Source of the DNA: Salinimicrobium profundisediminis | GTDB taxonomy: Bacteria > Bacteroidota > Bacteroidia > Flavobacteriales > Flavobacteriaceae | Length of the DNA stretch: 64,000 bases | Assembly: GCF_026241755.1 (NCBI RefSeq) | Contig: NZ_JAPJDA010000020.1 | Span: 1-64,000, forward strand | Direction: 5' to 3' | Part shown: positions 1 to 64,000 of the stretch, piece by piece | How positions within the stretch are numbered: the first letter of the stretch is position 1 | How the letters are laid out: each line of letters opens with the position of its first letter | The notes under the pieces: generated by a model | What the model was told of the DNA's origin: nothing | What the model saw: the letters and a program-made list of their open reading frames with translations, nothing else | The model's database searches: none | Position numbers and translations under genes: made by a program

Positions 1-1559
1 CCGTTTTCAGTAGCATTTTCAGAAACTTCATTTCCGGAATTAAGTCCGGTAATCAAAAAATCAGCTCCAAGGTCGGGAAGTGTGACCTTCATCTCCCATT
101 CCGCATGATTTATAACTGCCAGGGTTTTGTCCAGGCTGTTATTTCCGAAGGGATTTTTAACCACAATAGCATCGGGCATTAGCTCAAGCCTCCACACGCC
201 TTTTTCGAGCTTATCAAGAAAATAAGCTCCTTTGCCCTCATATTTTACTACAGGAGAACTTCCAACTCCTGCTATTTGCTTCAGTTTTTTGAGATTTTTC
301 GGCTGACTTTCGGTGGTATTGGTATAAATAAATTTTTCATCAGAATTCATTTCAGCAAGATCCTTTTCATAGCTAATCCTGAAATTTCCGAAGTTAAGAT
401 TAGCAGGATATTTGCCCAGATCTTCATTCATTGGCAACTCATGAAAAATCTCACCGCTAATCATCAACGCCAGGGCTTTTGAAGGTGTGTAAGCGAGGTT
501 CATGTAATGCGTGTCGTATTCGGTGTTATAGGGCGCCATGAAGGTGGGATCGTAAGCGAAATGAGTGCCAATCTGTATGCCGGCCTGCCTGATGCTACGT
601 GCCATAGCCGAATACATATAAGATTTCATCACATCGGCCGCATCAAACTCATAGACCAGTTTTGCCAGTCCGTGTTCCTCCCAAACCTCATCAAACGGAA
701 TCTCATAATTATTCACGTTGGGCAGGAGATTGCCCTCCAGTTCTTTTCCAAAGCCTAAACCGGTGGGATACCACTGGAAAGTCCCGCCGTCTATCCCGGC
801 TTTTGCGTAAGTTTCGGCCAACTGGATGCTATGGGTCACGTTATAGAAAATAGGCTTTTTTGTGCCGGTAGATTTCATGGAGGCGATCATCCTTTCAATA
901 AATTCCTGCACTTTCTCCGGACTCTCCCGGTGGTGCGGCTCATTACTGACTTCAAAAGCAATCACATTGGGCTCGTCTTTATAAGCAATATCCGTGTAAG
1001 GGTTCACGTGCTCAAGGAACTGGGCCAGGTAATTCTCCTGGGCTTTAATGGCATCGGGATGAGTGAGGCTGCCCTCTTTTCCGTATTTATGAGAAAAACC
1101 GGGAGTTTCTGTATCAGGTTCCGGCCAGCCACCGCCCCAATAGGCAATGGGCGTGAGTACGAAATTGATTCGGCGTTGCTTAAGTTCGTTTATAAGGAAA
1201 TCAAAATGGTCAAGATGCTCGTTTTTGAGAAGATTTCCCTCTACATCACTTATTTCGGTGTCCCAGATGTGAATACGGTACAGGTCAAAACCCAATCTGG
1301 AAAAATGGTAAACATCATTTTGCATCTCCTTTTTAAGATCCACTCCCATCTTCTTACCAGACCGAAAAGCATGGGCAAAAGGCACAGAATAATTCACCCC
1401 AAAACCTTTCACCTCCTCTTTATTATGCCCCCAGCGCATCACGCCGCTATCATCTACAAAAACATCTGCTTTTTTGCCATTTTTGACAGCCTGCGCCACA
1501 ACCGGATTCGCAACTGCGATACTCAGGGCCAGGAAAATTTTAAATCTAAAATTCTTCAT
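1..1559 (-). CDS. Secreted clan GH-A glycoside hydrolase (GH5-like), 3' end outside window
   Basis: The minus frame stays open from an ATG at 1559 to the window edge, giving 519 codons without a stop. Residues 1-23 form a signal peptide ending VVAQ, so export is expected. A TIM-barrel hydrolase follows. VSNEPHH carries the likely acid/base Glu207 after an Asn, and LVYEFDAAD carries the likely nucleophile Glu304; this pair is typical of retaining clan GH-A enzymes such as GH5. Beyond about residue 400 the protein looks like a beta-sandwich domain. Its start overlaps the end of the GH2-like remnant by 14 bases, and it is last in the run behind the DeoR-type regulator. Substrate cannot be read from sequence; the neighbouring amino-sugar genes suggest a glycan backbone hydrolase. 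Clan confidence is high, family number moderate. Confidence 0.8.
   Translation of the reverse strand, partial: MKNFRFKIFLALSIAVANPVVAQAVKNGKKADVFVDDSGVMRWGHNKEEVKGFGVNYSVPFAHAFRSGKKMGVDLKKEMQNDVYHFSRLGFDLYRIHIWDTEISDVEGNLLKNEHLDHFDFLINELKQRRINFVLTPIAYWGGGWPEPDTETPGFSHKYGKEGSLTHPDAIKAQENYLAQFLEHVNPYTDIAYKDEPNVIAFEVSNEPHHRESPEKVQEFIERMIASMKSTGTKKPIFYNVTHSIQLAETYAKAGIDGGTFQWYPTGLGFGKELEGNLLPNVNNYEIPFDEVWEEHGLAKLVYEFDAADVMKSYMYSAMARSIRQAGIQIGTHFAYDPTFMAPYNTEYDTHYMNLAYTPSKALALMISGEIFHELPMNEDLGKYPANLNFGNFRISYEKDLAEMNSDEKFIYTNTTESQPKNLKKLKQIAGVGSSPVVKYEGKGAYFLDKLEKGVWRLELMPDAIVVKNPFGNNSLDKTLAVINHAEWEMKVTLPDLGADFLITGLNSGNEVSENATEN
1475..1486 (+). repeat. 12-mer word TGCCATTTTTGA, copy 1
   Basis: Exact copy of the word found seven times in this window. 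It lies inside the GH5-like gene on the strand opposite its coding strand. Confidence 0.6.
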
Positions 1560-2091
1560 GATTGTTTATTTCAAAATGCTTGAAGTGGCCAGAAGTTGTA
1601 AAATTGTTGCTGTGTAATAACCTGGTGAAAATTCCAGCTTTGACATAAACGGAATCTTCATCAATAATTTTGTTGTTTTCTGCGGAAGTTAGCTCATAGG
1701 CTACCGGCAAAGGACTATTGTTTACCAATTTCCTTTTTTCATGTAAAAGTTTGGAAGATATGGAAACTACACCTGAAGTTTTTGGGGCGATATCTTTTGC
1801 TGAAACACCTGCTGAAAATGCCATTTTTGACACCTCTGCCAAAGTTAGAGTCAGCCGGGCCGCAACTTTTTTTGCACCAATCAACTCAAAGGCTTTCAAT
1901 TTCCTCTGAAACAATTCAGTAATAAAAAAAGCACCAAATGGATGGTACATTTCATTTGAAAATGAAGGGGTTTCCGGTTTCTTTTTCTCTACCCGATTTG
2001 CTGTAAGATAAAAGGGCACTTCTTTAGTATTGCTGTAGAAGGTAATATCTATAGTAAAATTGGGCTGCCAGTAATTGGCCAAATAAAACAT
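1546..2091 (-). pseudogene. Remnant of a GH2-type beta-galactosidase/mannosidase C-terminus
   Basis: This 181-residue frame has no signal peptide and no catalytic domain. Its order of motifs resembles the C-terminal immunoglobulin-like domains of large GH2 enzymes: a VxVYSN-like segment (ITFYSNTKEV), a KKKPET turn, a K-L-K-A strand followed by GAKKVA, then a second domain ending in AGIFTRLLHSNN, which resembles the usual GIATVxIxS strand. Many consensus positions are lost, and only 51 bases separate its start from the repressor gene, so the front of the parent gene is missing. I read it as a decayed fragment that may still be translated. It could instead be an unrecognised small protein. The assignment rests on remembered family patterns and not on an alignment. 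Confidence 0.45.
1819..1830 (+). repeat. 12-mer word TGCCATTTTTGA, copy 2
   Basis: Exact copy inside the GH2-like remnant. It is extended at the left to AAAATGCCATTTTTGA (from 1815), the same 16 bases as at 6505 and 34731. Confidence 0.6.
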
Positions 2092-2142
2092 TACGACTTG
2101 TTAGGCTCCTGTAAAAATAAGAAAATTAAAGCGCCCTAGGGT

Positions 2143-2904
2143 TTACTGCGCCTTAATTACTTCAATATTTTTCTTTTTTAAGGCTTCCTCCATTTCGGGT
2201 TCAATCCCTGCATCGGTCACTATTTTATCTATTTTATCGAAGCCACAAATAAATGCAAGTCCAGATTTTTTAAACTTAGAAGAATCGGCCACTACAATCA
2301 CTTCTTCGGCCACCTCAATCATGATTTGGTTGAGATAGGCTTCCTCCATATAATGTGTGTAAATTCCTGAATTTTCCTTTATGCCATCTACTCCAAGAAA
2401 GAGTTTATTACAATATAACTGCCTGAAGTTTCGCTCGGCCATGGGCCCCACTAAAGACATGCTGAATTCTTTTAAATAGCCGCCAGGCATAAAGACCTCC
2501 AGATTCTTGTATTGGGATAAATTATTTACAATGTCAAGGGCATTGCTAATTACAGTGAGGTTCTTAAAATCTTTCAGGTTTGTTGACAATTCGAAAGTTG
2601 TAGTTCCCGAATCTAAAATTATACTCTCGTCTTCATTGATGAGACTCACTGCTTTTTTCCCGATAAGACGTTTGTAATCGAGGTTTATTTTTTTCTTTTC
2701 CGAAACATTTAAAGCAATATTATTTGCTTTAAAAGCACCGCCATGAGCTCTTATTAAGAGTTTATTTTTTTCTAGCTTATCAAGATCATTGCGAATAGTA
2801 ACTTCACTCACGTTGAGCAACTGACTTAATTCGGTAACATTCACCTGGCCTGCATCATCTAGCTTTTCTAAAATAAGAGATCTGCGATACGCTGTTTTAT
2901 TCAT
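2143..2904 (-). CDS. DeoR/AgaR-family transcriptional repressor
   Basis: A 253-residue DeoR-family regulator. Residues 1-55 are the N-terminal helix-turn-helix with the family signature VTIRNDLDKLE followed by LIRAHGGA. The rest is the DeoRC sugar-phosphate sensor, with the phosphate-binding turn DSGTTTFEL and the strand KLFLGVDGI. The frame extends to a TTG at 2946, but the ATG at 2904 (MNKTAYRR) fits the family start. Relatives bind a phosphorylated intermediate of the pathway they control. Here the gene follows the agaS-kinase-aldolase run, separated by about 175 bases that contain a strong palindrome, and a CTTTCG box lies upstream of its own ATG. It probably represses itself, the catabolic run and susCD. 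Confidence 0.9.
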   Translation of the reverse strand: MNKTAYRRSLILEKLDDAGQVNVTELSQLLNVSEVTIRNDLDKLEKNKLLIRAHGGAFKANNIALNVSEKKKINLDYKRLIGKKAVSLINEDESIILDSGTTTFELSTNLKDFKNLTVISNALDIVNNLSQYKNLEVFMPGGYLKEFSMSLVGPMAERNFRQLYCNKLFLGVDGIKENSGIYTHYMEEAYLNQIMIEVAEEVIVVADSSKFKKSGLAFICGFDKIDKIVTDAGIEPEMEEALKKKNIEVIKAQ

Positions 2905-2930
2905 AACTTTTACGATTGATTCTTTAAGAA

Positions 2931-2936
2931 CGAAAG
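2931..2936 (-). promoter_or_regulatory. CTTTCG box upstream of the DeoR-type gene
   Basis: Read on the minus strand the sequence is CCTTTCGTTCTTAAAG, about 30 bases before the ATG at 2904. CTTTCGTTT-like repeats are the core of the E. coli AgaR operator as I remember it. This is a candidate autoregulatory half-site. Confidence 0.35.
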
Positions 2937-3001
2937 GATTTTGCAAAAATAATAAATTCCTACACTAATTTTAAGTTTCGGTAATTTACTGTCAATCTAG
3001 T

Positions 3002-3033
3002 AAATAAAGTTCTTCTTTCGAACAACTTTATTT
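3002..3033. promoter_or_regulatory. Palindrome with 14-base arms containing CTTTCG, candidate operator
   Basis: AAATAAAGTTCTTC (3002-3015) and GAACAACTTTATTT (3020-3033) pair at 13 of 14 positions around the loop TTTC. The centre contains CTTTCG (3015-3020), the word also present at 2931 and 8343. It sits between the amidohydrolase stop and the repressor gene. It lacks a proper T-run on the minus strand, so an operator is likelier than a terminator, although a weak terminator is not excluded. Confidence 0.45.
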
Positions 3034-3079
3034 AAATTTTGCTGATTTTTTTTAAAAGATAAAATTAATCCTCTCTTTC

Positions 3080-4072
3080 TTATGTAAGAAAACCGTAAGT
3101 TTTGATGGCATTATCACGAAAAATCTTTTCCAGAACTTCAGGTGGTAACGCAAGACCTTTAAAACTTCCGTCGAATTCGGGCGCAGTGAGCTCTTTAGAA
3201 GTGGCAAAAAAGTCCCAGTGGGCCTGCCACAATCCTTCAAACCTATTTTTAACTTCTTCATCAGTCATAGAACCATCTTCAATAACATCTGTACCATATA
3301 TTATCCGGTCCTGATATTTGATGAAAAATTCTCTCACTTTTTCATGATCTTCCATAGCCTGTAATTGTACATGACAAATACGTTCGGCTAAATCGGTCTT
3401 AGAATTAGGGAATTTTTCAAGCCTTTTGGCAACTTCGTCAAGGCTATATTCCATGCTAAAAAGGTGTAATCCCACATATTTTAAATCGGGGTGCTTGATC
3501 AACACATTATCCCTTGCCTGCATTTGTGCCTGATAGGAAGGATAGTCGGGATTCTTAAACATATGATATTCGGGATGACCGGCAAAATAATCGCGGTCAC
3601 TGTTAACCGTCATTTCTTCTAAGGGCAACCAGCAATTACGGGGTTCTCCCTGATGCCCAATAAGCAAAATGTCATTTTTAGCAAGATATTCGTAAATGGG
3701 ATCAAATCTTTTATCATCAACCATAACAAATTTCCCATCCTTATCTTTCACCGACTTATCCATCCCGATGTTCTTCCAAATTTTCACACCTGCAGCACCA
3801 TTAGCCAAACCAATCTTTATTTGCTGCATGGCATGAGGCAACCAGTCTTCAGTATTCCAGAATTTTGTATCAAAACTTGTGATGAATTTTATTCCCTGCG
3901 GATATTCTTTTTGAAGATCGTGAATAACTGCCTCCTGCTCCTCTATACTTTCAAAAAACGGAATATCAGTATTAATAGATAAGAACCTTGCATTCCATTT
4001 TTTTGCTGTATCGAGCTTAGCAGTAGAACGTGTATTTAAATGAACATGAGCATCTATAAAATTGTCTAACAT
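3080..4072 (-). CDS. Metal-dependent amidohydrolase (Amidohydro_2 type)
   Basis: A 330-residue cytoplasmic TIM-barrel hydrolase. The metal-binding pattern of the amidohydrolase superfamily is visible: His9 and His11 (DAHVH), a GVKIWK strand with Lys97/Lys100, His140 (LIGHQGEP), His203 (GLHLF) and Asp262 (YGTDV). It resembles Amidohydro_2 proteins more than NagA/AgaA deacetylases. It follows the aldolase by about 100 bases in the amino-sugar run and is the last gene before the regulator. Family members hydrolyse lactones, amides or carboxylates, so the substrate is not predictable. Because no NagA/AgaA-type deacetylase lies in the window, one possibility is that it removes an acyl group from a sugar intermediate; this is inference only. 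Confidence 0.8.
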   Translation of the reverse strand: MLDNFIDAHVHLNTRSTAKLDTAKKWNARFLSINTDIPFFESIEEQEAVIHDLQKEYPQGIKFITSFDTKFWNTEDWLPHAMQQIKIGLANGAAGVKIWKNIGMDKSVKDKDGKFVMVDDKRFDPIYEYLAKNDILLIGHQGEPRNCWLPLEEMTVNSDRDYFAGHPEYHMFKNPDYPSYQAQMQARDNVLIKHPDLKYVGLHLFSMEYSLDEVAKRLEKFPNSKTDLAERICHVQLQAMEDHEKVREFFIKYQDRIIYGTDVIEDGSMTDEEVKNRFEGLWQAHWDFFATSKELTAPEFDGSFKGLALPPEVLEKIFRDNAIKTYGFLT

Positions 4073-4176
4073 AATGATATTTTTTACTGATCACTTAAGG
4101 ATTCTCTTCACGTTAAGCCATCGGTTAATTCAGGTTTTGATTTTGACACATCTTTTCTTATCTTCTGAAGTAGGGC

Positions 4177-4998
4177 TTAAACGTTCTTTACCATTTCCAG
4201 TTTTTCAGAAACTAATTGAGTTATAGCCTGTGTTGCTATAGGAAATAATTTTCTAAGATCAATTTCTTCATTGGTAGCTAATCTTTCTTTTAAAGTATTC
4301 ATAAATATATTCTTGATCTCGGTGGCCAGGTTGATCTTACAAATTCCGTTAGAAATAGCTTCCTGCACCTGTTGATGTGGCACACCAGAACTACCATGTA
4401 ACACTAGTGTAGCCGCAGTACTTTTTGATATTTTTGAGAGTAACTCAATATCTAAATTAGGTTCTTCTTTATAAAACCCGTGGGCAGTCCCAATAGCAAT
4501 AGCAAGAGCATCGACACCGGTAGCTTCTACAAATTCTTTTGCTTCCCCGGGTTGGGTAAAGCCCTGTTGCCCGTGTTCCTGGCCAAGCTTGGCAACAAAA
4601 CCGAGCTCTGCCTCTACATGTGCCCCGTAACTTTTAGCCTTTTCAACAACTTCACGAGTAATTTTTATATTTTCTTCAAATGGAAGTTCGCTTCCGTCTA
4701 TCATTACAGAATCAAAACCTGCATCAAGGCAACGTTGCACCAGCGCTACAGAACCACCATGGTCAAGGTGAATCCAACCTTCAACGCCAAATTGCTTCAA
4801 GCCCGCCCTACCAAGTTTCACGGCAGTATCTAAACCCATATAATCTATAGAGCTTTGGGTAAGCTGAAGTATTATTGGCTCCCCAACATTTGCAGCGGCC
4901 TGCAGCACCCCGTGCAGCGTTTCAAGATTGTAAAAATTGGTAGCCAGTAAACCTCTTTTTTGAGTGGTAAATTCCTGTAATTTTTCCTTTAGGTTCAT
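4177..4998 (-). CDS. Class II ketose-bisphosphate aldolase (tagatose/fructose-1,6-bisphosphate)
   Basis: A 273-residue class II zinc aldolase of the GatY/KbaY/Fba family, which splits a ketose-1,6-bisphosphate into dihydroxyacetone phosphate and glyceraldehyde 3-phosphate. HLDHG carries the proton-transfer Asp79 and zinc ligand His80. Further zinc ligands fit Glu131 (AELG), His173 (GTAHG) and His201 (HGSSG), with NLATE near residue 224 for phosphate binding. The short length matches GatY/KbaY more than glycolytic FbaA. Two bases separate it from the upstream PfkB kinase, so the two are surely co-transcribed. Linked to an AgaS-type isomerase and a LacC-like kinase, tagatose-1,6-bisphosphate is the likely substrate; fructose-1,6-bisphosphate or a related sugar phosphate remains possible. 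Confidence 0.9.
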   Translation of the reverse strand: MNLKEKLQEFTTQKRGLLATNFYNLETLHGVLQAAANVGEPIILQLTQSSIDYMGLDTAVKLGRAGLKQFGVEGWIHLDHGGSVALVQRCLDAGFDSVMIDGSELPFEENIKITREVVEKAKSYGAHVEAELGFVAKLGQEHGQQGFTQPGEAKEFVEATGVDALAIAIGTAHGFYKEEPNLDIELLSKISKSTAATLVLHGSSGVPHQQVQEAISNGICKINLATEIKNIFMNTLKERLATNEEIDLRKLFPIATQAITQLVSEKLEMVKNV

Positions 4999-5000
4999 AC

Positions 5001-5945
5001 TTAAAGTTCTTTATTCTCGATTTGTTGTTTTTTTAATGCTATTTCTGAAGCGGTAGTAAATGCCGTGGTACCTCCTGCACAGGTTGTATTTAAAGACCCC
5101 ATAAGGTTGCCATTTTTTAAACAGGCTTTCCAGGAAGAGCCTTTGAGATATTCATGAATGAACCCGGCATTGAAAGAATCACCTGCACCTATGGCGTCTT
5201 TAAAATACCGATTGATAAAGGGAGGTTCAATTATTCGCTCGTTTCCAGAGATCAAAAGTGATCCTTCAGTCCCCATTTTAATAGCTACAGTATTTACTTC
5301 AGGTTTTAAGGCTAAAATTGCCTCCTCCAGGTTGTCTTTTTTGGTAAGATTGAGCAATTCAGACTGGTTTGGAAAAAAGATATCTACATAGGGCAGGACT
5401 TTTTTATAGTCAAAATCCCATTTATCTTCGGGGTCTACCTGCAAGTCAAGAGATGTAGTAAGCCCGGCGGCTTTAGCTTTTTTGAAAATTTCTAAAATAT
5501 CTGGTTTAATACCTTTCTGAAGGTAAAAATTGGAAAGGTGAAAGTGATCGAATTCATCTAATGCCCCCCACGGAATGTCACTAATTGTAAAATCTTCCAT
5601 CGCCCCACAATAAGTTACATTTGCCCTGTCCTGGTCGTAGTTCATAACTATGGTAATTCCGGTTTTGTGGGTATCAGATTTCCTAATATAGCCGGTATCT
5701 ACATTCTTCTTCTGAAGTTCAGTAAGCACAAATTCTCCAAACCTGTCTGCTCCAATTTTTCCGCAGAAAGAAGTGAGAGTCCCCATAGTTGCCACATTGG
5801 AAGCCATTATAGCTGAAGAACTACCAAGTGTAAAATCCATTTCTTCAGCAACAATTTCATCGCCTATTTTGGGAAATCCGTTGATGTTGTTTAAGATCAA
5901 ATCAATATTCAACTCCCCTACCACCAATAATTTTTTACGCCTCAT
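5001..5945 (-). CDS. PfkB-family (ribokinase-like) carbohydrate kinase
   Basis: A 314-residue PfkB kinase. The N-terminal sugar-binding signature is a variant, LGSSSAIMASNVATMG (residues 40-55), where most relatives have GGxxxN. The C-terminal signature DAIGAGDSFNAGF (250-262) supplies the anion hole and catalytic base Asp256. The FFPNQSE segment near 190 is the usual nucleotide-domain strand. It overlaps the next kinase gene by 11 bases and sits 2 bases ahead of the aldolase. Two PfkB-fold kinases in one operon suggest successive phosphorylations. Bacteroidota lack sugar PTS uptake, so this one may phosphorylate the free amino sugar while the LacC-like enzyme acts on tagatose-6-phosphate. 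Substrate is inferred. Confidence 0.85.
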   Translation of the reverse strand: MRRKKLLVVGELNIDLILNNINGFPKIGDEIVAEEMDFTLGSSSAIMASNVATMGTLTSFCGKIGADRFGEFVLTELQKKNVDTGYIRKSDTHKTGITIVMNYDQDRANVTYCGAMEDFTISDIPWGALDEFDHFHLSNFYLQKGIKPDILEIFKKAKAAGLTTSLDLQVDPEDKWDFDYKKVLPYVDIFFPNQSELLNLTKKDNLEEAILALKPEVNTVAIKMGTEGSLLISGNERIIEPPFINRYFKDAIGAGDSFNAGFIHEYLKGSSWKACLKNGNLMGSLNTTCAGGTTAFTTASEIALKKQQIENKEL

Positions 5946-6861
5946 GTATTATTTCCTTTATATCAACTCTTTGCAAAAGACTTTTTACATCATTTATTCT
6001 TAACTGGCCCAGGTCTTCAAAAAGGCAATTTGCAGCGCCACATGCTACTCCATATGCAGCTGTTTCTTCGATACTTAAATTCCTGGAAATGACATGTGCC
6101 AGTCCGGCTGTAAGACAATCGCCACTGCCTACCGTGCTTACCACTTTGTCTATTTTTACATTTGCCGATAGAACCCTGTTTTGATATGCAAGCACCAGCC
6201 CGTCTTTTCCCCTGGTTAAAGCCACCATCTCTACCTTACCACTCAGAAATTTCATTACATCTTGGATATCCTCACTCCCGCATAAATTTTTGGCTTCCTC
6301 CTGGTTTAAATGAAGCCCAAAAAACCCTTTTTTAAGTGCCTCCTTCAGTTGAATCCCAGTACAATCAAGTATCACGGGAACATTTTGTTTATTTGCTGCT
6401 TCAATAAGCTGCGCATAAGCATCTACGGGGGCATTTTCAGGCCAGGAACCCGCCATGCAAATTATCCTGGTATTACCAATTGCATCCTGGAAAAACTCTT
6501 TAAAAAAATGCCATTTTTGAGAGGTGAATTCAGGTCCAGGTTCAAGCAGTTCAGAATTATTTATCTCACTTTTACCCGACCGAAACGTGTAACACTTTCT
6601 ATTGTTACCTTCCAGCTCAATGCCTAAAGCAGCTACATTCTTCTGCGCACATTGGTCTTTAATCCAATTACCTGCACCTCCTGCCCATGCACCTATTAGG
6701 CTTGATGTATTACCTAACTCGGCAAGGGCAAGGGCCACGTGCACTCCCTTGCCTCCCGGAAATTCCTCCACCCGCTCTATGCGATTTACCCCACCTGCTT
6801 TAAAGGTGTCGATCCATGCATAAGTGTCTACAGAAGGATTTGGACAAACACTTAAGATCAT
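5935..6861 (-). CDS. 1-phosphofructokinase/tagatose-6-phosphate kinase family protein (LacC-like)
   Basis: A 308-residue kinase of the FruK/LacC/PfkB branch. It starts with the typical MILSVCPNPSVDTYAWID, and PGGKGVHVALALAELG (35-50) forms the sugar site. VGSGDCLTAGL near residue 245 carries catalytic Asp248. In this branch the enzyme phosphorylates a ketose phosphate to the 1,6-bisphosphate. Its ATG overlaps the stop of the agaS-like gene by 4 bases (6858-6861) and its end overlaps the next kinase gene, which implies translational coupling. The neighbouring isomerase and aldolase make tagatose-6-phosphate to tagatose-1,6-bisphosphate the most economical reaction. Fructose-1-phosphate kinase activity cannot be excluded from sequence. 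Confidence 0.85.
   Translation of the reverse strand: MILSVCPNPSVDTYAWIDTFKAGGVNRIERVEEFPGGKGVHVALALAELGNTSSLIGAWAGGAGNWIKDQCAQKNVAALGIELEGNNRKCYTFRSGKSEINNSELLEPGPEFTSQKWHFFKEFFQDAIGNTRIICMAGSWPENAPVDAYAQLIEAANKQNVPVILDCTGIQLKEALKKGFFGLHLNQEEAKNLCGSEDIQDVMKFLSGKVEMVALTRGKDGLVLAYQNRVLSANVKIDKVVSTVGSGDCLTAGLAHVISRNLSIEETAAYGVACGAANCLFEDLGQLRINDVKSLLQRVDIKEIIHEA
6509..6520 (+). repeat. 12-mer word TGCCATTTTTGA, copy 3
   Basis: Exact copy inside the LacC-like kinase gene, on the strand opposite its coding strand. It is part of the 16-base form AAAATGCCATTTTTGA (6505-6520). Confidence 0.6.
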
Positions 6862-8024
6862 GCTTTTGTACTATTTGGATAGTCATAAATCACCACACCC
6901 TCTACGACCCTGCTTATGGCACCAGATTTTGAGGGATTATCGGGGTCCAGGCCAAGCTCCAGGGAGGTGTATAATCCTAACAACTGCCCAACCAGGGCCA
7001 CTGTTACTATATAAAGTTCTTTTCCTTTTTCAAAATTAAGATCGATATTAAGAAGCGGATTTAATTCAACCTCCTGCTCCCTACCTATAGTAACACAAGC
7101 TATATTTCGCTCATCGCCGGCTATAGATTTAGCAAGATCTAATTCATATTGATATGCGTGGTCGTTTGATGAGAATAAGTAAACCATCAAAGTTTTTTCG
7201 TTGGTAACCGCCCTGGGGCCATGTCTAAATCCAAGAAAAGAATCGTGTTTGCAAATAACTATCCCATCAGAAAGCTCCTGAAGTTTAAGAGCACATTCGC
7301 GCGCAATTCCTAATAAAGGTCCAGATCCTAAAAAAACTACCCGCTCGTATTTTGCTGTAGCTATTTCTTTTAAATCTTTCTTTTTCGCAAGTATATTTTG
7401 AGCCTGTCGCACAAGAGAGGCTATTTCGCCTTTCTTTTCTTCTACATTTTCTTTACTAAAGATCAATAAAACACTAAGCAACATAGAAGAAAAACTTCCA
7501 GTCATAGCCAGACTCTTATCATTGGCACCTTCAGGCAATAAAAAAGCAAAGGCTGTTTTTGGATGAGCCAAAGCGTACTGAGCCAAGTCACCATCTTTAT
7601 TACAAGTAATCACCAAATGATAAGCCTCCTCACAGAACTGATTGACTAACTTCAGCGTTTCCAAACTTTCTGGACTATTCCCAGAACGGGCAAAAGACAC
7701 TAGCAAAGTAGGACGATTTACACACAAGAAATTTTCAGGATGAGTCACAACATCGGTCGTAGCTATAGCTCTTGTATCACGATTTGTTTGTTTTTGAATA
7801 ATACCCTGGGCTGCCTCGCCTATAAAAGCAGAAGACCCGGCACCAGCCAGAAGGATCTGCAATTCCTTTTTTGCCAAAATAGGCTGTAAATATTCATTTA
7901 TTTCCTTCGATCTCTGCCGAATCAACTCAAAGGTTAACCGCCATATTTCGGGCTGCCCTGTAATCTCCTGTTGCGTGTATATATTCACAAATTTTATTTT
8001 TAAGATGGGTGATAAAGTTGACAA
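6858..8024 (-). CDS. agaS: AgaS-type SIS-domain sugar-phosphate deaminase/isomerase
   Basis: A 388-residue protein with two SIS folds closely matching AgaS over its full length. The motifs are AGAGSSAFIGE, a TTDVVTHPENF segment, LLVSFARSGNSPES, a FLGSGPLLGIARE strand, FLGFRHGPRA and a C-terminal SKSGAISRVVEGV. AgaS converts galactosamine-6-phosphate to tagatose-6-phosphate and ammonia in the cytoplasm. The track start is a TTG at 8024; a GTG at 7988 (VNIYTQQEI) is a good alternative, and no ATG is available. It is the first gene of the minus-strand catabolic run, divergent from susC across 385 bases. A related SIS isomerase for another sugar, for example in sulfoquinovose breakdown, is an alternative, but the AgaS likeness is strong. 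Confidence 0.88.
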   Translation of the reverse strand: MSTLSPILKIKFVNIYTQQEITGQPEIWRLTFELIRQRSKEINEYLQPILAKKELQILLAGAGSSAFIGEAAQGIIQKQTNRDTRAIATTDVVTHPENFLCVNRPTLLVSFARSGNSPESLETLKLVNQFCEEAYHLVITCNKDGDLAQYALAHPKTAFAFLLPEGANDKSLAMTGSFSSMLLSVLLIFSKENVEEKKGEIASLVRQAQNILAKKKDLKEIATAKYERVVFLGSGPLLGIARECALKLQELSDGIVICKHDSFLGFRHGPRAVTNEKTLMVYLFSSNDHAYQYELDLAKSIAGDERNIACVTIGREQEVELNPLLNIDLNFEKGKELYIVTVALVGQLLGLYTSLELGLDPDNPSKSGAISRVVEGVVIYDYPNSTKA

Positions 8025-8288
8025 TTTAACTGTTCAAGTAAAACTACAAAAAATTTGTCTTTACAAAAGAAATGAAATATTTCGGAAATTAAAAATATTC
8101 GTTTGCCTATTATTTAGCTAATTAATACTTCCGCATTTAAATTAATTTATATACACCTCCAATTTTACAATTTTTAAAATTTATTCAGAATAGAGGCGAA
8201 ACCCTTATATTATAAGGCATTCATTACAGAAAATACATCCATAAACAGTAAAACACTCATAATTCCATAAATAATTATTAATATTTTG

Positions 8289-8319
8289 TTTGGAATTAAT
8301 ACGCAAAAACATAACTTAG
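8289..8319 (+). promoter_or_regulatory. Bacteroidota-type promoter candidate for susC
   Basis: TTTG (8289-8292) and TAACTTAG (8312-8319) are separated by 19 bases. The -7 box differs from TAnnTTTG at one position. A start just after it gives a leader of about 85 bases before the susC ATG. Confidence 0.45.
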
Positions 8320-8327
8320 CAGAAGTT

Positions 8328-8350
8328 ATCGAAGAATAAATTCTTTCGAT
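8328..8350. promoter_or_regulatory. Candidate operator between susC promoter and gene
   Basis: ATCGAAGAAT and ATTCTTTCGAT form an inverted repeat with one extra T in the right arm. It includes CTTTCG (8343-8348), the box also seen near the repressor gene at 2931 and 3015. It lies just past the -7 box, where a bound repressor would block transcription. Confidence 0.4.
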
Positions 8351-8409
8351 TACTGTTTAATTTCTGTTCAACTTCTTAAAACTAACCAAAAAACAACTCT
8401 AACAGACTT

Positions 8410-11400
8410 ATGAAACAAATCGTATTAACCACTTATTTTCTACTCTTCTCCATCATTATGTTGGGACAAACTACAGTAGAAGTAAGCGGAAAAGTCGTAG
8501 ACAATGATACAGGAATCCCTATTCCAGGTGTCAACATCATTGAAAAAGGTACTACTAATGGCACCATGACCGATTTTGACGGGAATTTTGTACTTGAGGC
8601 TCCCGCCAACGCAACTTTAGTTATTTCATACTTAGGCTACACCACTCAGGAAATTAATATTAACAACAGGAGCGAAATCGATATCGCGCTCCAGCAAGGT
8701 GCTGCTGCTTTAGATGAAGTTGTAGTAGTGGGTTATGGCACCCAGAAAAGAGAAAGTCTTACTGGAGCTTTAGAAACTGTTGGAGGCACAGAATTGAGAG
8801 ATATTACATCCCCTTCTGTTGAAAATATGCTTAATGGAAAAGCCCCGGGGGTCTATGTGGCTCCAGGGTCTGGGCAACCAGGCTCAAGAGGAGGTGTGGT
8901 AATTCGTGGACAGGCTACTTTAAGCGGAACGACCAGCCCTCTTTGGGTAGTAGACGGTGTAATAATTGGATCTGATGCAGGAGAAATGGATCCAGACGAC
9001 ATTGAATCTATAACAATTCTCAAGGATGCAGCCTCTACAGCCATATATGGGTCACAAGGAGCCAATGGTGTGATTGTAGTAACAACCAAAAGGGCTAAAA
9101 TGGGAGAGACAAAAGTAAGTCTGTCATCCAACATAGGCTTTAATGAATTAACCAATGGAAATTTAGAAATGATGAATGGGACAGAGCTCTATGACTATTA
9201 TGCCTCATTTTCTAATTCTGACCAAATTTCGTTTCCCCGTTGGAATGCTGATTTGCGAAATAGTAACTTTGACTGGTGGAATTTGGCAACAAGAAATAGT
9301 TTTACGCAGGATATTAATGTCTCTGTTCAAGGAGGGAGCGAGACTCTTCGTTCTTATTTGTCCTTAGGTTTATACGATGAACAAGGAGCAGTCAAAGGAT
9401 ACGATTACACACGTTACAACTTCAGATTAAATACTGAGTACAGACCTACTGAATGGTTAACCATCAAACCATCTTTAACCGGTTCCTTGCGTGATGTCGA
9501 GGATCGTCAATACTCGACAACAGCTATGTACTCAAACCTGCCGTGGGATAGTCCTTATGATGATGAGGCAAACCTTGTATCTCACCGTTCCAGCAATTGG
9601 GTGAATAGTGCGAGCACAAATTATTTATATGATCTCCAATGGAATCACTCGTCAAATAAAAACTACCAGTTCATGGGAAATATGGATTTTGACATCAAAT
9701 TGACCAATTGGTTAACTTTTTCTTCTGTCAACAGCTATCGTTACATTCATTATAAGGCTAATGGTTATACCGACCCCCGATCAAATGGTGGTGAAAGTGT
9801 AGATGGAAGAATAACAGATTACCGATCAGAAAGTACCCGCCGATATACTAATCAAATTTTAAGATTTGATCAAAAATGGAATAAGCATGATCTACAGGGC
9901 TTAATAGCTTATGAATTTAATGATTATTTAGGAGCATCTCTCGATGCCTACGGTACAGGTTTTATTCCAGGCTTTGAGGTTTTGGATGTCGTGGCCAAAC
10001 CTGAACGTACTAAAGGAGGTGTAAGTGAATGGGCTGTACAATCAGTTCTTTTTAATTCTAATTATGCTTATGACCGTAAATATTTAGCTCAAATTTCTTT
10101 TCGAAGAGATGGCGCTTCTAATTTTGGTGAGAATGCTAAATACGGGAATTTCTTTTCAGTCAGTGGTGGATGGAATATTCATACTGAAAAATGGTTTCGG
10201 GTACAGCAGATAGACGCTTTAAAATTACGAGCAGCTTACGGTTCAGTAGGGAATAGACCCACATCTCTTTACCCCCAGTACGATTTATATTCCGTTTCTA
10301 GTGGTGCTAGTTATAATGAACAATCCGGAGCTCTTATTAGCCAAATAGGGAATAATGACCTCACTTGGGAAAAAACCTATACAAGCGGTATCGGATTAGA
10401 CGCACGTGCATTTAAAAATCGTTTAAGATTTACTTTTGATTATTACATTAAAAATACAGAAAATATTCTCTACCGGGTTCCAATTACTGGTTTGACAGGT
10501 GTTACCAGTATTTGGCAAAACATTGGGGAAATGCAAAACAAAGGATTTGAAATTGGTCTTGGAGGAGATCTCATAAACAATGAAGATTTAATCTGGAGTT
10601 TAGATATCAACCTAGGTCATAATACCAATGAATTAACCAAATTGTACAAAACAAAAGATTCTGACGGAAATTACATTGTTAGGCCTATAATTATAAGTGA
10701 TGGACTGGGCATTGCAGGTTCTGCACAACGCATGCTGGAACCAGGTCGCCCTGTTGACACTTATTACCTCAAGGAATGGGCAGGTGTAAATTCGGAAAAT
10801 GGATTACCACTGTGGTATAAGGTGGAGAGAGATGGTGAAGGGAACGAACTGTCCAGAACTACTACAAGCAATTATTCAGAAGCTACTTTTGAAAAAACAG
10901 GAAAGGTATCTCCTGATCTTTTCGGTGGTTTTTCAACTGCTATAAATTATAAACAGTTTGACCTTAGCGCCATGTTCGGGTTTGCCATAGGAGGTAAAAT
11001 CTATAACTATTCCCGACAAGAATATGATTCCGACGGCACATACACAGACAGAAATCAAATGAAATTAAGACCAGGTTGGAGTCGTTGGGAAAAACCAGGT
11101 GATATAGCCACACATCCCATTGCTAGATATAATAATCAAGACAAAGCAAATGCACCTTCTACACGTTTTTTAGAAGATGGAGATTTTTTGAAGCTACGGT
11201 CTCTAACACTAGGATATAATGTTCCTACCAGCAAATTATCAATAGACAATTTGCGTATTTCTTTATCTGGAGAGAATCTATTTGTAATTACAGATTACTC
11301 CGGAGTAGATCCTGAAATCCCAGCAGGTAGCGGAGGAGCTATTATGGGATCAACTGGTCCAGGTGTATATCCCTCCACTCGTAAATATATGTTTGGACTT

Positions 11401-11415
11401 AACGTATCATTTTAA
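8410..11415 (+). CDS. SusC/RagA-family TonB-linked outer-membrane transporter
   Basis: A 1001-residue TonB-dependent receptor of the SusC type, which imports oligosaccharides through the outer membrane in partnership with SusD. Residues 1-20 are a signal peptide. Residues 24-95 are the carboxypeptidase-regulatory-like domain (VSGKVVDNDTGIPIPGVNI). DEVVVVGYGTQ (102-112) precedes the plug, which includes VDGVI (181-185) and a KDAASTAIYGSQGANG segment. The remainder is a beta-barrel ending in an aromatic-rich strand with a terminal Phe. Length is normal. The susD gene follows after 11 bases. The pair stands back to back with the agaS run, so an amino-sugar-containing glycan is a reasonable cargo, but specificity cannot be read from the barrel. 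Confidence 0.95.
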   Translation: MKQIVLTTYFLLFSIIMLGQTTVEVSGKVVDNDTGIPIPGVNIIEKGTTNGTMTDFDGNFVLEAPANATLVISYLGYTTQEININNRSEIDIALQQGAAALDEVVVVGYGTQKRESLTGALETVGGTELRDITSPSVENMLNGKAPGVYVAPGSGQPGSRGGVVIRGQATLSGTTSPLWVVDGVIIGSDAGEMDPDDIESITILKDAASTAIYGSQGANGVIVVTTKRAKMGETKVSLSSNIGFNELTNGNLEMMNGTELYDYYASFSNSDQISFPRWNADLRNSNFDWWNLATRNSFTQDINVSVQGGSETLRSYLSLGLYDEQGAVKGYDYTRYNFRLNTEYRPTEWLTIKPSLTGSLRDVEDRQYSTTAMYSNLPWDSPYDDEANLVSHRSSNWVNSASTNYLYDLQWNHSSNKNYQFMGNMDFDIKLTNWLTFSSVNSYRYIHYKANGYTDPRSNGGESVDGRITDYRSESTRRYTNQILRFDQKWNKHDLQGLIAYEFNDYLGASLDAYGTGFIPGFEVLDVVAKPERTKGGVSEWAVQSVLFNSNYAYDRKYLAQISFRRDGASNFGENAKYGNFFSVSGGWNIHTEKWFRVQQIDALKLRAAYGSVGNRPTSLYPQYDLYSVSSGASYNEQSGALISQIGNNDLTWEKTYTSGIGLDARAFKNRLRFTFDYYIKNTENILYRVPITGLTGVTSIWQNIGEMQNKGFEIGLGGDLINNEDLIWSLDINLGHNTNELTKLYKTKDSDGNYIVRPIIISDGLGIAGSAQRMLEPGRPVDTYYLKEWAGVNSENGLPLWYKVERDGEGNELSRTTTSNYSEATFEKTGKVSPDLFGGFSTAINYKQFDLSAMFGFAIGGKIYNYSRQEYDSDGTYTDRNQMKLRPGWSRWEKPGDIATHPIARYNNQDKANAPSTRFLEDGDFLKLRSLTLGYNVPTSKLSIDNLRISLSGENLFVITDYSGVDPEIPAGSGGAIMGSTGPGVYPSTRKYMFGLNVSF

Positions 11416-11426
11416 ATAGGAATATC

Positions 11427-13133
11427 ATGAAAAAAATATTTACAACTTTCTTGGCCGCAATATTATTTCTAGCCTGTGAAATTGACCGCTTACCTCATGG
11501 TAGTATGGATTCTGGAACAATTGTAGATGATCCTGATGCTGCGCTTGAGGCATTGCTAAATGGAACCTATGCACAGTTAAAAGCATGGTCGGATCCCATG
11601 CACAGGATGGGAGAATATGCAGGAGACAATATGATGATACGTGGATCATCTACAGATGCTTTTTATGAATTTATCTCCTATGCCCGCACTCCCAACAACT
11701 ATAGACTCACCCAGTTCTGGGATTCTGGTTACAAAGCTATTGCTCAAGCTTCTAATGTCATAGCTATGATTGACGAGGGGCAGAGTACAGAAATAGACAA
11801 CAGTATAGGTGAGGCATACTACATTCGTGGAATGATGTATTTTTATCTTACCCGGGCTTTTGGCCGTCCATACTATCAAAATCCAGAAACAAACCTGGGA
11901 GTTCCTATTGTTAATGGCACTCCTGAAGATGTTATCAACCTCGAATTACCCGATCGCGCTACAGTAGCAGAGAGCTACCTGCAAGCCATTAAAGACCTGA
12001 AAAAAGCAGAGGAACTTTTAACTCTAGATAAAGAACCAATCTATGCTACAAAAGAAGCAGCTCAAGCCATGTTATCGCGTATATATTTGTACATGAGCGG
12101 TACTTATGAATCTCCAAACACAGAATTCGCTCAACTATCAATAGAGTACTCTGACAAAGTGATCAATTCTGGCAAGTTTTCTCTATTGCCAAGAGAACAG
12201 TTCATGAAATATAACACCTATATTCCTGAAAACAATCCAGAAACAATATTTGCAATTAAACGTGTAGCTTCAGAATTCTCGGGTTATGATCACTATTATG
12301 GTGTAGGGGGAATGTATGCCAATATAGGCGGAATGGGCTGGGGAGAAATGTATGCCAGTGCCAGACACCTCGAATTATTAAGTGAAACAGGACGAAATGA
12401 CTGGCGTCCTGAAAGCTATCACATGAAAGATGCACGTGCAGCTTTCATCCGCCCTACTTATGCAACAAATGCTGAGACAGGAGAATACACCGAAGTTTTT
12501 CGTTTTATTAAGGAAGATGGCGAAGTTTTAAATTATGTACAGGCAGAGATTACCCGAAACGGCGGTAACCTTACTGCAACAGAAGGCTCTAACGATTATT
12601 CACTCACTCCCATTGACAGTGAACAGGGTATTTATTCTATTCAATATGGAAATAAATCTTATACGGGAGTTATAGACAACTATATAACACTCAACCGGGT
12701 TTACCCTCAATTTTACATTACCAAAGCCTCACTTGAAGGAGAGGAATCGCATTTGCACTCCCCTGTTATAAGCCGTTTAGGAGAGATCTATCTCAATAGA
12801 GCAGAAGCCTATGCGAAATTAGGAAATTATGGTGCTGCTTTGGCAGATTTAAATACTGTTAGAGAACGTTCTATTGTAAACGGAGGATATAATGAAATAA
12901 GCGATACAAACGCCAGCACATTAATTGATAAGGAGCGCCAATTGGAACTTGCTTTCCAGGCAGAACGAAGTTACGATGTTTTTAGGAATGGGAAAACTCT
13001 AAAACGGGAGTATCCAGGTCCCCACAACCAGCGTGAGGATATTTCAGCCACTGATTATAGAGTGATATTCTTCATTCCACAAGATGCAATCAATTCATAC
13101 CCCGGAACTTTAACTCAGAACCCCACTCAATAA
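11427..13133 (+). CDS. SusD/RagB-family surface glycan-binding lipoprotein
   Basis: A 568-residue SusD-like lipoprotein. The signal peptide ends in the lipobox FLAC with Cys17 as lipidation site, followed by acidic EID, consistent with surface export in Bacteroidota. The N-terminal SusD region (about 40-210) has the typical GEAYYIRGMMYFYLTRAFG helix of the TPR-like scaffold. The C-terminal RagB half includes EIYLNRAEAYAKLGNYGAAL, then QLELAFQAERSYDVFRNG. It forms the lid of the upstream SusC barrel and captures the glycan. It lies 11 bases after susC and is followed by a strong terminator, so susCD form a two-gene unit. Ligand is unknown. Confidence 0.95.
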   Translation: MKKIFTTFLAAILFLACEIDRLPHGSMDSGTIVDDPDAALEALLNGTYAQLKAWSDPMHRMGEYAGDNMMIRGSSTDAFYEFISYARTPNNYRLTQFWDSGYKAIAQASNVIAMIDEGQSTEIDNSIGEAYYIRGMMYFYLTRAFGRPYYQNPETNLGVPIVNGTPEDVINLELPDRATVAESYLQAIKDLKKAEELLTLDKEPIYATKEAAQAMLSRIYLYMSGTYESPNTEFAQLSIEYSDKVINSGKFSLLPREQFMKYNTYIPENNPETIFAIKRVASEFSGYDHYYGVGGMYANIGGMGWGEMYASARHLELLSETGRNDWRPESYHMKDARAAFIRPTYATNAETGEYTEVFRFIKEDGEVLNYVQAEITRNGGNLTATEGSNDYSLTPIDSEQGIYSIQYGNKSYTGVIDNYITLNRVYPQFYITKASLEGEESHLHSPVISRLGEIYLNRAEAYAKLGNYGAALADLNTVRERSIVNGGYNEISDTNASTLIDKERQLELAFQAERSYDVFRNGKTLKREYPGPHNQREDISATDYRVIFFIPQDAINSYPGTLTQNPTQ

Positions 13134-13191
13134 TTACTGAATTTCTAAAATAATAGGCATAAGACTTCCCTAATTATAATTACCCTCTACT

Positions 13192-13227
13192 GTAAAAGCC
13201 CTGCTGAAATTTCAGCAGGGCTTTTAC
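13192..13227 (+). terminator. Rho-independent terminator after susCD
   Basis: A perfect hairpin, GTAAAAGCCCTGCTGAAA with its complement, followed by a T-rich stretch. It sits 58 bases after the susD stop and separates susCD from the GH20 remnant. Confidence 0.85.
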
Positions 13228-13299
13228 TATATTTTTGTTTCTGTTGCTCATATCCTGTATTAGGCTGTAGCTAATTGTATAACCCCTCTCCCAATTTTC

Positions 13300-13981
13300 A
13301 TGAAAAATTAACTCTAATCTTTATTGTTGCATTAGTCCACTTCTGTGCTCTTGCCCAACATTCCATAAATATCGTCCCTGCACCCCAACAGTGGAATCCC
13401 ACGGGAAGTCAAATACATTTTAAAGCAATACATGTAAAATTCCCTTCTGATATTAATAATAAAGAACAACTACTGTTACATAGATTTAAACTTGAACTGA
13501 TAGATCTTGAGATTCCGCTTGTTGATGCTCCGGGAGATTCTGTTCTCAACCTGGAATTTGACACAGCGTATTTAAACATTAAAGCTCAAGAGGATGCCTA
13601 CCAGATAGAACTGGGTATGAATACCGCTATAAAAGCCGACTCATACACTGGCCTGGTTCACGCTACCAGAACATTGCTGCAGTTATTCTCTCAGGCTAAC
13701 CAAAATGGTAAACTTTCAGCCTGCACAATTATCGACTCCCCACAGTACGAAAAACCCATACTAATGATTGATATGGCCCGAAAGTTTTTTACTGTAGATG
13801 AATTGAAGAATTTTATAAGGATTATGGCCTGGGTAAAGATGAATGAAGTTCATTACATCTTAGTGATAATTCCTGGGGAGGTTACAGTTTATACCGCCTG
13901 GAAAGCGAAAAATATCCCGAACTCACAGCAAAAGATGGCTATTATAGCTGGGAAGATACTTTAAAAATCACTTTTGCTTAA
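13300..13981 (+). pseudogene. Broken GH20 beta-N-acetylhexosaminidase (N-terminal third only)
   Basis: The sequence encodes the start of a secreted GH20 enzyme: a signal peptide, the GH20b domain (INIVPAPQQW onward) and the first barrel segment (DMARKFFTVDELKNFIRIMAWVKMNE). Three lesions are visible. At 13300 the ATG is followed by five A residues and then stops after MKN; a sixth A restores MKKLTLIFIVALVHF in the frame that continues. At 13851-13855 one base is missing between EVH and HLSDN; beyond it the frame reads HLSDNSWGGYSLYRLES and stops at 13979-13981. The catalytic domain, including the Asp-Glu pair, is absent. It is therefore inactive. The parent enzyme would have released N-acetylhexosamines, which fits the linked amino-sugar genes. 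Confidence 0.85.
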
Positions 13982-14053
13982 TCCCTTTATAGTCTTCTAA
14001 GGTAGTTTTGAACTTTTTTCTGAAGCATATAAAAGGTTAAAACTCCTTTTGAT

Positions 14054-14812
14054 CTATTTAATTCCTACCGACTTCTTTAATTGCTTTTTTAATTTCCTTT
14101 TCTTCCCACGGTTCTTAAAGAACGTGTCTACTAAAGACCACATCTTTTCAAAAACTTCGTTTTTCGGCCTATTGATTAATTTAGCATACTCATCCGCCAT
14201 TACTTCCACCTGTTTTTTGTTTGGAGTAAGACGTTCAAAATTCTTCATTCGTTCATTGAAATTAAGCGATTTAAAATTCATCCTGTTAAGATCCACGAGA
14301 TAAAATTTGTAGTCGTTTTCGTTAATTTGAATAAGCGTATTACCGGGGGAATGATCCAGGAATTCAATCCCTTCTTCATGCAATTTGAAAGTAAATCTGG
14401 TAAAGGCGCGTAGAATTTCTTCATGCCCCTTTTTGTCGAGGTCAATATCCCTAAAAGTTAAATCGTACTCCAGCTGTTCGCTAACATAATAACTTTTTAA
14501 AAAAGAAAAAGAAGTAGTTTCTTCAGCATAAGCCACAGGAGCCGGAGTATTAATTCCTCTTTTTAAAAGTTCACTGGCATATATAAAAGATCTTTCGGCT
14601 TTTGATTTTCTAAAAAACCTGTAAGCAATTTTATTTACAACGTTAGGGATCTTAAAAGCTTTAATGTTAAGCTCTTTCTTCTTTATGACTACTGCTTTTA
14701 AAACATTTCTTTTTCCCGGACCGATTTTTCGACCTTCCTTTTCAAAATTATTTAAAGCATTAATAATCTCTTTTTTATAAGATGAATATGCTGCACTTAC
14801 AACTACCTTCAT
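14054..14812 (-). CDS. Lipopolysaccharide-kinase-like protein (KdkA/WaaP/InaA fold)
   Basis: A 252-residue protein of the eukaryotic-like kinase fold used by Kdo/heptose kinases. Lys52 in IKAFKIP and Glu73 in KAERSFIYASELL fit the ATP-binding Lys-Glu pair. FLDHSPGNTLI gives catalytic Asp153 and Asn158, and LVDLNRM supplies metal-binding Asp174. The C-terminus is very basic, consistent with membrane-surface attachment. It likely phosphorylates the LPS inner core on the cytoplasmic face. It is divergently arranged from a GT4 glycosyltransferase, another potential envelope-sugar enzyme. A generic InaA-type kinase of unknown acceptor is the alternative. Confidence 0.75.
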   Translation of the reverse strand: MKVVVSAAYSSYKKEIINALNNFEKEGRKIGPGKRNVLKAVVIKKKELNIKAFKIPNVVNKIAYRFFRKSKAERSFIYASELLKRGINTPAPVAYAEETTSFSFLKSYYVSEQLEYDLTFRDIDLDKKGHEEILRAFTRFTFKLHEEGIEFLDHSPGNTLIQINENDYKFYLVDLNRMNFKSLNFNERMKNFERLTPNKKQVEVMADEYAKLINRPKNEVFEKMWSLVDTFFKNRGKKRKLKKQLKKSVGIK

Positions 14813-14830
14813 ATTTTCTCAACCTTTTTG

Positions 14831-14838
14831 CAAAGTTA
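14831..14838 (-). promoter_or_regulatory. -7 box for the KdkA-like gene
   Basis: On the minus strand TAACTTTG matches TAnnTTTG, about 20 bases before the ATG at 14812. Confidence 0.55.
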
Positions 14839-15003
14839 GCTATTTGAGTTTGCATTAACTTTAAACTTCAGAATTTATAAGCCTCATCACCTCCACAGCA
14901 TCCTTAGAAATACCTGTTTCCAGATTCTTCCCTGCCTGCCTTGAATAGATTTATTATAAATTCGCAATACCAGGCTTTGAAAAGACCTATACAGAAAAAA
15001 TAT

Positions 15004-16119
15004 ATGAATATCCTTCATTTATCGGCAGTAAGAAATTGGGGCGGCGGTGAAAAACATATTGAAAACTTGTCCCTGGAGATGTCTGAACACCATCCGGAAG
15101 TATCCAATATTATACTGTGCAGAAAAGGAAGCCTTTTTGAGCAAAGCCTTAAAAATCTAGAATTAAGGCATTATACTGCTCCCGTTTTTACGAGTTTCGA
15201 CTTCAGGTATGTCAAAAAAATCATTCAGGTCTCAAAAAGGGAAAAAATTGACCTCATCCATATTCATGATCCCAATGCACTATCACTGGCCGTATTAGCC
15301 GATCATTTTTTTGACCTGCCTCCCTTTATTTTCAGTAAAAAGACCAGTTTCCCCATCAGGGCACGCCGCCAAACCCTTTTTAAATACAATTACCCCAAGA
15401 TTAAACGCATTTTATGTGTTTCAGAAGAAACAAAACGCGTGAGCTTGGAGACTCTGAGTGATCCTGACAGGTTTGAAGTAATTTATCACGGCACAAGCCT
15501 GAAAAATAAAGATCAAAAATGCCCTTTTTGGATAGGTAGCGAATATAAGCTTCCGGAGCATTCAAAAATTATTGGCAACATTGGGAATCATATTGATGCA
15601 AAGAACCTTGAGTCTTTTGTTCGCACCGCAGATTTTCTCGTAAACAAGAAGAACCTGAAGGACCTCTACTTTTTTCAGGTGGGTAACTTCAGCGAGCTAA
15701 CCCCTGCTCTAAAAGACCTTGTGCAGGAATGCAATCTCGATAACCATCTGTTTTTTTCAGGTTATATTCCGAATGCTTCAGCTTTTATACCACAGTTTGA
15801 CATGCTGCTCCACACTTCCAAAAGTGAGGGCATCCCCCAGGTGATCTACGAATCTTTTTATTACAAAGTTCCTGTAGTAAGCACCAATGTAGGCGGAATC
15901 CCCGAAGTTATTGAAGATAAAATCAACGGCCTATTGAGCGATCCTTATGACTTTAAAGGGCTGGGCGAAAACCTGCTGTTTTTACTTGAAAATCCGCAGG
16001 TAATCCCGAACTTTGCAAAAATATCCAGGAACAAACTATTTGAATCCTTCACCAGTCAGATTATGGCCGGGAAGACCCTGGAAGCATATAAAAACGCACT
16101 AAATGGGAGATTACACTGA
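15004..16119 (+). CDS. GT4-family glycosyltransferase
   Basis: A 371-residue GT-B fold glycosyltransferase. MNILHLSAVRNWGGGEKHI at the start is the usual N-terminal strand and glycine turn of GT4 enzymes. The C-terminal donor site shows SEGIPQVIYESF with the EX7E Glu pair, followed by VVSTNVGGIPEVI. The frame extends upstream to a TTG at 14941, but the ATG at 15004 fits the family start, as the 21 extra residues are not family-like. Such enzymes transfer a nucleotide-activated sugar to lipid or polysaccharide acceptors on the cytoplasmic side of the membrane. The divergent KdkA-like neighbour suggests LPS core or surface glycan assembly. Its last 17 bases overlap the Sua5 gene. Confidence 0.88.
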   Translation: MNILHLSAVRNWGGGEKHIENLSLEMSEHHPEVSNIILCRKGSLFEQSLKNLELRHYTAPVFTSFDFRYVKKIIQVSKREKIDLIHIHDPNALSLAVLADHFFDLPPFIFSKKTSFPIRARRQTLFKYNYPKIKRILCVSEETKRVSLETLSDPDRFEVIYHGTSLKNKDQKCPFWIGSEYKLPEHSKIIGNIGNHIDAKNLESFVRTADFLVNKKNLKDLYFFQVGNFSELTPALKDLVQECNLDNHLFFSGYIPNASAFIPQFDMLLHTSKSEGIPQVIYESFYYKVPVVSTNVGGIPEVIEDKINGLLSDPYDFKGLGENLLFLLENPQVIPNFAKISRNKLFESFTSQIMAGKTLEAYKNALNGRLH

Positions 16120-16672
16120 AGAACTCAACAATGCTTTTAACGTCCTTAAAAGAGGCGGAATAATTCTATATCCTACCGATACGGTGTGGGGAATTGGCTG
16201 TGATGCCACCAATCCTGAGGCTATAGACAAGATCTTTGCCCTTAAAAGAAGAAGTGAGGAAAAGGCATTGATCTGTTTGGTTTCTGATTTTAAAATGCTC
16301 AACCAGTTTATTGAAGAAGTACCCGAAGTGGCTTACGACATTCTGAAATATGCTGCCAAACCCACCACTATAATTTACGACAAACCTATAAGAGTGGCCG
16401 AAAACCTGGTAGGAGAAGACAATACGCTGGGTATACGGGTGACCAAAGACAAATTTTGCGAGCAGCTTATAAGAAAACTTAAGCGACCCCTGGTATCTAC
16501 TTCTGCAAACCTAAGCGGCCAACCCACTCCAAATTCTTTTAGCGAAATAAGCAAGGAGATTATAGATGGCGTAGACTACGTGGTAAATTTACAGCAGGCA
16601 ATTAAAACCCCTAAACCTTCAGCTATAATCAAGCTGAGTAATGACGGGAAAGTAAAGGTGATTAGAAAATAA
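16103..16672 (+). CDS. Sua5/YciO/YrdC-family L-threonylcarbamoyladenylate synthase
   Basis: A 189-residue YrdC-domain protein. Typical elements are GGIILYPTDTVWGIGCDA (15-32), KRRSEEKALICLV and STSANLSGQPTP. The family makes threonylcarbamoyl-AMP from threonine, bicarbonate and ATP, the first step of the t6A37 modification of tRNAs reading ANN codons. The length fits the short TsaC/YciO form without the Sua5 C-terminal domain. The ATG at 16103 lies inside the end of the GT4 gene, so the two are translationally coupled. Because YciO paralogs are common, the TsaC function is likely but not certain. Confidence 0.85.
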   Translation: MGDYTEELNNAFNVLKRGGIILYPTDTVWGIGCDATNPEAIDKIFALKRRSEEKALICLVSDFKMLNQFIEEVPEVAYDILKYAAKPTTIIYDKPIRVAENLVGEDNTLGIRVTKDKFCEQLIRKLKRPLVSTSANLSGQPTPNSFSEISKEIIDGVDYVVNLQQAIKTPKPSAIIKLSNDGKVKVIRK

Positions 16673-16685
16673 TAAAACCAAAGGA

Positions 16686-17140
16686 GCCACGAATACACGA
16701 ATATTTCCTGGCTCTTACTCAAGTAGTACGAATCTTTAAATTTATGACCGATATTATATACAAAAATGAGAGTTATGCCATTGTAGGCGCCCTTTTTGAG
16801 GTATATAATAATTTAGGTAGCGGGTTTTCAGAAATAGTATACAAGGATGCGCTGGAATATGAACTTAAAAACAGAAAAATTCCATTCACTCGCGAAAAAA
16901 AATATTCTGTATCTTATAAAGACATTGTTCTGTCACATAAATTTTATGCTGATTTTGTAATACAGGATAAAATAATTCTGGAAATAAAGGCAGTAGAGGA
17001 TATCAATGATAAATTTATTTCTCAATGCATAAATTACCTAAAAGTGTCTAATTGCCAATTAGCAATATTGGCTAATTTTCATAAAGACCTGCTGGATCAT
17101 CGACGAATTGTTTTATAAAGATTATTCGTGAATTCGTGGC
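16686..17140. mobile_element. 455-base unit: GxxExxY gene between 20-base inverted repeats
   Basis: The left end begins GCCACGAATACACGAATA (16686). The right end, 17121-17140, reads in reverse complement GCCACGAATTCACGAATA; the two 20-base ends agree at about 18 positions. The unit holds one gene and lies between the Sua5 and CCA-enzyme genes. No target-site duplication is obvious. Similar CCACGRATNCACGRAT boxes recur at 56.6-57.1 kb. It looks like a compact repeat-borne element; mobility is inferred. Confidence 0.5.
16744..17118 (+). CDS. GxxExxY protein (PD-(D/E)XK nuclease-like)
   Basis: A 124-residue protein of the GxxExxY family. The naming motif is at Gly27-Phe-Ser-Glu30-Ile-Val-Tyr33. 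A PD-(D/E)XK-type core follows: Asp70 in FYADF and Glu80-Ile-Lys82 in ILEIKA, the spacing seen in restriction-endonuclease folds. Length is normal for the family and no transmembrane or signal segment is present. Function is not established; the fold predicts DNA binding or cleavage. The gene is enclosed by 20-base inverted repeats with short spacers and is unrelated to its neighbours, so it reads as cargo or driver of the repeat unit. Confidence 0.85.
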   Translation: MTDIIYKNESYAIVGALFEVYNNLGSGFSEIVYKDALEYELKNRKIPFTREKKYSVSYKDIVLSHKFYADFVIQDKIILEIKAVEDINDKFISQCINYLKVSNCQLAILANFHKDLLDHRRIVL

Positions 17141-17204
17141 AAAAAAAAAGTAGCATTTTTAATGAGCCCATTTGAGATTCATAGCAGAAAAAAGAATAAA
17201 AAAA

Positions 17205-18620
17205 GTGAACAACTATAAACAGGCCCTAACCAATAATATTTTCAAAGTAATTTCTCTTGCAACCACAGAGCTGGAGCTGGAAAGTTACGTTATAGGCGGC
17301 TTTGTAAGGGATTATATCCTGCAACGTGGCGAGCACAAAGATATTGATATAGTAGCTGTGGGCAGCGGAATTGAACTGGCGCAGAAAGTTTCTGAGTTGC
17401 TTCCGCATAAGCCTAAAGTACAAATCTTTAAAAACTACGGAACTGCCATGCTCAGGGCTTATGACATGGAAGTAGAATTTGTAGGCGCCCGCAAGGAAAG
17501 TTATTCCGAAGAAAGCAGAAATCCCGACGTTAAAAGCGGAAGTCTTGAAGATGACCAGAACCGCAGGGATTTCACCATCAACGCCCTGGCGCTTAGCCTT
17601 AATGAAGACACTTACGGAAACCTGCTGGACCCATTTAATGGGCTTCAGGACCTAAGTTCAGGCGTTATTCGCACGCCGTTAGATCCCGATATCACCTATT
17701 CTGATGATCCTCTCAGAATGTTAAGGGCAGTGCGTTTTGCTTCTCAATTGCAATTCAGGATTGAAAAGGAGTCGCTACAGGCAATTATTCGAAACAGGGG
17801 GCGACTCAAGATCATTTCGAGGGAAAGGATTGTAGATGAACTTCACAAGATCCTGCTTTCCCCGAAACCTTCAGTAGGATTTGGCTTACTTCATAAAACC
17901 GGGCTATTACCCATTATTCTTCCTGAACTCACGGCTTTGGAAGGGATTGATGAAATTGAAGGGCAGCGCCACAAAGACAATTTTTGGCACACGCTTGAAG
18001 TTGTAGATAATATTTCAGAAAACACAGATGACCTCTGGTTGCGTTGGGCTGCATTACTACATGACATTGGGAAAGCTCCCACCAAGAAGTTTGATGAAAA
18101 ACTGGGCTGGACCTTCCACGGTCATGAATTTGTGGGCTCAAAAATGGTGTTTAAGCTCTTCAAGCGACTGCGCATGCCCCTCAACGAAAAGATGAAGTTT
18201 GTACAAAAAATGGTGTACATGAGCTCCCGCCCTATCGTGTTGTCACAAGATGTGACCGATTCGGCTGTACGCCGACTCATCTTTGATGCCGGTGAAGACA
18301 TTGAAGACCTGATGACGCTTTGTGAAGCCGATATTACCACAAAGAACCCGAGACGGTACAGAAAGTACCACAACAACTTTAAGCTTGTAAGGCAAAAAAT
18401 TAAAGAAGTTGAAGAACGCGACCATGTACGTAACTTCCAGCCGCCGGTTTCGGGAGAAGAGATCATGGATACTTTTAGTTTGAAACCATCACGCGAGATT
18501 GGGATCATCAAAGATGCCATTAAAGAAGCCATTTTAGAAGGGGTGATCCCCAACGATTATGACGCTGCAAAAGCTTATATGCTTCAAAAAGGAAAGGAAA
18601 TAGGTTTATCTCCAAAATAA
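17205..18620 (+). CDS. CCA tRNA nucleotidyltransferase with HD domain
   Basis: A class II polymerase-beta-type nucleotidyltransferase that adds or repairs the 3' CCA of tRNAs. GGFVRD (31-36) and the DID pair Asp46/Asp48 form the active site. RRDFTINAL and the DPLRMLRAVRFA stretch are typical of the head and neck domains. An HD phosphohydrolase domain follows with LLHDIGK (His286-Asp287). I chose the GTG at 17205 (reading NNYKQALTNNIFK next); the frame extends to a TTG at 17172, whose extra residues lie in repeat-adjacent sequence. The start is uncertain because no ATG exists nearby. It is probably expressed from the gap that follows the GxxExxY unit. Confidence 0.92.
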   Translation: MNNYKQALTNNIFKVISLATTELELESYVIGGFVRDYILQRGEHKDIDIVAVGSGIELAQKVSELLPHKPKVQIFKNYGTAMLRAYDMEVEFVGARKESYSEESRNPDVKSGSLEDDQNRRDFTINALALSLNEDTYGNLLDPFNGLQDLSSGVIRTPLDPDITYSDDPLRMLRAVRFASQLQFRIEKESLQAIIRNRGRLKIISRERIVDELHKILLSPKPSVGFGLLHKTGLLPIILPELTALEGIDEIEGQRHKDNFWHTLEVVDNISENTDDLWLRWAALLHDIGKAPTKKFDEKLGWTFHGHEFVGSKMVFKLFKRLRMPLNEKMKFVQKMVYMSSRPIVLSQDVTDSAVRRLIFDAGEDIEDLMTLCEADITTKNPRRYRKYHNNFKLVRQKIKEVEERDHVRNFQPPVSGEEIMDTFSLKPSREIGIIKDAIKEAILEGVIPNDYDAAKAYMLQKGKEIGLSPK

Positions 18621-18648
18621 GACATGCTTTACCTTCACATTTATCCCC

Positions 18649-19662
18649 ATGAAAGACAATAAAAAAGTAGTTTACTGGCTGTACACCGGCTGTTTCTTAA
18701 TTTTTGTAATGGTAGTGGTTGGTGGAATCACCCGCCTTACCAACTCCGGGTTATCAATATCCGATTATAAACTCATTACCGGCACTATCCCGCCTCTTAC
18801 AGAAGAGCAATGGGTTGAGGAATTTGAATTCTACCAACAGTTTCCCGAATACCAGAAACTGCATTACCATTTCACTCTCGAAGATTTTAAAGGCATTTAC
18901 TTCTGGGAATGGCTCCACAGGCTTATTGGGCGCTTAATAGGAGTGGTTTTCATTATCCCTTTCCTCTATTTTCTTATCACCAAACAACTTACAAAACCCA
19001 CTATTTACAAATCTCTCGTACTGCTCTTTTTAGGTGGTTTCCAGGGATTTTTAGGCTGGTATATGGTTAAGAGCGGCCTGGTAGATATGCCGGCCGTGAG
19101 TCATTACAGGCTTGCTGCCCATTTAACCACGGCATTCCTCACTTTTGCCTACTGCTTTTGGGTGGCTATGGATTTGGTTTATCCTAAGAAAAAAGACATC
19201 AACAAAAGCTTCAGGAACCTGGTTTGGGTGGGAATGGTCGTCCTGCTTTTACAGATCATCTGGGGCGCATTTGTAGCCGGCCTCGACGCCGGATGGATCC
19301 ACAATTTCTGGCCAAAAATGACCGGTGGCGAATGGATACATGAGACCGTTTACATAGAGCAAAAACCCTTGTGGCGTAATTTCATTGAAGGTAAAAGTGG
19401 CGTTCAGTTTGTACATCGCTATCTGGCGTACGGCGTGGTAGCCATTATTCTCTTCATATGGTATAAATCAAGAAATTTACAGCTTACCCTTCCGCAGCAA
19501 AAAGGGATCAACTGGCTGGTAGGCCTTGTCTTTCTGCAATTCCTGCTGGGGGTACTCACTTTGATATATGCCGTGCCTTTATGGCTGGGTGTAGCCCACC
19601 AGGTAGGAGCATTTTTCCTGCTAACGGCTATGACTTTTACCTTGCATAGATTTAGTCGCTAG
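18649..19662 (+). CDS. ctaA: Heme A synthase (COX15/CtaA)
   Basis: A 337-residue membrane protein with about eight transmembrane helices, which oxidises the heme O methyl group to make heme A for cytochrome c oxidase. Heme-ligand and substrate-site histidines are in place: His90 (FWEWLHR), His152 and His158 (SHYRLAAH), His256 (FVHRYLAYG) and His317 (GVAHQVG). GGITRLTNSGLS near residue 25 is the family N-terminal motif. It carries the larger COX15-type periplasmic segment around 40-85. It lies 28 bases after the CCA-enzyme gene with no terminator between them, so read-through is possible. Confidence 0.93.
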   Translation: MKDNKKVVYWLYTGCFLIFVMVVVGGITRLTNSGLSISDYKLITGTIPPLTEEQWVEEFEFYQQFPEYQKLHYHFTLEDFKGIYFWEWLHRLIGRLIGVVFIIPFLYFLITKQLTKPTIYKSLVLLFLGGFQGFLGWYMVKSGLVDMPAVSHYRLAAHLTTAFLTFAYCFWVAMDLVYPKKKDINKSFRNLVWVGMVVLLLQIIWGAFVAGLDAGWIHNFWPKMTGGEWIHETVYIEQKPLWRNFIEGKSGVQFVHRYLAYGVVAIILFIWYKSRNLQLTLPQQKGINWLVGLVFLQFLLGVLTLIYAVPLWLGVAHQVGAFFLLTAMTFTLHRFSR

Positions 19663-19685
19663 CTGAAATTTGTCATCTAAAAATG

Positions 19686-19693
19686 TATCTTTG
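19686..19693 (+). promoter_or_regulatory. -7 box for the pRiA4b-ORF3-like gene
   Basis: TATCTTTG matches TAnnTTTG, 19 bases before the ATG at 19713. The upstream TTTG (19669) is only 13 bases away, so the -33 element is not clear. Confidence 0.5.
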
Positions 19694-19712
19694 CAATCCA
19701 ATTTTTTGAATT

Positions 19713-20222
19713 ATGCTGTATAGATTTAGAATTATCCTCGATGCCGAAGAAGACGTATTTCGTGACATAGAAATTATGGCCGACAATACGCTTGAAGATT
19801 TACATAATACCATTTTACAATCCTTCGGGTTTGATGGCACCGAGATGGCTTCTTTCTACATTAGTGATGATGATTGGAACCAGGGCGAAGAGATTTCCCA
19901 GTTTGATGTGACCGAAGGTACAGGTTCTGTAAGGGTTATGAATGAGACTACCCTTGATGATGTGGTTTCTGAACAACAGACCAAACTCATCTATGTCTAC
20001 GATTTTCTTAGCATGTGGACTTTTCTTGTAGAGCTAGCCGAGATCGCAGAACCCGACCCACAAATGGATTATCCAAACCTGCTTTTTGTTCACGGGCAGC
20101 TCCCGGTGAGCGCACCCGAGAAAGATTTCCAGGCCGAAGATGACGACCTTGGTCTCGACTATGATGACGATTTTGACGTAGACGACTACGACGATCTTTC
20201 TTTTGACGAAAACTGGAACTAG
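19713..20222 (+). CDS. Plasmid pRiA4b ORF-3 family-like protein with acidic tail
   Basis: A 169-residue cytoplasmic protein. The first 130 residues resemble the pRiA4b ORF-3 fold (YRFRIILDAEEDVFRDIEI, then TLEDLHNTILQSFGFDGTEMASFYI), a family of unknown function sometimes carried as a passenger on mobile elements. The last 35 residues are almost all Asp/Glu (from about residue 137). No transposase or repeat is nearby, and a clean promoter precedes the gene, so in this lineage it looks like a resident gene. The acidic tail suggests binding to a basic partner; this is speculative. Confidence 0.75.
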   Translation: MLYRFRIILDAEEDVFRDIEIMADNTLEDLHNTILQSFGFDGTEMASFYISDDDWNQGEEISQFDVTEGTGSVRVMNETTLDDVVSEQQTKLIYVYDFLSMWTFLVELAEIAEPDPQMDYPNLLFVHGQLPVSAPEKDFQAEDDDLGLDYDDDFDVDDYDDLSFDENWN

Positions 20223-20281
20223 TCCAGATTTTCCTATTTTTCAGCTTTTATTAATCCGGTAATTTAACCGCACTTTTCAAT

Positions 20282-21340
20282 ATGATCAATTTATATAACG
20301 CTCACATTGACTCCCTGTCTATTCATAGGGTTGGCAATAAGAGCAGAAATGAGAACATCTTTCTTTCTGCCCAGCCTTTTCATCTTAATGACGAGATCAC
20401 CCCGCTCATAAAGGAATATTTTTTAAAGCCTTTTAGAGATAAGGAAGAAAACTATTTCCAGTTCACAAATGAAGTAGATGTAGAGTTCAATCCGTTGTAC
20501 GACATTGCCTGCAAAATCTTTGATGCACCTCAAACCATTCATGAGCAGTCAAAAAAGATCACTACCCTGCTCTTTGAACAATCGGCACACCCGCATATTA
20601 AAAGTGGGGAGGTTTATGTTGTGTTTTTTGACAATATGATGCTTGACAATGAAAAGACCACTGCTATTGGTATTTTTAAGTCTGAATTAAAGCACGATTT
20701 CCTGCAGTTCCAGGAAAAGGAAAGCATTCTGGAGATGATCATTCAGCAGGGAATCAACCTGAACAAGCTTGACAAAGGAGCAATTATTTTCAACAAAAAT
20801 CGGGAGGAAGGTTTCAAGATCCTTTCAGTCGATTCTAATAAATACGATACTAAATACTGGCTGGAGAATTTCCTCGGAGTTGATGTTTTGGCCGATGAGA
20901 ATTTCCACACCAAAAAGTACCTGAAGTTCTGCCAGAATTTCGCTAAAGACGTGGTACTTCCTGCGGAAGATAAAAAGGAAGAAGTGATGTTTATGAACCG
21001 AAGTGTAGATTACTTCGCCAAGAACGATGAATTTGAAGAGACTGCTTTCCTGAATTCAGTGATAGACAACCCGGCCCTCGTTCCTGAATTTCAGAATTAC
21101 AAGACCGAAAAAGCTCCAAAATACAAGATTGAAGATCTCACCAGCTTCCCAATCTCTAACACAGCCGTAACAGCTGCGAGAAAATCGATTAAAAACACCA
21201 TCAATCTAGACACCAATATCCAGATCAAGATGGACTTTATCAATCCCGAATCTGCTGAGAAATTTGTGGAAAAAGGATGGGATGAAGAACGACAAATGTA
21301 TTATTACCTGGTATATTTTAATAAAGAGAATAAGAGTTAA
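20282..21340 (+). CDS. Nucleoid-associated protein, NdpA/YejK family
   Basis: A 352-residue protein of the 37-kDa nucleoid-associated family. Recognisable parts are the N-terminal IDSLSIHRVGNKSRNE, a central DKGAIIFN and the C-terminal INLDTNIQIKMDF. Family members bind DNA and associate with the nucleoid in proteobacteria; the exact role is not established. It lies 60 bases after the acidic-tail protein and ends in a strong bidirectional hairpin. No other phage or defence genes are adjacent, so I read it as a chromosomal architectural protein. Confidence 0.8.
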   Translation: MINLYNAHIDSLSIHRVGNKSRNENIFLSAQPFHLNDEITPLIKEYFLKPFRDKEENYFQFTNEVDVEFNPLYDIACKIFDAPQTIHEQSKKITTLLFEQSAHPHIKSGEVYVVFFDNMMLDNEKTTAIGIFKSELKHDFLQFQEKESILEMIIQQGINLNKLDKGAIIFNKNREEGFKILSVDSNKYDTKYWLENFLGVDVLADENFHTKKYLKFCQNFAKDVVLPAEDKKEEVMFMNRSVDYFAKNDEFEETAFLNSVIDNPALVPEFQNYKTEKAPKYKIEDLTSFPISNTAVTAARKSIKNTINLDTNIQIKMDFINPESAEKFVEKGWDEERQMYYYLVYFNKENKS

Positions 21341-21370
21341 GTCCACTTCTTTTCTTGTACCAGCACTAAT

Positions 21371-21413
21371 AAAAAGAGGTCTCCAAAATGTCATTTTTGA
21401 GACCTCTTTTTTT
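21371..21413. terminator. Bidirectional terminator, word-containing loop
   Basis: AAAAAGAGGTCTC pairs with GAGACCTCTTTTT. The inner part, CCAAAATGTCATTTTTGA, is a near copy of the inverted 12-mer word (TGTCATTTTTGA at 21389-21400). It separates two convergent genes. Confidence 0.85.
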
Positions 21414-21446
21414 ATTATTATTCCTTATTCATTAAACATTAAACTT

Positions 21447-22508
21447 TTAAATGAGTCTTTTCATATTCACATCTTCATAATTCCTCTTCACAAAATCAAG
21501 TGCCGTTCTCAAGATTTGTCCCATTGAACGGGCTCTTTTAAATTTCATGTCATTAGAAAACTCGTAGAGCTCTTTTCGTAGTTGCTTTACATTGGGCTCA
21601 TTAGAAATTTGATCATTGAGAATACAGCGCATCAACTCCTTATAGCGCGATTGTGCATTAATGATCCTTTTAGCCAGTAAAGATCGTTCTTCCCTCCTGT
21701 ACTGCTCTATGGAAGATTCCTGCAGCTTTTCACTAACCAACTGTACCATTTTGAAGTTTTCCTTAAAAAACTGCGGACGATAGACCTTCAGATTACCTTC
21801 AAAACACTGCTGATCAAAATCAATTGCCCTGATCTGGTACTCTACATGGTCAAAATCGTGAGTGGGAATGATCACGTAATTATAAGAACGCATATCACCC
21901 AACAACCTGATGGTGCACCGCTCATTAAATTTTACAAATTGTTTCGCAATTTGTGTTTTTGCACGGTCATCGCACAACGGCAGTTCATCTTCAATAAAAA
22001 CGTCTCCGGGAATTCCGGCAATATGCTCTTCAATCAAAGTGTCCCGGTACACAAGAAAATTGATCCTGTGCGGCGAGAGTATATGTTCAAACTCCAATCC
22101 GTAAATACGGGAAGCATCCGCTTTCTTGACATAAAAATACGTGAAACTGTCATTCAGAATATTCCTGACCTTTATACGGAAGGGTTTTGAATTTCCGAAG
22201 GTACAGTAGTCGATCGCATCAACATTGAGGAACTCCAGGGAATCGTCACTTCCATCTGAATGCAGGATGGTATAAACCTGTTTAAGACTATTGTCAATAT
22301 CGTCCCGTTCATAATCGGGATAATAGCAACGCACCCAAAAAGTATCTTCATCGTGCTGATCATAGACTACGATAGACCCCGAAAACCTCAGCAGATCATC
22401 ATAAAAGACCGGAATTTTGGTGTTTCGATTGTACTTTGCGAGATATTTATGGAACCGGTCGCTAACCGGAAAGCTTGGTTTCTTTTTTGACATTAATTTT
22501 TCCCGCAT
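21447..22508 (-). CDS. Conserved hypothetical protein, flavobacterial type
   Basis: A 353-residue soluble protein I do not recognise as a named family. The frame opens at a TTG (22559), but the ATG at 22508 has GAGGAAAT about nine bases upstream, a rare good ribosome site here; ATG 22493 (MSKKKPSF) is the alternative. The N-terminal two thirds have alternating hydrophobic strands with many Asp and aromatic residues. The last 120 residues are helical and charged, with ERRSL-like basic stretches. No signal peptide, membrane segment or catalytic motif is seen. It is divergent from an ABC exporter with about 70 bases between. Confidence 0.7.
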   Translation of the reverse strand: MREKLMSKKKPSFPVSDRFHKYLAKYNRNTKIPVFYDDLLRFSGSIVVYDQHDEDTFWVRCYYPDYERDDIDNSLKQVYTILHSDGSDDSLEFLNVDAIDYCTFGNSKPFRIKVRNILNDSFTYFYVKKADASRIYGLEFEHILSPHRINFLVYRDTLIEEHIAGIPGDVFIEDELPLCDDRAKTQIAKQFVKFNERCTIRLLGDMRSYNYVIIPTHDFDHVEYQIRAIDFDQQCFEGNLKVYRPQFFKENFKMVQLVSEKLQESSIEQYRREERSLLAKRIINAQSRYKELMRCILNDQISNEPNVKQLRKELYEFSNDMKFKRARSMGQILRTALDFVKRNYEDVNMKRLI

Positions 22509-22579
22509 ACGCTGAATTTCCTCAAAAATAAGACTTCTTTTTATTTCGCCGTGTAACAAAACGTTAACTTAGACGTCGA

Positions 22580-23500
22580 ATGTTAAAACGGTTTACTTTG
22601 AAGACAATCCTTCGCCTTAATAATCTCACTAAAAAATTTGGTCCCGTCACGGCGGTTAAAGACCTCTCATTCACCATTGAAAAAGGTAACGTATATGGCA
22701 TTTTAGGGCCCAATGGAAGCGGAAAATCCACCACCCTGGGAATCATCCTGAATGTTGTAAATAAGACGAGCGGAGATTTTCAATGGTTCGATGGTTCGCA
22801 GAGTACACATGAAGCCCTTAAAAAAGTGGGGGCCATCATTGAACGTCCCAATTTCTACCCTTACATGACCGCTGCACAAAACCTGGAGCTGGTGTGTAAG
22901 ATCAAGAATGTTTCAGCAAAAAATATAGATGAAAAGCTGGAAATGGTGGGCTTACTGGACAGAAGGAACAGTAAATTCCGAACATTTTCTTTGGGGATGA
23001 AACAAAGGCTGGCAATTGCTTCAGCTTTGCTCAACGACCCGGAGATCCTTATTCTTGATGAACCCACAAACGGACTAGATCCGCAGGGGATTCACCAGAT
23101 AAGGGAGATCATTACCAGGATTGCTGCTACCGGAACTACTATTCTCTTAGCCTCTCACCTGCTTGACGAAGTAGAGAAGGTTTGCACCCACGTGGTGATT
23201 ATCCGCAAAGGGGAAAAACTTTACAGTGGGCCTGTAGACCAGATGAACGCCAGCTTTGGTTTCTTCGAACTCAAGGCTACAAATGATGAAAAATTAATGT
23301 CCCTGCTCAACTCCCATCCTGCTTTTGGCAAGGTGGTTCAAAAAGGGGAAATCATAACGGCATTTTTGGAAGAGCCGCTGGAAGCCGAAGCCCTAAACAC
23401 TTACCTCTTCGAGAACGGCCTTAGCCTCTCCCAGCTCGTAAAACGAAAAGAGAGCTTAGAAGAACAATTCTTATTGTTAACCAACCAAATTTCTGCCTAA
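22580..23500 (+). CDS. ABC transporter ATP-binding protein
   Basis: A 306-residue ABC ATPase of the ABC-2 exporter type. Walker A is GPNGSGKST (43-51), the signature is FSLGMKQRLA (136-145), and Walker B with the catalytic Glu is LILDEPTNGLDPQG (157-170). The switch His is in LASHLLDEVEKV. The C-terminal 80 residues are the extension typical of the CcmA/gliding-type and antibiotic-export ATPases. Its TAA overlaps the ATG of the permease gene (TAATG), so the two proteins are made together. The cargo is unknown; one permease gene implies a homodimeric membrane part. Confidence 0.92.
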   Translation: MLKRFTLKTILRLNNLTKKFGPVTAVKDLSFTIEKGNVYGILGPNGSGKSTTLGIILNVVNKTSGDFQWFDGSQSTHEALKKVGAIIERPNFYPYMTAAQNLELVCKIKNVSAKNIDEKLEMVGLLDRRNSKFRTFSLGMKQRLAIASALLNDPEILILDEPTNGLDPQGIHQIREIITRIAATGTTILLASHLLDEVEKVCTHVVIIRKGEKLYSGPVDQMNASFGFFELKATNDEKLMSLLNSHPAFGKVVQKGEIITAFLEEPLEAEALNTYLFENGLSLSQLVKRKESLEEQFLLLTNQISA

Positions 23501-24336
23501 TGCTACGTTTACTCAATATAGAATATCACAAACTTAGGTTTAGTAAATCTTCAAGGGTTCTAATCACCACCTATTTTATACTCATTACATTTATTGCGCT
23601 TATCGCTTCCATAGAATTCAATTTTGGGAATGTAAATTTCAGGCTGGCCGATCAGGGGATTTTTAATTTTCCGTACATCTGGCATTTTAACAGCTACATC
23701 GCTGCCACTTTAAAGCTGTTCCTGGCCATTGTGATCGTATCCATGATGTCTAACGAATACAGCAACCGCACAATTAAACAGAACCTCATTGACGGGTTGA
23801 GCAAAAAGGAATTCGTGCTCTCTAAATTCCTAACGGTGGTTTCTTTTGCCCTTTTATCAACTATTTTCCTGTTTGTAGTTTCGCTTATTTTAGGCCTTTC
23901 TTTTTCAGATTACACCGAGATTTCCATCATCTTTTCAGACATGGAATACCTACTGGCCTACTTCATTAAACTCACAGGATTTTTCGCCTTCTGTATGTTC
24001 CTCGGGATTTTGGTAAAAAGATCGGCTTTTGCGCTGGGTTTCCTGTTCATTTGGTGGATCATGGAAAGTATTGTGAGAGGCGTGATGGAATATAAGATCT
24101 TCAGGGATTCTAATATTGCTGAAAACATTGCACAGTTCTTTCCTTTAGAATCTATGGCTTTGTTGGTTAGGGAACCTTTCTCCAGGCTCAACGCAGTACA
24201 ATCGGCAGCCACGCAACTGGGTTCAGAGATCACAAAAGACTATTCCATTCACTGGTACCAGCTTCTCATAGTGATGTTGTGGATTGTGATTTTCGTTTAT
24301 CTGTCTTATTTACTTCTGAAGAAAAGGGATCTTTAA
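23500..24336 (+). CDS. ABC-2 type transporter permease
   Basis: A 278-residue membrane protein with six predicted helices: 20-40, a pair around 70-85 and 105-130, then 145-195 and 245-270. MLRLLNIEYHKLRFSKSSRV at the start is the cytoplasmic elbow common to ABC-2 permeases. SNEYSNRTIKQNLIDGLSKKEFVLSK is the characteristic coupling loop after the second helix. It is translationally coupled to the ATPase gene. It likely exports a lipid, peptide or drug or acts in cell-surface maintenance; substrate cannot be predicted. Confidence 0.88.
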   Translation: MLRLLNIEYHKLRFSKSSRVLITTYFILITFIALIASIEFNFGNVNFRLADQGIFNFPYIWHFNSYIAATLKLFLAIVIVSMMSNEYSNRTIKQNLIDGLSKKEFVLSKFLTVVSFALLSTIFLFVVSLILGLSFSDYTEISIIFSDMEYLLAYFIKLTGFFAFCMFLGILVKRSAFALGFLFIWWIMESIVRGVMEYKIFRDSNIAENIAQFFPLESMALLVREPFSRLNAVQSAATQLGSEITKDYSIHWYQLLIVMLWIVIFVYLSYLLLKKRDL

Positions 24337-24371
24337 TTAACCTGATTTTAAACTTTTTAGAAACCGGCAAC

Positions 24372-24402
24372 ATTTGTTGGTAGCTTCAAATTGGCTATTT
24401 TT
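24372..24402 (+). promoter_or_regulatory. Promoter of uvrB
   Basis: TTTG (24372-24375), 19 bases, then TATTTTTG (24395-24402): an exact match to the Bacteroidota TTTG-N17-23-TAnnTTTG pattern. The ATG follows 20 bases later. No LexA-type site is evident. Confidence 0.75.
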
Positions 24403-24422
24403 GCAGGTCAGCAAAAAAGTCT

Positions 24423-26426
24423 ATGAAATTCAAAGTAAAGTCCGATTTTAAACCTACAGGAGATCAGCCGCAGGCTATAAAGCAGCTGGTAAGCGGTATA
24501 AACAATAAGGAAAGATACCAAACCCTGTTGGGGGTCACAGGATCTGGAAAAACTTTTACGGTTGCTAATGTGATCGAAGAAGTGCAAAAACCCACTTTGG
24601 TTCTTGCCCACAATAAGACGCTTGCAGCCCAGCTCTATTCAGAATTTAAGCAATTTTTCCCCGAGAATGCGGTGGAATATTTTGTGAGTTACTATGATTA
24701 TTACCAGCCTGAAGCTTTTATCCCTTCCTCGGGTACTTACATAGAGAAAGATCTTTCTATTAACGAAGAGATTGAAAAATTGCGGCTCAGCACCACTTCT
24801 TCCCTCCTCTCCGGAAGAAGGGACGTGATTGTTGTGGCTTCAGTTTCCTGTCTCTACGGAATCGGGAATCCTGTGGAATTCAAGAAAAACGTGGTTTCCA
24901 TAGAAAAAGACATGGTAATTTCACGTACAAAGTTGCTTCATAAGTTGGTACAAAGTTTATATTCAAGGACTGAAGCAGAGTTCACCCACGGAAATTTCCG
25001 CATTAAAGGCGACACCGTGGATATCTTCCCGAGCTATGCTGATAACGCCTTCAGAATTCACTTTTTTGGAGATGAGATTGAAGAAATAGAGGCTTTTGAT
25101 CCCGCTACCAACGATGTGATCGAAAAGTACGACCGACTCAATATTTACCCGGCAAACATGTTTGTTACCTCCCCTGATGTTTTACAGGGCGCCATAAAAG
25201 ATATACAGGACGACCTGGTAAAGCAGGTTGGTTATTTCCAGGAGATTGGAAAGCATCTTGAAGCAAAGAGGCTGGATGAACGCACCAATTTTGATCTTGA
25301 GATGATCAGGGAACTTGGGTATTGCTCGGGTATTGAGAATTACTCCAGGTATCTTGACGGAAGACCTCCGGGTACAAGACCTTTCTGCCTGCTGGATTAT
25401 TTTCCCGATGATTACCTTATGATTGTTGATGAGAGCCACGTGACCATTCCGCAGGTTCATGCCATGTATGGCGGTGACCGCTCAAGAAAGGAAACGCTTG
25501 TAGATTACGGCTTCAGGCTTCCGGCAGCTATGGATAACCGCCCGTTGAAGTTTGAGGAATTTGAAGTACTTCAAAATCAGGTGATCTACGTAAGTGCTAC
25601 CCCGGCCGATTATGAGCTTCAGAAGACAGAGGGAATGTACATTGAGCAGGTAATTAGGCCCACCGGCTTACTGGATCCGGTAATTGAAGTGCGCCCCAGT
25701 CTTAACCAGATCGATGATCTTATTGAAGAAATGCAGCTAAGGATTGACAAGGACCAGCGAATTCTCGTTACTACCCTTACCAAGCGCATGGCCGAAGAAC
25801 TGACCAAATATTTAACCAGGATTAATATCCGTTGCCGTTACATTCATAGCGATGTTGACACTTTAGAACGGGTAGAAATTATGCAGGACCTTAGAAAAGG
25901 CCTTTTTGACGTACTTGTGGGAGTGAACCTGCTACGGGAAGGGCTCGACCTTCCGGAAGTTTCACTTGTTGCCATTCTCGATGCTGATAAAGAAGGATTT
26001 TTACGCAGCAACAGGTCGCTTACCCAAACCATTGGTCGTGCCGCACGCCACCTCGAAGGAAAAGCCATCATGTATGCCGACAAGATCACGGACAGTATGC
26101 AAAAAACTATTGACCAGACGGAATACAGGCGAGAAAAGCAGCTGCAGTACAACGAGAAGAACAATATCACCCCCACCGCATTAAAGAAATCTTTCGAAAA
26201 TATGCTGGTAGGCAAAAAACCTGAACCTTATATATATGAAGTCGCTCCAGATCTAAAAGCTGCTGAAGCAGAAACAGAATACTTCAGCAAACCTCAATTA
26301 GAAAAGCGCATCAGGGAAAAAAGAAAGGCTATGGAAGCTGCGGCCAAAGAACTCGATTTTATGACTGCTGCTAAACTAAGGGATGAAATAAAAATGCTTC
26401 AGGAGAAAGTCAAAGAAGCTTCTTAA
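24423..26426 (+). CDS. uvrB: Excinuclease ABC subunit UvrB
   Basis: A 667-residue UvrB, the damage-verification helicase of nucleotide excision repair, which receives DNA from UvrA and recruits UvrC. GVTGSGKT near residue 38 is Walker [21 protein letters not shown] is the beta-hairpin that is pushed between the strands. DESHVT is the DEAD-type Walker B. The second RecA domain shows [13 protein letters not shown] and QTIGRAARH (motif VI). The C-terminal UVR motif ([20 protein letters not shown]) binds UvrC. Length is normal. It has its own promoter and stands alone from other repair genes. Confidence 0.97.
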
Positions 26427-26515
26427 ATGTTAAATTTCACACCCAACTTATAATATGTGAGATAATTAACTACCTTCATTTGCATTAGTGTCTCCCCGAT
26501 TTAAAATTTCAACTT

Positions 26516-27727
26516 GTGTACAAGCTTCTAATTTCGGGGATTTTCCTGATGCTATTCTGTGGAAAAATAACAGCCCAGGTAGGGATCAATACATATGAGC
26601 CAAAAGCTCAGCTCGACATCTACACCGAAAATCCGAATTCCCCCGAACCTACCGACGGTATTCTTATCCCACGCATCTCAAATTTCCCTGCGACCAATCC
26701 CACCGCCGAGCAGCACGGGATGCTCGTATTTCTCAGCTCTCAAAAAGGGCAATTTTCACCCGGATTTTACTGGTGGGATTCGGTTAGCGGTAACTGGCAG
26801 GGCGTGGGTGGCAAGGCTACTTCCGACTTTTATAAAACAGGAACCACCTCCCCCTCAACCAGCCCCGATGATGCTGTATTTAGGAAAGGAAACGTAAGTA
26901 TTGGCGGGTCTTCTACTAATGTAAAATTAAAGGTAATGATAGACAATGCTGAAGATCACAACATTCGCACTCCGCTGGAAGTAGAAAATACCAGCGCTAC
27001 CACAAAGAACGTGACTTATGGCATTTTAAGCAGTAACAACACAGCCACCCAGGATAAGAAATATGGGATAAAAAACTCGGTTAGTGGCGCCGGAATTGGA
27101 ATTCACTACGGAATATTTAACGAGGTGAACCAAAACACCAATGAAGAGATCTACGGAATCTACAATGATGTAGGGAAGACTTTTGGATCTACCAAAAACC
27201 ACTACGGGATCTACAATGAAATTGGCACCGAACAGGGCAACGGCTTTGTCTACGGCATTTACAGCACCGCTTTTGGCAATGACCCAAAAAAGGTATTTGC
27301 AGGCTACTTTGCCGGAAGAGTAGGCATAGGAACTACAGGAAATGATTACGTATTACCCGATACCCGCGGACTGGCAGACCAGGTGCTTATGACAGATGCT
27401 AACGGACTGGTGACATGGAAGTATCCGAATTCAGGGATCTACTCTTCTACAGCCACCAGCACCGGCGCTTTCCAAATTACGCCCGAAACTTATAGTTTGC
27501 GTATTAACAATCAGGTGAGCAGCATTGTCATACCCGATGCCGCCACCAATAAAGGCCGGCTCATTTACCTGCTCAACTGGCCGGGAAATACTATTAAAAC
27601 CCTCGAATTTATTGGCAGTAACGACCTTTTTGACATTACTACAAACTCTACGGTCAATACGATTGCACCGGGACAGAAATACCTCATTCAAAGCGCCGGG
27701 AACCGATGGATTTTACTGGACAAGTAA
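26516..27727 (+). CDS. Secreted repeat protein, tail-fibre/adhesin-like
   Basis: A 403-residue protein starting with GTG and a signal peptide ending ITAQ (residue 21), then VGINTYEPKAQLDIY, a segment common at the start of flavobacterial surface proteins. The middle (about 170-260) has five spaced YGI(Y/F/K)(N/S) repeats, as in HYGIFNE, IYGIYND, HYGIYNE and VYGIYST, which suggests a beta-helical or trimeric fibre stem. It is followed by RVGIGTTGN and ADQVLMTDANGLVTWK, a phrase typical of long fibre proteins. The last 100 residues form a beta-sandwich-like cap. Function is unknown; adhesion or a surface coat is a guess. A terminator follows. Confidence 0.75.
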   Translation: MYKLLISGIFLMLFCGKITAQVGINTYEPKAQLDIYTENPNSPEPTDGILIPRISNFPATNPTAEQHGMLVFLSSQKGQFSPGFYWWDSVSGNWQGVGGKATSDFYKTGTTSPSTSPDDAVFRKGNVSIGGSSTNVKLKVMIDNAEDHNIRTPLEVENTSATTKNVTYGILSSNNTATQDKKYGIKNSVSGAGIGIHYGIFNEVNQNTNEEIYGIYNDVGKTFGSTKNHYGIYNEIGTEQGNGFVYGIYSTAFGNDPKKVFAGYFAGRVGIGTTGNDYVLPDTRGLADQVLMTDANGLVTWKYPNSGIYSSTATSTGAFQITPETYSLRINNQVSSIVIPDAATNKGRLIYLLNWPGNTIKTLEFIGSNDLFDITTNSTVNTIAPGQKYLIQSAGNRWILLDK

Positions 27728-27752
27728 AAAAGCGCCCAAAGGACGCTTTTTT
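27726..27752. terminator. Bidirectional terminator between fibre-like gene and hsp20
   Basis: AAAAAAGCGCCC pairs with GGACGCTTTTTT around AAA with one G-T pair; both strands give a T-run. Confidence 0.8.
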
Positions 27753-27779
27753 AAAATTCTTAAAATCTGATTTCGATAA

Positions 27780-28226
27780 TTAACCAATCTCAATCATGCG
27801 TTTTGCCTGTACCTTTGCGTCTTCACGTTTGGGAAGGTTGATCATCAACACCCCTTCTTTATACTCTGCCGAAATCTTGTCGGCTTCTACAGTATCAGGA
27901 AGGCTAAAGGCCCTTTTGAAGCTGGTGTAGCTAAATTCGCGACGGGTAAATCTTCCTCCGTTCTCTTTTTTTTCATTTTCTTTCTTTTCTTCAGCAGAAA
28001 TTGTGAGTAGGCCGTTGTCGAGTTCAAGATTGAAATCTTTTTTGGTCATGCCTGGCGCTGCAAGCTCGAGATTAAAAGCATCATCATTTTCAGAAATATT
28101 CACAGCGGGAACGCTGGTACCAATACGGTTCATTCCTGAATTTCCATTGTCCATCCAGTCGGTTTTGAACATGTCATCAAAAATTGATGGAAGCCAGTTG
28201 TCGGTGTTTCTTTTAATAAGGTTCAT
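27780..28226 (-). CDS. Hsp20/alpha-crystallin small heat-shock protein
   Basis: A 148-residue small heat-shock protein, an ATP-independent holdase. The alpha-crystallin domain runs from about 40 to 135, with FNLELAAPGMTKKDFNLELDNGLLTI and the closing AEYKEGVLMINLPKRE that matches the GVLxxxxPK signature. The N-terminal DNWLPSIFDDMF is the usual oligomerisation segment, and the short tail RMIEIG contains the I-x-I anchor. The gene is monocistronic, in convergent arrangement with the fibre-like gene. No CIRCE element is visible upstream. Confidence 0.93.
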   Translation of the reverse strand: MNLIKRNTDNWLPSIFDDMFKTDWMDNGNSGMNRIGTSVPAVNISENDDAFNLELAAPGMTKKDFNLELDNGLLTISAEEKKENEKKENGGRFTRREFSYTSFKRAFSLPDTVEADKISAEYKEGVLMINLPKREDAKVQAKRMIEIG

Positions 28227-28445
28227 AATATTAATATTTTGAGATTAAACTTTTTTTACTTTTCATTCGGTGTAAGGCAAATTAAATACCAACTGGCTAT
28301 TCAAGACTTTATGGCATAATTTTACCAAAATATACTGACATAATGACATTTTAGGATCCTCTGGTGTTTATTTATATTATAGTTATACCTCTCAAACTTC
28401 ATTTTTAAATTCAGGTTACGTACTTTTACGGCTCAAAATTCACCT

Positions 28446-28691
28446 ATGCCTTTATCGAATAATGATATCTTCAAAAAGCTGCGAGTTGCTTTAAAACTAA
28501 GGGATGAAGATATTGTTCACATTTGCTCCCTTGTTGATTTCAAGGTCACAAAAAGTGAAATTGGTGCGATCTTTAGAAGTGAGGACCACCCAAAATACAT
28601 GGAATGTGGAGACCAGTTTCTTCGGAATTTTTTAAACGGACTGGTAATCTACAAACGCGGACCCATGCCTAAAAAAGAAGACAAAAAATAG
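28446..28691 (+). CDS. DUF1456 family protein (YehS-like)
   Basis: An 81-residue protein with one DUF1456 unit (NNDIFKKLRVALKLRDEDIVHICSLVDFKVTKSEIGAIFRSEDHPKY), a small all-helical module. Enterobacterial YehS has two copies, so this is a single-copy form. Function is not established. It ends only 3 bases before cysH, so the two share a transcript. The tail is basic (KKEDKK). TACTTTTA near 28421 is a possible -7 box with one mismatch. Confidence 0.85.
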   Translation: MPLSNNDIFKKLRVALKLRDEDIVHICSLVDFKVTKSEIGAIFRSEDHPKYMECGDQFLRNFLNGLVIYKRGPMPKKEDKK

Positions 28692-28694
28692 CCG

Positions 28695-29384
28695 ATGGAA
28701 ATTGTTGCAGAAAAAAGAGTTGTTACGGCTGCCGAAGTTGACAGACTGAATCTTAAATACCGAAAGCTCGACCTTCACGAAAGGATCGAAGAACTATACA
28801 ACGATTTTAACCTTGCCGAAGTTATGCTTACCAGCTCTTTTGCTGCTACTTCGGCTTTCCTTTTAAAATTATTTTCAGACGTTAACCGCGACCAGCTGGT
28901 ATATTTTATTGATACTGGATACCATTTCGAGGAAACCCTGGAATACAGACAAAAACTTACTGATCTCTACGGACTCAAGGTAAAATCTGTAAGCGCCCTA
29001 AAAGAAGAACACGAGTTTACACAAAAAGATAAGACCTGGGAAAAAGATCCCGATTTTTGTTGCCATATCAACAAGGTAAAACCCCTTGATCTGGTTAAGG
29101 CAAAATATACCGTTTGGGTAAGCGGACTCATGGAATGGCAGAGCGAACATCGTGCTAGCCTCAATATCTTCGAGAACCGCGGAGACATCCTAAAGTTTTA
29201 TCCGCTGCTAGACGTTACTAAAGAGGAGCGGGATGAATTCATTAAAAAACACCAGTTACCTTTTCACCCACTGGTAAAGAAAGGATATCATTCTATTGGA
29301 TGTTCCCATTGTACTTCGCCGGGAGTTGAAAGATCGGGCCGCTGGAACAACAATCCAAAAACAGAATGTGGTTTACACCTTTAA
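28695..29384 (+). CDS. cysH: Phosphoadenylyl-/adenylyl-sulfate reductase (CysH family)
   Basis: A 229-residue PAPS/APS reductase-like enzyme that reduces activated sulfate to sulfite with thioredoxin. The PP-loop region is TSSFAATSAFLLKL. Two cysteine pairs, FCCHINKVKPL and GCSHC, are the four [4Fe-4S] ligands of the APS-type (plant-like) assimilatory enzymes. The C-terminal ECGLHL holds the nucleophilic Cys. The ORF begins 3 bases after the DUF1456 gene. Other sulfate-assimilation genes (cysD, cysN, sulfite reductase) are absent from this window, so its partners lie elsewhere. A terminator follows directly. Confidence 0.92.
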   Translation: MEIVAEKRVVTAAEVDRLNLKYRKLDLHERIEELYNDFNLAEVMLTSSFAATSAFLLKLFSDVNRDQLVYFIDTGYHFEETLEYRQKLTDLYGLKVKSVSALKEEHEFTQKDKTWEKDPDFCCHINKVKPLDLVKAKYTVWVSGLMEWQSEHRASLNIFENRGDILKFYPLLDVTKEERDEFIKKHQLPFHPLVKKGYHSIGCSHCTSPGVERSGRWNNNPKTECGLHL

Positions 29385-29386
29385 AT

Positions 29387-29417
29387 AAAAACCCGGAGTG
29401 ATTCTTCCGGGTTTTTT
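29387..29417. terminator. Terminator after cysH
   Basis: AAAACCCGGA pairs with TCCGGGTTTTTT around GTGATTCT. It separates convergent genes and can work in both directions. Confidence 0.85.
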
Positions 29418-29442
29418 ACTTTTAAAGCTAATGGGTCCTGAC

Positions 29443-29781
29443 TTAACTCATGCGCTTCACTACAGTAAGTTCATAAATTTTGCCTTTTACCCAGGCTTCT
29501 ACAGGCAATTGCTCATTAGACAATTGCTTTTGAATGTAAGAATTCACCTCCTCATTGGAAGAAGAAACCTGCAAACTCTGGATCTTCTGATCTTCAGAAA
29601 CAGAAAAGAAAATTGTGATTTCAAGTGGCTCACATTGATTGGCTAATTCCAGGTTCTCAAGCATTCTTTCAACTTCAACAGAGACAGAATCGGGATTTGC
29701 GAGATTCCTGATTTCCTTTGCTGAAACAGATGAGGAAAGAATTATTACACACATTACCAGCAACAGTTTTAAATTTTTCAT
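29443..29781 (-). CDS. Small secreted protein, paralog A of a tandem pair
   Basis: A 112-residue protein with a signal peptide (to about residue 21, SVSAKEI). The mature part has the pattern VEVERMLENL, then EITIFFSVSEDQKIQSLQVSSSNEEVNSYI and a closing IYELTVV strand. The order of strand, short helix and V-x-S-x-N-x-E-V is reminiscent of the TonB C-terminal fold, which in Bacteroidota is also found in small periplasmic proteins. I do not recognise a named family. It is a clear relative of the next gene upstream (30011-30358), in the same orientation, each with its own upstream sequence. Role unknown. Confidence 0.7.
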   Translation of the reverse strand: MKNLKLLLVMCVIILSSSVSAKEIRNLANPDSVSVEVERMLENLELANQCEPLEITIFFSVSEDQKIQSLQVSSSNEEVNSYIQKQLSNEQLPVEAWVKGKIYELTVVKRMS

Positions 29782-29977
29782 GATGTTCGTTTTTTAGATT
29801 AATTGATGCGATTTGATGATTGATGATTTACTATAAAGACTTTTAAAAATACTGATTGTTACACGGTTACATATTTTTAACAAAAGTTTCACACATTTTG
29901 ATGTAAGGTTTTTGATTCCTAAAACAGCTTTCTGGTTGTTATCATTAATGAATTAGGAATGAAGAAAAGGCGCCTAT

Positions 29978-30006
29978 AAAAAAATCCGGGTATTCCCCCG
30001 GATTTT
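29978..30006 (-). terminator. Terminator of paralog B gene
   Basis: AAAATCCGGG and CCCGGATTTT form the stem; on the minus strand the run TTTTTTTA follows. It sits 4 bases after the stop, so the two paralogs are separate transcripts. Confidence 0.75.
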
Positions 30007-30010
30007 GAAC

Positions 30011-30358
30011 TTATCTTGTGGCCTGCACCCTTACCGGCAGTTCATAAACTTTTTCAGACTTCCAGGAATCGCCGTGGAGCTTTTGATTGGTAAGTCGCTT
30101 CTTCAAAAAAGCATTGACTTCTTCATTTGGGGATTCAACTAGCAGGACCTTAATTTTTCTTGACCCGGTCATTTCAAAAAATACAGTTGCAGTAAAATCT
30201 TCTTCTATGACTAAACCAGAATCGGAGAGCATTCGTTCAATTTGATAACTTATTGAACCTGTCTTTGCTTCAAATTCAAAAGAAGAAGGAGAGCCGGCAA
30301 AGGCTACAGTTGATAAGGTCATCACTACAGCGGCTAAAAATGATTTACAACGTTTCAT
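30011..30358 (-). CDS. Small secreted protein, paralog B of a tandem pair
   Basis: A 115-residue protein with a signal peptide ending TVAFAG (about residue 22). The mature part matches paralog A in layout: IxYQIERMLSDSGL, a TVFFEMTGSRKIKVLLVESPNEEVNAFLKKRL segment and a final VYELPV strand. Both share the NEEVNxxxxxxLxNxxL core and similar length. The upstream regions also share TGTTCGTTTT and GATTGATGATT, so gene and leader were duplicated together. Function is unknown; a TonB-like periplasmic fold is possible. Confidence 0.7.
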   Translation of the reverse strand: MKRCKSFLAAVVMTLSTVAFAGSPSSFEFEAKTGSISYQIERMLSDSGLVIEEDFTATVFFEMTGSRKIKVLLVESPNEEVNAFLKKRLTNQKLHGDSWKSEKVYELPVRVQATR

Positions 30359-30753
30359 AATTGTTCGTTTTAAAGGTTAATATTAAATGATTGATTGATG
30401 ATTGTACTTTAGAGACTATTTGTCAATTTGATTGTTACAGTTATTTTTCACTCTAATGCTTCTTTTAAGCCAAAAACCTACCTGTAGTTTCTTCCCAGTA
30501 TTTATATTATTACCTGATAAATCCAGTGTTTTGAGACCTTCAGGATGATTTCACCTTCATTATTCTTTGTTTTACATTTCAGAATAAAAATATTTTAATT
30601 CCTGCTTCCGAAGAAAGATTCTGGGTTATGAAAATGTTGCAGAATGTTTATCAAATCTTCCCAGATGAAAATTCGAGGTAAATTATTTCCGAAGATATTA
30701 TAAACGAAAAAACCCCGGAAAATTCCGGGGTTTTTCTATATATGTAAGTCTTA
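30359..30753. other. 395-base gap between paralog B and sucC
   Basis: No gene or RNA seen. The first 70 bases resemble the leader of the neighbouring paralog (TGTTCGTTTT at 30362 and GATTGATGATT at 30393, as at 29784 and 29818). The middle is featureless AT-rich DNA. The end holds the sucC terminator. Confidence 0.6.
30707..30735 (-). terminator. Terminator of sucC
   Basis: AAAAAACCCCGGAA pairs with TTCCGGGGTTTTT; the minus-strand T-run is TTTTTT. It lies about 18 bases after the sucC stop. Confidence 0.85.
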
Positions 30754-31947
30754 TTAAGCCAGTACTTCCTGAACTTTATCTGCTGCTTCCTGGAATTCGA
30801 CAGCACTGTACACATCAAGTCCGCTGTTGTCGATCAATTCCTTGGCAATGTCGGCATTGGTTCCCTGTAGGCGAACAATGATAGGCACATTGATAGTGTC
30901 ACCCATATTTTTGTAAGCATCTACAATTCCCTGCGCCACACGGTCACATCTTACGATTCCTCCAAAGATGTTCACCAAAATAGCTTTTACTTTCTCATCC
31001 TTCAGGATAAGTCTAAAAGCTTCTTCTACTCTCTTTGCGTCGGCGGTACCACCTACATCAAGGAAGTTTGCAGGCTCTCCCCCGGCTTGTTTAATAAGAT
31101 CCATGGTAGCCATTGCCAATCCGGCGCCGTTAACCATACATCCTACGTTTCCGTCAAGGTCTACGTAGTTAAGCCCAACTTCACGAGCTTCCACTTCAAC
31201 AGGGCTTTCTTCCCTAATATCACGCATCTCTGCATAATCTTTATGACGAAAAAGTGCGTTATCATCAAGAGTCACCTTGGCATCAACGGCCATGATCTTA
31301 TCATCACTCGTCTTAAGCACCGGGTTGATCTCAAAAAGAGAACTATCTGACTTTGTAAAGGCTTCGTAAAGCGACATTACAAATTTGGTCATTTCTTTAA
31401 AAGCATTTCCACTAAGACCAAGGTTGAAAGCAATCCTTCTTGCCTGGAAAGGCAGCAATCCTGTTGCAGGATCAATCTCTTCATTAAATATCAGGTGAGG
31501 AGTTTCTTCGGCCACTGTTTCAATGTCCATACCTCCTTCTGTAGAATACATGATCATATTCTTACCTGTTGCGCGATTTAGAAGAACAGACATATAGTAT
31601 TCTTCTGGCTCGCTGTCGCCGGGATAGTATACATCTTCGGCCACCAAAACCTGGTGTACTTTTTTACCTTCCGCAGAAGTTTGTGGAGTAACAAGGTTCA
31701 TCCCAATGATTTGCCCTGCAATATCTTCTACTTCCTGTAGGTTCTTGGCAAGTTTTACTCCCCCGCCTTTTCCACGTCCACCTGCGTGCACCTGGGCTTT
31801 AATGACATGCCATCCAGTACCGGTTTGTTCGGTAAGTTTTTTTGCAGCCTCAACTGCCTCTTTTGCGTCCTGGGCAACAATGCCGCGCTGAGTGCGGACA
31901 CCAAAGCTGCTCAAGATTTCTTTTCCCTGATATTCGTGTATGTTCAT
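30754..31947 (-). CDS. sucC: Succinyl-CoA synthetase (ADP/GDP-forming) beta subunit
   Basis: A 397-residue beta subunit of succinyl-CoA synthetase, which with SucD interconverts succinyl-CoA and succinate with substrate-level phosphorylation in the TCA cycle. The N-terminal ATP-grasp domain includes MNIHEYQGKEILSSFGV and KAQVHAGGRGKGGGVKLA. LFEINPV and the GCMVNGAGLAMATMD strand follow. The C-terminal CoA-binding-like half has FLDVGGTA and a VNIFGGIVRCDRVA loop that binds the second active-site phosphate. Length is standard. sucD is not adjacent, which is common in Bacteroidota. A -7 box lies upstream and a terminator downstream. Confidence 0.97.
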   Translation of the reverse strand: MNIHEYQGKEILSSFGVRTQRGIVAQDAKEAVEAAKKLTEQTGTGWHVIKAQVHAGGRGKGGGVKLAKNLQEVEDIAGQIIGMNLVTPQTSAEGKKVHQVLVAEDVYYPGDSEPEEYYMSVLLNRATGKNMIMYSTEGGMDIETVAEETPHLIFNEEIDPATGLLPFQARRIAFNLGLSGNAFKEMTKFVMSLYEAFTKSDSSLFEINPVLKTSDDKIMAVDAKVTLDDNALFRHKDYAEMRDIREESPVEVEAREVGLNYVDLDGNVGCMVNGAGLAMATMDLIKQAGGEPANFLDVGGTADAKRVEEAFRLILKDEKVKAILVNIFGGIVRCDRVAQGIVDAYKNMGDTINVPIIVRLQGTNADIAKELIDNSGLDVYSAVEFQEAADKVQEVLA

Positions 31948-31981
31948 AATAAGGTGTTTCTTCAGTGTTCGTTAAGGTGCA

Positions 31982-31989
31982 CAAAAGTA
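31982..31989 (-). promoter_or_regulatory. -7 box of sucC
   Basis: On the minus strand TACTTTTG matches TAnnTTTG, about 35 bases before the ATG at 31947. A TTGG 20 bases further upstream may serve as -33. Confidence 0.5.
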
Positions 31990-32049
31990 ACAAATGTTAG
32001 AGGAATCTGCCAATCTTTTTAATTTCCACATAAAAGAGATTGATTTTCT

Positions 32050-32706
32050 CTAATTTTTTGTCCGTAGTCTGAATTCCTGAAAATCCAGAGGATCATAATT
32101 TCTGAAGTGCCCGTTGAGTTCTATCACCTGTTTTGCCCGGTTCATTTCCTGTAAAATAGGGATGGTAATGGTGAGATGGTTAATGAGGAATTCCTGTCTT
32201 TCTTTTTCTGAAGTTAACTTTAGTAAGGTATATTCCTGCTGAAGGGGAAGACCTATTTTGTGAGCCAGTGTGTAACTCCTGAAATTGGGGATATCTATTT
32301 TTGGCCGAGGTACTTCCAGATGTACATAGAGCTCAAAAATGAGGTTTAGTAACTGCTCTTTTAAGGTCTGGGAAGCATCATCCTTATCTGGTAAAAATTC
32401 AACATCACCACCCGCATACATCTTTCCAGCTTCATTATGCGCAAATTCCAAAACCCTGAAAACCCTGGCCCCTTTGCAAATTATATCTCTGGCACCCGAT
32501 TCGTAACGACGCACTGTTTCAATAAGTTCCATTTCGGTGCCGTACTCCAGGTTATTTTCTATGTAAGTGGGAATTCCAAACTTAATGCCGGTACTTTCGC
32601 AATCGTCTATAAGTTCCTTATAACGTGGCTCAAAAATATGCAGGGGTAAGACCTCTCCCGGAAACACCACACTCTGCAAAGGAAAAAGAGCCAGCCTGGA
32701 CTTCAT
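32050..32706 (-). CDS. LON-protease N-terminal (substrate-binding) domain protein
   Basis: A 218-residue stand-alone LON N-terminal domain. LALFPLQSVVFPGEVLPLHIFEPRYKELI at residues 4-32 is the classical start of the Lon substrate-binding domain. No AAA+ or Ser-Lys peptidase part follows, so it has no protease activity by itself. The C-terminal half is helical (residues 115-200). Bacterial stand-alone LON-domain proteins are widespread and of uncertain role; binding of unfolded clients is inferred. It is a single gene between sucC and the divergent lysA. Confidence 0.88.
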   Translation of the reverse strand: MKSRLALFPLQSVVFPGEVLPLHIFEPRYKELIDDCESTGIKFGIPTYIENNLEYGTEMELIETVRRYESGARDIICKGARVFRVLEFAHNEAGKMYAGGDVEFLPDKDDASQTLKEQLLNLIFELYVHLEVPRPKIDIPNFRSYTLAHKIGLPLQQEYTLLKLTSEKERQEFLINHLTITIPILQEMNRAKQVIELNGHFRNYDPLDFQEFRLRTKN

Positions 32707-32860
32707 AGATACTTGATTAACAACTTGAAATTACAAAAATTCTTTTATCTACCCCGACTGGGAACTGCTAAATTTGTAGCTTTCCTCCCTGTTATAAATA
32801 ACATTTTGTTAGAATTGGTTAATTTTAGACAGGCTGTAGGCAAAAGCCAAAAATCCATTT

Positions 32861-32868
32861 TACTTTTG
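32861..32868 (+). promoter_or_regulatory. -7 box of lysA
   Basis: TACTTTTG matches TAnnTTTG, 19 bases before the ATG at 32888. No clear TTTG at -33. No lysine-riboswitch-like structure fits in the short leader. Confidence 0.5.
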
Positions 32869-32887
32869 TGACCGTAATAATGAACTT

Positions 32888-34114
32888 ATGAACAACCAGG
32901 ACCTTTTAGAAATATCAGAAAAATTTGGCAGCCCCGTATACGTATATGATGCCGAAAAGATCATCTCCCAATACAATAGACTCACCAGTGCTTTTAGCGG
33001 GGTAAAGAACCTTAGAATACACTACGCTGTTAAGGCACTTTCCAATATTTCGGTGCTTGGGTTGTTTCAGCAATTGGGCGCCGGGCTTGACACCGTTTCT
33101 ATACAGGAAGTGAAATTAGGGCTTGAAGCAGGCGTAGATCCGGCTAATATTATTTATACTCCAAACGGCGTTTCTCTTGAAGAAATAGAAGCAGTTGCCG
33201 CCCTTGGGGTACAAATCAATATTGATAACCTTTCTATCCTCGAGCAGTTTGGAACGCGAAATCCAGATGTTCCGGTTTGTATCAGGATAAATCCGCATGT
33301 TATGGCCGGCGGAAACACGAACATTTCTGTAGGCCATATCGATTCAAAATTTGGGGTTTCCATTCACCAGATACCGCACCTTCTGCGTATTGTTGAAAAC
33401 ACCGGCATGCACATAAACGGCATACACATGCACACCGGGAGCGACATCCTTGATATAGAAGTGTTTTTGTATGCTTCGGAAATTCTTTTTGAAACCGCCC
33501 GAAATTTCAAAGATCTTGAATTCATGGACTTTGGCAGTGGCTTTAAAGTACCTTATAAAGAAGGTGATATTGAGACCAATATTGAAGAACTGGGAGGAAA
33601 ACTCACTGCAAAATTCAAATCTTTTTGTAAAGAATATGGGCGCGATCTCACCCTCGCTTTTGAACCAGGTAAGTACCTGGTGAGTGAAGCCGGGAAATTT
33701 GTGGCCCGTGTGAATGTGATTAAACAAACCACCTCTACTGTTTTCGCAGGTGTAGACAGCGGTTTTAACCACCTTATTCGCCCCATGTTCTACGGCTCAA
33801 GACATGAAATTCACAACCTTTCAAATCCCGAAGGCAAAGAAAGGTTCTACTCGGTAGTAGGGTATATTTGCGAAACCGACACTTTTGCGAGCAACCGCCG
33901 AATCCCTGAGATCAAAGAAGGGGATCTTCTTGCTTTTAGCAATGCCGGCGCTTACTGCTACTCAATGGCCAGCAACTTCAATTCCCGCTACCGCCCGCCC
34001 GAAGTGCTATGGTACAATGGAGAAGCCCATTTGATTAGAAAAAGAGAAACTTTTGAAGATATTTTGCGCGGACAGGTAAAACTTGATCTATCAGCACTAA
34101 AAGAAACCGTTTAA
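32888..34114 (+). CDS. lysA: Diaminopimelate decarboxylase
   Basis: A 408-residue PLP enzyme of fold type III that makes L-lysine from meso-diaminopimelate. The PLP lysine lies in HYAVKAL near residue 46. HMHTGSDI near 180 and a GSGFKVPY turn bind the cofactor phosphate; the usual GGG is reduced to FGSG, which occurs in this branch. AFEPGKYLV, VGYICETDTFA and NAGAYCYSM complete the active site across the dimer. Length is normal. It stands alone with its own promoter, and the next gene has a separate promoter. Confidence 0.95.
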   Translation: MNNQDLLEISEKFGSPVYVYDAEKIISQYNRLTSAFSGVKNLRIHYAVKALSNISVLGLFQQLGAGLDTVSIQEVKLGLEAGVDPANIIYTPNGVSLEEIEAVAALGVQINIDNLSILEQFGTRNPDVPVCIRINPHVMAGGNTNISVGHIDSKFGVSIHQIPHLLRIVENTGMHINGIHMHTGSDILDIEVFLYASEILFETARNFKDLEFMDFGSGFKVPYKEGDIETNIEELGGKLTAKFKSFCKEYGRDLTLAFEPGKYLVSEAGKFVARVNVIKQTTSTVFAGVDSGFNHLIRPMFYGSRHEIHNLSNPEGKERFYSVVGYICETDTFASNRRIPEIKEGDLLAFSNAGAYCYSMASNFNSRYRPPEVLWYNGEAHLIRKRETFEDILRGQVKLDLSALKETV

Positions 34115-34202
34115 GGAGAAACCAGAAAAAAGGAGTCGGTTTTTGCTATTTTTGAGAAGAAATAGGTACTTTTCTTTCGATTTCGCTAAAATTCAGTCTT
34201 TT

Positions 34203-34234
34203 TTTGCCTTTTTGAATCATTAACTTTAGGTTTG
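34203..34234 (+). promoter_or_regulatory. Promoter of the DUF4168 gene
   Basis: TTTG (34203-34206), 20 bases, then TAGGTTTG (34227-34234), both exact to the Bacteroidota consensus. The ATG at 34257 follows after 22 bases. Confidence 0.7.
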
Positions 34235-34256
34235 TGCTAAACCTAATAGAAAAAAT

Positions 34257-34700
34257 ATGATTTTAAGTAAAATGAAGATCTTTAGCCTCTTATTTTTCAT
34301 GATGATAGGCACCTCTACATTAATGGCACAATCGGATGTTACTGATAAAGAAATTGAACAATTTTCGGTGACCTTTCAAAAGATGCGCATGATAAACCAG
34401 GAAGCCCAGAAGGATCTAAGCGAAATTATAACCAGGGAAGGTATGGAAATAGCCAGGTTCAACACCATCCACCAGGCGCAAATGAACCCTCAGGCAGAAG
34501 CCGATCTTACTAAAGAAGAAGAAAAGCAATATGACGCCATTATCAAGGCGCTCAATGAAATGCAATTAGAATTCCGCAAGGAAATGGAAAGCATGATCAC
34601 AGAAAGCGGACTTTCAGTTAAGCGGTATGAAGAAATTGCAAATCAATTGCAACAAGATGCCCAACTCCAGGAGAGAGTAAAGCAGGAACTTACCAACTAA
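34257..34700 (+). CDS. DUF4168 domain secreted protein
   Basis: A 147-residue protein with a signal peptide ending LMAQ (around residue 25). ATG 34272 (MKIFSLL) is an alternative start that gives a neater signal peptide. The mature part is almost entirely helical and charged, matching DUF4168: VTDKEIEQFSVTFQKMRMINQEAQKDLSEII, then LTKEEEKQYDAIIKALNEMQ. Such proteins are periplasmic, of unknown function. The gene is monocistronic, with an exact promoter and a very strong terminator. Confidence 0.82.
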   Translation: MILSKMKIFSLLFFMMIGTSTLMAQSDVTDKEIEQFSVTFQKMRMINQEAQKDLSEIITREGMEIARFNTIHQAQMNPQAEADLTKEEEKQYDAIIKALNEMQLEFRKEMESMITESGLSVKRYEEIANQLQQDAQLQERVKQELTN

Positions 34701-34712
34701 GCTTCCTAAGCT

Positions 34713-34760
34713 CAAAAAAAAGGCTGCTCAAAAATGCCATTTTTGAGCAGCCTTTTTTTA
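34713..34760. terminator. Terminator built on the inverted 12-mer word
   Basis: A stem of about 22 pairs, GGCTGCTCAAAAATG with its complement plus A/T runs. The apex TCAAAAATGCCATTTTTGA is the 12-mer word (34735-34746) fused to its own inverse. It serves both convergent genes. Confidence 0.9.
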
Positions 34761-34763
34761 TTC

Positions 34764-35738
34764 CTACTCTTCATCCTTCAGCTTATATACTTCTTTCCAG
34801 TTCCAACCGGCATATTTAAGACTTGAAGAAAACTGCTTGTCAACAGCCAAATCATTTTTGAAATAATATCCGTGATTCATCCAATGACTTCTGTAAGTTT
34901 TTAACTCCTCTTCATTATGACTGGCTGCATTGGCATCTTCAAGCCCCAGCTCCAGGTACTTTTTAATACCATTAATGATCGCACTTAACTTCTTATACTG
35001 AACAGTTTCCTCACTCCAGTCGAGCCGAATGATCATGATTACTTCATAAAGCCGGGCCAGCTGTAAAATAAGAGCCGACTCATGATTCTTGGAAAGAAAA
35101 TAATTAGCCATGGGGAAAGCCAGGTAACTACTGGCATTTTTTAAAATTTGCTGTCTAACATCTCCTGCATTCGAGATCAAATTTTCTAGATCGTCCTGTT
35201 GTTTATAGAAAATAAAGATCTCTTCAATATCATTTCCCATAGTAGAAATAAGAAAGGAAAGTTGCTTTTTGGCCAGTACGGCATTGAGAACACTTAAAAG
35301 GTAGGTTAACCCGGTAGTGATAAGGATGAACCCCGAAAAAGACAATATTCCGGTAAGTATCCTGCTGGTATCTGTTCCCGGAACGAAATCTCCAATCCCC
35401 AGTGTTGATAGCACATATCCGGTATAGTAGAATCTTTCGGGATGTGTGGCTGGCAGGCCTGTAGTGCTATTCACCACCATTTCTTCTCCGGCACTAAAAA
35501 CAATGTATGTTCCAATGAATAACAACAACATCCAAAGAAATGTCGTTATTAAAAGATGGGTTATTCCGGAGAATTTAAAAATAGTACGGGTCCGGTTTTG
35601 AATCATGATCCTATTCAGGATCTGGTTTACTATTCTTGAGAAAATACCAAACCCGTTTCCGGAAAGGGTGGTGTGAAAAAAATCCAGATAGGTAAATAGA
35701 ATAATAGCGAGACCAATTACAATTTGAGCTGTTTGCAT
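34764..35738 (-). CDS. Two-helix ion channel protein (potassium-channel-like)
   Basis: 324 residues from the ATG at 35738; the frame extends to 35804 but the extra residues lack family character. A helix near the N-terminus is followed by TM segments around 60-80 and 130-155, with a pore loop between them whose filter reads TLGIGD (112-117) in place of TVGYGD. LTGILSFSGFILITTGLTYLLSVLNAVLAKKQ is the inner helix. The C-terminal 170 residues are a cytoplasmic helical domain with no RCK nucleotide-binding motif. It is a likely cation channel; the Ile replacing Tyr could alter selectivity. Confidence 0.78.
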   Translation of the reverse strand: MQTAQIVIGLAIILFTYLDFFHTTLSGNGFGIFSRIVNQILNRIMIQNRTRTIFKFSGITHLLITTFLWMLLLFIGTYIVFSAGEEMVVNSTTGLPATHPERFYYTGYVLSTLGIGDFVPGTDTSRILTGILSFSGFILITTGLTYLLSVLNAVLAKKQLSFLISTMGNDIEEIFIFYKQQDDLENLISNAGDVRQQILKNASSYLAFPMANYFLSKNHESALILQLARLYEVIMIIRLDWSEETVQYKKLSAIINGIKKYLELGLEDANAASHNEEELKTYRSHWMNHGYYFKNDLAVDKQFSSSLKYAGWNWKEVYKLKDEE

Positions 35739-35865
35739 AATTTCTAAATTAATCAAAAGGCCCTTAAAAAGAATTAATTCCAACTTAAACTTTTCTAAAG
35801 ACACACCTTATCTCTTCCATTAAGGCTTCAGATTTTGTACATTATATTCTATAAAAACCACTGAT

Positions 35866-37152
35866 ATGCAACTGGATAAGGAAAAAGAATATATCAAACC
35901 TCTGGAGCAGGTAAAAGACCTGGATCCGCTTCTGGAGAAAATAGGAGATTCAAAATATGTGCTACTTGGGGAAGCCAGCCATGGCACACATGAGTATTAT
36001 ACATGGCGAGCAGAAATCTCTAAACGGCTTATAAAAGAGAAAGGCTTTTCATTTGTGGCTGTAGAAGGTGACTGGCCAGATTGTTTTGAGATCAATCGCT
36101 GGGTGAAAGATCTTCCCGGCACCCCTGCAAACATTGCCGATGTGCTCAAAAATTTTAAGCGCTGGCCAACATGGATGTGGGCCAATTGGGAAGTTGCCGC
36201 TTTCGCCGAATGGATGAAAGGCTACAATAAACACCTGAATACAAAGAATAAAATAGGATTTTACGGGCTTGATGTGTACAGCCTCTGGGAATCTATGGAG
36301 ATCATAGTGAACTACCTTGAAAAAGAAGATCCTGAAGTAGCCGCGCTGGCAAAGCGCACCGCCGATTGTTTTGAACCTTACCGGCAAAACGATTCTTATG
36401 TTACAGCTTACCGCGGCCTCAAACAAAAGTGCCGCAACGAAGTGGTACAGCTGTTAAAGGAAGTGAGGCAAAAGACTTCTCAATATGAAAATGAACCGGA
36501 AGCAGGGCTCAATGCCGAACTAAATTCCCTGGTACTCAAAAATGCCGAAAAATACTACGAGGCCATGGCTCAGTTTGACCACTCTTCCTGGAACGTACGC
36601 GACAGCCATATGGTAGAAACGCTTAACACGCTTACAGATTATCATGGAGAAGACACCAAAGTGATCGTTTGGGAGCACAATACCCACATAGGCGACGCCA
36701 GGGCGACAGATATGGCAGCACAGGGCCTGCATAATGTGGGGCAACTGGTGAGACAACAGCACAGCGATGACGGGGTCTATCTGGTGGGCTTTGGCTCGTA
36801 TGAAGGTTCTGTGATCGCAGGAGATTTTTGGGGCGCGCCCATGAAAAAAATGGACCTGCCCAAAGGTATTGATGGAAGTATTGAAAGAAAACTGCACACC
36901 GTTGGCGCCGAAAATAAACTACTGCTTTTTGAAGAAGGCACCGACTTGTACAAAAAACTACAGGACAGGATAGGTCACCGGGCGGTTGGTGTGGTTTACG
37001 ATCCACACCGGGAACGTGGCAATTATGTATCTTCAAAAATATCAAAAAGATACGATGCCTTTTTATACATTGATAAGACCAAAGGTCTTCACCCATTACA
37101 CCTGCAACCCGACGGCAGCAAAACTCCTGAAACTTATCCCTTCGGAATTTAA
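35866..37152 (+). CDS. Erythromycin-esterase-family protein
   Basis: A 428-residue protein of the EreA-like superfamily. LGEASHGTHEYYTWR supplies the catalytic-site His and the Glu that precedes it, and FVAVEGDWPD holds a further conserved acidic pair. VWEHNTHIGDAR near residue 265 is another family hallmark. True Ere esterases open macrolide lactones, but most chromosomal relatives, including this type, have unknown substrates, so resistance should not be assumed. It is followed after 8 bases by an MBL-fold gene, forming a two-gene unit. Cytoplasmic, no signal peptide. Confidence 0.85.
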   Translation: MQLDKEKEYIKPLEQVKDLDPLLEKIGDSKYVLLGEASHGTHEYYTWRAEISKRLIKEKGFSFVAVEGDWPDCFEINRWVKDLPGTPANIADVLKNFKRWPTWMWANWEVAAFAEWMKGYNKHLNTKNKIGFYGLDVYSLWESMEIIVNYLEKEDPEVAALAKRTADCFEPYRQNDSYVTAYRGLKQKCRNEVVQLLKEVRQKTSQYENEPEAGLNAELNSLVLKNAEKYYEAMAQFDHSSWNVRDSHMVETLNTLTDYHGEDTKVIVWEHNTHIGDARATDMAAQGLHNVGQLVRQQHSDDGVYLVGFGSYEGSVIAGDFWGAPMKKMDLPKGIDGSIERKLHTVGAENKLLLFEEGTDLYKKLQDRIGHRAVGVVYDPHRERGNYVSSKISKRYDAFLYIDKTKGLHPLHLQPDGSKTPETYPFGI

Positions 37153-37160
37153 AATAAAAT

Positions 37161-37847
37161 ATGAAGATAAAGATCCTGGGCACCCGCGGAAAAATAGAAC
37201 CCAAAGCTGAAGATCACGTTAATCACACCGGATTTTTAATAGATGATAAGATACTGATTGATGTAGGGGAAGAAAAATATATGGATAAACACCCAAAAGC
37301 TGTGGTCTTTACCCACTTTCATCCAGATCACGCTTTTTTTGTTCCGAATAAAGAAAAATTCATACCCAAAACTCCCCTTTTTGGGCCCGAAGCCCACGAC
37401 CTCATTCCGCAGCTCAAGGTGATTTCAGGAAAATTTGAAGTAGAAGGATATACCTTTACTCCTATTCCTGTTATTCATGCGCTCAGATTAAAATCCCTTG
37501 GCTATATCATCAAAAAAGCCGAAAAAAGGATCTTTATCACAGGAGATGTGGCATGGATAGAAAAAGCGAACCTTGCCGATTTACCGCCATTAGATCTCGT
37601 GATCACCGAAGCTACCTTTATAAAGAAAGGCGGACGAATTAACCGAAAGAAAGACAGGATCTTTGGCCACACCGGTGTTCCCAACCTCATTCGCCTCTTA
37701 TCTCCGCTCACCAAAAAAATTGTCTTTTGTCACTATGGCGAGTGGTTCTTTGAAGACACTCCGCATAACAGCAAACAAAAGATCAAAGCACTTGAAAAAG
37801 AAATCCCGCTGGTACCGGCACACGACGGAATGGAGATGGAGGTTTAA
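37161..37847 (+). CDS. Metallo-beta-lactamase-fold hydrolase
   Basis: A 228-residue MBL-fold protein. The metal motif is FTHFHPDHAFF with His52, His54, Asp56 and His57. Further ligands fit IPVIHALR (His near 110), ITGDVAW (Asp near 127) and FCHYGEW (His near 194). The layout resembles the short RNase Z/phosphodiesterase-like branch, but no exosite is seen and the substrate is unknown. It begins 8 bases after the erythromycin-esterase-like gene. Its last 4 bases overlap the end of the convergent DUF72 gene. Confidence 0.85.
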   Translation: MKIKILGTRGKIEPKAEDHVNHTGFLIDDKILIDVGEEKYMDKHPKAVVFTHFHPDHAFFVPNKEKFIPKTPLFGPEAHDLIPQLKVISGKFEVEGYTFTPIPVIHALRLKSLGYIIKKAEKRIFITGDVAWIEKANLADLPPLDLVITEATFIKKGGRINRKKDRIFGHTGVPNLIRLLSPLTKKIVFCHYGEWFFEDTPHNSKQKIKALEKEIPLVPAHDGMEMEV

Positions 37848-38569
37848 TTAGTATGCCCAAAAAGCTCTTTTAGCTGCTGTGCATTTTTGGGGGCGTGAGC
37901 ATGTATGTCATTATTGAAATAAATATAGATTTCCTTGAGCCCACTATCCATGATCTTTTTATGCCATTCCTTTAATTCATCTTTAGAATAAAGGTAATCA
38001 TACCAGTCTTTACCTGTGCCGTGAAACCGGAGGTAGCCTGTTTTGCCGGTAGTAATTAATTCTTCAGGAAATTCGGGACTTGAAATTGAGCTGAAGATGA
38101 TGTTGTGCTCCTTCAGGATATCAAATACTCCTTCATCATACCATGAATCATGACGAAATTCAAGCACATTTTTTAATGTTGGATCAAGCGTTTTACAAAA
38201 CTCCCTGAGCTTCTCATCATTCCGGTGCAGGTTTGGCGGCAACTGCCATAAAATGCAGCCAAGGTTCTGCTTTAAAAGCCTTGCAAGACTTTCAAAATCC
38301 TTCACGCTTTGAGTAACATCCTTTAGCTTTTTGCGGTGGGTGATGTACCGGTGCCCTTTTAAAGTAAACTGGAAATTCTTCCCTACAGTCGCTTTCCATG
38401 TATGCAATCCTTTTTCCCGTGGAAACCTGTAAAATGTATTGTTGATCTCTACGGTGTCAAAAATGGCAGAATAATGCTCCAGCCACTTGCGCTGCGCCAT
38501 TTTTTGCGGGTAAAAAGCTCCCCGCCAGTCTTTATAATTATATCCCGAACAACCTATATGCACCTTCAT
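37844..38569 (-). CDS. DUF72 domain protein
   Basis: A 241-residue TIM-barrel protein of the DUF72 (YecE) family. VHIGCSGYNYKDWRGAFYP at the start is the family hallmark, followed by FDTVEINNTFYRFP and a RFHGTGKDWYDYLYS segment with INNDIH near the end. Catalytic role is not established. Its start overlaps the end of the Fpg/Nei gene by 4 bases, so the two are co-translated; a link to DNA repair is suggested only by this. It carries the only minus-strand copy of the 12-mer word (38457-38468). Confidence 0.88.
   Translation of the reverse strand: MKVHIGCSGYNYKDWRGAFYPQKMAQRKWLEHYSAIFDTVEINNTFYRFPREKGLHTWKATVGKNFQFTLKGHRYITHRKKLKDVTQSVKDFESLARLLKQNLGCILWQLPPNLHRNDEKLREFCKTLDPTLKNVLEFRHDSWYDEGVFDILKEHNIIFSSISSPEFPEELITTGKTGYLRFHGTGKDWYDYLYSKDELKEWHKKIMDSGLKEIYIYFNNDIHAHAPKNAQQLKELFGHTN
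38457..38468 (-). repeat. 12-mer word TGCCATTTTTGA, copy on minus strand
   Basis: The plus strand reads TCAAAAATGGCA. It lies inside the DUF72 gene in the sense orientation. Confidence 0.6.
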
Positions 38570-39351
38570 TTTTGCTCTTTTTGACAGGATGGGCAGAAAT
38601 AAGTGCTACGGCCTGAGACCTTGATCTGTTTGATCTTTCCTTCACAAGCAGGGCAGTCATCACCTTCTTTTCGATGTTTAATGAGATAAGAATCGGGGAA
38701 ATCCTTTCGCACTCCTTCCTTATTTATAGCCATTTCAAGCACTTTCTGCATCTTTCTGAACAGCTGCTTCTTGTCTTTTTCTGAAATTAAATTCGTCTTT
38801 GTCTTCGGATGTATCTTGCACTGGTACAGCATTTCATCAGAATACAAATTGCCAATTCCTGCCAGCACATGTTGATCTGTCAACACTCCTTTGATGATTC
38901 CGGTTTTAGATTCAAGCAGTTCAAGGAATTCATCTTCCGAAAGATCTAGCGCATCATGGCCCAACTCTTTTCGCTGCCTGAATTCTTCCAGGCTTTCAGC
39001 AATAAAAAGTTTGCCCAGTTTCCTTCTGCACACAAAAGCCAGGTGATCGTTATCCTCAAAAGAGAAAACCACTCCGGAATACTTCGGCGGATCCTGATTC
39101 TTGTAATACTCCAGCTTTCCTGTCATTCCAAAATGCAAAACCAAAGCTTTTTCTCCCGAGGTTTCGATAAAAAGATATTTCCCCAACCTACGGCTTCCTG
39201 TAAATTTATTTCCTTCAAAAGCTTTAATAAACGCTTCTTTTGGTGCCTGTAATCCGCTGGTATTCAAAAAATCTATAGAGGTGATTTTTTTATCCAGTGC
39301 AGTAGCATCGAGATATTCTTTATACAGCGTAATTTCGGGTAGTTCTGGCAT
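38566..39351 (-). CDS. Fpg/Nei-family DNA glycosylase
   Basis: A 261-residue base-excision glycosylase. It starts MPELPE, where Pro2 is the Schiff-base nucleophile and Glu3 the proton shuttle. The helix-two-turn-helix is at GVLTDQHVLAGIGNLYSDEMLY. The C-terminal zinc finger is CPACxGK with a second CPSC pair. The beta-sandwich lysine region is VLHFGMTGKLEYY. It excises oxidised bases and nicks the abasic site. Flavobacterial homologs split between MutM and Nei types, and the sequence alone does not decide. The gene heads a two-gene unit with DUF72. Confidence 0.92.
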   Translation of the reverse strand: MPELPEITLYKEYLDATALDKKITSIDFLNTSGLQAPKEAFIKAFEGNKFTGSRRLGKYLFIETSGEKALVLHFGMTGKLEYYKNQDPPKYSGVVFSFEDNDHLAFVCRRKLGKLFIAESLEEFRQRKELGHDALDLSEDEFLELLESKTGIIKGVLTDQHVLAGIGNLYSDEMLYQCKIHPKTKTNLISEKDKKQLFRKMQKVLEMAINKEGVRKDFPDSYLIKHRKEGDDCPACEGKIKQIKVSGRSTYFCPSCQKEQK

Positions 39352-39479
39352 AGTGGTTGATTTTTCTGTTCTCCTTTCAAATTACCTAAAATCAGCCGAA
39401 GACCCTATTTTTTAAGAAATATTTCAAAGAATTTGGAGTTGGAAACTATATCTTATCTGGGCAGGATTAAAAAAATTCA

Positions 39480-40160
39480 ATGCATAGATCCCTCAAAAAA
39501 ATGTTCGCGATACTATTCCTGCTGCCGTTGCTGGGAGGACACTGGAGCTGTGCTGCAAAAAAAGACATGGAAGAAAAAAAAATCGTTTACCAGGGCAATA
39601 AATTCATTCCCGAAAGTCTACTACACGAGGCCAAAGTGGCTCTCTCCTACTACCCCGAACTCAAGGATGTAGAAATTGATTTTAAGTACAAGAAAGACAT
39701 CAAGAAATCTTTCATGCAGGCCCAGCCCAACAAATCGAATTTGTTCAAGGGCAAAAATGACCGTACTTATAACATTTTCATCAGCAGTAGATTTTTGATT
39801 GAAAAAGAAGAATTTACAATGTCCGATGTACCTTCAGAAGTTCTAATAGGCTGGCTGGGCCATGAGCTGGGGCATGTTATGGACTATCGGGACAAATCGG
39901 CTATGGGCCTTATTATTTTTGGATTCAGGTATATCACTTCAGAAAATTACATCAAACGGGCCGAACGTGCTGCCGATACCTACGCTGTAAATGCCGGAAT
40001 GAGTGAATATATACTCGCCACCAAGAATTTTATCCTGAACAACTCCCATTTATCTGATACTTATAAGGAAAGAATCGCCCGCCTCTACCTCTCGCCCGAA
40101 GAAATCCTGGTGTTGGTAAATAAACTGGAAGAAGAACCGGAAGAACTCTTAAAGGAGTAA
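39480..40160 (+). CDS. Putative lipoprotein with HELGH metallopeptidase motif
   Basis: A 226-residue protein that I do not assign to a named family. The N-terminus has a hydrophobic stretch and a lipobox-like HWSC (Cys24). GWLGHELGHVMDY gives the zinc motif His128-Glu129-xx-His132, and a downstream AERAAD (about 161-166) offers Glu/Asp as third ligand, the pattern of gluzincin-type peptidases. There are no further transmembrane helices, unlike M48 proteins. It could be a lipid-anchored periplasmic metalloprotease. The gene stands alone; the convergent GH3-type gene starts 3 bases after its stop. Confidence 0.7.
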   Translation: MHRSLKKMFAILFLLPLLGGHWSCAAKKDMEEKKIVYQGNKFIPESLLHEAKVALSYYPELKDVEIDFKYKKDIKKSFMQAQPNKSNLFKGKNDRTYNIFISSRFLIEKEEFTMSDVPSEVLIGWLGHELGHVMDYRDKSAMGLIIFGFRYITSENYIKRAERAADTYAVNAGMSEYILATKNFILNNSHLSDTYKERIARLYLSPEEILVLVNKLEEEPEELLKE

Positions 40161-40163
40161 GGA

Positions 40164-41705
40164 TTATTGTTTATTGTTTATTGAATATTGTTTCACGACG
40201 AACTCTTCCCACTCTGCAAACTTTTCTTCATTCATTACCTTTTCCATTTTCACCTGTCCGCCTTTCTTTTTATTGGCTGCGCTCCACGAGGTAAACATCT
40301 CGGGAGAGGTTTTCACGACCTCCACCCCTTTTAAAGCTTTACTGCGGGCCACCCCATAGTTTTTATTGGCTTCCTGGAGGGCTTTATCCAGGGCTGCTGC
40401 CAGTTCTTCGTTATTGATTTCAGCTTCGGTACCCAGGTACCATTTATGGATGTATTCCCTGTCTTTTTTAATCGCGGCCACAGTAAACTCGGGGATGGTA
40501 ATATTGAATTTTTGTTCCATTTCTTTAATGGCATCATTCATTTTATTAACCGATAGCTGAGAACCCACCACATTCAGAAAAAATTTTGTTCTCCCCGTGA
40601 TCCTTATCTCCAGCCGGTCTACGTCGGTGAATTTTACGGTATCACCAATGACATATCTCCAGGCTCCCGAAACCGTACTAATTAACAGTACGTAATCTTT
40701 TTCGGGCTCTACCTTTTCCAGTGGCAGCACGGGGGCATCGGGGGTTACAGCGCCGTTTTCTCCAATATATTCAGGCTTAAAAGGCACAAATTCGAAATAT
40801 ATCCCATTGTCAACAACCAGCTGCATTGATCGGGTTTCGGGCCGTGACTGAAAAGCCATAAATCCCTCGGAAGCCAGGTAAGTATCTATCACCACCAGCG
40901 GATGGGAAACAAGTTTATCAAAAGCTTTTTCATACGGTTCAAAGGCAACTCCACCCGTTGAATATACCATAAGATTTGGCCAGATTTCATGAATATTGGA
41001 AGCATTGTGATATTCAATGATCTTTTTGAGCATAAGCTCTGTCCATGACGGGATTCCGGTGAGGGCGCCTATATCCCAGTTTTTGGCCTCTTTTGCGATT
41101 TGCAGTACCCGCTCATCCCAATCTTCAATTTGGGAAATCTCTACCCCGGGTTTGTAAAAATTACGGAACCAAAAAGGGATATTGCTGGCACTAATCCCGC
41201 TTATCTCTCCTTCTTCGTGGTCTTCAACCTGCTTAAGATCGGTGGAACTGCCCAGCATCATGATCTCCTTCTGAAAAAAATCGGAAGGCAGGTCGTAATT
41301 CGCCAAAGAAGCCACCTGTTTGATCCCGGTTTGGCGAATTGCCTCTACCATATCATCGGTAACGGGAATTCTCTTGCTCGATTTACCCGTAGTACCCGAA
41401 CTCAGCGCAAAATAAGGAGGTTTGCCGGGCCAGGTAACATTTTCTTCCCCCTCGTGCATTTTGCTCCACCACTCTTCATTGATCTTATTGTAGTCAAAAA
41501 TGGGAATTTGGCGGGCAAATTCTGCCTTTATGTCATCTGCTTCTAAAAGTTCTTCAAAATTATAATGTAGACCAAAAGCAGTATTTTTTGCCTTTTTCAG
41601 CAGGTTTTTCAACACTTCGGCCTGCGCTTCATGAGGTTTGGGTTCCGAAGAAACTGCATCGGTTACCTGGATTAGTCCTTTTATTATTGATCCTATTACT
41701 GCCAT
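40164..41705 (-). CDS. GH3 (auxin-responsive promoter) family acyl-acid-amido synthetase-like protein
   Basis: A 513-residue protein of the GH3 family within the ANL adenylating superfamily. ALSSGTTGKSSKRIPVT (about 101-117) is the ATP/phosphate loop. YSTGGVAFEPYE, DTYLASEGFMAFQ and the WRYVIGDTVKF strand are the other adenylation motifs, with RTKFFLNVVGSQLSVNKM at the domain hinge. Plant enzymes conjugate amino acids to hormones; bacterial members likely adenylate a carboxylic acid, but product is unknown. GH3 here is the plant family name and has no relation to glycoside hydrolase family 3. Monocistronic. Confidence 0.9.
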   Translation of the reverse strand: MAVIGSIIKGLIQVTDAVSSEPKPHEAQAEVLKNLLKKAKNTAFGLHYNFEELLEADDIKAEFARQIPIFDYNKINEEWWSKMHEGEENVTWPGKPPYFALSSGTTGKSSKRIPVTDDMVEAIRQTGIKQVASLANYDLPSDFFQKEIMMLGSSTDLKQVEDHEEGEISGISASNIPFWFRNFYKPGVEISQIEDWDERVLQIAKEAKNWDIGALTGIPSWTELMLKKIIEYHNASNIHEIWPNLMVYSTGGVAFEPYEKAFDKLVSHPLVVIDTYLASEGFMAFQSRPETRSMQLVVDNGIYFEFVPFKPEYIGENGAVTPDAPVLPLEKVEPEKDYVLLISTVSGAWRYVIGDTVKFTDVDRLEIRITGRTKFFLNVVGSQLSVNKMNDAIKEMEQKFNITIPEFTVAAIKKDREYIHKWYLGTEAEINNEELAAALDKALQEANKNYGVARSKALKGVEVVKTSPEMFTSWSAANKKKGGQVKMEKVMNEEKFAEWEEFVVKQYSINNKQ

Positions 41706-41849
41706 TGATTCCTTTTTGGCTGAAATTACTCAAAAGCTCATTATTTGCCAGAAAACACAGGCGGAATTACCAAGATTTTAACCTTTCAAAAGATCTGGTG
41801 CCAGGCTGAAATTCTTCAGAAATACTTCGGAAAAAATCCTCCTCAATTT

Positions 41850-41861
41850 TGCCATTTTTGA
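41850..41861 (+). repeat. 12-mer word TGCCATTTTTGA, intergenic copy
   Basis: Exact copy 13 bases before the DUF3820 ATG. CCTCAATTTTGCC precedes it, so the inverse half is only partly kept. Confidence 0.6.
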
Positions 41862-41873
41862 GACCTTAGCGGC

Positions 41874-42107
41874 ATGGATCTTAAACCAGATTACAAAGCC
41901 CTTCTCGATCTCGCTCATGCGAAGATGCATTTTGGCAAATACAAAGGCCGATATCTTTCAGAACTACCGGAATTCTATCTGGTCTGGTTTAGGCAACAGG
42001 GATTTCCGAAGGGAAAAACCGGAGATCAACTACAGCAGGTGCTGGATCTTAAAGTGAACGGCATGGAAGATATCCTGCGGACTATTAGAAGAAAATACCC
42101 GAGATAG
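41874..42107 (+). CDS. DUF3820 family protein
   Basis: A 77-residue cytoplasmic protein matching the DUF3820 module: KMHFGKYKGRYLSELPEFYLVWFRQQGFPKG, a compact fold also found next to exonuclease domains and in phage genes. This copy is stand-alone. Function is not established. The ATG at 41874 follows 13 bases after a copy of the 12-mer word. It is followed by pyrG after about 137 bases and is not obviously part of an operon. Confidence 0.82.
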   Translation: MDLKPDYKALLDLAHAKMHFGKYKGRYLSELPEFYLVWFRQQGFPKGKTGDQLQQVLDLKVNGMEDILRTIRRKYPR

Positions 42108-42202
42108 CGCAGTTTTGCCGGTATTTTACTAAGATTTCATTCCTTAAAGTTTTGCTAACATATTCTCCTGCAAATGGTTTCTTTTTCTTTTCTTCTTTGT
42201 AA

Positions 42203-43882
<1,680 letters not shown>

Positions 43883-43947
43883 TCTTTTTTGGTCACAATT
43901 TTGACTGGCAATGACAGCGGAAAGATCCGCGTTTATTAATTTTTATA

Positions 43948-45786
43948 ATGGAAGAAAAAAAATTAGATATTAATTCTTTAATAGGATTCCTTCTCATTGG
44001 GGGAATCCTGTTATGGATGTTGTACATGAATCCTTCGGCTCCCGAAGTTGTGGAAGAACCGGCAAATGATGAAGTTGTAGTCACTCCCGATGCGCAGGAA
44101 GAAGTGCCGCAGTACGATGCGGTACAGGAGACAGATTCGGCAGCGGTAGCCCGGGCAGCAGCCAGGTTGGGTGCATTTGGATATTCGGCTACTTTACCTT
44201 CAGCTTCAGAGAATACTACTTCAGTTGAAAACGATGTTCTTGCTTTGAATTTTTCAAACAAAGGCGGATACCTTTCCGAAGCAAGGATGAAGAATTACAA
44301 GACCTTTGATTCTATTCCTGTATACCTTATAAAAGATGATAATGCATCTTTTAACCTCAGTTTTTCAACTGTAGATGGCCGGGTACTCAATACAAAGGAT
44401 CTTTATTTTGAGCCGACTGTAACCAAAAATGGAGACAACACCATTGTTTCGATGAAACTTAAGGTTTCTCCTGAAGAATTTCTTGAATATCGTTACGTGC
44501 TGAAGCCTGGCGAGTACATGATAGACTTTACGGTTAGATCACAAGGTTTAAATGACGTTCTAAATTCTTCGGCACCTATAGTTCTGGATTGGAAACTTAA
44601 AGGCTACAGGCATGCAAAAAGTATCACTTATGAAAACCGGTACACCAAACTTGTATATGAGTATGATGGCGGTAACGATGATGAAGTGAACGACGGGGAA
44701 GATGAAGAAAAGGACATTTCTTATGTCGCTTATAAACAGCATTTCTTTACATCTATACTACTTACTGACACTCCTTTTGAAACCGGAACATTTGAGGCAG
44801 AAAACCTTGTGGAAGATGAAGAAGTAGATACATTATACACCAAGGCCTTTGCTTCTACCATGCCGCTACAGCTTAACGGCGGGGAGCTTAATTACAACAT
44901 GAACTGGTACTATGGCCCCAGTGATTACAAGATCCTTAATGATTACGACAGGAACCTTGACGAAATAATGCCCCTTGGATGGGGAATCTTTGGCTGGATC
45001 AACAGGTATTTATTCATTCCTTTCTTTGCCTTTATTACCAATTACATGGGGTATGGGATAGCCATTATTGTAATGACTATTGCAATTAAACTTGTGCTCT
45101 CCCCTGTTCAATACAAGCAGTACCTCTCACAGGCAAAGATGAAGGTTTTAAGACCTGAGATCAACGAGCTCAACGAGAAGTACAAGGACAACCCAATGAA
45201 AAAGCAGCAGGAAACTATGAAGCTGTACAGTAAAGCCGGCGCCAGCCCCATGAGTGGTTGTCTTCCTGCCTTAATGCAGCTGCCGGTATTCTATGCGCTC
45301 TTCATGTTCTTCCCCAGTGCTTTCCAGTTAAGGCAAAAAGGCTTCCTTTGGGCAGATGATCTTTCAAGTTATGATAAGATTGCAGAGCTTCCTTTTTATA
45401 TACCTTTCTACGGAGATCACGTGAGTTTGTTTCCAATTCTCGCCTCTATTGCCATCTTTATCTATATGATGATGACCACCGGGCAAACGATGCAGAATAC
45501 GCAACAGCCGGGAATGCCTAACATGAAGTTCATCATGTACCTTTCCCCGCTCTTTATGTTGATCTTCTTCAACAACTACGCAAGTGGACTTTCACTGTAC
45601 TATTTGACTTCAAACCTTATTACTATTGGAATCATGCTGGTGATCAAAAACTTCATTATTGATGAAGATAAGATTCACGCACAAATCCAGGAGAACAAGA
45701 AGAAGCCTAAGAAACAGGGGAAATTTGCCCGCAAGATGCAGGAGATGATGGAGCAGGCAGAACAACAAAAGAAAGGAAAGAAATAA
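43948..45786 (+). CDS. yidC: Membrane protein insertase YidC
   Basis: A 612-residue YidC, which inserts and folds inner-membrane proteins alone or with SecYEG. Helix 1 is at residues 11-29. The large periplasmic P1 domain runs from about 90 to 345. The conserved 60KD_IMP core (about 355-580) has five helices, including GYGIAIIVMTIAIKLVLSPV with the groove Lys, the cytoplasmic C1 loop rich in Lys, and LPALMQLPVFYALFMFF. The tail is strongly basic (about 580-612), suited to ribosome contact. A long acidic linker (35-70) follows helix 1. The order pyrG-yidC is common in Flavobacteriaceae. Confidence 0.97.
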   Translation: MEEKKLDINSLIGFLLIGGILLWMLYMNPSAPEVVEEPANDEVVVTPDAQEEVPQYDAVQETDSAAVARAAARLGAFGYSATLPSASENTTSVENDVLALNFSNKGGYLSEARMKNYKTFDSIPVYLIKDDNASFNLSFSTVDGRVLNTKDLYFEPTVTKNGDNTIVSMKLKVSPEEFLEYRYVLKPGEYMIDFTVRSQGLNDVLNSSAPIVLDWKLKGYRHAKSITYENRYTKLVYEYDGGNDDEVNDGEDEEKDISYVAYKQHFFTSILLTDTPFETGTFEAENLVEDEEVDTLYTKAFASTMPLQLNGGELNYNMNWYYGPSDYKILNDYDRNLDEIMPLGWGIFGWINRYLFIPFFAFITNYMGYGIAIIVMTIAIKLVLSPVQYKQYLSQAKMKVLRPEINELNEKYKDNPMKKQQETMKLYSKAGASPMSGCLPALMQLPVFYALFMFFPSAFQLRQKGFLWADDLSSYDKIAELPFYIPFYGDHVSLFPILASIAIFIYMMMTTGQTMQNTQQPGMPNMKFIMYLSPLFMLIFFNNYASGLSLYYLTSNLITIGIMLVIKNFIIDEDKIHAQIQENKKKPKKQGKFARKMQEMMEQAEQQKKGKK

Positions 45787-45803
45787 CAGCTTTTATTTAC
45801 CAG

Positions 45804-45840
45804 TAAAAAAGAAGAGCCCGGGAATTTCCCGGGCTCTTCT
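45804..45840 (-). terminator. Terminator of the FAS1 lipoprotein gene
   Basis: AGAAGAGCCCGGGA pairs with TCCCGGGCTCTTCT around AT. Only the minus strand has a T-run (TTTTTT), so it mainly serves the minus-strand gene, although the hairpin also lies just after yidC. Confidence 0.85.
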
Positions 45841-45868
45841 ACATTTAACCAACCACCAAAACAATCAA

Positions 45869-46843
45869 TTACATAGCAGGTAACAAAACAGTATCAAGAA
45901 CATGAACAACACCGTTATTGGCCTGTACATCTACAACTATAATATTTGCTGTTCTTCCACTGGCATCAGTGATCACTGCCCCATTATCAAGGTCTATAGT
46001 GAATGACTGTCCCAGCAGCGTAGAAACTTCCATATCATCTGTAAGGGCCGATGATCTTACGTTTGCCCCGGCCACTACGTGATAGCTCAATACCGACGCC
46101 AAAACATCTTCAGGGATATCATTTAAAGAGTTCAATTCCAGCTCTCCAAGCAAAGCAGCAAAAGCTTCATTTGTAGGCGCAAATACTGTAAATGGCGCGG
46201 GTGAACCGGTTTCCATAAGAGTAGATACGAAAGTAAAATCATCTTCCCTGGTAAGTGCTGCCACTAAACTATTAAAAGTAGGATCGGCAAGTGCAAAAGT
46301 AACAACGCTTGGCAAGCCAATCACTTCATCTACTGCATGTATAATTCCGTTATCTACCTCAATGTCGGCTGCAGTCACAGTGGCTACTCCGTTGATCATC
46401 ACCCCATTTTCTGTACTTATATACATAGAAAGGTTTTCTTCGGAAGCACTTCCGGTAGCCATACTTTCAATATAACCTGTAGAAAGATCGGCTGCCATAA
46501 TTTCCCCCATTTGTACATGGTTGAGCAATACCTGGGTAAGCAGGTCTACAGGAACATCAGCAAGGGTAGAAAACCCGTTATCAGAGAGAAAAGCAGCAAA
46601 TGCATCATTATCGGGTGCAAATACTGTATAATTTTGTGTTCCATCTAGCGTTGCAGTAAGACCGGCAACTTCGAGTGCCGCTGCAAGCGAAGAATAATTG
46701 TCATTTGACGCAACAAAGTCGGCTATAGTGTTAGTCTCCACAACCGGAACGGCAGTGTCATCGTCATCATCGCTACAGGCTGTAAAAGCCAATACAAAAA
46801 ATAGGCCCGCCGCTATTTTTTTTAAGTTTAATAAATCTTTCAT
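45869..46843 (-). CDS. Lipoprotein with two fasciclin (FAS1) domains
   Basis: A 324-residue lipoprotein. The signal peptide ends FTAC with Cys23, followed by six residues SDDDDD, a surface-export-type acidic stretch. Two FAS1 repeats follow (about 40-178 and 182-322). Each has the H1 box (YTVFAPDNDAFAAF; FTVFAPTNEAFAAL), a YH/NHV box (LNHVQMGEI; LSYHVVAG) and the closing H2-like strand (NGIIHAVDEVIGLP; NGVVHVLDTVLLP). FAS1 proteins act in adhesion or cell contacts. Monocistronic, with a -7 box at 46869-46876. Confidence 0.92.
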   Translation of the reverse strand: MKDLLNLKKIAAGLFFVLAFTACSDDDDDTAVPVVETNTIADFVASNDNYSSLAAALEVAGLTATLDGTQNYTVFAPDNDAFAAFLSDNGFSTLADVPVDLLTQVLLNHVQMGEIMAADLSTGYIESMATGSASEENLSMYISTENGVMINGVATVTAADIEVDNGIIHAVDEVIGLPSVVTFALADPTFNSLVAALTREDDFTFVSTLMETGSPAPFTVFAPTNEAFAALLGELELNSLNDIPEDVLASVLSYHVVAGANVRSSALTDDMEVSTLLGQSFTIDLDNGAVITDASGRTANIIVVDVQANNGVVHVLDTVLLPAM

Positions 46844-46868
46844 TTGTAGTTTATTTTAAGTTACAATT

Positions 46869-46876
46869 CAAATCTA
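46869..46876 (-). promoter_or_regulatory. -7 box of the FAS1 lipoprotein gene
   Basis: On the minus strand TAGATTTG matches TAnnTTTG, about 25 bases before the ATG. The -33 element is not exact. Confidence 0.5.
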
Positions 46877-46932
46877 AAGTAAAAGAACAAACAACAATGT
46901 TTAAGTTTAGTTAATTTTTTTTAAACAAAAAT

Positions 46933-47613
46933 ATGTCAGCAACATTTAAAACATTCAGCGCCTTATACTTAATACTTTTATTGACCTCCCCTGCTATGGC
47001 TCAAACCTCGCTCAACGCCTATGATAACAGAGGAGAGAAGCATGGAGACTGGATAGAATATTATGACAATAACCAGTCCCAACCAAAATTTGAGGGCAGA
47101 TACGAACATGGAAAAAGAATCGGATTGTTTAAATTTTACCAGGAAGGACTTAAACATCCTGTTGCCGTAATGAATTTTGACCCCAATTCTGAAAAGGTAG
47201 CAGCAAGATACCTGGCGCAGGATGGAAGTACAATAAGTGAGGGCGAATTTACAGGTCAACAACGCACCGGTACCTGGACCTACTACCACCAAGATTCTGA
47301 TGATGTGATGATGACAGAACAATATGTGAACGGGGAATTACACGGGCAGAAGAAAATCTATTACGATAATGGTCAACTTGCCGAAGAAGCCACATATAAT
47401 AAAGGACACCTGGATGGCCTCCGAAAACTATATTCTGTTAAAGGCGTTGTTCTTGAAGACCTGCTCTATAAAGCCGGTAAACTTCACGGCCCTGCAAAGA
47501 TCTATAACGGCAAAGGTGAGCTTGTAAGCAAGGGGATTTATGAAAACGACAAACACCACGGCACCTGGAAATACTACGAAAACGGAAAACTTAAAGAAGA
47601 AAAAGAATTTTAA
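46933..47613 (+). CDS. Secreted YwqK/MORN-repeat protein
   Basis: A 226-residue protein with a signal peptide (to AMAQ, residue 24). From residue 30 to the end it is a chain of MORN-type repeats, each of the form G-x-W-x-Y-Y-x-N-G, as in GDWIEYYDNNQ, GTWTYYHQD, GQKKIYYDNGQLAEEATYNKGHLDG and GTWKYYENGKLKEEKEF. The family is often labelled as a toxin-antitoxin component because of B. subtilis YwqK, but export and the absence of a partner toxin argue against that here. A beta-hairpin scaffold at the envelope is likelier. Role unknown. Confidence 0.8.
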   Translation: MSATFKTFSALYLILLLTSPAMAQTSLNAYDNRGEKHGDWIEYYDNNQSQPKFEGRYEHGKRIGLFKFYQEGLKHPVAVMNFDPNSEKVAARYLAQDGSTISEGEFTGQQRTGTWTYYHQDSDDVMMTEQYVNGELHGQKKIYYDNGQLAEEATYNKGHLDGLRKLYSVKGVVLEDLLYKAGKLHGPAKIYNGKGELVSKGIYENDKHHGTWKYYENGKLKEEKEF

Positions 47614-47662
47614 GCAATCCTCAACATTTATAGATTTAATATATTTACCAAAACCCTAAAAA

Positions 47663-48058
47663 ATGAACCTTATGAAAAAGTACCTATTCTTACTAGCGGC
47701 ATTTACACTAATTTTTTTCTCCTCTTGCAGTAGTGATGATGACAACGGCGGTGAGGCAGATCCTATAATAGGCACGTGGACATTGGTAGAAGCCAGCCTA
47801 TTCGATGTGGAAGGCTGTACTGAACAATCTTTTGTCACTCTTAAAAAAGGAAATACCGGGAGCGCGACTTTTTATCTTCAGCAGGCTGACTGTACCCCTC
47901 AATCCTCCTCTGGAGAATGGGAAAATTTAGGAGATTCACGTTATAAACTTGCCGTACCAGTCATTGGAGCTGTAGAAGGCACAGTAGTTTTTACAGGTGA
48001 TGACAGCTTTACATTCCAGACAGCCTCAACAGGTAGTTTTACTTTTGAAAAACAATAA
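47663..48058 (+). CDS. Lipocalin-like domain lipoprotein
   Basis: A 131-residue lipoprotein. The signal peptide has a lipobox at FFSSC with Cys22 followed by SSDDDNGG; ATG 47672 (MKKYLF) is an alternative start. The mature part begins with IIGTWTLVEA, the usual opening of lipocalin-like (DUF4923/DUF5004 type) flavobacterial lipoproteins, then a beta-rich fold with two Cys (ADCTPQSS and GCTEQSF) that could form a disulfide. Ligand and function are unknown. It is 49 bases after the YwqK-like gene and may share its transcript. Confidence 0.75.
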   Translation: MNLMKKYLFLLAAFTLIFFSSCSSDDDNGGEADPIIGTWTLVEASLFDVEGCTEQSFVTLKKGNTGSATFYLQQADCTPQSSSGEWENLGDSRYKLAVPVIGAVEGTVVFTGDDSFTFQTASTGSFTFEKQ

Positions 48059-48072
48059 AATTTTGCAGAATG

Positions 48073-48104
48073 AAAAAAAGCGACTTAAATAAGTCGCTTT
48101 TTTT
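48073..48104 (+). terminator. Terminator after the lipocalin-like gene
   Basis: AAAAAAAGCGACTTA pairs with TAAGTCGCTTTTTTT around AA, 14 bases after the stop. Confidence 0.9.
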
Positions 48105-48152
48105 ATGATTTTTCCTCAAAGCCCTTCCTCTCCAAAAGTGGCAAATTTTCTG

Positions 48153-48160
48153 TATTTTTG
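48153..48160 (+). promoter_or_regulatory. -7 box of mnmA
   Basis: TATTTTTG matches TAnnTTTG, 40 bases before the ATG. GGGAGAGAAAG just before the start may act as a ribosome site, which is uncommon in this genome. Confidence 0.5.
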
Positions 48161-48200
48161 CAGCTTAATTCAAGACCTTTAAAAAGGGGAGAGAAAGATT

Positions 48201-49388
48201 ATGAAAAGAGTAGTTGTAGGTTTATCTGGCGGGGTAGATTCAAGTGTTGCAGCCTATCTGTTAAAAGAGAAGGGCTATGAAGTTATTGGCTTGTTCATGA
48301 AGAACTGGCATGATGAAGGGGTAACAATTTCCAAGGAATGCCCGTGGCTGGACGATTCAAACGATGCCATGCTGGTAGCCGATAAACTCGGAATTCCGTT
48401 TCAAACCGTAGACCTTAGCGCCGAATACAAAGAACGTATCGTAGATTACATGTTCAACGAATATGAACGTGGCCGCACGCCAAACCCCGATGTACTTTGT
48501 AACCGGGAAATTAAGTTTGACGTCTTTATGAAGATCGCCCTTTCTCTGGGTGCCGATTATGTTGCAACAGGTCACTATTGTCGCAAGGGAGAAACACAGG
48601 TTGATGGTAAAACAGCTTTTCAACTGCTTGCGGGAAAAGATAAAAACAAAGATCAGTCATATTTTCTTTGTCAGCTTTCACAGGAGCAACTTGCAAAAAC
48701 GCTGTTCCCTATAGGAGAACTTCAAAAAAGTGAAGTACGAAAAATTGCTGCGGAACAGGATCTTGTTACTGCTGAAAAAAAGGACTCACAAGGACTTTGT
48801 TTTATCGGGAAAGTGAGACTTCCGGAGTTCCTTCAGCAGAAGTTGCAACCTAAAGAAGGTGACATCGTAGAAATTCCTGCTTCAGAAGAAAAATTTCAGT
48901 CTGAAACCAAAGAATTTCAGAATAAACTGGAAGAGCTACAATTCATGTCCCGTAAATATTCATATCAGCCTTCCGAAGGTAAAAAAGTGGGGCGTCACCA
49001 GGGGGCTCATTATTTTACCAAGGGGCAACGAAAAGGTCTTGCCGTGGGTGGTACCCCCGAACCGCTTTTCGTAATTGAAACCGATGTGAAAGAAAACGTG
49101 ATTTACACCGGACAGGGAAAAGATCACCCCGGAATTTACCGTCGTGGCCTCTTTATTTCTCCCGATGAAATTCACTGGGTGCGGCCCGATTTAAAGCTGG
49201 AGGCAGATGAAGAAATGCCTGTAAAGGCCAGAATTCGTTACCGGCAGGAACTTCAGGAGGCAAGGCTTTACCAAACAGAGCACGGCCTCTATATTATTTT
49301 TGACAAAGCACAACCTTCTATTACCGAAGGCCAGTTTGTGGCCTGGTACCGGGAAGATGAACTAATAGGTTCAGGAGTAATTTCTTAA
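48201..49388 (+). CDS. mnmA: tRNA-uridine 2-sulfurtransferase MnmA
   Basis: A 395-residue MnmA, which thiolates U34 of tRNA Lys, Glu and Gln anticodons. The PP-loop is [15 protein letters not shown] (7-21). The catalytic Cys pair fits [14 protein letters not shown] and [14 protein letters not shown]; a TGHYCRK strand lies between. The length exceeds E. coli MnmA by about 27 residues because of an insert near 225-250. The C-terminal beta-barrel (about 300-395) is complete. Its end is 61 bases before the nitronate-monooxygenase-like gene, with a hairpin in the gap. Confidence 0.96.
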
Positions 49389-49409
49389 CTTCGAAAAAGA
49401 ACTTTTTAA

Positions 49410-49433
49410 CCCTGTCGTGGCTTCACGACAGGG
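49410..49433. other. Strong hairpin between mnmA and the next gene
   Basis: CCCTGTCGTG and CACGACAGGG are perfect 10-base arms around GCTT. There is no T-run on either strand after it. It ends 16 bases before the ATG at 49450 and could affect translation or stabilise the mRNA 3' end of mnmA. Confidence 0.55.
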
Positions 49434-49449
49434 ACTATACCCGCCAATT

Positions 49450-50394
49450 ATGACCAACAACAGGATCACCCAACTCTTTGACATAAAATATCCCATAATA
49501 CAGGCCGGAATGATTTGGGCCAGCGGATGGAAACTTGCCAGCGCCGTGAGCAATGAAGGAGGACTGGGAATTATTGGTGCAGGCTCTATGTATCCTGAAG
49601 TTCTTAGGGAGCACATCCAAAAATGTCAAAAAGCGACCTCCTTTCCTTTTGCCGTTAATATTCCCATGCTCTACCCCAACCTGGAAAAGATCATGGAGAT
49701 CATCATAGAAGAAGGAGTGAAAATCGTCTTTACCTCTGCCGGAAACCCGAAGACCTGGACGCCCTATTTACAGGAAAAAGGAATCAAAGTGGTTCATGTG
49801 GTGAGCAGTGTAAAATTTGCCCTTAAAGCTGAAGCCGCCGGTGTAGATGCAGTGGTAGCTGAAGGTTTTGAAGCCGGAGGCCACAATGGCAGGGATGAGA
49901 CCACAACTTTTACCCTAATTCCCATGGTTAGGGAACAAATCAAAATTCCGCTTATAGCTGCAGGAGGTATTGCCACCGGCCGCGGAATGCTGGCTGCGAT
50001 CGTTCTGGGAGCCGATGCCGTGCAGGTGGGCAGCAGGTTTGTTGCCTGCAATGAAGCTTCCTCTCATCCAAACTTCAAGGAAATGGTGGTACAGGCCAAA
50101 GAAGGCGACACAGTGCTTACTCTCAAAGAACTCGCCCCTGTAAGGCTATTGAAAAACCGCTTTTTTGAGCAGGTAACCGAGCTGTATGCTACAAGCCCTA
50201 CAAAAGATCAACTCATTGAACTGCTGGGACGTGCAAGAGCCAAAAAAGGCATGTTTGAAGGAGATCTAGAGGAAGGAGAACTGGAAATAGGGCAGATTTC
50301 GGGATTGATTCACGACATCAAACCTGCAGCCGAAATTATTCAGGATATGCTCAAAGAATTTGAAGCAGCCAAAGCCGAAGTCGCCAGCTTTTAA
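49450..50394 (+). CDS. NAD(P)H-dependent flavin oxidoreductase, nitronate-monooxygenase-like
   Basis: A 314-residue FMN TIM-barrel protein. RITQLFDIKYPIIQAGM is the family start, and PLIAAGGIATGRGM with VQVGSRFVAC makes the FMN phosphate site; EGFEAGGHNG carries the His usually taken as catalytic. The same family holds nitronate monooxygenases and FabK-type enoyl-ACP reductases, so an alternative function is real. ATG 49450 is chosen over the upstream GTG (49417), which lies inside the hairpin. The convergent gene ends overlap by 4 bases at 50391-50394. Confidence 0.87.
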   Translation: MTNNRITQLFDIKYPIIQAGMIWASGWKLASAVSNEGGLGIIGAGSMYPEVLREHIQKCQKATSFPFAVNIPMLYPNLEKIMEIIIEEGVKIVFTSAGNPKTWTPYLQEKGIKVVHVVSSVKFALKAEAAGVDAVVAEGFEAGGHNGRDETTTFTLIPMVREQIKIPLIAAGGIATGRGMLAAIVLGADAVQVGSRFVACNEASSHPNFKEMVVQAKEGDTVLTLKELAPVRLLKNRFFEQVTELYATSPTKDQLIELLGRARAKKGMFEGDLEEGELEIGQISGLIHDIKPAAEIIQDMLKEFEAAKAEVASF

Positions 50395-50939
50395 GAAGAG
50401 AATTCCTCCAGCTTTTTCAGTTCTTCATTAACCAATATTTGCCACTTGAGCTGGGCTTCTTTATTCATACTGTGCCCTGTCTCTCTGTCAAATTTTTGCT
50501 GCATGAGTGCCCGCTCCTTTTCAACTTTTTTATAGATCTCCTGCAAAGAAGATTTTACCTCCCTGCTTTTTTTGAAATCAAATTCCACCATCGCTTTCCG
50601 AAGCTTTCTTGCGTGCAATTCTGTGATATCAAAGTGCAGCTGCTCATGAGCCAGCAAGTGGACAGAATTACTGTCTTTCACCCACGATCTCTGCGGATTG
50701 AAAAAAGATTCTACTTCAAATTGATATTCTTTACCTAAAACAGAAGTTTTAAGCGACCAGGAGTATGAGATGCCCGAACTGGTATTTGCAGAAAATGAGC
50801 TGTTAGGATCTGGTGCGGCCTGAAAATTTTTCCAGGTGAGAGCATTTTCCTCCCATCCTATCTTTTCTTCCGGCACCTGGGCCTGCGCTCCAAAAGAGGC
50901 TAGAAGAATTAAAAGGCTACTTAGAAATGGTATTTTCAT
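50391..50939 (-). CDS. DUF922-type secreted protein with HEQLH motif
   Basis: A 182-residue exported protein when started at ATG 50939 (MKIPFLSSLLILLASFGAQAQ, a clear signal peptide); the longer frame to 51062 overlaps the OsmC gene and has no family character. LLAHEQLHFDITELHARKL (about 104-122) contains an HExxH motif with downstream E/H, the metal-site pattern of DUF922 putative peptidases. The rest is helical. Family function is unproven. Its start lies within the end of the OsmC gene, so both belong to the guaA-side run. Confidence 0.8.
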   Translation of the reverse strand: MKIPFLSSLLILLASFGAQAQVPEEKIGWEENALTWKNFQAAPDPNSSFSANTSSGISYSWSLKTSVLGKEYQFEVESFFNPQRSWVKDSNSVHLLAHEQLHFDITELHARKLRKAMVEFDFKKSREVKSSLQEIYKKVEKERALMQQKFDRETGHSMNKEAQLKWQILVNEELKKLEEFSS

Positions 50940-51333
50940 AGTGAAAACTAATGTCCAGAACGATATCGGGATGCAGGCTGTACAGCACCGGACATGTCTT
51001 TGCTGCGCGCTCCAGGATCTTCCTGTTTTTCTCATCATAGGAAGCCGGAAAGCTAAGTTCAACTTTTATGCCTGAAATCCTTCTTGGATCTGCAGCCATA
51101 GTTTTTGTGATACCGGCAGTGGTCCCTTCCACATTAATACCCAGATCTCTGGCCTTAATACCAATAATGGTCATCATACAGCTTCCCAGGGCTGTGGCAA
51201 CCGTATCGGTGGGAGAAAAAGCCTCTCCCCTTCCCTCATTGTCTACAGGCGCATCTGTAATAAAGGTATTACTGCTTTGTAAATGTTCACACTGGGTTCT
51301 TAGATCGCCCAGATAAGTCACTTTTGAAGTCAT
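50917..51333 (-). CDS. OsmC/Ohr-family peroxiredoxin-like protein
   Basis: A 138-residue OsmC-like protein. Family elements are TDAPVDNEGRGEAFSPTDTVATALGSCMMTIIGIKARD with the first reactive Cys in ALGSC, and a second Cys in RAAKTCPVLYSL; such a pair reduces organic hydroperoxides through a disulfide. ATG 51333 touches the stop of the LysM gene by one base, so translation is coupled. The 3' end overlaps the DUF922 start by 23 bases. It is cytoplasmic although its neighbours are exported. Confidence 0.9.
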   Translation of the reverse strand: MTSKVTYLGDLRTQCEHLQSSNTFITDAPVDNEGRGEAFSPTDTVATALGSCMMTIIGIKARDLGINVEGTTAGITKTMAADPRRISGIKVELSFPASYDEKNRKILERAAKTCPVLYSLHPDIVLDISFHYENTISK

Positions 51334-53264
51334 TATCTAACTACTTTTAAATTGAGATCCCTTCCGTAGGATAAGATATAAACCGAGTTATTGATATAGC
51401 CACCATCGGGACGTATTCCGTAACTGAATTTATTTTCTACATACTGGGTAGTGCTGTCTGTCTTTAACGACTCATAGAGATTTTCTGCCGAAGCCAGCCT
51501 CAACAGCACATCATAAGTCACATCAAAACCTCTTACTGCAGCAGCATTTGGCACTACGCCATACTTTTCGACATATTTCTCAATAAAATTCCGGTTCTTT
51601 TCAGGATCAAAATTACGATCAACAGAAGGGTAATGGAAATTGAGTTTCCCCAAATGACTATTGGAAATATTATCACTTTCAAAAGACTTATTCCTGTCGG
51701 TTGTCAACAGCGTGATCTTGTATGCATCGGCAATAGAATTAAGGTATGAAGTGGCATTGCTCAATACTCCAATCTTGCTCGACTCCAGGATGATCCAGTT
51801 AGGACGGGTTTTATCCAGAGCACCTGCAACCTGCGCCTGATTGATGGAACCACCTTCTGAGGGCGTTACCAACCTGGCAGCGGGAAAAGCAGCAGAAAGC
51901 CGTCTCCTGTTCTCGGCTGCGCTCCCGTCGGCAATGATCACAAGGTTCTTACCCGCAGAATTTTCTGAAATAAATGAGATCATCGCTTCACGCAGCATCT
52001 CGTCTGTAGGACGGGTTTGCAGGTAATTATCAAGAGCGGTAATTTGATTTTTTGAAAGAGGGGAAACCACAGGAATATTCCTACGTTCCAGGCCTCTTGC
52101 GGCAGTTTCTACGGTAGACTGTAAAAGTGGCCCAATCACAGCATCAACGTTATCAAAATTTTGGGTGTTGAGCAGCAAATTAACCTTTCCGGGATTTTGC
52201 TCGGTATCCAATACAGTAAGATCTGTAGAGATTCCCAAAGTCTTAGCTGAATCTACTGCCATTAAAATTCCGGTGTAGAAATCGAGAGACAATTGCATTA
52301 CCTGGTCTTTCTTGATCCTTTCGGCATAATTATCAGATGTGTCGGTAACTACAAGTTTATTCTTGTTGAACGGCAACATCACCACCAGGTTCTTTGTTTT
52401 ATAATTATTGATCTTACGCTCCAGGTTTACGTATTCTTCAGCCTCATATTCACCTACACCTTCAGCAAGCTCAATATTTGGAATTTTAAGCACCATACCC
52501 GATTTTAATCCGTCGGCAAGTGCCGGGTTTAGAGACACCAATGAATCGCGACTTATTCCGAAGCGACGCGTAAGACTAAAAATAGTCTCCTGTGGCTGCA
52601 CCTGGTAGTACTTGAAAAGTTTACCATCTACATCAACCACTTTCTCGACATTTCCATTCCTAACCGTGATCACCATCCCCGGTTGCAGGTTCTGCATGTT
52701 TGGATTAAGCCTTTGCAAATCGGCAATGGTAATGTTGTATTTCCTGGAAATGCCGTAAAGGGTTTCCTGCGGAAGCACCACGTGCTCCTTCACACTTAGA
52801 TCAAATATATTTGAAGGCGAGGGTGAAGGATTAGGATTGTTGGCTATTGCGGCAGGTGTACTTTTAGGAATCCTGATCTTTTCTCCCCTGCGAAGTTCTT
52901 CGGAATAAAGATGTTTATTGAATCTTTTAATGTCTTCAATACTCACATTATACTCCTGTGAAAGACTAAAAAGTGTCTCTTTCCGCTTCACGCGATGAGT
53001 CACAAATTTTTGATCTTCCTGTGCTGAAGTCTGTATATCTTCATCCCTACCGCTATTAAGAGGCACTACCAGTTTTCCATCGGGCTGTATCCCGCGACGG
53101 GCATCGGGGTTGTACCTAAAGAGCGTTTCTTCAGAAATATTGTATTGCCTTGCAATTTCCGCTGTTGTTTCCCCTCTCTTTACAATGTGGTATTTATACT
53201 CTTGTGCAAAAGCCTGAACAGCGAACATTTGCAAAAAGAGAAAAAGAACTGCAATTTTTTTCAT
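51333..53264 (-). CDS. Secreted protein with four LysM domains and a periplasmic-binding-like domain
   Basis: A 643-residue exported protein (signal peptide to AFAQ, residue 21). Four LysM modules lie at about 24-68 (YHIVKRGETTAEIARQYNI), 88-135 (HRVKRKETLFSLSQEYNV), 155-200 (EHVVLPQETLYGISRKYNI) and 215-262 (YYQVQPQETIFSLTRRFGI); they bind peptidoglycan. From about 285 to the end the fold resembles a type 1 periplasmic-binding protein (VVMLPFNKN, then LDFYTGILMAVDSA and an FDVTYDVLLRLA segment). The combination suggests an envelope sensor or scaffold like LpoA-type regulators of cell-wall synthesis; that link is inferred. It follows guaA by 10 bases. Confidence 0.85.
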   Translation of the reverse strand: MKKIAVLFLFLQMFAVQAFAQEYKYHIVKRGETTAEIARQYNISEETLFRYNPDARRGIQPDGKLVVPLNSGRDEDIQTSAQEDQKFVTHRVKRKETLFSLSQEYNVSIEDIKRFNKHLYSEELRRGEKIRIPKSTPAAIANNPNPSPSPSNIFDLSVKEHVVLPQETLYGISRKYNITIADLQRLNPNMQNLQPGMVITVRNGNVEKVVDVDGKLFKYYQVQPQETIFSLTRRFGISRDSLVSLNPALADGLKSGMVLKIPNIELAEGVGEYEAEEYVNLERKINNYKTKNLVVMLPFNKNKLVVTDTSDNYAERIKKDQVMQLSLDFYTGILMAVDSAKTLGISTDLTVLDTEQNPGKVNLLLNTQNFDNVDAVIGPLLQSTVETAARGLERRNIPVVSPLSKNQITALDNYLQTRPTDEMLREAMISFISENSAGKNLVIIADGSAAENRRRLSAAFPAARLVTPSEGGSINQAQVAGALDKTRPNWIILESSKIGVLSNATSYLNSIADAYKITLLTTDRNKSFESDNISNSHLGKLNFHYPSVDRNFDPEKNRNFIEKYVEKYGVVPNAAAVRGFDVTYDVLLRLASAENLYESLKTDSTTQYVENKFSYGIRPDGGYINNSVYILSYGRDLNLKVVR

Positions 53265-53274
53265 AGATCATTGT

Positions 53275-54804
53275 TTATTCCCACTCAATAGTGGCAGGCG
53301 GTTTAGAACTTATGTCGTACACTACCCTATTAACGCCTTTAACTCTGTTAATTATTGTATTGGAAGTTTTTTGCAAAAAATCATACGGTAGATTCACCCA
53401 GTCGGCCGTCATCCCATCGGTAGATTCAACTGCACGCAGGGCAACTACTTTTTCATAGGTTCTTTCATCTCCCATTACACCTACCGAGTTCACTGGCAAA
53501 AGAATTGCTCCTGCCTGCCAAACCTTGTCATATAACTCCCATTCTTTTAATCCATTCACAAAAATGGCATCAACCTCCTGTAAAATACGAACTTTTTCGG
53601 GAGTGATGTCGCCAAGAATCCTAATCGCCAGTCCGGGCCCGGGAAAAGGATGTCTTCCCAATAGTTCCTTATCTATCTCCAGCTCTGCTCCTACTCTTCT
53701 CACCTCATCCTTGAACAACATTCTCAACGGCTCCACTACCTTAAGCTTCATATAAGCAGGTAAACCGCCCACATTGTGGTGAGACTTGATGGTCACCGAA
53801 GGCCCGTTCACCGAGACAGATTCAATAACATCGGGATAAATGGTTCCCTGTGCCAGGTACTTCACATCTTTTATGCAGTGAGCCTCATCGTCAAATACAT
53901 CAATAAAGGTCTTGCCTATCGCCTTCCGCTTCCCTTCAGGGTCTGAGATTCCTGCCAGAGCATCCAAAAAACGTGCCGAAGCATCAACCCCTTTTACGTT
54001 AAGGCCCATGTGCTTGTACTGGTCAAGCACGCTTTCAAATTCATTCTTTCTTAGCAGGCCGTTATTTACGAAGATGCAGTAAAGGTTCTTACCAATGGCT
54101 TTATGAAGAAGTACGGCGGCAACGGTAGAATCCACGCCTCCGCTTAACCCTAACACTACTTTATCATCGCCTATTTGTTTCTTAAGGTCGGCTACCGTCA
54201 TGTCTACAAAAGCTTCCGGAGTCCATTCCTGCTCAACTTTTGCAATGTTTACAAGGAAGTTTTCCAAAAGTTGTTTTCCATCTGTTGAGTGGTAAACTTC
54301 GGGGTGGAACTGGATGGCATAAGTATCTTCTCCGTCTATGCGGTAAGCGGCATTCAGTACATCTGGTGTACTTGCCAACCTCACCCCATTCTCGGGTAAT
54401 TCTTTAATAGTATCACTGTGGCTCATCCATACCTGTGAGTTTTCAGTAATATCGGCAAACAAGGCTTCATCATCTTTGATCACCGAAAGATTAGCGCGGC
54501 CGTATTCTCTTATTTCTGAAGCTTCTACCTTTCCGCCGTTAAAATGCGCGAGATATTGCGCTCCATAACAAACGGCCAGAACGGGAAGCTGCTTCCTAAT
54601 CTTCGAAAGATCGGGGTGTGGCGCATCTTCTGCTCTAACAGAAAAAGGACTTCCCGAAAGTATTACAGCTTTAAAACCGGAAAGATCAGTTGGAATTTTG
54701 TTGTAAGGGTGAATCTCGCAGTAAATATTGAGTTCTCGAACCCGGCGGGCAATCAATTGTGTGTATTGAGAGCCAAAATCTAAGATAAGGACGTTGTTGT
54801 GCAT
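53275..54804 (-). CDS. guaA: GMP synthase (glutamine-hydrolysing)
   Basis: A 509-residue GMP synthase that aminates XMP. The glutaminase domain begins [22 protein letters not shown] and has the nucleophile in [13 protein letters not shown] and the His/Glu of the triad in QFHPEVYHS. The ATP-pyrophosphatase domain starts with [15 protein letters not shown] near residue 220. The C-terminal dimerisation domain ends KPPATIEWE, the invariant tail. The ATG at 54804 is preferred to the TTG at 54810. It heads a run of guaA-LysM-OsmC-DUF922 with gaps of 10 bases or overlaps, an odd functional mix. Confidence 0.97.
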
Positions 54805-54891
54805 GCGCAAAAATAGGAATTTGAGGTAAAATTAACCCCTGTGCCGACTTATTTTATATCTTTAAACTTAAAATCGTTCAGTTTACCCCCT

Positions 54892-55617
54892 ATGAAATAC
54901 ATTGCTCCCATCTTCGTATCGGTCGCCATAGTACTGGCCGCCTACATTGCCGGTAATTTTTATCTCAAAAGAGCCACTCCCCCCGGAGTCATTGCAGTAA
55001 CGGGATCGGGAAGTGAAGATTTCACTTCAGACCTTATTGTGTGGGAAGGGACGTTTTCTCAAACCAGCATGGAGCTACAGGCTGCTTTTGAAAGACTCAA
55101 TGCAGACAAAGAAACCGTAAGACAATACCTCATTTCAAAAGGTATAGACGAAAAGAATATCGTCTTCAATTCGGTAAAGACTACCGAACTTAGAGAGGCA
55201 CAATACCAGAATGGCAATTATGTAGGAGAAATCTTTAAGGGCTACCAACTCCAGCAAACCGTAAAAATTGAGTCTACAGATGTGCCTATGGTCGAAAAAG
55301 TATCACGGGAGATCACCGAACTTCTCCAAAAAGGGGTGCAGTTCAATTCTACTCCTCCCCGCTACTACTACACAAAATTAAGTGACCTCAAGATCCAGAT
55401 GATCTCGGCCGCCACAGAAGATGCTCGTATAAGGGCCGAAAAAATTGCCCAAAACAGCGGTAGCGAACTGGGATCTTTACGCAGTGCCGATCTTGGCGTT
55501 TTCCAGATCATTGGCCAGAACAGTGGCGAAAGCTTCACCTGGGGCGGCGCCTACAACACTGCCGATAAGAAGAAAACAGCCTCGGTGACCATGAGGCTGG
55601 AGTTTGAAATAGACTAA
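54892..55617 (+). CDS. SIMPL domain protein
   Basis: A 241-residue membrane-anchored periplasmic protein. The ATG at 54892 gives a tidy N-terminal helix (IAPIFVSVAIVLAAYIAG); the frame extends to a GTG at 54841 without family character. Residues 40-240 match the SIMPL/DUF541 fold (GVIAVTGSGSEDFTSDLIVWEGTF, then KNIVFNSVKTTE and AATEDARIRAEKIAQNSGSELGSL). SIMPL proteins include the periplasmic BP26 and are linked to stress, but function is unproven. It is divergent from guaA, with its own leader of about 90 bases. Confidence 0.82.
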   Translation: MKYIAPIFVSVAIVLAAYIAGNFYLKRATPPGVIAVTGSGSEDFTSDLIVWEGTFSQTSMELQAAFERLNADKETVRQYLISKGIDEKNIVFNSVKTTELREAQYQNGNYVGEIFKGYQLQQTVKIESTDVPMVEKVSREITELLQKGVQFNSTPPRYYYTKLSDLKIQMISAATEDARIRAEKIAQNSGSELGSLRSADLGVFQIIGQNSGESFTWGGAYNTADKKKTASVTMRLEFEID

Positions 55618-55640
55618 GAAAATATCATCTTTAACTGGTA

Positions 55641-55679
55641 AAAATACCTTCTGAAAATGTCATTTTTGGAAGGTATTTT
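55641..55679 (+). terminator. Terminator of SIMPL gene containing a variant of the 12-mer word
   Basis: AAAATACCTTCTGAAAATG pairs with CATTTTTGGAAGGTATTTT at 17 of 19 positions. The apex GAAAATGTCATTTTTGG is close to the inverted word seen at 21389 and 34735. Confidence 0.85.
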
Positions 55680-55783
55680 TGTTTAATCTTCAGCTCTTTT
55701 CTGAAAGTTTTATGCTGAAGGATTTACCTTTCCAGAAATTCTAAATTTTTCCCAAACTGACTAATTTCCTCTCATCCTTTCGA

Positions 55784-55791
55784 TATTTTTG
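55784..55791 (+). promoter_or_regulatory. -7 box of the DUF2071 gene
   Basis: TATTTTTG matches TAnnTTTG, 23 bases before the ATG at 55815. The -33 element is not exact. Confidence 0.45.
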
Positions 55792-55814
55792 GGTAAAACC
55801 CATTAGTACAAACC

Positions 55815-56528
55815 ATGAAACTGCATATTTCTTCTGAATTTGGGAAGGTTGCCCTTATAAAATACGCTATTCCTGCTGAAGTAGTGGAGAAATACCTGCC
55901 AAAGCACACAAAACCCGACCTCTACAACGGATTATGCATGATAAGCCTTGTGGGTTTCCAGGTAAAAAAGCTAAAAGTAGCCGACGTGAAATTGCCATTT
56001 TTGAAGGATTTTGAAGAGATTGATCTTCAGATCTACGTCAGGCGTTTTGATGGTGCAAAATGGCAAAAAGGAGTGGTGGTTATACACCGGATCTTAGAGC
56101 AACCGGGCTCTGCCATATTGGCAAATACCATATTTAAAACCAACTATATAGCCCTTCCCACAAGTAGTGCTGTAGAGGAAACACAGGACGATATCAAAGC
56201 GAATTATTCCTGGCAATACAAAGGTATACAGCAAAATTTTGGGGTAAAAAGTAACCGCCTCGCTGCACCATATGATAAGGACAGCAAAGTGGCATTTTTT
56301 CTAGATCGCTCTTTTGGATACATCAAAGCCCGGGAAAAGACCTACGAATATGGGCTCAATCACGTGGACTGGCATCTTTACAGTGTAGAAGAATATTCCG
56401 TTGACGTCGATTTCTCCCGGCAGTTCGATCCTGCGTTTAATATTCTCAATTCCCAAACCCCGCATTCGGTGATCTTTACAGAAGGCTCAACAGTTGAGAT
56501 TGGGGAGAATGTGGAGGTTACTTCTTGA
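55815..56528 (+). CDS. DUF2071 (YqjF-type) family protein
   Basis: A 237-residue cytoplasmic protein of the DUF2071 family (acetoacetate-decarboxylase-like fold). Features are YAIPAEVVEKYLPKH near the start, a LVGFQVKKLKVADVKLPF strand, VYVRRF-like IYVRRFDGAKWQKGVVVIHRI, and GFSY-like SFGYIKAREKTYEYGLNHVDWHLY near residue 165. Function is unknown. It contains one copy of the 12-mer word (55993-56004). It is followed by the degenerate-repeat gap, where no further gene is seen for about 630 bases. Confidence 0.83.
   Translation: MKLHISSEFGKVALIKYAIPAEVVEKYLPKHTKPDLYNGLCMISLVGFQVKKLKVADVKLPFLKDFEEIDLQIYVRRFDGAKWQKGVVVIHRILEQPGSAILANTIFKTNYIALPTSSAVEETQDDIKANYSWQYKGIQQNFGVKSNRLAAPYDKDSKVAFFLDRSFGYIKAREKTYEYGLNHVDWHLYSVEEYSVDVDFSRQFDPAFNILNSQTPHSVIFTEGSTVEIGENVEVTS
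55993..56004 (+). repeat. 12-mer word TGCCATTTTTGA, copy in DUF2071 gene
   Basis: Exact copy on the coding strand; it encodes part of KLPFLK, so the codon choice at this point may be bent by the word. Confidence 0.55.
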
Positions 56529-57157
56529 GATGTGAGATAAAATTTCTCGCAGAGAGCGCAAAGAACTTTCGCAGAGGCCGCTAAATCACCCAAAATATTC
56601 AAATGCCAGAATTGTCAAATTTCATTTTCCCGCAGATTTCGCAGATTTCCGTAGAAAATGAAAAGATATCCGTGAGGATCGGTGGCTTTTAAACTACAGG
56701 ATTTCATTTCACACGAAGAGCACAAAGATTCAAAAAAGCTCACAGAGAAATTCCGTACACAAATTAATGGATATCCGTGCATCCGTGGCTGAAATTTCCC
56801 ACAGATCTCGCAGATTTCCGCAGAATAAAAAAAGAAATCCGTGCATCCGTGACTCCTATACTACAGAATTTCATTTCACACAAAGAGCACGAAGGTTCAA
56901 ATAAGCACACAAAGAGATTTCGTAGAGGAATTTATTATAGAACATCCGTGCTCATCTTCAAATCAACACATCTTCAAATTTTCAAATCTATCTTCCCGCG
57001 GAAAAAAAAGACATCCGTGCATCCGTGGCTTTTAAATCACGGTTCCCAACCTCTCGACTCCGCTCGAGGTGACCTGGTTTCCACTTGAATCTGCTCCCGA
57101 ATCCTGAACTTTAAATCTGGAATTTTAAATATTGAATTTTGAATCTCGAATTTAGAA
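56529..57157. repeat. Degenerate tandem repeats of CCGTGCATCCGTGG and CGCAGATTTC type
   Basis: No gene. ATCCGTGCATCCGTGGC occurs at 56773 and 57013, ATCCGTGCATCCGTGAC at 56837, weaker forms at 56668 and 56943. CGCAGATTT units stand in pairs at 56631-56650 and 56808-56826. A longer shared block (ACTACAGGATTTCATTTCACAC, written with one variable base between copies, plus AGAGCACRAAGRTTCAAA) follows two of the boxes at about 56693 and 56861. Orientation is uniform. The complement of the first box, GCCACGGATGCACGGAT, resembles the ends of the GxxExxY unit at 16686 and 17140. Confidence 0.75.
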
Positions 57158-58531
57158 TTATTTCATCGTTTCCAAAATAGCATCAATATCGGCTTCGGTG
57201 GTTTCGGGATTGATGAAACAGAAACGTGAAATAGTTTCTCCCTTCCACTTCGTGGGTGTCACTAAAGCCATACCTGATTTGTGATTTCTATAGGTCCAGT
57301 CGCGGTACTCGTCGGGAGTCCAGCCTTTTCTTCGGAATAAAACTACTGATAAACTCGCTGGCCTTACCAGTTCAAGGTTGTCATCCTGCTCAATCTTTTC
57401 CGCAGCAATCCTCGCAAGCTCGATCCCTTTTTCAATGGCAGTGGTATACTTATCGGTTCCGTGCATTGCCAGGGAAAACCATAAAGGCATTCCGCGGACC
57501 CTCCGGGTAAGCTGGATCTGATAATCGGAAGGGTTAAAGCCATCTGCACCTCCATCTTTAAAGATCTCGAGGTAAGCCCCTTTTTGTGAATGGGCTTCGG
57601 CGGCCAGGCTCATATCCTTATAAAGAATAGCCCCACAGTCATAGGGTGAAAAAAGCCATTTATGAGGATCTATCGTAATACTGTCGGCCCTTTCAATTCC
57701 GTTGAAAAGTTGGCGTACAGAAGGTGCGGCAAGTGCGCCGCCACCATAAGCAGCATCTACATGAAACCAGATCCCTTCTTTTTCACAAACATCGGCAATA
57801 GAATCCAGCTCATCTATGATTCCGGCATTGGTAGTTCCACCGGTAGCTGCCACTGCAAAAAGCCTTTTTCGGTCCTTCTCTTCGAGCTCATCAATAGCCG
57901 ATTGTAACGCATGCCCTCGCAGGTTTTCATCGGGACAATCGATCATCACCACATCGGCATCCATCACTTTAGCCATTGCCTGAATTGAGGAATGGGCGCC
58001 ATTTGAAGTGAGCAACAAAGCCCGCACTCCAATATTGGCCGCATCTTTCTTTCTCCAGGCTTCGCGCGCTGTAACAAGTCCCGAAAGGTTTGCGGCTGTC
58101 CCACCACTGGTGAATACTCCAAAAGACTCTTTTGGCAGCCCTGTAAGGGAAACCAGCCACTTCATGGCTTGATTTTCACAGAAGATCCCACCGGCACCTT
58201 CCATCCAGTAAGCACCGTGAATACTGGAAGCCGAGGTTACAAGGTCGAACATAATAGCTGCACGTGTAGGCGCAGCCGGCACAAAGGCTAAATGGCGAGG
58301 GTGATCTATAGGCACGGTAGCCTTCACCAAAATATCCCGAAACATTTTAAAAGCAACTTCTCCCCCAATACCTTTTGGCGTGACAGTTTCTCCAATCTTT
58401 TCAAACAGCTCCTCTTCTCTTTGGGGAGAACCCAGCTCGGGCGTAACATTTGAGATACGGTCAACAGTATATTTCATTACATCGAGCGTCATTTCAACAA
58501 GATCGATGTCTATCTTATGCATTTTCGTCAT
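57158..58531 (-). CDS. PLP-dependent decarboxylase, group II (aromatic/acidic amino acid type)
   Basis: A 457-residue fold type I decarboxylase. TSGGTAANLSGLVTAREAW is the cofactor phosphate loop, HVDAAYGGG carries the Asp that pairs with the pyridine nitrogen, and ITIDPHKWLFSPYD carries the PLP Lys. The HLAFVPAAPTRAA segment near residue 75 resembles aromatic L-amino-acid and glutamate decarboxylases. The substrate (tyrosine, tryptophan, glutamate, 2,4-diaminobutyrate) is not fixed by these motifs. It overlaps bshC by 4 bases and is downstream of it, so the two are co-translated; the shared role is unclear. Confidence 0.9.
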   Translation of the reverse strand: MTKMHKIDIDLVEMTLDVMKYTVDRISNVTPELGSPQREEELFEKIGETVTPKGIGGEVAFKMFRDILVKATVPIDHPRHLAFVPAAPTRAAIMFDLVTSASSIHGAYWMEGAGGIFCENQAMKWLVSLTGLPKESFGVFTSGGTAANLSGLVTAREAWRKKDAANIGVRALLLTSNGAHSSIQAMAKVMDADVVMIDCPDENLRGHALQSAIDELEEKDRKRLFAVAATGGTTNAGIIDELDSIADVCEKEGIWFHVDAAYGGGALAAPSVRQLFNGIERADSITIDPHKWLFSPYDCGAILYKDMSLAAEAHSQKGAYLEIFKDGGADGFNPSDYQIQLTRRVRGMPLWFSLAMHGTDKYTTAIEKGIELARIAAEKIEQDDNLELVRPASLSVVLFRRKGWTPDEYRDWTYRNHKSGMALVTPTKWKGETISRFCFINPETTEADIDAILETMK

Positions 58532-60147
58532 AGCGAAATAATATCAAATTTTAATTCAAGTGGTTGTAGGCTGTCCAGCAGGGCAGGAATGAGAGCATCT
58601 CCATATTCAAGATAAAACTCTGAGAAATTATGATGCCTTTCCTGAAGCCCTTTGTCGGGAAATAATTCATTTTGCAGGCTTGCAATTCTTGAAACCTCAT
58701 CTTCAAGCTTTCTTTTCTGGGCTTTTAGCAGTCGTTTTTCCAGGTGATCAAGGCCTTTAAGCTGTTTCACCTCCTGCGCTTTTACAGCATTCAGGAAAGA
58801 TTTGTCAGTCTGTTCGGCCAGGCTGTACATTTCCTGAAATTGCTTCACCAAATGCTCTTTTTGAGAGGAAAAGTCAATGTCTATATTGGAAATCCTTCTT
58901 ACTTTCCGGTTGATCAATTCATGAGACTTCAGGAAAAGTTCGGGTAAAGAGATGTTCAGTTTTTGCCTTTTTTGATCCTGCTTTTCTGTTTGAAGCAAGG
59001 CCGAATTACGAATCAGGAGTATTGGAAAGGTAACCTCTGCCTGCTCAAAAAGCTGTTTTAGCTGAAACCAGTACGCCAGTTCACCGCCGCCGCCAATGTA
59101 ACACAGATTTGGCAGGATTAGCTCTTCATACAAAGGCCGGAGCAGCACATTGGGGCTGAATTTCTTCGGATGTTCTTCAATAACCTGCTCCAATTCTTCG
59201 CGGGTCCAGGAAATCTCGTGGTCATGGACAAAGAATTTTCCGTTCTTCTCAATAATGCGTTCGCGCAAACCTTCCTGCATGTAAAACAGGTTGATCTCCC
59301 GCGGATTCACCTGTACTTTATATCCTTCTTTCTCTAAAGCTTCAGTTTGTTGCTGAACAGTTTTAAAAGAAAGCTGCTCAAAAAGCTCTTTTTTGACAAG
59401 CGGGATATACAATCTCTTGAGCTCTGGCTCATGCGCGTCAAGGATGACGAGTCCCTGCTCTTTAAAAAGTTCATTTGCCAGGTAACGCGTGGCATCGGCA
59501 AGATTATCGTGCTCCAAATATGCCTTTTTAAACCATTCTTTGAGCTGCTGTGCATTTTTGCTACTCCCAATTTCAGCTGAAAAAAGTTCAAAGACATCTT
59601 CAAGACCATCGGTAGGCATTTCTCCCACAGGTCCGCCGGTCTTCTTTGATTTTGGCGGATTCCACTGAAATTTCTTTCCGTGGAGATTAAAAAAACTGAT
59701 CTCTTCAAAGTCATGATCTTCGGTCGCCATCCAGTACAACGGTACAAAATTGTACTCGGGATACTCTTTTTTGAGATCGGCCGCAAGATTTATTGCGGAG
59801 ACGATCTTGTAAAGAAAATAAAGCGGACCGGTAAAAAGGTTGAGCTGATGCCCTGTGGTCACAGTAAAAGTGGTGTCTTTCTCCAAAAGGTCAATGTTCG
59901 CAAGGCTTGCTTCAGAAGCATTTATATTTTGATATTGACGCTTCAGGGTTTTGACAAGAACGGCACGTTTTTCGCTTCCGCCGTGGCTGCTGAAGTTCTC
60001 TTTTTTTGAAAGGATCTGCTTTCCGAAGTTATTGAGGTCAGGGAAAAGCCCGTAAAACTGCTTAACATTCTCTTTTTGATCCAGATAATCGGTTACTAAT
60101 GAAGTAAAGTAGTTCGTTTCCCGATACGAAAGAGAATTTTTCTGCAT
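58528..60147 (-). CDS. bshC: Bacillithiol biosynthesis cysteine-adding enzyme BshC
   Basis: A 539-residue BshC, the proposed last enzyme of bacillithiol synthesis, which couples cysteine to glucosaminyl-malate. ATG 60147 (MQKNSLSYRETNYF) is chosen over the longer frame to 60198. The Rossmann-like core shows TTGHQLNLFTGPLYFLYKI, then VPLYWMATEDHDFEEI and LLRPLYEELILPNLCYIGGGGELAYWFQLK, which are diagnostic. A long coiled coil (about 440-520) precedes the C-terminal helices. bshA and bshB are not in the window. It implies a bacillithiol-based redox buffer, common in Bacteroidota. Confidence 0.94.
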   Translation of the reverse strand: MQKNSLSYRETNYFTSLVTDYLDQKENVKQFYGLFPDLNNFGKQILSKKENFSSHGGSEKRAVLVKTLKRQYQNINASEASLANIDLLEKDTTFTVTTGHQLNLFTGPLYFLYKIVSAINLAADLKKEYPEYNFVPLYWMATEDHDFEEISFFNLHGKKFQWNPPKSKKTGGPVGEMPTDGLEDVFELFSAEIGSSKNAQQLKEWFKKAYLEHDNLADATRYLANELFKEQGLVILDAHEPELKRLYIPLVKKELFEQLSFKTVQQQTEALEKEGYKVQVNPREINLFYMQEGLRERIIEKNGKFFVHDHEISWTREELEQVIEEHPKKFSPNVLLRPLYEELILPNLCYIGGGGELAYWFQLKQLFEQAEVTFPILLIRNSALLQTEKQDQKRQKLNISLPELFLKSHELINRKVRRISNIDIDFSSQKEHLVKQFQEMYSLAEQTDKSFLNAVKAQEVKQLKGLDHLEKRLLKAQKRKLEDEVSRIASLQNELFPDKGLQERHHNFSEFYLEYGDALIPALLDSLQPLELKFDIISL

Positions 60148-60249
60148 TGAAATGAATTTTCGCAAATATACAATTAAGAGCGTTGGCGGTAAAATCAATA
60201 AAAAGATATTGAGAACGATAAAGTTTTATATTTACCTCTAATTTGAAAA

Positions 60250-62748
60250 ATGAGATTTTCCCCTATGAACAAAATTACGGCTTTATTCACATCACTTTTA
60301 CTGAGTTTTCAGTTAGCTTTTGCGCAACAATCTCCCGAAGAATTTCTAGGTTATCCACTGGGCACCAGTTTCACACCTCACCATAAAGTGGTTGAATATT
60401 TTGAACACGTGGCAGAAAATTCGCCACTTGTGCAATTCCAAAAATATGGAGAAACCTATGAAGGCAGGCCTCTTACATATGCCATTATTTCTACGGAAGA
60501 AAACCTGCAAAACCTGGAGCAGATACGCCAAAGCCACCTGCAGAATGCCGGTTTAACTGAAGGTACTTCTTCTTCAGCTGCCAAAAAAGGCATTGTATGG
60601 CTTAGTTATAATGTTCACGGGAATGAAGCTTCGAGTACAGAAGCGGCCATGAAGACCATATATGAACTGGTAACTAAAAGGCAGGACTGGTTACAGGATT
60701 TGGTGGTGATCATGGATCCTGTCGTGAATCCCGATGGCCGGGACCGTTATGTGAACTGGTATAAGCAGGTAAAGGCCACGCCATCTAGTACTTCGCCCAT
60801 GGCTGTAGAGCACAATGAGCCCTGGCCGGGAGGACGACCCAATCATTATCTTTTTGACCTGAACCGTGACTGGGCCTGGGCTACTCAAACAGAGACAAGG
60901 CAACGTCTGGAAATTTACAACAAATGGATGCCTCACATTCACGTAGATTTTCATGAACAGTACAAAAATGCGCCCTATTATTTCGCACCTGCCGCCGAAC
61001 CGCTACACGATGTGATCACAACTTTTCAGAAGGAATTTCAGAAAGAAATAGGATTGAATCACGCCCGCTATTTTGATAAAGAAGGCTGGCTCTATTTTAC
61101 AAAAGAAAGCTTTGATCTCCTCTATCCCAGCTATGGGGACACCTACCCTACTTATATGGGAGCTATAGGAATGACCTATGAACAGGCAGGGCATGCCGGG
61201 CTTGCTATTGAGACCGATCACGGATATATACTTACGCTTGTAGACCGGGTACAGCATCACCACACCACCGGAATTTCTACAGTAGAAATTGCCGCGAAAA
61301 ATGTTGACCGGCTTAATGCTGAATTTTCAAAGTTTTACGACAACAGCGGAAAAAATGCTGTGAATTATGTCTTAACCGGGCACCAGGACAAGCTGGACCT
61401 GCTAAAGGAATTACTTGACCGGCATGAGATTGAATATGCGCTGGCACAACCCGGAAAAGTAAAAGGATATAATGCTCTTGAACAGAAGAAGAGAACTGTT
61501 GATGTTGATCAAAATTCACTGGTAGTAAGTACAGCCCAGCCAAAAGGCAAGATGGTACGTGTGCTTATGGAACCTTCCACCAACCTGGCCGATTCCCTTA
61601 CTTACGATATAACTGCATGGAGCCTGCCATATGCTTATGGTCTGGATGTTTTGAGTACTGAATCTTCGGTTTCAGGCCTTGAGGCTAAGAATGCCACCGC
61701 GATAAACAACACACCTGCTCCGGCAGCAGCGGCTTACATCTCTGGCTGGAACAGCATGAAAGACGCAAGATTCCTCACAGCACTTCTTGATGCGGGAATC
61801 ATGGTGAGATTTACCGAGACAGCTTTGGAGAATTCCGGAAAAAAATTCGCTCCGGGTAGTCTTATTATCACTAAAAGCGACAACCGAAACAAACAGGATT
61901 TTGATGAACTTCTTACCCGGCTTGCCAACGAACACGGAAGAGAACTTACTGTAGCCAACACCGGATTTTCAACCTCGGGGCCAGATTTTGGCTCTTCACA
62001 GGTAAAGATCATAAACACCCCCAGAATTGGCATTTTAAGAGGGGAAGGATCCTCTTCCCTTAACTATGGAGAGTTGTGGTATTTCTTTGAACGGGAACTC
62101 AATTATCCTGTCACCTCTATTGATACGGGATATTTTGGGAACGTTGACCTTACAAAGCTCGATGTCATTATACTTCCCATAGGCAGTTACAGTGATCTTT
62201 TTGATGAAAAAGGATTAGCAAAACTTACAGATTGGGTGAAGAACGGTGGAAAAGTGATTGCCATTGGTAACGCTTTAAAAACCTTCGCCGGAAATGAGGA
62301 TTTTGCCCTGAAGCAGAATGAGAAAAAAGAAACCGACAGTATTTCAAAACCAAACCTGGTGCCTTATGCTCAAAGGGAAAGAAATGAGATTAAGGATCTT
62401 ATAACCGGAAGCATCATAAAAACCCAGATGGACGAAACCCATCCCATGGCTTTTGGATATGAAGACACCTACCTCAGCTTAAAATTAAGTAGTGATAGTT
62501 ACAATCTTTTAAGTGACGGCTACAATGTAGGTTACCTGGGGGAATCCCCCGAGATCGTTGCCGGATTTGTGGGAAGTGAGGCAAAAGATAAGATCAGGAA
62601 TTCGCTGACCTTTGGAGTAGAACCTATGGGTGAGGGAAGTTTTATATACCTGGTTGACAATCCGTTGTTCCGGGCCTTCTGGCAAAATGGAAAACTTCTT
62701 TTCGTGAACTCCATCTTCCTGGTTGACAATAGTGAAATAACTAACTAA
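60250..62748 (+). CDS. Secreted M14-family zinc carboxypeptidase
   Basis: An 832-residue exported peptidase (signal peptide to AFAQ, residue 26; ATG 60265 is an alternative). The M14 catalytic domain spans about 35-370. Zinc ligands fit His123 and Glu126 in NVHGNEASS and His235 in HVDFHEQ; catalytic Glu311 lies in MTYEQAG. From about 390 onward it carries a long beta-rich region and a glutamine-amidotransferase-like fold (LRGEGSSSLNYGELWYFFE, then LDVIILPIGSY). Such long M14 proteins are common in Bacteroidota and probably trim peptides in the periplasm. The next gene follows after 14 bases. Confidence 0.88.
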   Translation: MRFSPMNKITALFTSLLLSFQLAFAQQSPEEFLGYPLGTSFTPHHKVVEYFEHVAENSPLVQFQKYGETYEGRPLTYAIISTEENLQNLEQIRQSHLQNAGLTEGTSSSAAKKGIVWLSYNVHGNEASSTEAAMKTIYELVTKRQDWLQDLVVIMDPVVNPDGRDRYVNWYKQVKATPSSTSPMAVEHNEPWPGGRPNHYLFDLNRDWAWATQTETRQRLEIYNKWMPHIHVDFHEQYKNAPYYFAPAAEPLHDVITTFQKEFQKEIGLNHARYFDKEGWLYFTKESFDLLYPSYGDTYPTYMGAIGMTYEQAGHAGLAIETDHGYILTLVDRVQHHHTTGISTVEIAAKNVDRLNAEFSKFYDNSGKNAVNYVLTGHQDKLDLLKELLDRHEIEYALAQPGKVKGYNALEQKKRTVDVDQNSLVVSTAQPKGKMVRVLMEPSTNLADSLTYDITAWSLPYAYGLDVLSTESSVSGLEAKNATAINNTPAPAAAAYISGWNSMKDARFLTALLDAGIMVRFTETALENSGKKFAPGSLIITKSDNRNKQDFDELLTRLANEHGRELTVANTGFSTSGPDFGSSQVKIINTPRIGILRGEGSSSLNYGELWYFFERELNYPVTSIDTGYFGNVDLTKLDVIILPIGSYSDLFDEKGLAKLTDWVKNGGKVIAIGNALKTFAGNEDFALKQNEKKETDSISKPNLVPYAQRERNEIKDLITGSIIKTQMDETHPMAFGYEDTYLSLKLSSDSYNLLSDGYNVGYLGESPEIVAGFVGSEAKDKIRNSLTFGVEPMGEGSFIYLVDNPLFRAFWQNGKLLFVNSIFLVDNSEITN

Positions 62749-62762
62749 TAAAATAAATATTC

Positions 62763-63716
62763 ATGCTAATAGATATTCTTCTTTTACTGGTAGGCTTTGT
62801 AGCCCTTATCTACGGAGCGAACTTTTTGGTTGATTCCGCTTCAAGCCTTGCAGCTCGATGGGGGGTTCCAAGTATCGTGATTGGGCTTACCATTGTTGCT
62901 TTTGGAACCTCGGCCCCAGAGCTCGTGGTGAACGTTTTTGCGGCGACCACAGGGAGTACAGATATGGTGCTGGGCAACGTGCTGGGAAGTAACATTTTTA
63001 ACGTGCTTGGAATCCTGGGGATCTCTGCCCTAATTTATCCGCTAACGGTAAAGAGCAATACGACCTGGATCGAAATTCCGCTGAGTTTACTGGCGGCAAT
63101 TTGTGTATTTGTTGTAGCCTCAGACGTTGTTCTTGACGGCGCAACCACAAATCTTATCTCCCGAAGTGAAGGAATTGTACTCCTGCTGTTCTTTCTCATC
63201 TTTCTCGTTTACAACCTTATGGTTGCAAAAAGTGGTGGCGCCGATGAGGAGATGGAAACCAAAGATTATTCGGTAGGAAAAGCCGTTTTATTCATTGCTC
63301 TCGGCCTCGCCGGGCTCATCATTGGGGGGCGCCTTATTGTTACCAGTGCGGTAAGTATTGCTGAAGTTATTGGCCTTTCAGAAAGAGTAATTGGTTTAAC
63401 CGTAGTTTCTATTGGAACTTCCCTGCCCGAACTTGCAACTTCTGTTATTGCAGTGAGAAAAAAGAATGTTGATATTGCCATTGGAAACGTGGTTGGTTCG
63501 AACATTTTTAACATCTTCCTCATCCTGGGAATTTCGGGGACTATTGTTCCTCTTGGAATAAACCATGATTCCTTTTTTGATATTATGGTGAACATGGTTA
63601 CCGGATTGCTGCTCTTTATTTTTGTATTTACAGGAAAAGGCCGCAGCATCGAGCGCTGGGAAGGCGCTGTGTTTGTAATCGGCTATATTGCCTATGTCAC
63701 CTATCTCGTAATTTAA
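62763..63716 (+). CDS. Calcium/sodium antiporter (CaCA superfamily, YrbG-like)
   Basis: A 317-residue membrane protein with ten predicted helices in two homologous halves. Each half has the alpha-repeat ion-binding motif: VAFGTSAPELVVN (alpha-1, near residue 46) followed by GNVLGSNIFNVLGI, and VSIGTSLPELATS (alpha-2, near 220) followed by a GNVVGSNIFNIFLI stretch. The acidic Glu of each motif binds the cation. Relatives exchange Na+ or H+ for Ca2+. It starts 14 bases after the M14 gene and is followed by an M16 peptidase gene after 16 bases, so the three may form one transcript. Confidence 0.94.
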   Translation: MLIDILLLLVGFVALIYGANFLVDSASSLAARWGVPSIVIGLTIVAFGTSAPELVVNVFAATTGSTDMVLGNVLGSNIFNVLGILGISALIYPLTVKSNTTWIEIPLSLLAAICVFVVASDVVLDGATTNLISRSEGIVLLLFFLIFLVYNLMVAKSGGADEEMETKDYSVGKAVLFIALGLAGLIIGGRLIVTSAVSIAEVIGLSERVIGLTVVSIGTSLPELATSVIAVRKKNVDIAIGNVVGSNIFNIFLILGISGTIVPLGINHDSFFDIMVNMVTGLLLFIFVFTGKGRSIERWEGAVFVIGYIAYVTYLVI

Positions 63717-63732
63717 TTCTGAACAAGTTCTA

Positions 63733-64000
63733 ATGAAGTCATCACTTAAGTCTTTTTTATTCGCGTTCCTGCTGGTTGTGCTAACAGGAAATGCACGGGC
63801 TCAGCAAACTGCTGAAGCTCCCGGTTTTGAAGTAGAGTTCGAAACCTTTACCCTTGATAACGGGTTGAAAGTTATTTTCCATGTAGACCGGTCAGATCCT
63901 GTAGTGGCGGTTGCGCTTACCAGTCACGTAGGTTCGGCACGAGAAAAGCAGGGACGTACCGGATTTGCGCACCTTTTTGAGCACCTTCTTTTCCTGGAAT
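63733..64000 (+). CDS. M16-family zinc peptidase, 3' end outside window
   Basis: The first 89 codons of an exported M16 (pitrilysin/insulinase-type) peptidase. The signal peptide ends ARAQ (residue 24). FTLDNGLKVIFHVDRSDPVVAVAL is the typical opening strand pair and HLFEHLLF contains the inverted zinc motif HxxEH. The gene continues past the window, so the length and the C-terminal half are unknown. It follows the CaCA antiporter gene after 16 bases. Confidence 0.9.
   Translation, partial: MKSSLKSFLFAFLLVVLTGNARAQQTAEAPGFEVEFETFTLDNGLKVIFHVDRSDPVVAVALTSHVGSAREKQGRTGFAHLFEHLLFLE

Follow-up and report, generated by a model that had tools for sequence, protein, structure and literature searches.

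A recurrent 12-base word in Salinimicrobium as the core of a putative DNA uptake sequence

Introduction

A 12-base word, TGCCATTTTTGA, occurs seven times in the first 64,000 nucleotides of contig NZ_JAPJDA010000020.1 of the marine bacterium Salinimicrobium profundisediminis (the window), which raises the question of what such a word is for. An earlier note on this DNA had offered two kinds of reading, an uptake word or a guide for FtsK or RecBCD, without choosing between them. DNA uptake in Neisseria and Pasteurellaceae is pilus-based, and we know of no DNA uptake sequence described before in Bacteroidota.

Copies of the word in the window

All seven exact copies lie where the earlier note placed them, against a mean expectation of 0.03, and seven or more were reached in none of 100 dinucleotide shuffles. 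With up to one mismatch allowed, 16 copies are found versus 1.16 expected. Antisense copies on the plus strand are located at 1475..1486 in called gene 3-1559(-), with the upstream A-tract acaaaaac; at 1819..1830 in called gene 1546-2091(-); and at 6509..6520 in called gene 5935-6861(-). The latter two are retained in the relative G009, that at 1819 despite a differing left flank, and the copy at 1819 lacks an RNA hairpin. Sense copies are found at 38457..38468 (minus strand) in called gene 37844-38500(-) and at 55993..56004 (plus strand) in called gene 55815-56528(+). The plus-strand copy at 41850..41861 is intergenic, with 41705(-) on one side and a low-scoring called gene from 41874(+) on the other, and again has an upstream A-tract and no RNA hairpin. 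The last exact copy (34735-34746, plus strand) overlaps a near word on the opposite strand (34728-34739) to form a full palindrome, TCAAAAATGCCATTTTTGA, at 34728..34746, which sits at the top of a terminator-like hairpin (-27.7 kcal/mol, z -7.4) between convergent genes (34700 +, 34764 -). The longer AAAATGCCATTTTTGA, said to be common to three of the copies, is indeed present in them.

Degenerate copies within called genes comprise TGTCTTTTTTGG at 5333..5344(+) in 5001-5945(-); TGCCCTTTTTGG at 15520..15531(+) in 15004-16119(+) and at 43377..43388(+) in 42245-43882(+); TGCCCTTTTTGA at 26740..26751(-) in 26549-27727(+); TGACATTTTTGG at 49617..49628(-) and TGCCTTTTTTGG at 50240..50251(-), both in 49450-50394(+); TGCCTTTTTTGA at 58964..58975(+) in 58528-60147(-); and a further TGCCTTTTTTGG at 60581..60592(-) in 60265-62748(+). 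Near-copies had also been placed in terminators, and both are there: TGTCATTTTTGA at 21389..21400(+), between convergent genes (21340 +, 21447 -; z -7.1), and TGTCATTTTTGG at 55658..55669(+), one base from the position originally given (55659) and after the gene ending at 55617(+) (z -6.6). Each forms the top of a long, terminator-like hairpin, so that the three word-containing hairpins of the window span z -6.6 to -7.4. The accompanying idea of two separate inverted words does not hold, as the stem top in all three terminators is a single near-palindrome of the TCAAAAATGNCATTTTTGA type. An Rfam search of the window returned nothing at gathering scores, and no tRNA was found in it.

Genome-wide abundance and anatomy of the motif

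The 4.04-Mb genome G000 contains 254 exact copies of TGCCATTTTTGA, compared to two of a reversed-word control. Against a fourth-order Markov background, 145 copies are observed where 1.9 are expected (1.65 Mb, two genomes), and recent local duplication does not account for them: the motif is all that the flanks of different copies have in common, except for a few that lie in repeats internal to genes. The strand bias suggested by the window, where six of seven copies share a strand, disappears at the scale of the genome (126 forward, 128 reverse) and is a chance, small-sample effect. In the closed chromosome of G009, with replication halves drawn from GC skew, the two halves show 16/16 and 16/16 (64 copies, 42 sampled stretches); the word is spread over all sampled stretches, and no pattern of origin or terminus domains is seen.

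The full motif exceeds 12 bases. Its core lies near TGNCHTTTTTGR, which has 1172 sites in G000 (~290 per Mb) versus 50 for the control, and is flanked by A/T tracts about one helical turn apart, with centres ~10 and 12-13 bp apart; the tracts also accompany 340 genic core sites. The GNC and TTTTTG positions are nearly strict, while the third, fifth and last positions are tolerant. The core is frequently mirrored as TCAAAAATGNCATTTTTGA, and a 19-bp near-palindrome matches at 18 of 18 positions in 16 places within 446 kb. Many gap copies are nearly palindromic, unlike the DUS and USS words of other bacteria; genic sites are asymmetric, with a fixed right half and a left half that is mainly A/T-rich. 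Dialects, in which a species would favour another centre base, are not claimed, because counts of TGWCATTTTTGA reflect a relaxed centre. A 22-base form of the motif had no exact match in viral contigs, and the literal word appeared in the searchable portion of the literature only in an unrelated plant paper.

Genes, gaps and predicted terminators

Among 143 classified exact copies, 81 are genic (33 sense, 48 antisense), although genes make up ~87-90% of positions; the gaps, with 62 copies, are over-dense. Convergent gaps are particularly enriched, holding 19 of the 143 copies in ~1.8% of positions. Stems of at least 11 pairs accompany 19 of 62 gap copies and 6 of 81 genic copies. For two copies away from terminators, a genic one and one from a divergent gap, predicted folding is no stronger than in shuffled sequence. 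Judged from predicted folding, some gap copies are re-used as putative terminator stems. Of 562 sampled core matches, 340 are genic. Codon bias is rejected because genic copies use both strands, filling six combinations of strand and frame in G000 and five in G009 with sense frame 0 nearly absent, and because counts are low for the reversed control and for 393 other genomes of the family.

Turnover and distribution in the genus

Point mutation accounts for the gain and loss of copies, and the copies are better conserved than the sequence around them. Alignment of G000 with G009 yields 27 word places, 16 common to both, five in G000 only and six in G009 only; each of these 11 differences is a substitution, and nothing is inserted at the word. 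Identity within the word is 97% versus 79-90% in the flanks, and exact retention (16 of 21) compares with 25% for 12-mers having the same eight A/T and 32% for a second control set (A5/T5, nine A/T). An uptake tag would be expected to be scarcer in unshared DNA, but the counts show no clear depletion: in shared versus unshared DNA, the word occurs at 63 versus 38 per Mb in one direction and 71 versus 99 in the other, and the palindrome at 171 versus 133 and 200 versus 162, where unaligned DNA may be merely unfetched in the partner.

Comparison with related Flavobacteriaceae, as the earlier note had proposed, finds enrichment of the word in nine of the 12 Salinimicrobium genomes and background counts in 393 other genomes of the family. 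Enrichment is graded: core density per Mb, from rounded genome sizes, rises from ~52 (G002) through 111-164 (six genomes) to 280-315 (G008, G000 and G009). By the known genome size of H. influenzae, the density in Salinimicrobium is lower than that of the USS there. G002 is weakly enriched in the core (172 versus 43) and in palindrome-like sites (25 versus 3), while its count of the exact word (7) stays at background. G001, whose assembly is 74% complete, and G003 show little or no enrichment. Neither belongs to the clade of enriched genomes, and G002 probably branches outside it too. Apart from one second word, no different word of this kind was seen in 200 kb each of G002 and G003, and none in 100 kb of G031, from another genus.

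Transformation genes and known uptake sequences

A full ComEC domain, a CarboxypepD_reg barrel and DUF5689 are all present in the nine enriched genomes and in G002, with a stop within the barrel frame in word-rich G004. In G003 and the 74% complete G001, the barrel and DUF5689 are absent and ComEC is only a remnant or fragment. Since G001, G003 and probably G002 lie outside the enriched clade, the correlation between motif and uptake genes amounts to one evolutionary event. DUF5689 itself is also usual in other genera of the family (24 of 25 sampled genomes), yet G031, the one sampled for words, had none in 100 kb. DUF5689 of the enriched genomes displays no extra length or insertions relative to that of G002, and a search for solved structures with sequence similarity to either outer-membrane protein gave none at E up to 1. 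The genus-wide search for a pilus-type machine covered PF00437 alone, and this secretion ATPase is above cut-off in one of 12 genomes. G000 alone carries a secretin/ATPase cluster with a pilin-like gene, and may therefore have a different uptake machine. A literature search on natural transformation in Salinimicrobium found no paper.

The outer-membrane pair matches, in domain make-up and adjacency, the CarboxypepD_reg/DUF5689 pair reported as essential for pilus-free transformation in R. anatipestifer (PMC8459023). The Riemerella-type system (RA0C_RS04915/RS04920, ComEC, DprA) likewise combines an adjacent CarboxypepD_reg outer-membrane protein and a DUF5689+DUF5017 protein with ComEC (PMC8459023). 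R. columbina favours its own DNA (PMC7965970). No uptake word is known to be established for Riemerella, and the k-mers listed in the accessible part of that study are A/T-rich.

The H. influenzae USS of Pasteurellaceae resembles the Salinimicrobium motif in its core with AT-tracts, many copies and point-mutational evolution (PMC7811141, excerpt). It differs in its unrelated sequence and phylum; the Salinimicrobium motif is often near-palindromic and accompanied by a pilus-kind secretion ATPase in only one of 12 genomes. The Neisseriaceae DUS and its dialects are also short, genome-wide, clade-confined cores, both intragenic and in terminators, with one frame limited by a stop codon (PMC3630211). 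USS and DUS frequently double as terminators (PMC12616744), but DUS terminators pair two words where the putative ones of Salinimicrobium use one palindrome. The receptor for DUS is the minor pilin ComP (PMC3868556). Overall, the Salinimicrobium motif shares with DUS and USS its over-representation, occurrence in both gene orientations with denser gaps, predicted re-use in terminators, point-mutational turnover, absence of leading/lagging bias and co-occurrence with transformation genes, the last meaning that all nine enriched genomes have ComEC, the barrel (with one stop in G004) and DUF5689. A type IV pilus machine, as in the two known families, is not shared, going by PF00437.

Alternative explanations

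The main rival is that a sequence-specific Salinimicrobium protein, either a chromosome organiser or a global DNA-binding protein, binds the motif, sitting as a dimer on the near-palindrome with phased A-tracts aiding bending. The 19-bp near-palindrome, the presence of the word in every sampled stretch of the closed chromosome and its strong conservation agree with this, yet we consider it unlikely: genic sites are asymmetric, ~290 core matches per Mb, most sampled ones genic, are far denser than organising sites (matS and Noc sites are far sparser), origin or terminus domains are not apparent, and gain of the motif within the uptake-gene clade would be a coincidence. It is much less probable that the motif is a terminator or mRNA hairpin element whose stereotyped stem is re-used at gene ends. 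Such an element would explain the three strong window hairpins, the enrichment of convergent gaps and the long stems of gap copies, but only this subset; such stems are rare in genic copies, antisense copies are at least as frequent as sense ones, and the two copies folded from outside terminators behave like shuffles. As a whole explanation it is ruled out by the genic copies.

Hundreds of similar copies, an often palindromic core and restriction to one genus could also recall a mobile MITE or REP-like repeat spread by transposition. This is highly improbable, given that every differing aligned place is a substitution and that nothing is common beyond the motif; no inserted unit with empty sites in relatives was encountered. 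Least probable of all is a replication- or repair-polarity word. The motif is short and over-represented, with most window copies on one strand, but KOPS and Chi are much shorter and the balance of strands, both genome-wide and by replication half, argues against guidance of FtsK or RecBCD.

Of the two readings first offered, the uptake word is the best supported, and the word is probably the core of a putative ~30-bp DNA uptake sequence, distributed chromosome-wide, that would let competent Salinimicrobium favour DNA of their own kind. Several observations weigh against this reading: the weak enrichment of G002 despite its three uptake genes, the single event behind the link to those genes, the stop in the G004 barrel, the lack of clear depletion in unshared DNA, the near-palindromic gap copies, and DUF5689 being usual in other genera although G031 showed no word.

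Proposed mechanism and implications

The motif, its abundance and distribution, its point-mutational turnover, its conservation and its co-occurrence with the uptake genes are observed; we infer that these species are competent, that their uptake is biased and what the tag-reading protein is. Double-stranded DNA would be bound at the tag by a complex in the outer membrane, for which the likeliest candidate is the DUF5689 lipoprotein together with its CarboxypepD_reg barrel, or a partner, and the phased A/T tracts may ease bending or opening of the site for entry. The DNA would then be drawn inward, cross through ComEC and undergo recombination. Tags would spread by biased transformation, since tagged DNA is proposed to be taken up more often, together with point mutation where coding permits, and some gap tags may be re-used as terminator stems.

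The need for uptake words has been called unique to Neisseria and Pasteurellaceae, at least in the accessible text of PMC3630211. A wider proposal, which is tentative and which we lean slightly against as a whole, is that Salinimicrobium holds a self-DNA uptake sequence outside Proteobacteria, of single origin inside the genus and read by a DUF5689 surface lipoprotein and a TonB-receptor-like barrel, not by a pilin. Uptake tags would then have arisen independently a third time, on a pilus-free machine. If true, self-tagging evolves with a different machine, in bacteria that transform without a recognisable pilus, and the motif would provide a handle on the Riemerella-type DNA receptor. The graded enrichment within one genus would make the rise and spread of uptake words traceable.

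Abundance and anatomy of the word

The seven exact copies of a 12-base word that the earlier note had reported are all present in the window, where dinucleotide shuffles predict 0.03; with at most one mismatch there are 16 (1.16 expected). The genome containing the window (G000; 4,036,307 bases in 101 contigs) carries 126 forward and 128 reverse copies, so the six-to-one strand bias noticed in the window is due to chance. The reversed word, used as a control, occurs once on each strand. Sampling 1.65 Mb of G000 and a closed relative genome, G009, yields 145 exact copies against 1.9 expected.

A longer consensus is common to the 42 exact copies in 446 kb of G000, with an A-tract at -18 to -14 and tC followed by A/T at -7 to -1 upstream of the word, and c-A-c/g-c-T downstream. 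Many copies approach the palindrome TCAAAAATGNCATTTTTGA: at least 14 of its 18 positions agree at 147 places, compared with 12 and 21 such places in two sequences simulated under a third-order Markov model. Across the 1.65 Mb, one-base variants are common with any third base, with C or T at the fifth position and with G at the last, less common at the first (A, 21 versus 1.5) and fourth (T, 11 versus 0.8), and scarce at the other positions, a pattern that places the core close to TGNCHTTTTTGR. Cores of this kind have the same flanks at 340 genic and 222 gap sites. At the genic ones, A reaches its maximum of 72% at -15 within the A-tract, the stretch from -4 to -1 is rich in A/T and the left half forms no strict mirror. 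Palindromic copies are thus found mostly in gaps, and what the sites have in common is an asymmetric core with A/T tracts.

Among 12 Salinimicrobium genomes, exact copies number 254 in G000, 213 in G009, 88 in G004, 85 in G008 (75% complete), 80 in G007, 75 in G005, 60 in G010, 52 in G011 and 48 in G006; the remaining three hold 13 (G003), 7 (G002) and 1 (G001, 74% complete). Counts of core and reversed core are 1172/50 in G000, 1107/51 in G009, 617/30 in G008, 590/41 in G007, 559/48 in G005, 527/47 in G004, 496/38 in G010, 401/37 in G011 and 389/45 in G006, followed by 172/43 in G002, 117/73 in G003 and 24/23 in G001. By this measure G002 is weakly and G003 barely enriched. The maximum exact count in other genera of Flavobacteriaceae is 14, in an even sample of 393 genomes from a larger set.

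The samples of G000, G009 and G002 (e.g. L009-L028, L094-L113, L030-L039) contain another over-represented word, TTCCGAAGAA/TTCTTCGGAA, whose centre is loose (TTCCGNAGAA). It occurs on both strands, also in gaps, and has little extended flank. Its density per Mb is 154 in G000, 148 in G009, 175 in G002, 100 in G004 and G011, 25-40 in G003, G006, G007 and G010, and 20 in one genome of another genus (G031); its distance from the first word is not constant. The G009 sample (L094-L113) holds a repeat with 12-mers occurring 40-45 times, which may be a CRISPR array.

Placement and turnover

Gene positions come from a simple codon-score caller rather than an annotation. Leaving aside two copies at sample edges, 81 of 143 exact copies in the G000 and G009 samples lie in genes (33 sense, 48 antisense); of the others, 35 fall between co-directional, 19 between convergent and 8 between divergent genes. 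In smaller samples, about 90 and 87% of positions are genic and about 1.8% belong to convergent gaps. A stem of at least 11 pairs, with two mismatches allowed, is centred on 19/62 gap copies versus 6/81 genic ones. Three copies in the window top strong hairpins, at 21389 (z -7.1), 34728-34746 (z -7.4) and 55658 (z -6.6). For the genic copy at 1819 and the one in a divergent gap at 41850, folding is no stronger than in shuffled sequence. Placement and folding together suggest that the word acts on DNA and is re-used by some terminators.

In a 264-kb alignment of G000 and G009 (85.8% identity), 16 word places are common to both, 5 are G000-only and 6 G009-only; substitutions at the word account for all 11 differences. 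Identity is 97% at word positions and 79 to 90% in the flanks. Copies are kept exactly in 16/21 cases from the G000 side and 16/22 from the G009 side; control retention is 25% for all 12-mers that match the word in having eight A/T and 32% for those that have nine A/T and contain A5 or T5 (binomial test 3e-6, background set at 27%, the value for nine A/T).

A few copies have been multiplied through local duplication in apparent internal gene repeats (G000:C5:11434-13027; L024 1342-2613; L148 10321 and 10612), TGACATTTTTGA every 273 bases being an example. One exact copy lies within the ComEC gene itself (G000:C4:53220-53231, minus strand), which may be chance.

Candidate uptake genes and origin of the word

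Riemerella anatipestifer is reported to be naturally transformable with no pilus homologue found (PMC8459023). The transposon screen described there identified ComEC, DprA, ComF and RecA, as well as four proteins that do not resemble known uptake machinery; these include a CarboxypepD_reg outer-membrane protein (the barrel) and a DUF5689/DUF5017 protein from a predicted operon. As in R. anatipestifer, both gene kinds are adjacent in G009 (L107 1800-4598 and 4599-5990), and the DUF5689 protein, judged by eye from its sequence, has a lipoprotein-like N-terminal signal. An Exo_endo_phos_3 nuclease-like gene lies beside them (L107 645-1706, minus strand).

Ten of the 12 genomes combine DUF5689, the barrel (at least 62% identity) and a full-length ComEC domain. 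G003 and G001 lack DUF5689 and barrel orthologues, having a ~28% paralogue only. ComEC is a fragment in the incomplete G001 assembly and a remnant with four stops in G003 (L223; G003:C11:33164-33400), a Salinimicrobium lineage that has apparently lost the DNA channel. The barrel frame of word-rich G004 contains one in-frame TAG in the assembly (L202; G004:C3:43688-46486). Of 25 genomes sampled from other Flavobacteriaceae genera, 24 contain DUF5689, which indicates that this component predates the word. Only in G000 does a type II/IV secretion ATPase exceed the cut-off, accompanied by a secretin and a pilin-like protein weakly resembling ComP_DUS (E 5e-5, under the curated cut-off) in one cluster (L153 6237-12415, G000:C21); G009, with the word about as dense, is without that ATPase.

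ComEC places the genomes in Salinimicrobium: among 10 loci found in named genomes, the six nearest all belong to that genus, and six of the 12 genomes carry a ComEC identical to one of these, namely that of S. sediminis (G006), S. xinjiangense (G010), S. nanhaiense (G011), S. sediminilitoris (G007), Salinimicrobium sp. TH3 (G005) and MAG LH_M86 (G008). In the midpoint-rooted ComEC tree, G002 splits first (the rest supported 81/77), on a long branch that makes its place unsure, followed by G008 (remainder 100/100). A second gene tree, also midpoint-rooted, puts G003 and G001 outside eight others, a group in which G002 has no firm position. A single gain after G002 split off, perhaps already under way before, is the best explanation for the word, and the word's correlation with the uptake genes is one event, not twelve.

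Candidate functions

In G009, with halves defined from GC skew over 42 sampled stretches, each half has 16 copies of the word on one strand and 16 on the other, and no stretch is free of palindrome-like sites (1 to 14 per 20 kb). Balanced strands and presence in every stretch argue against KOPS and Chi, and likewise disfavour marks of an ori or ter domain. The strongest rival to an uptake tag is recognition of the near-palindrome by a chromosome-binding protein. Eleven of the 12 genomes lack the usual pilus ATPase, a comparison of shared with unshared DNA gave no clear depletion in the latter, and G002 is an awkward case for the uptake-tag reading.

Literature searches, covering mostly open-access papers, found Riemerella work as the only relevant match on uptake sequences in Flavobacteriaceae, Bacteroidetes or Bacteroidota, and no paper joining Salinimicrobium with natural transformation. 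R. columbina reportedly prefers its own DNA, with no word established (PMC7965970). Uptake words have been termed unique to Neisseria and Pasteurellaceae (PMC3630211). In Salinimicrobium, most of the features tested from sequence fit an uptake tag.
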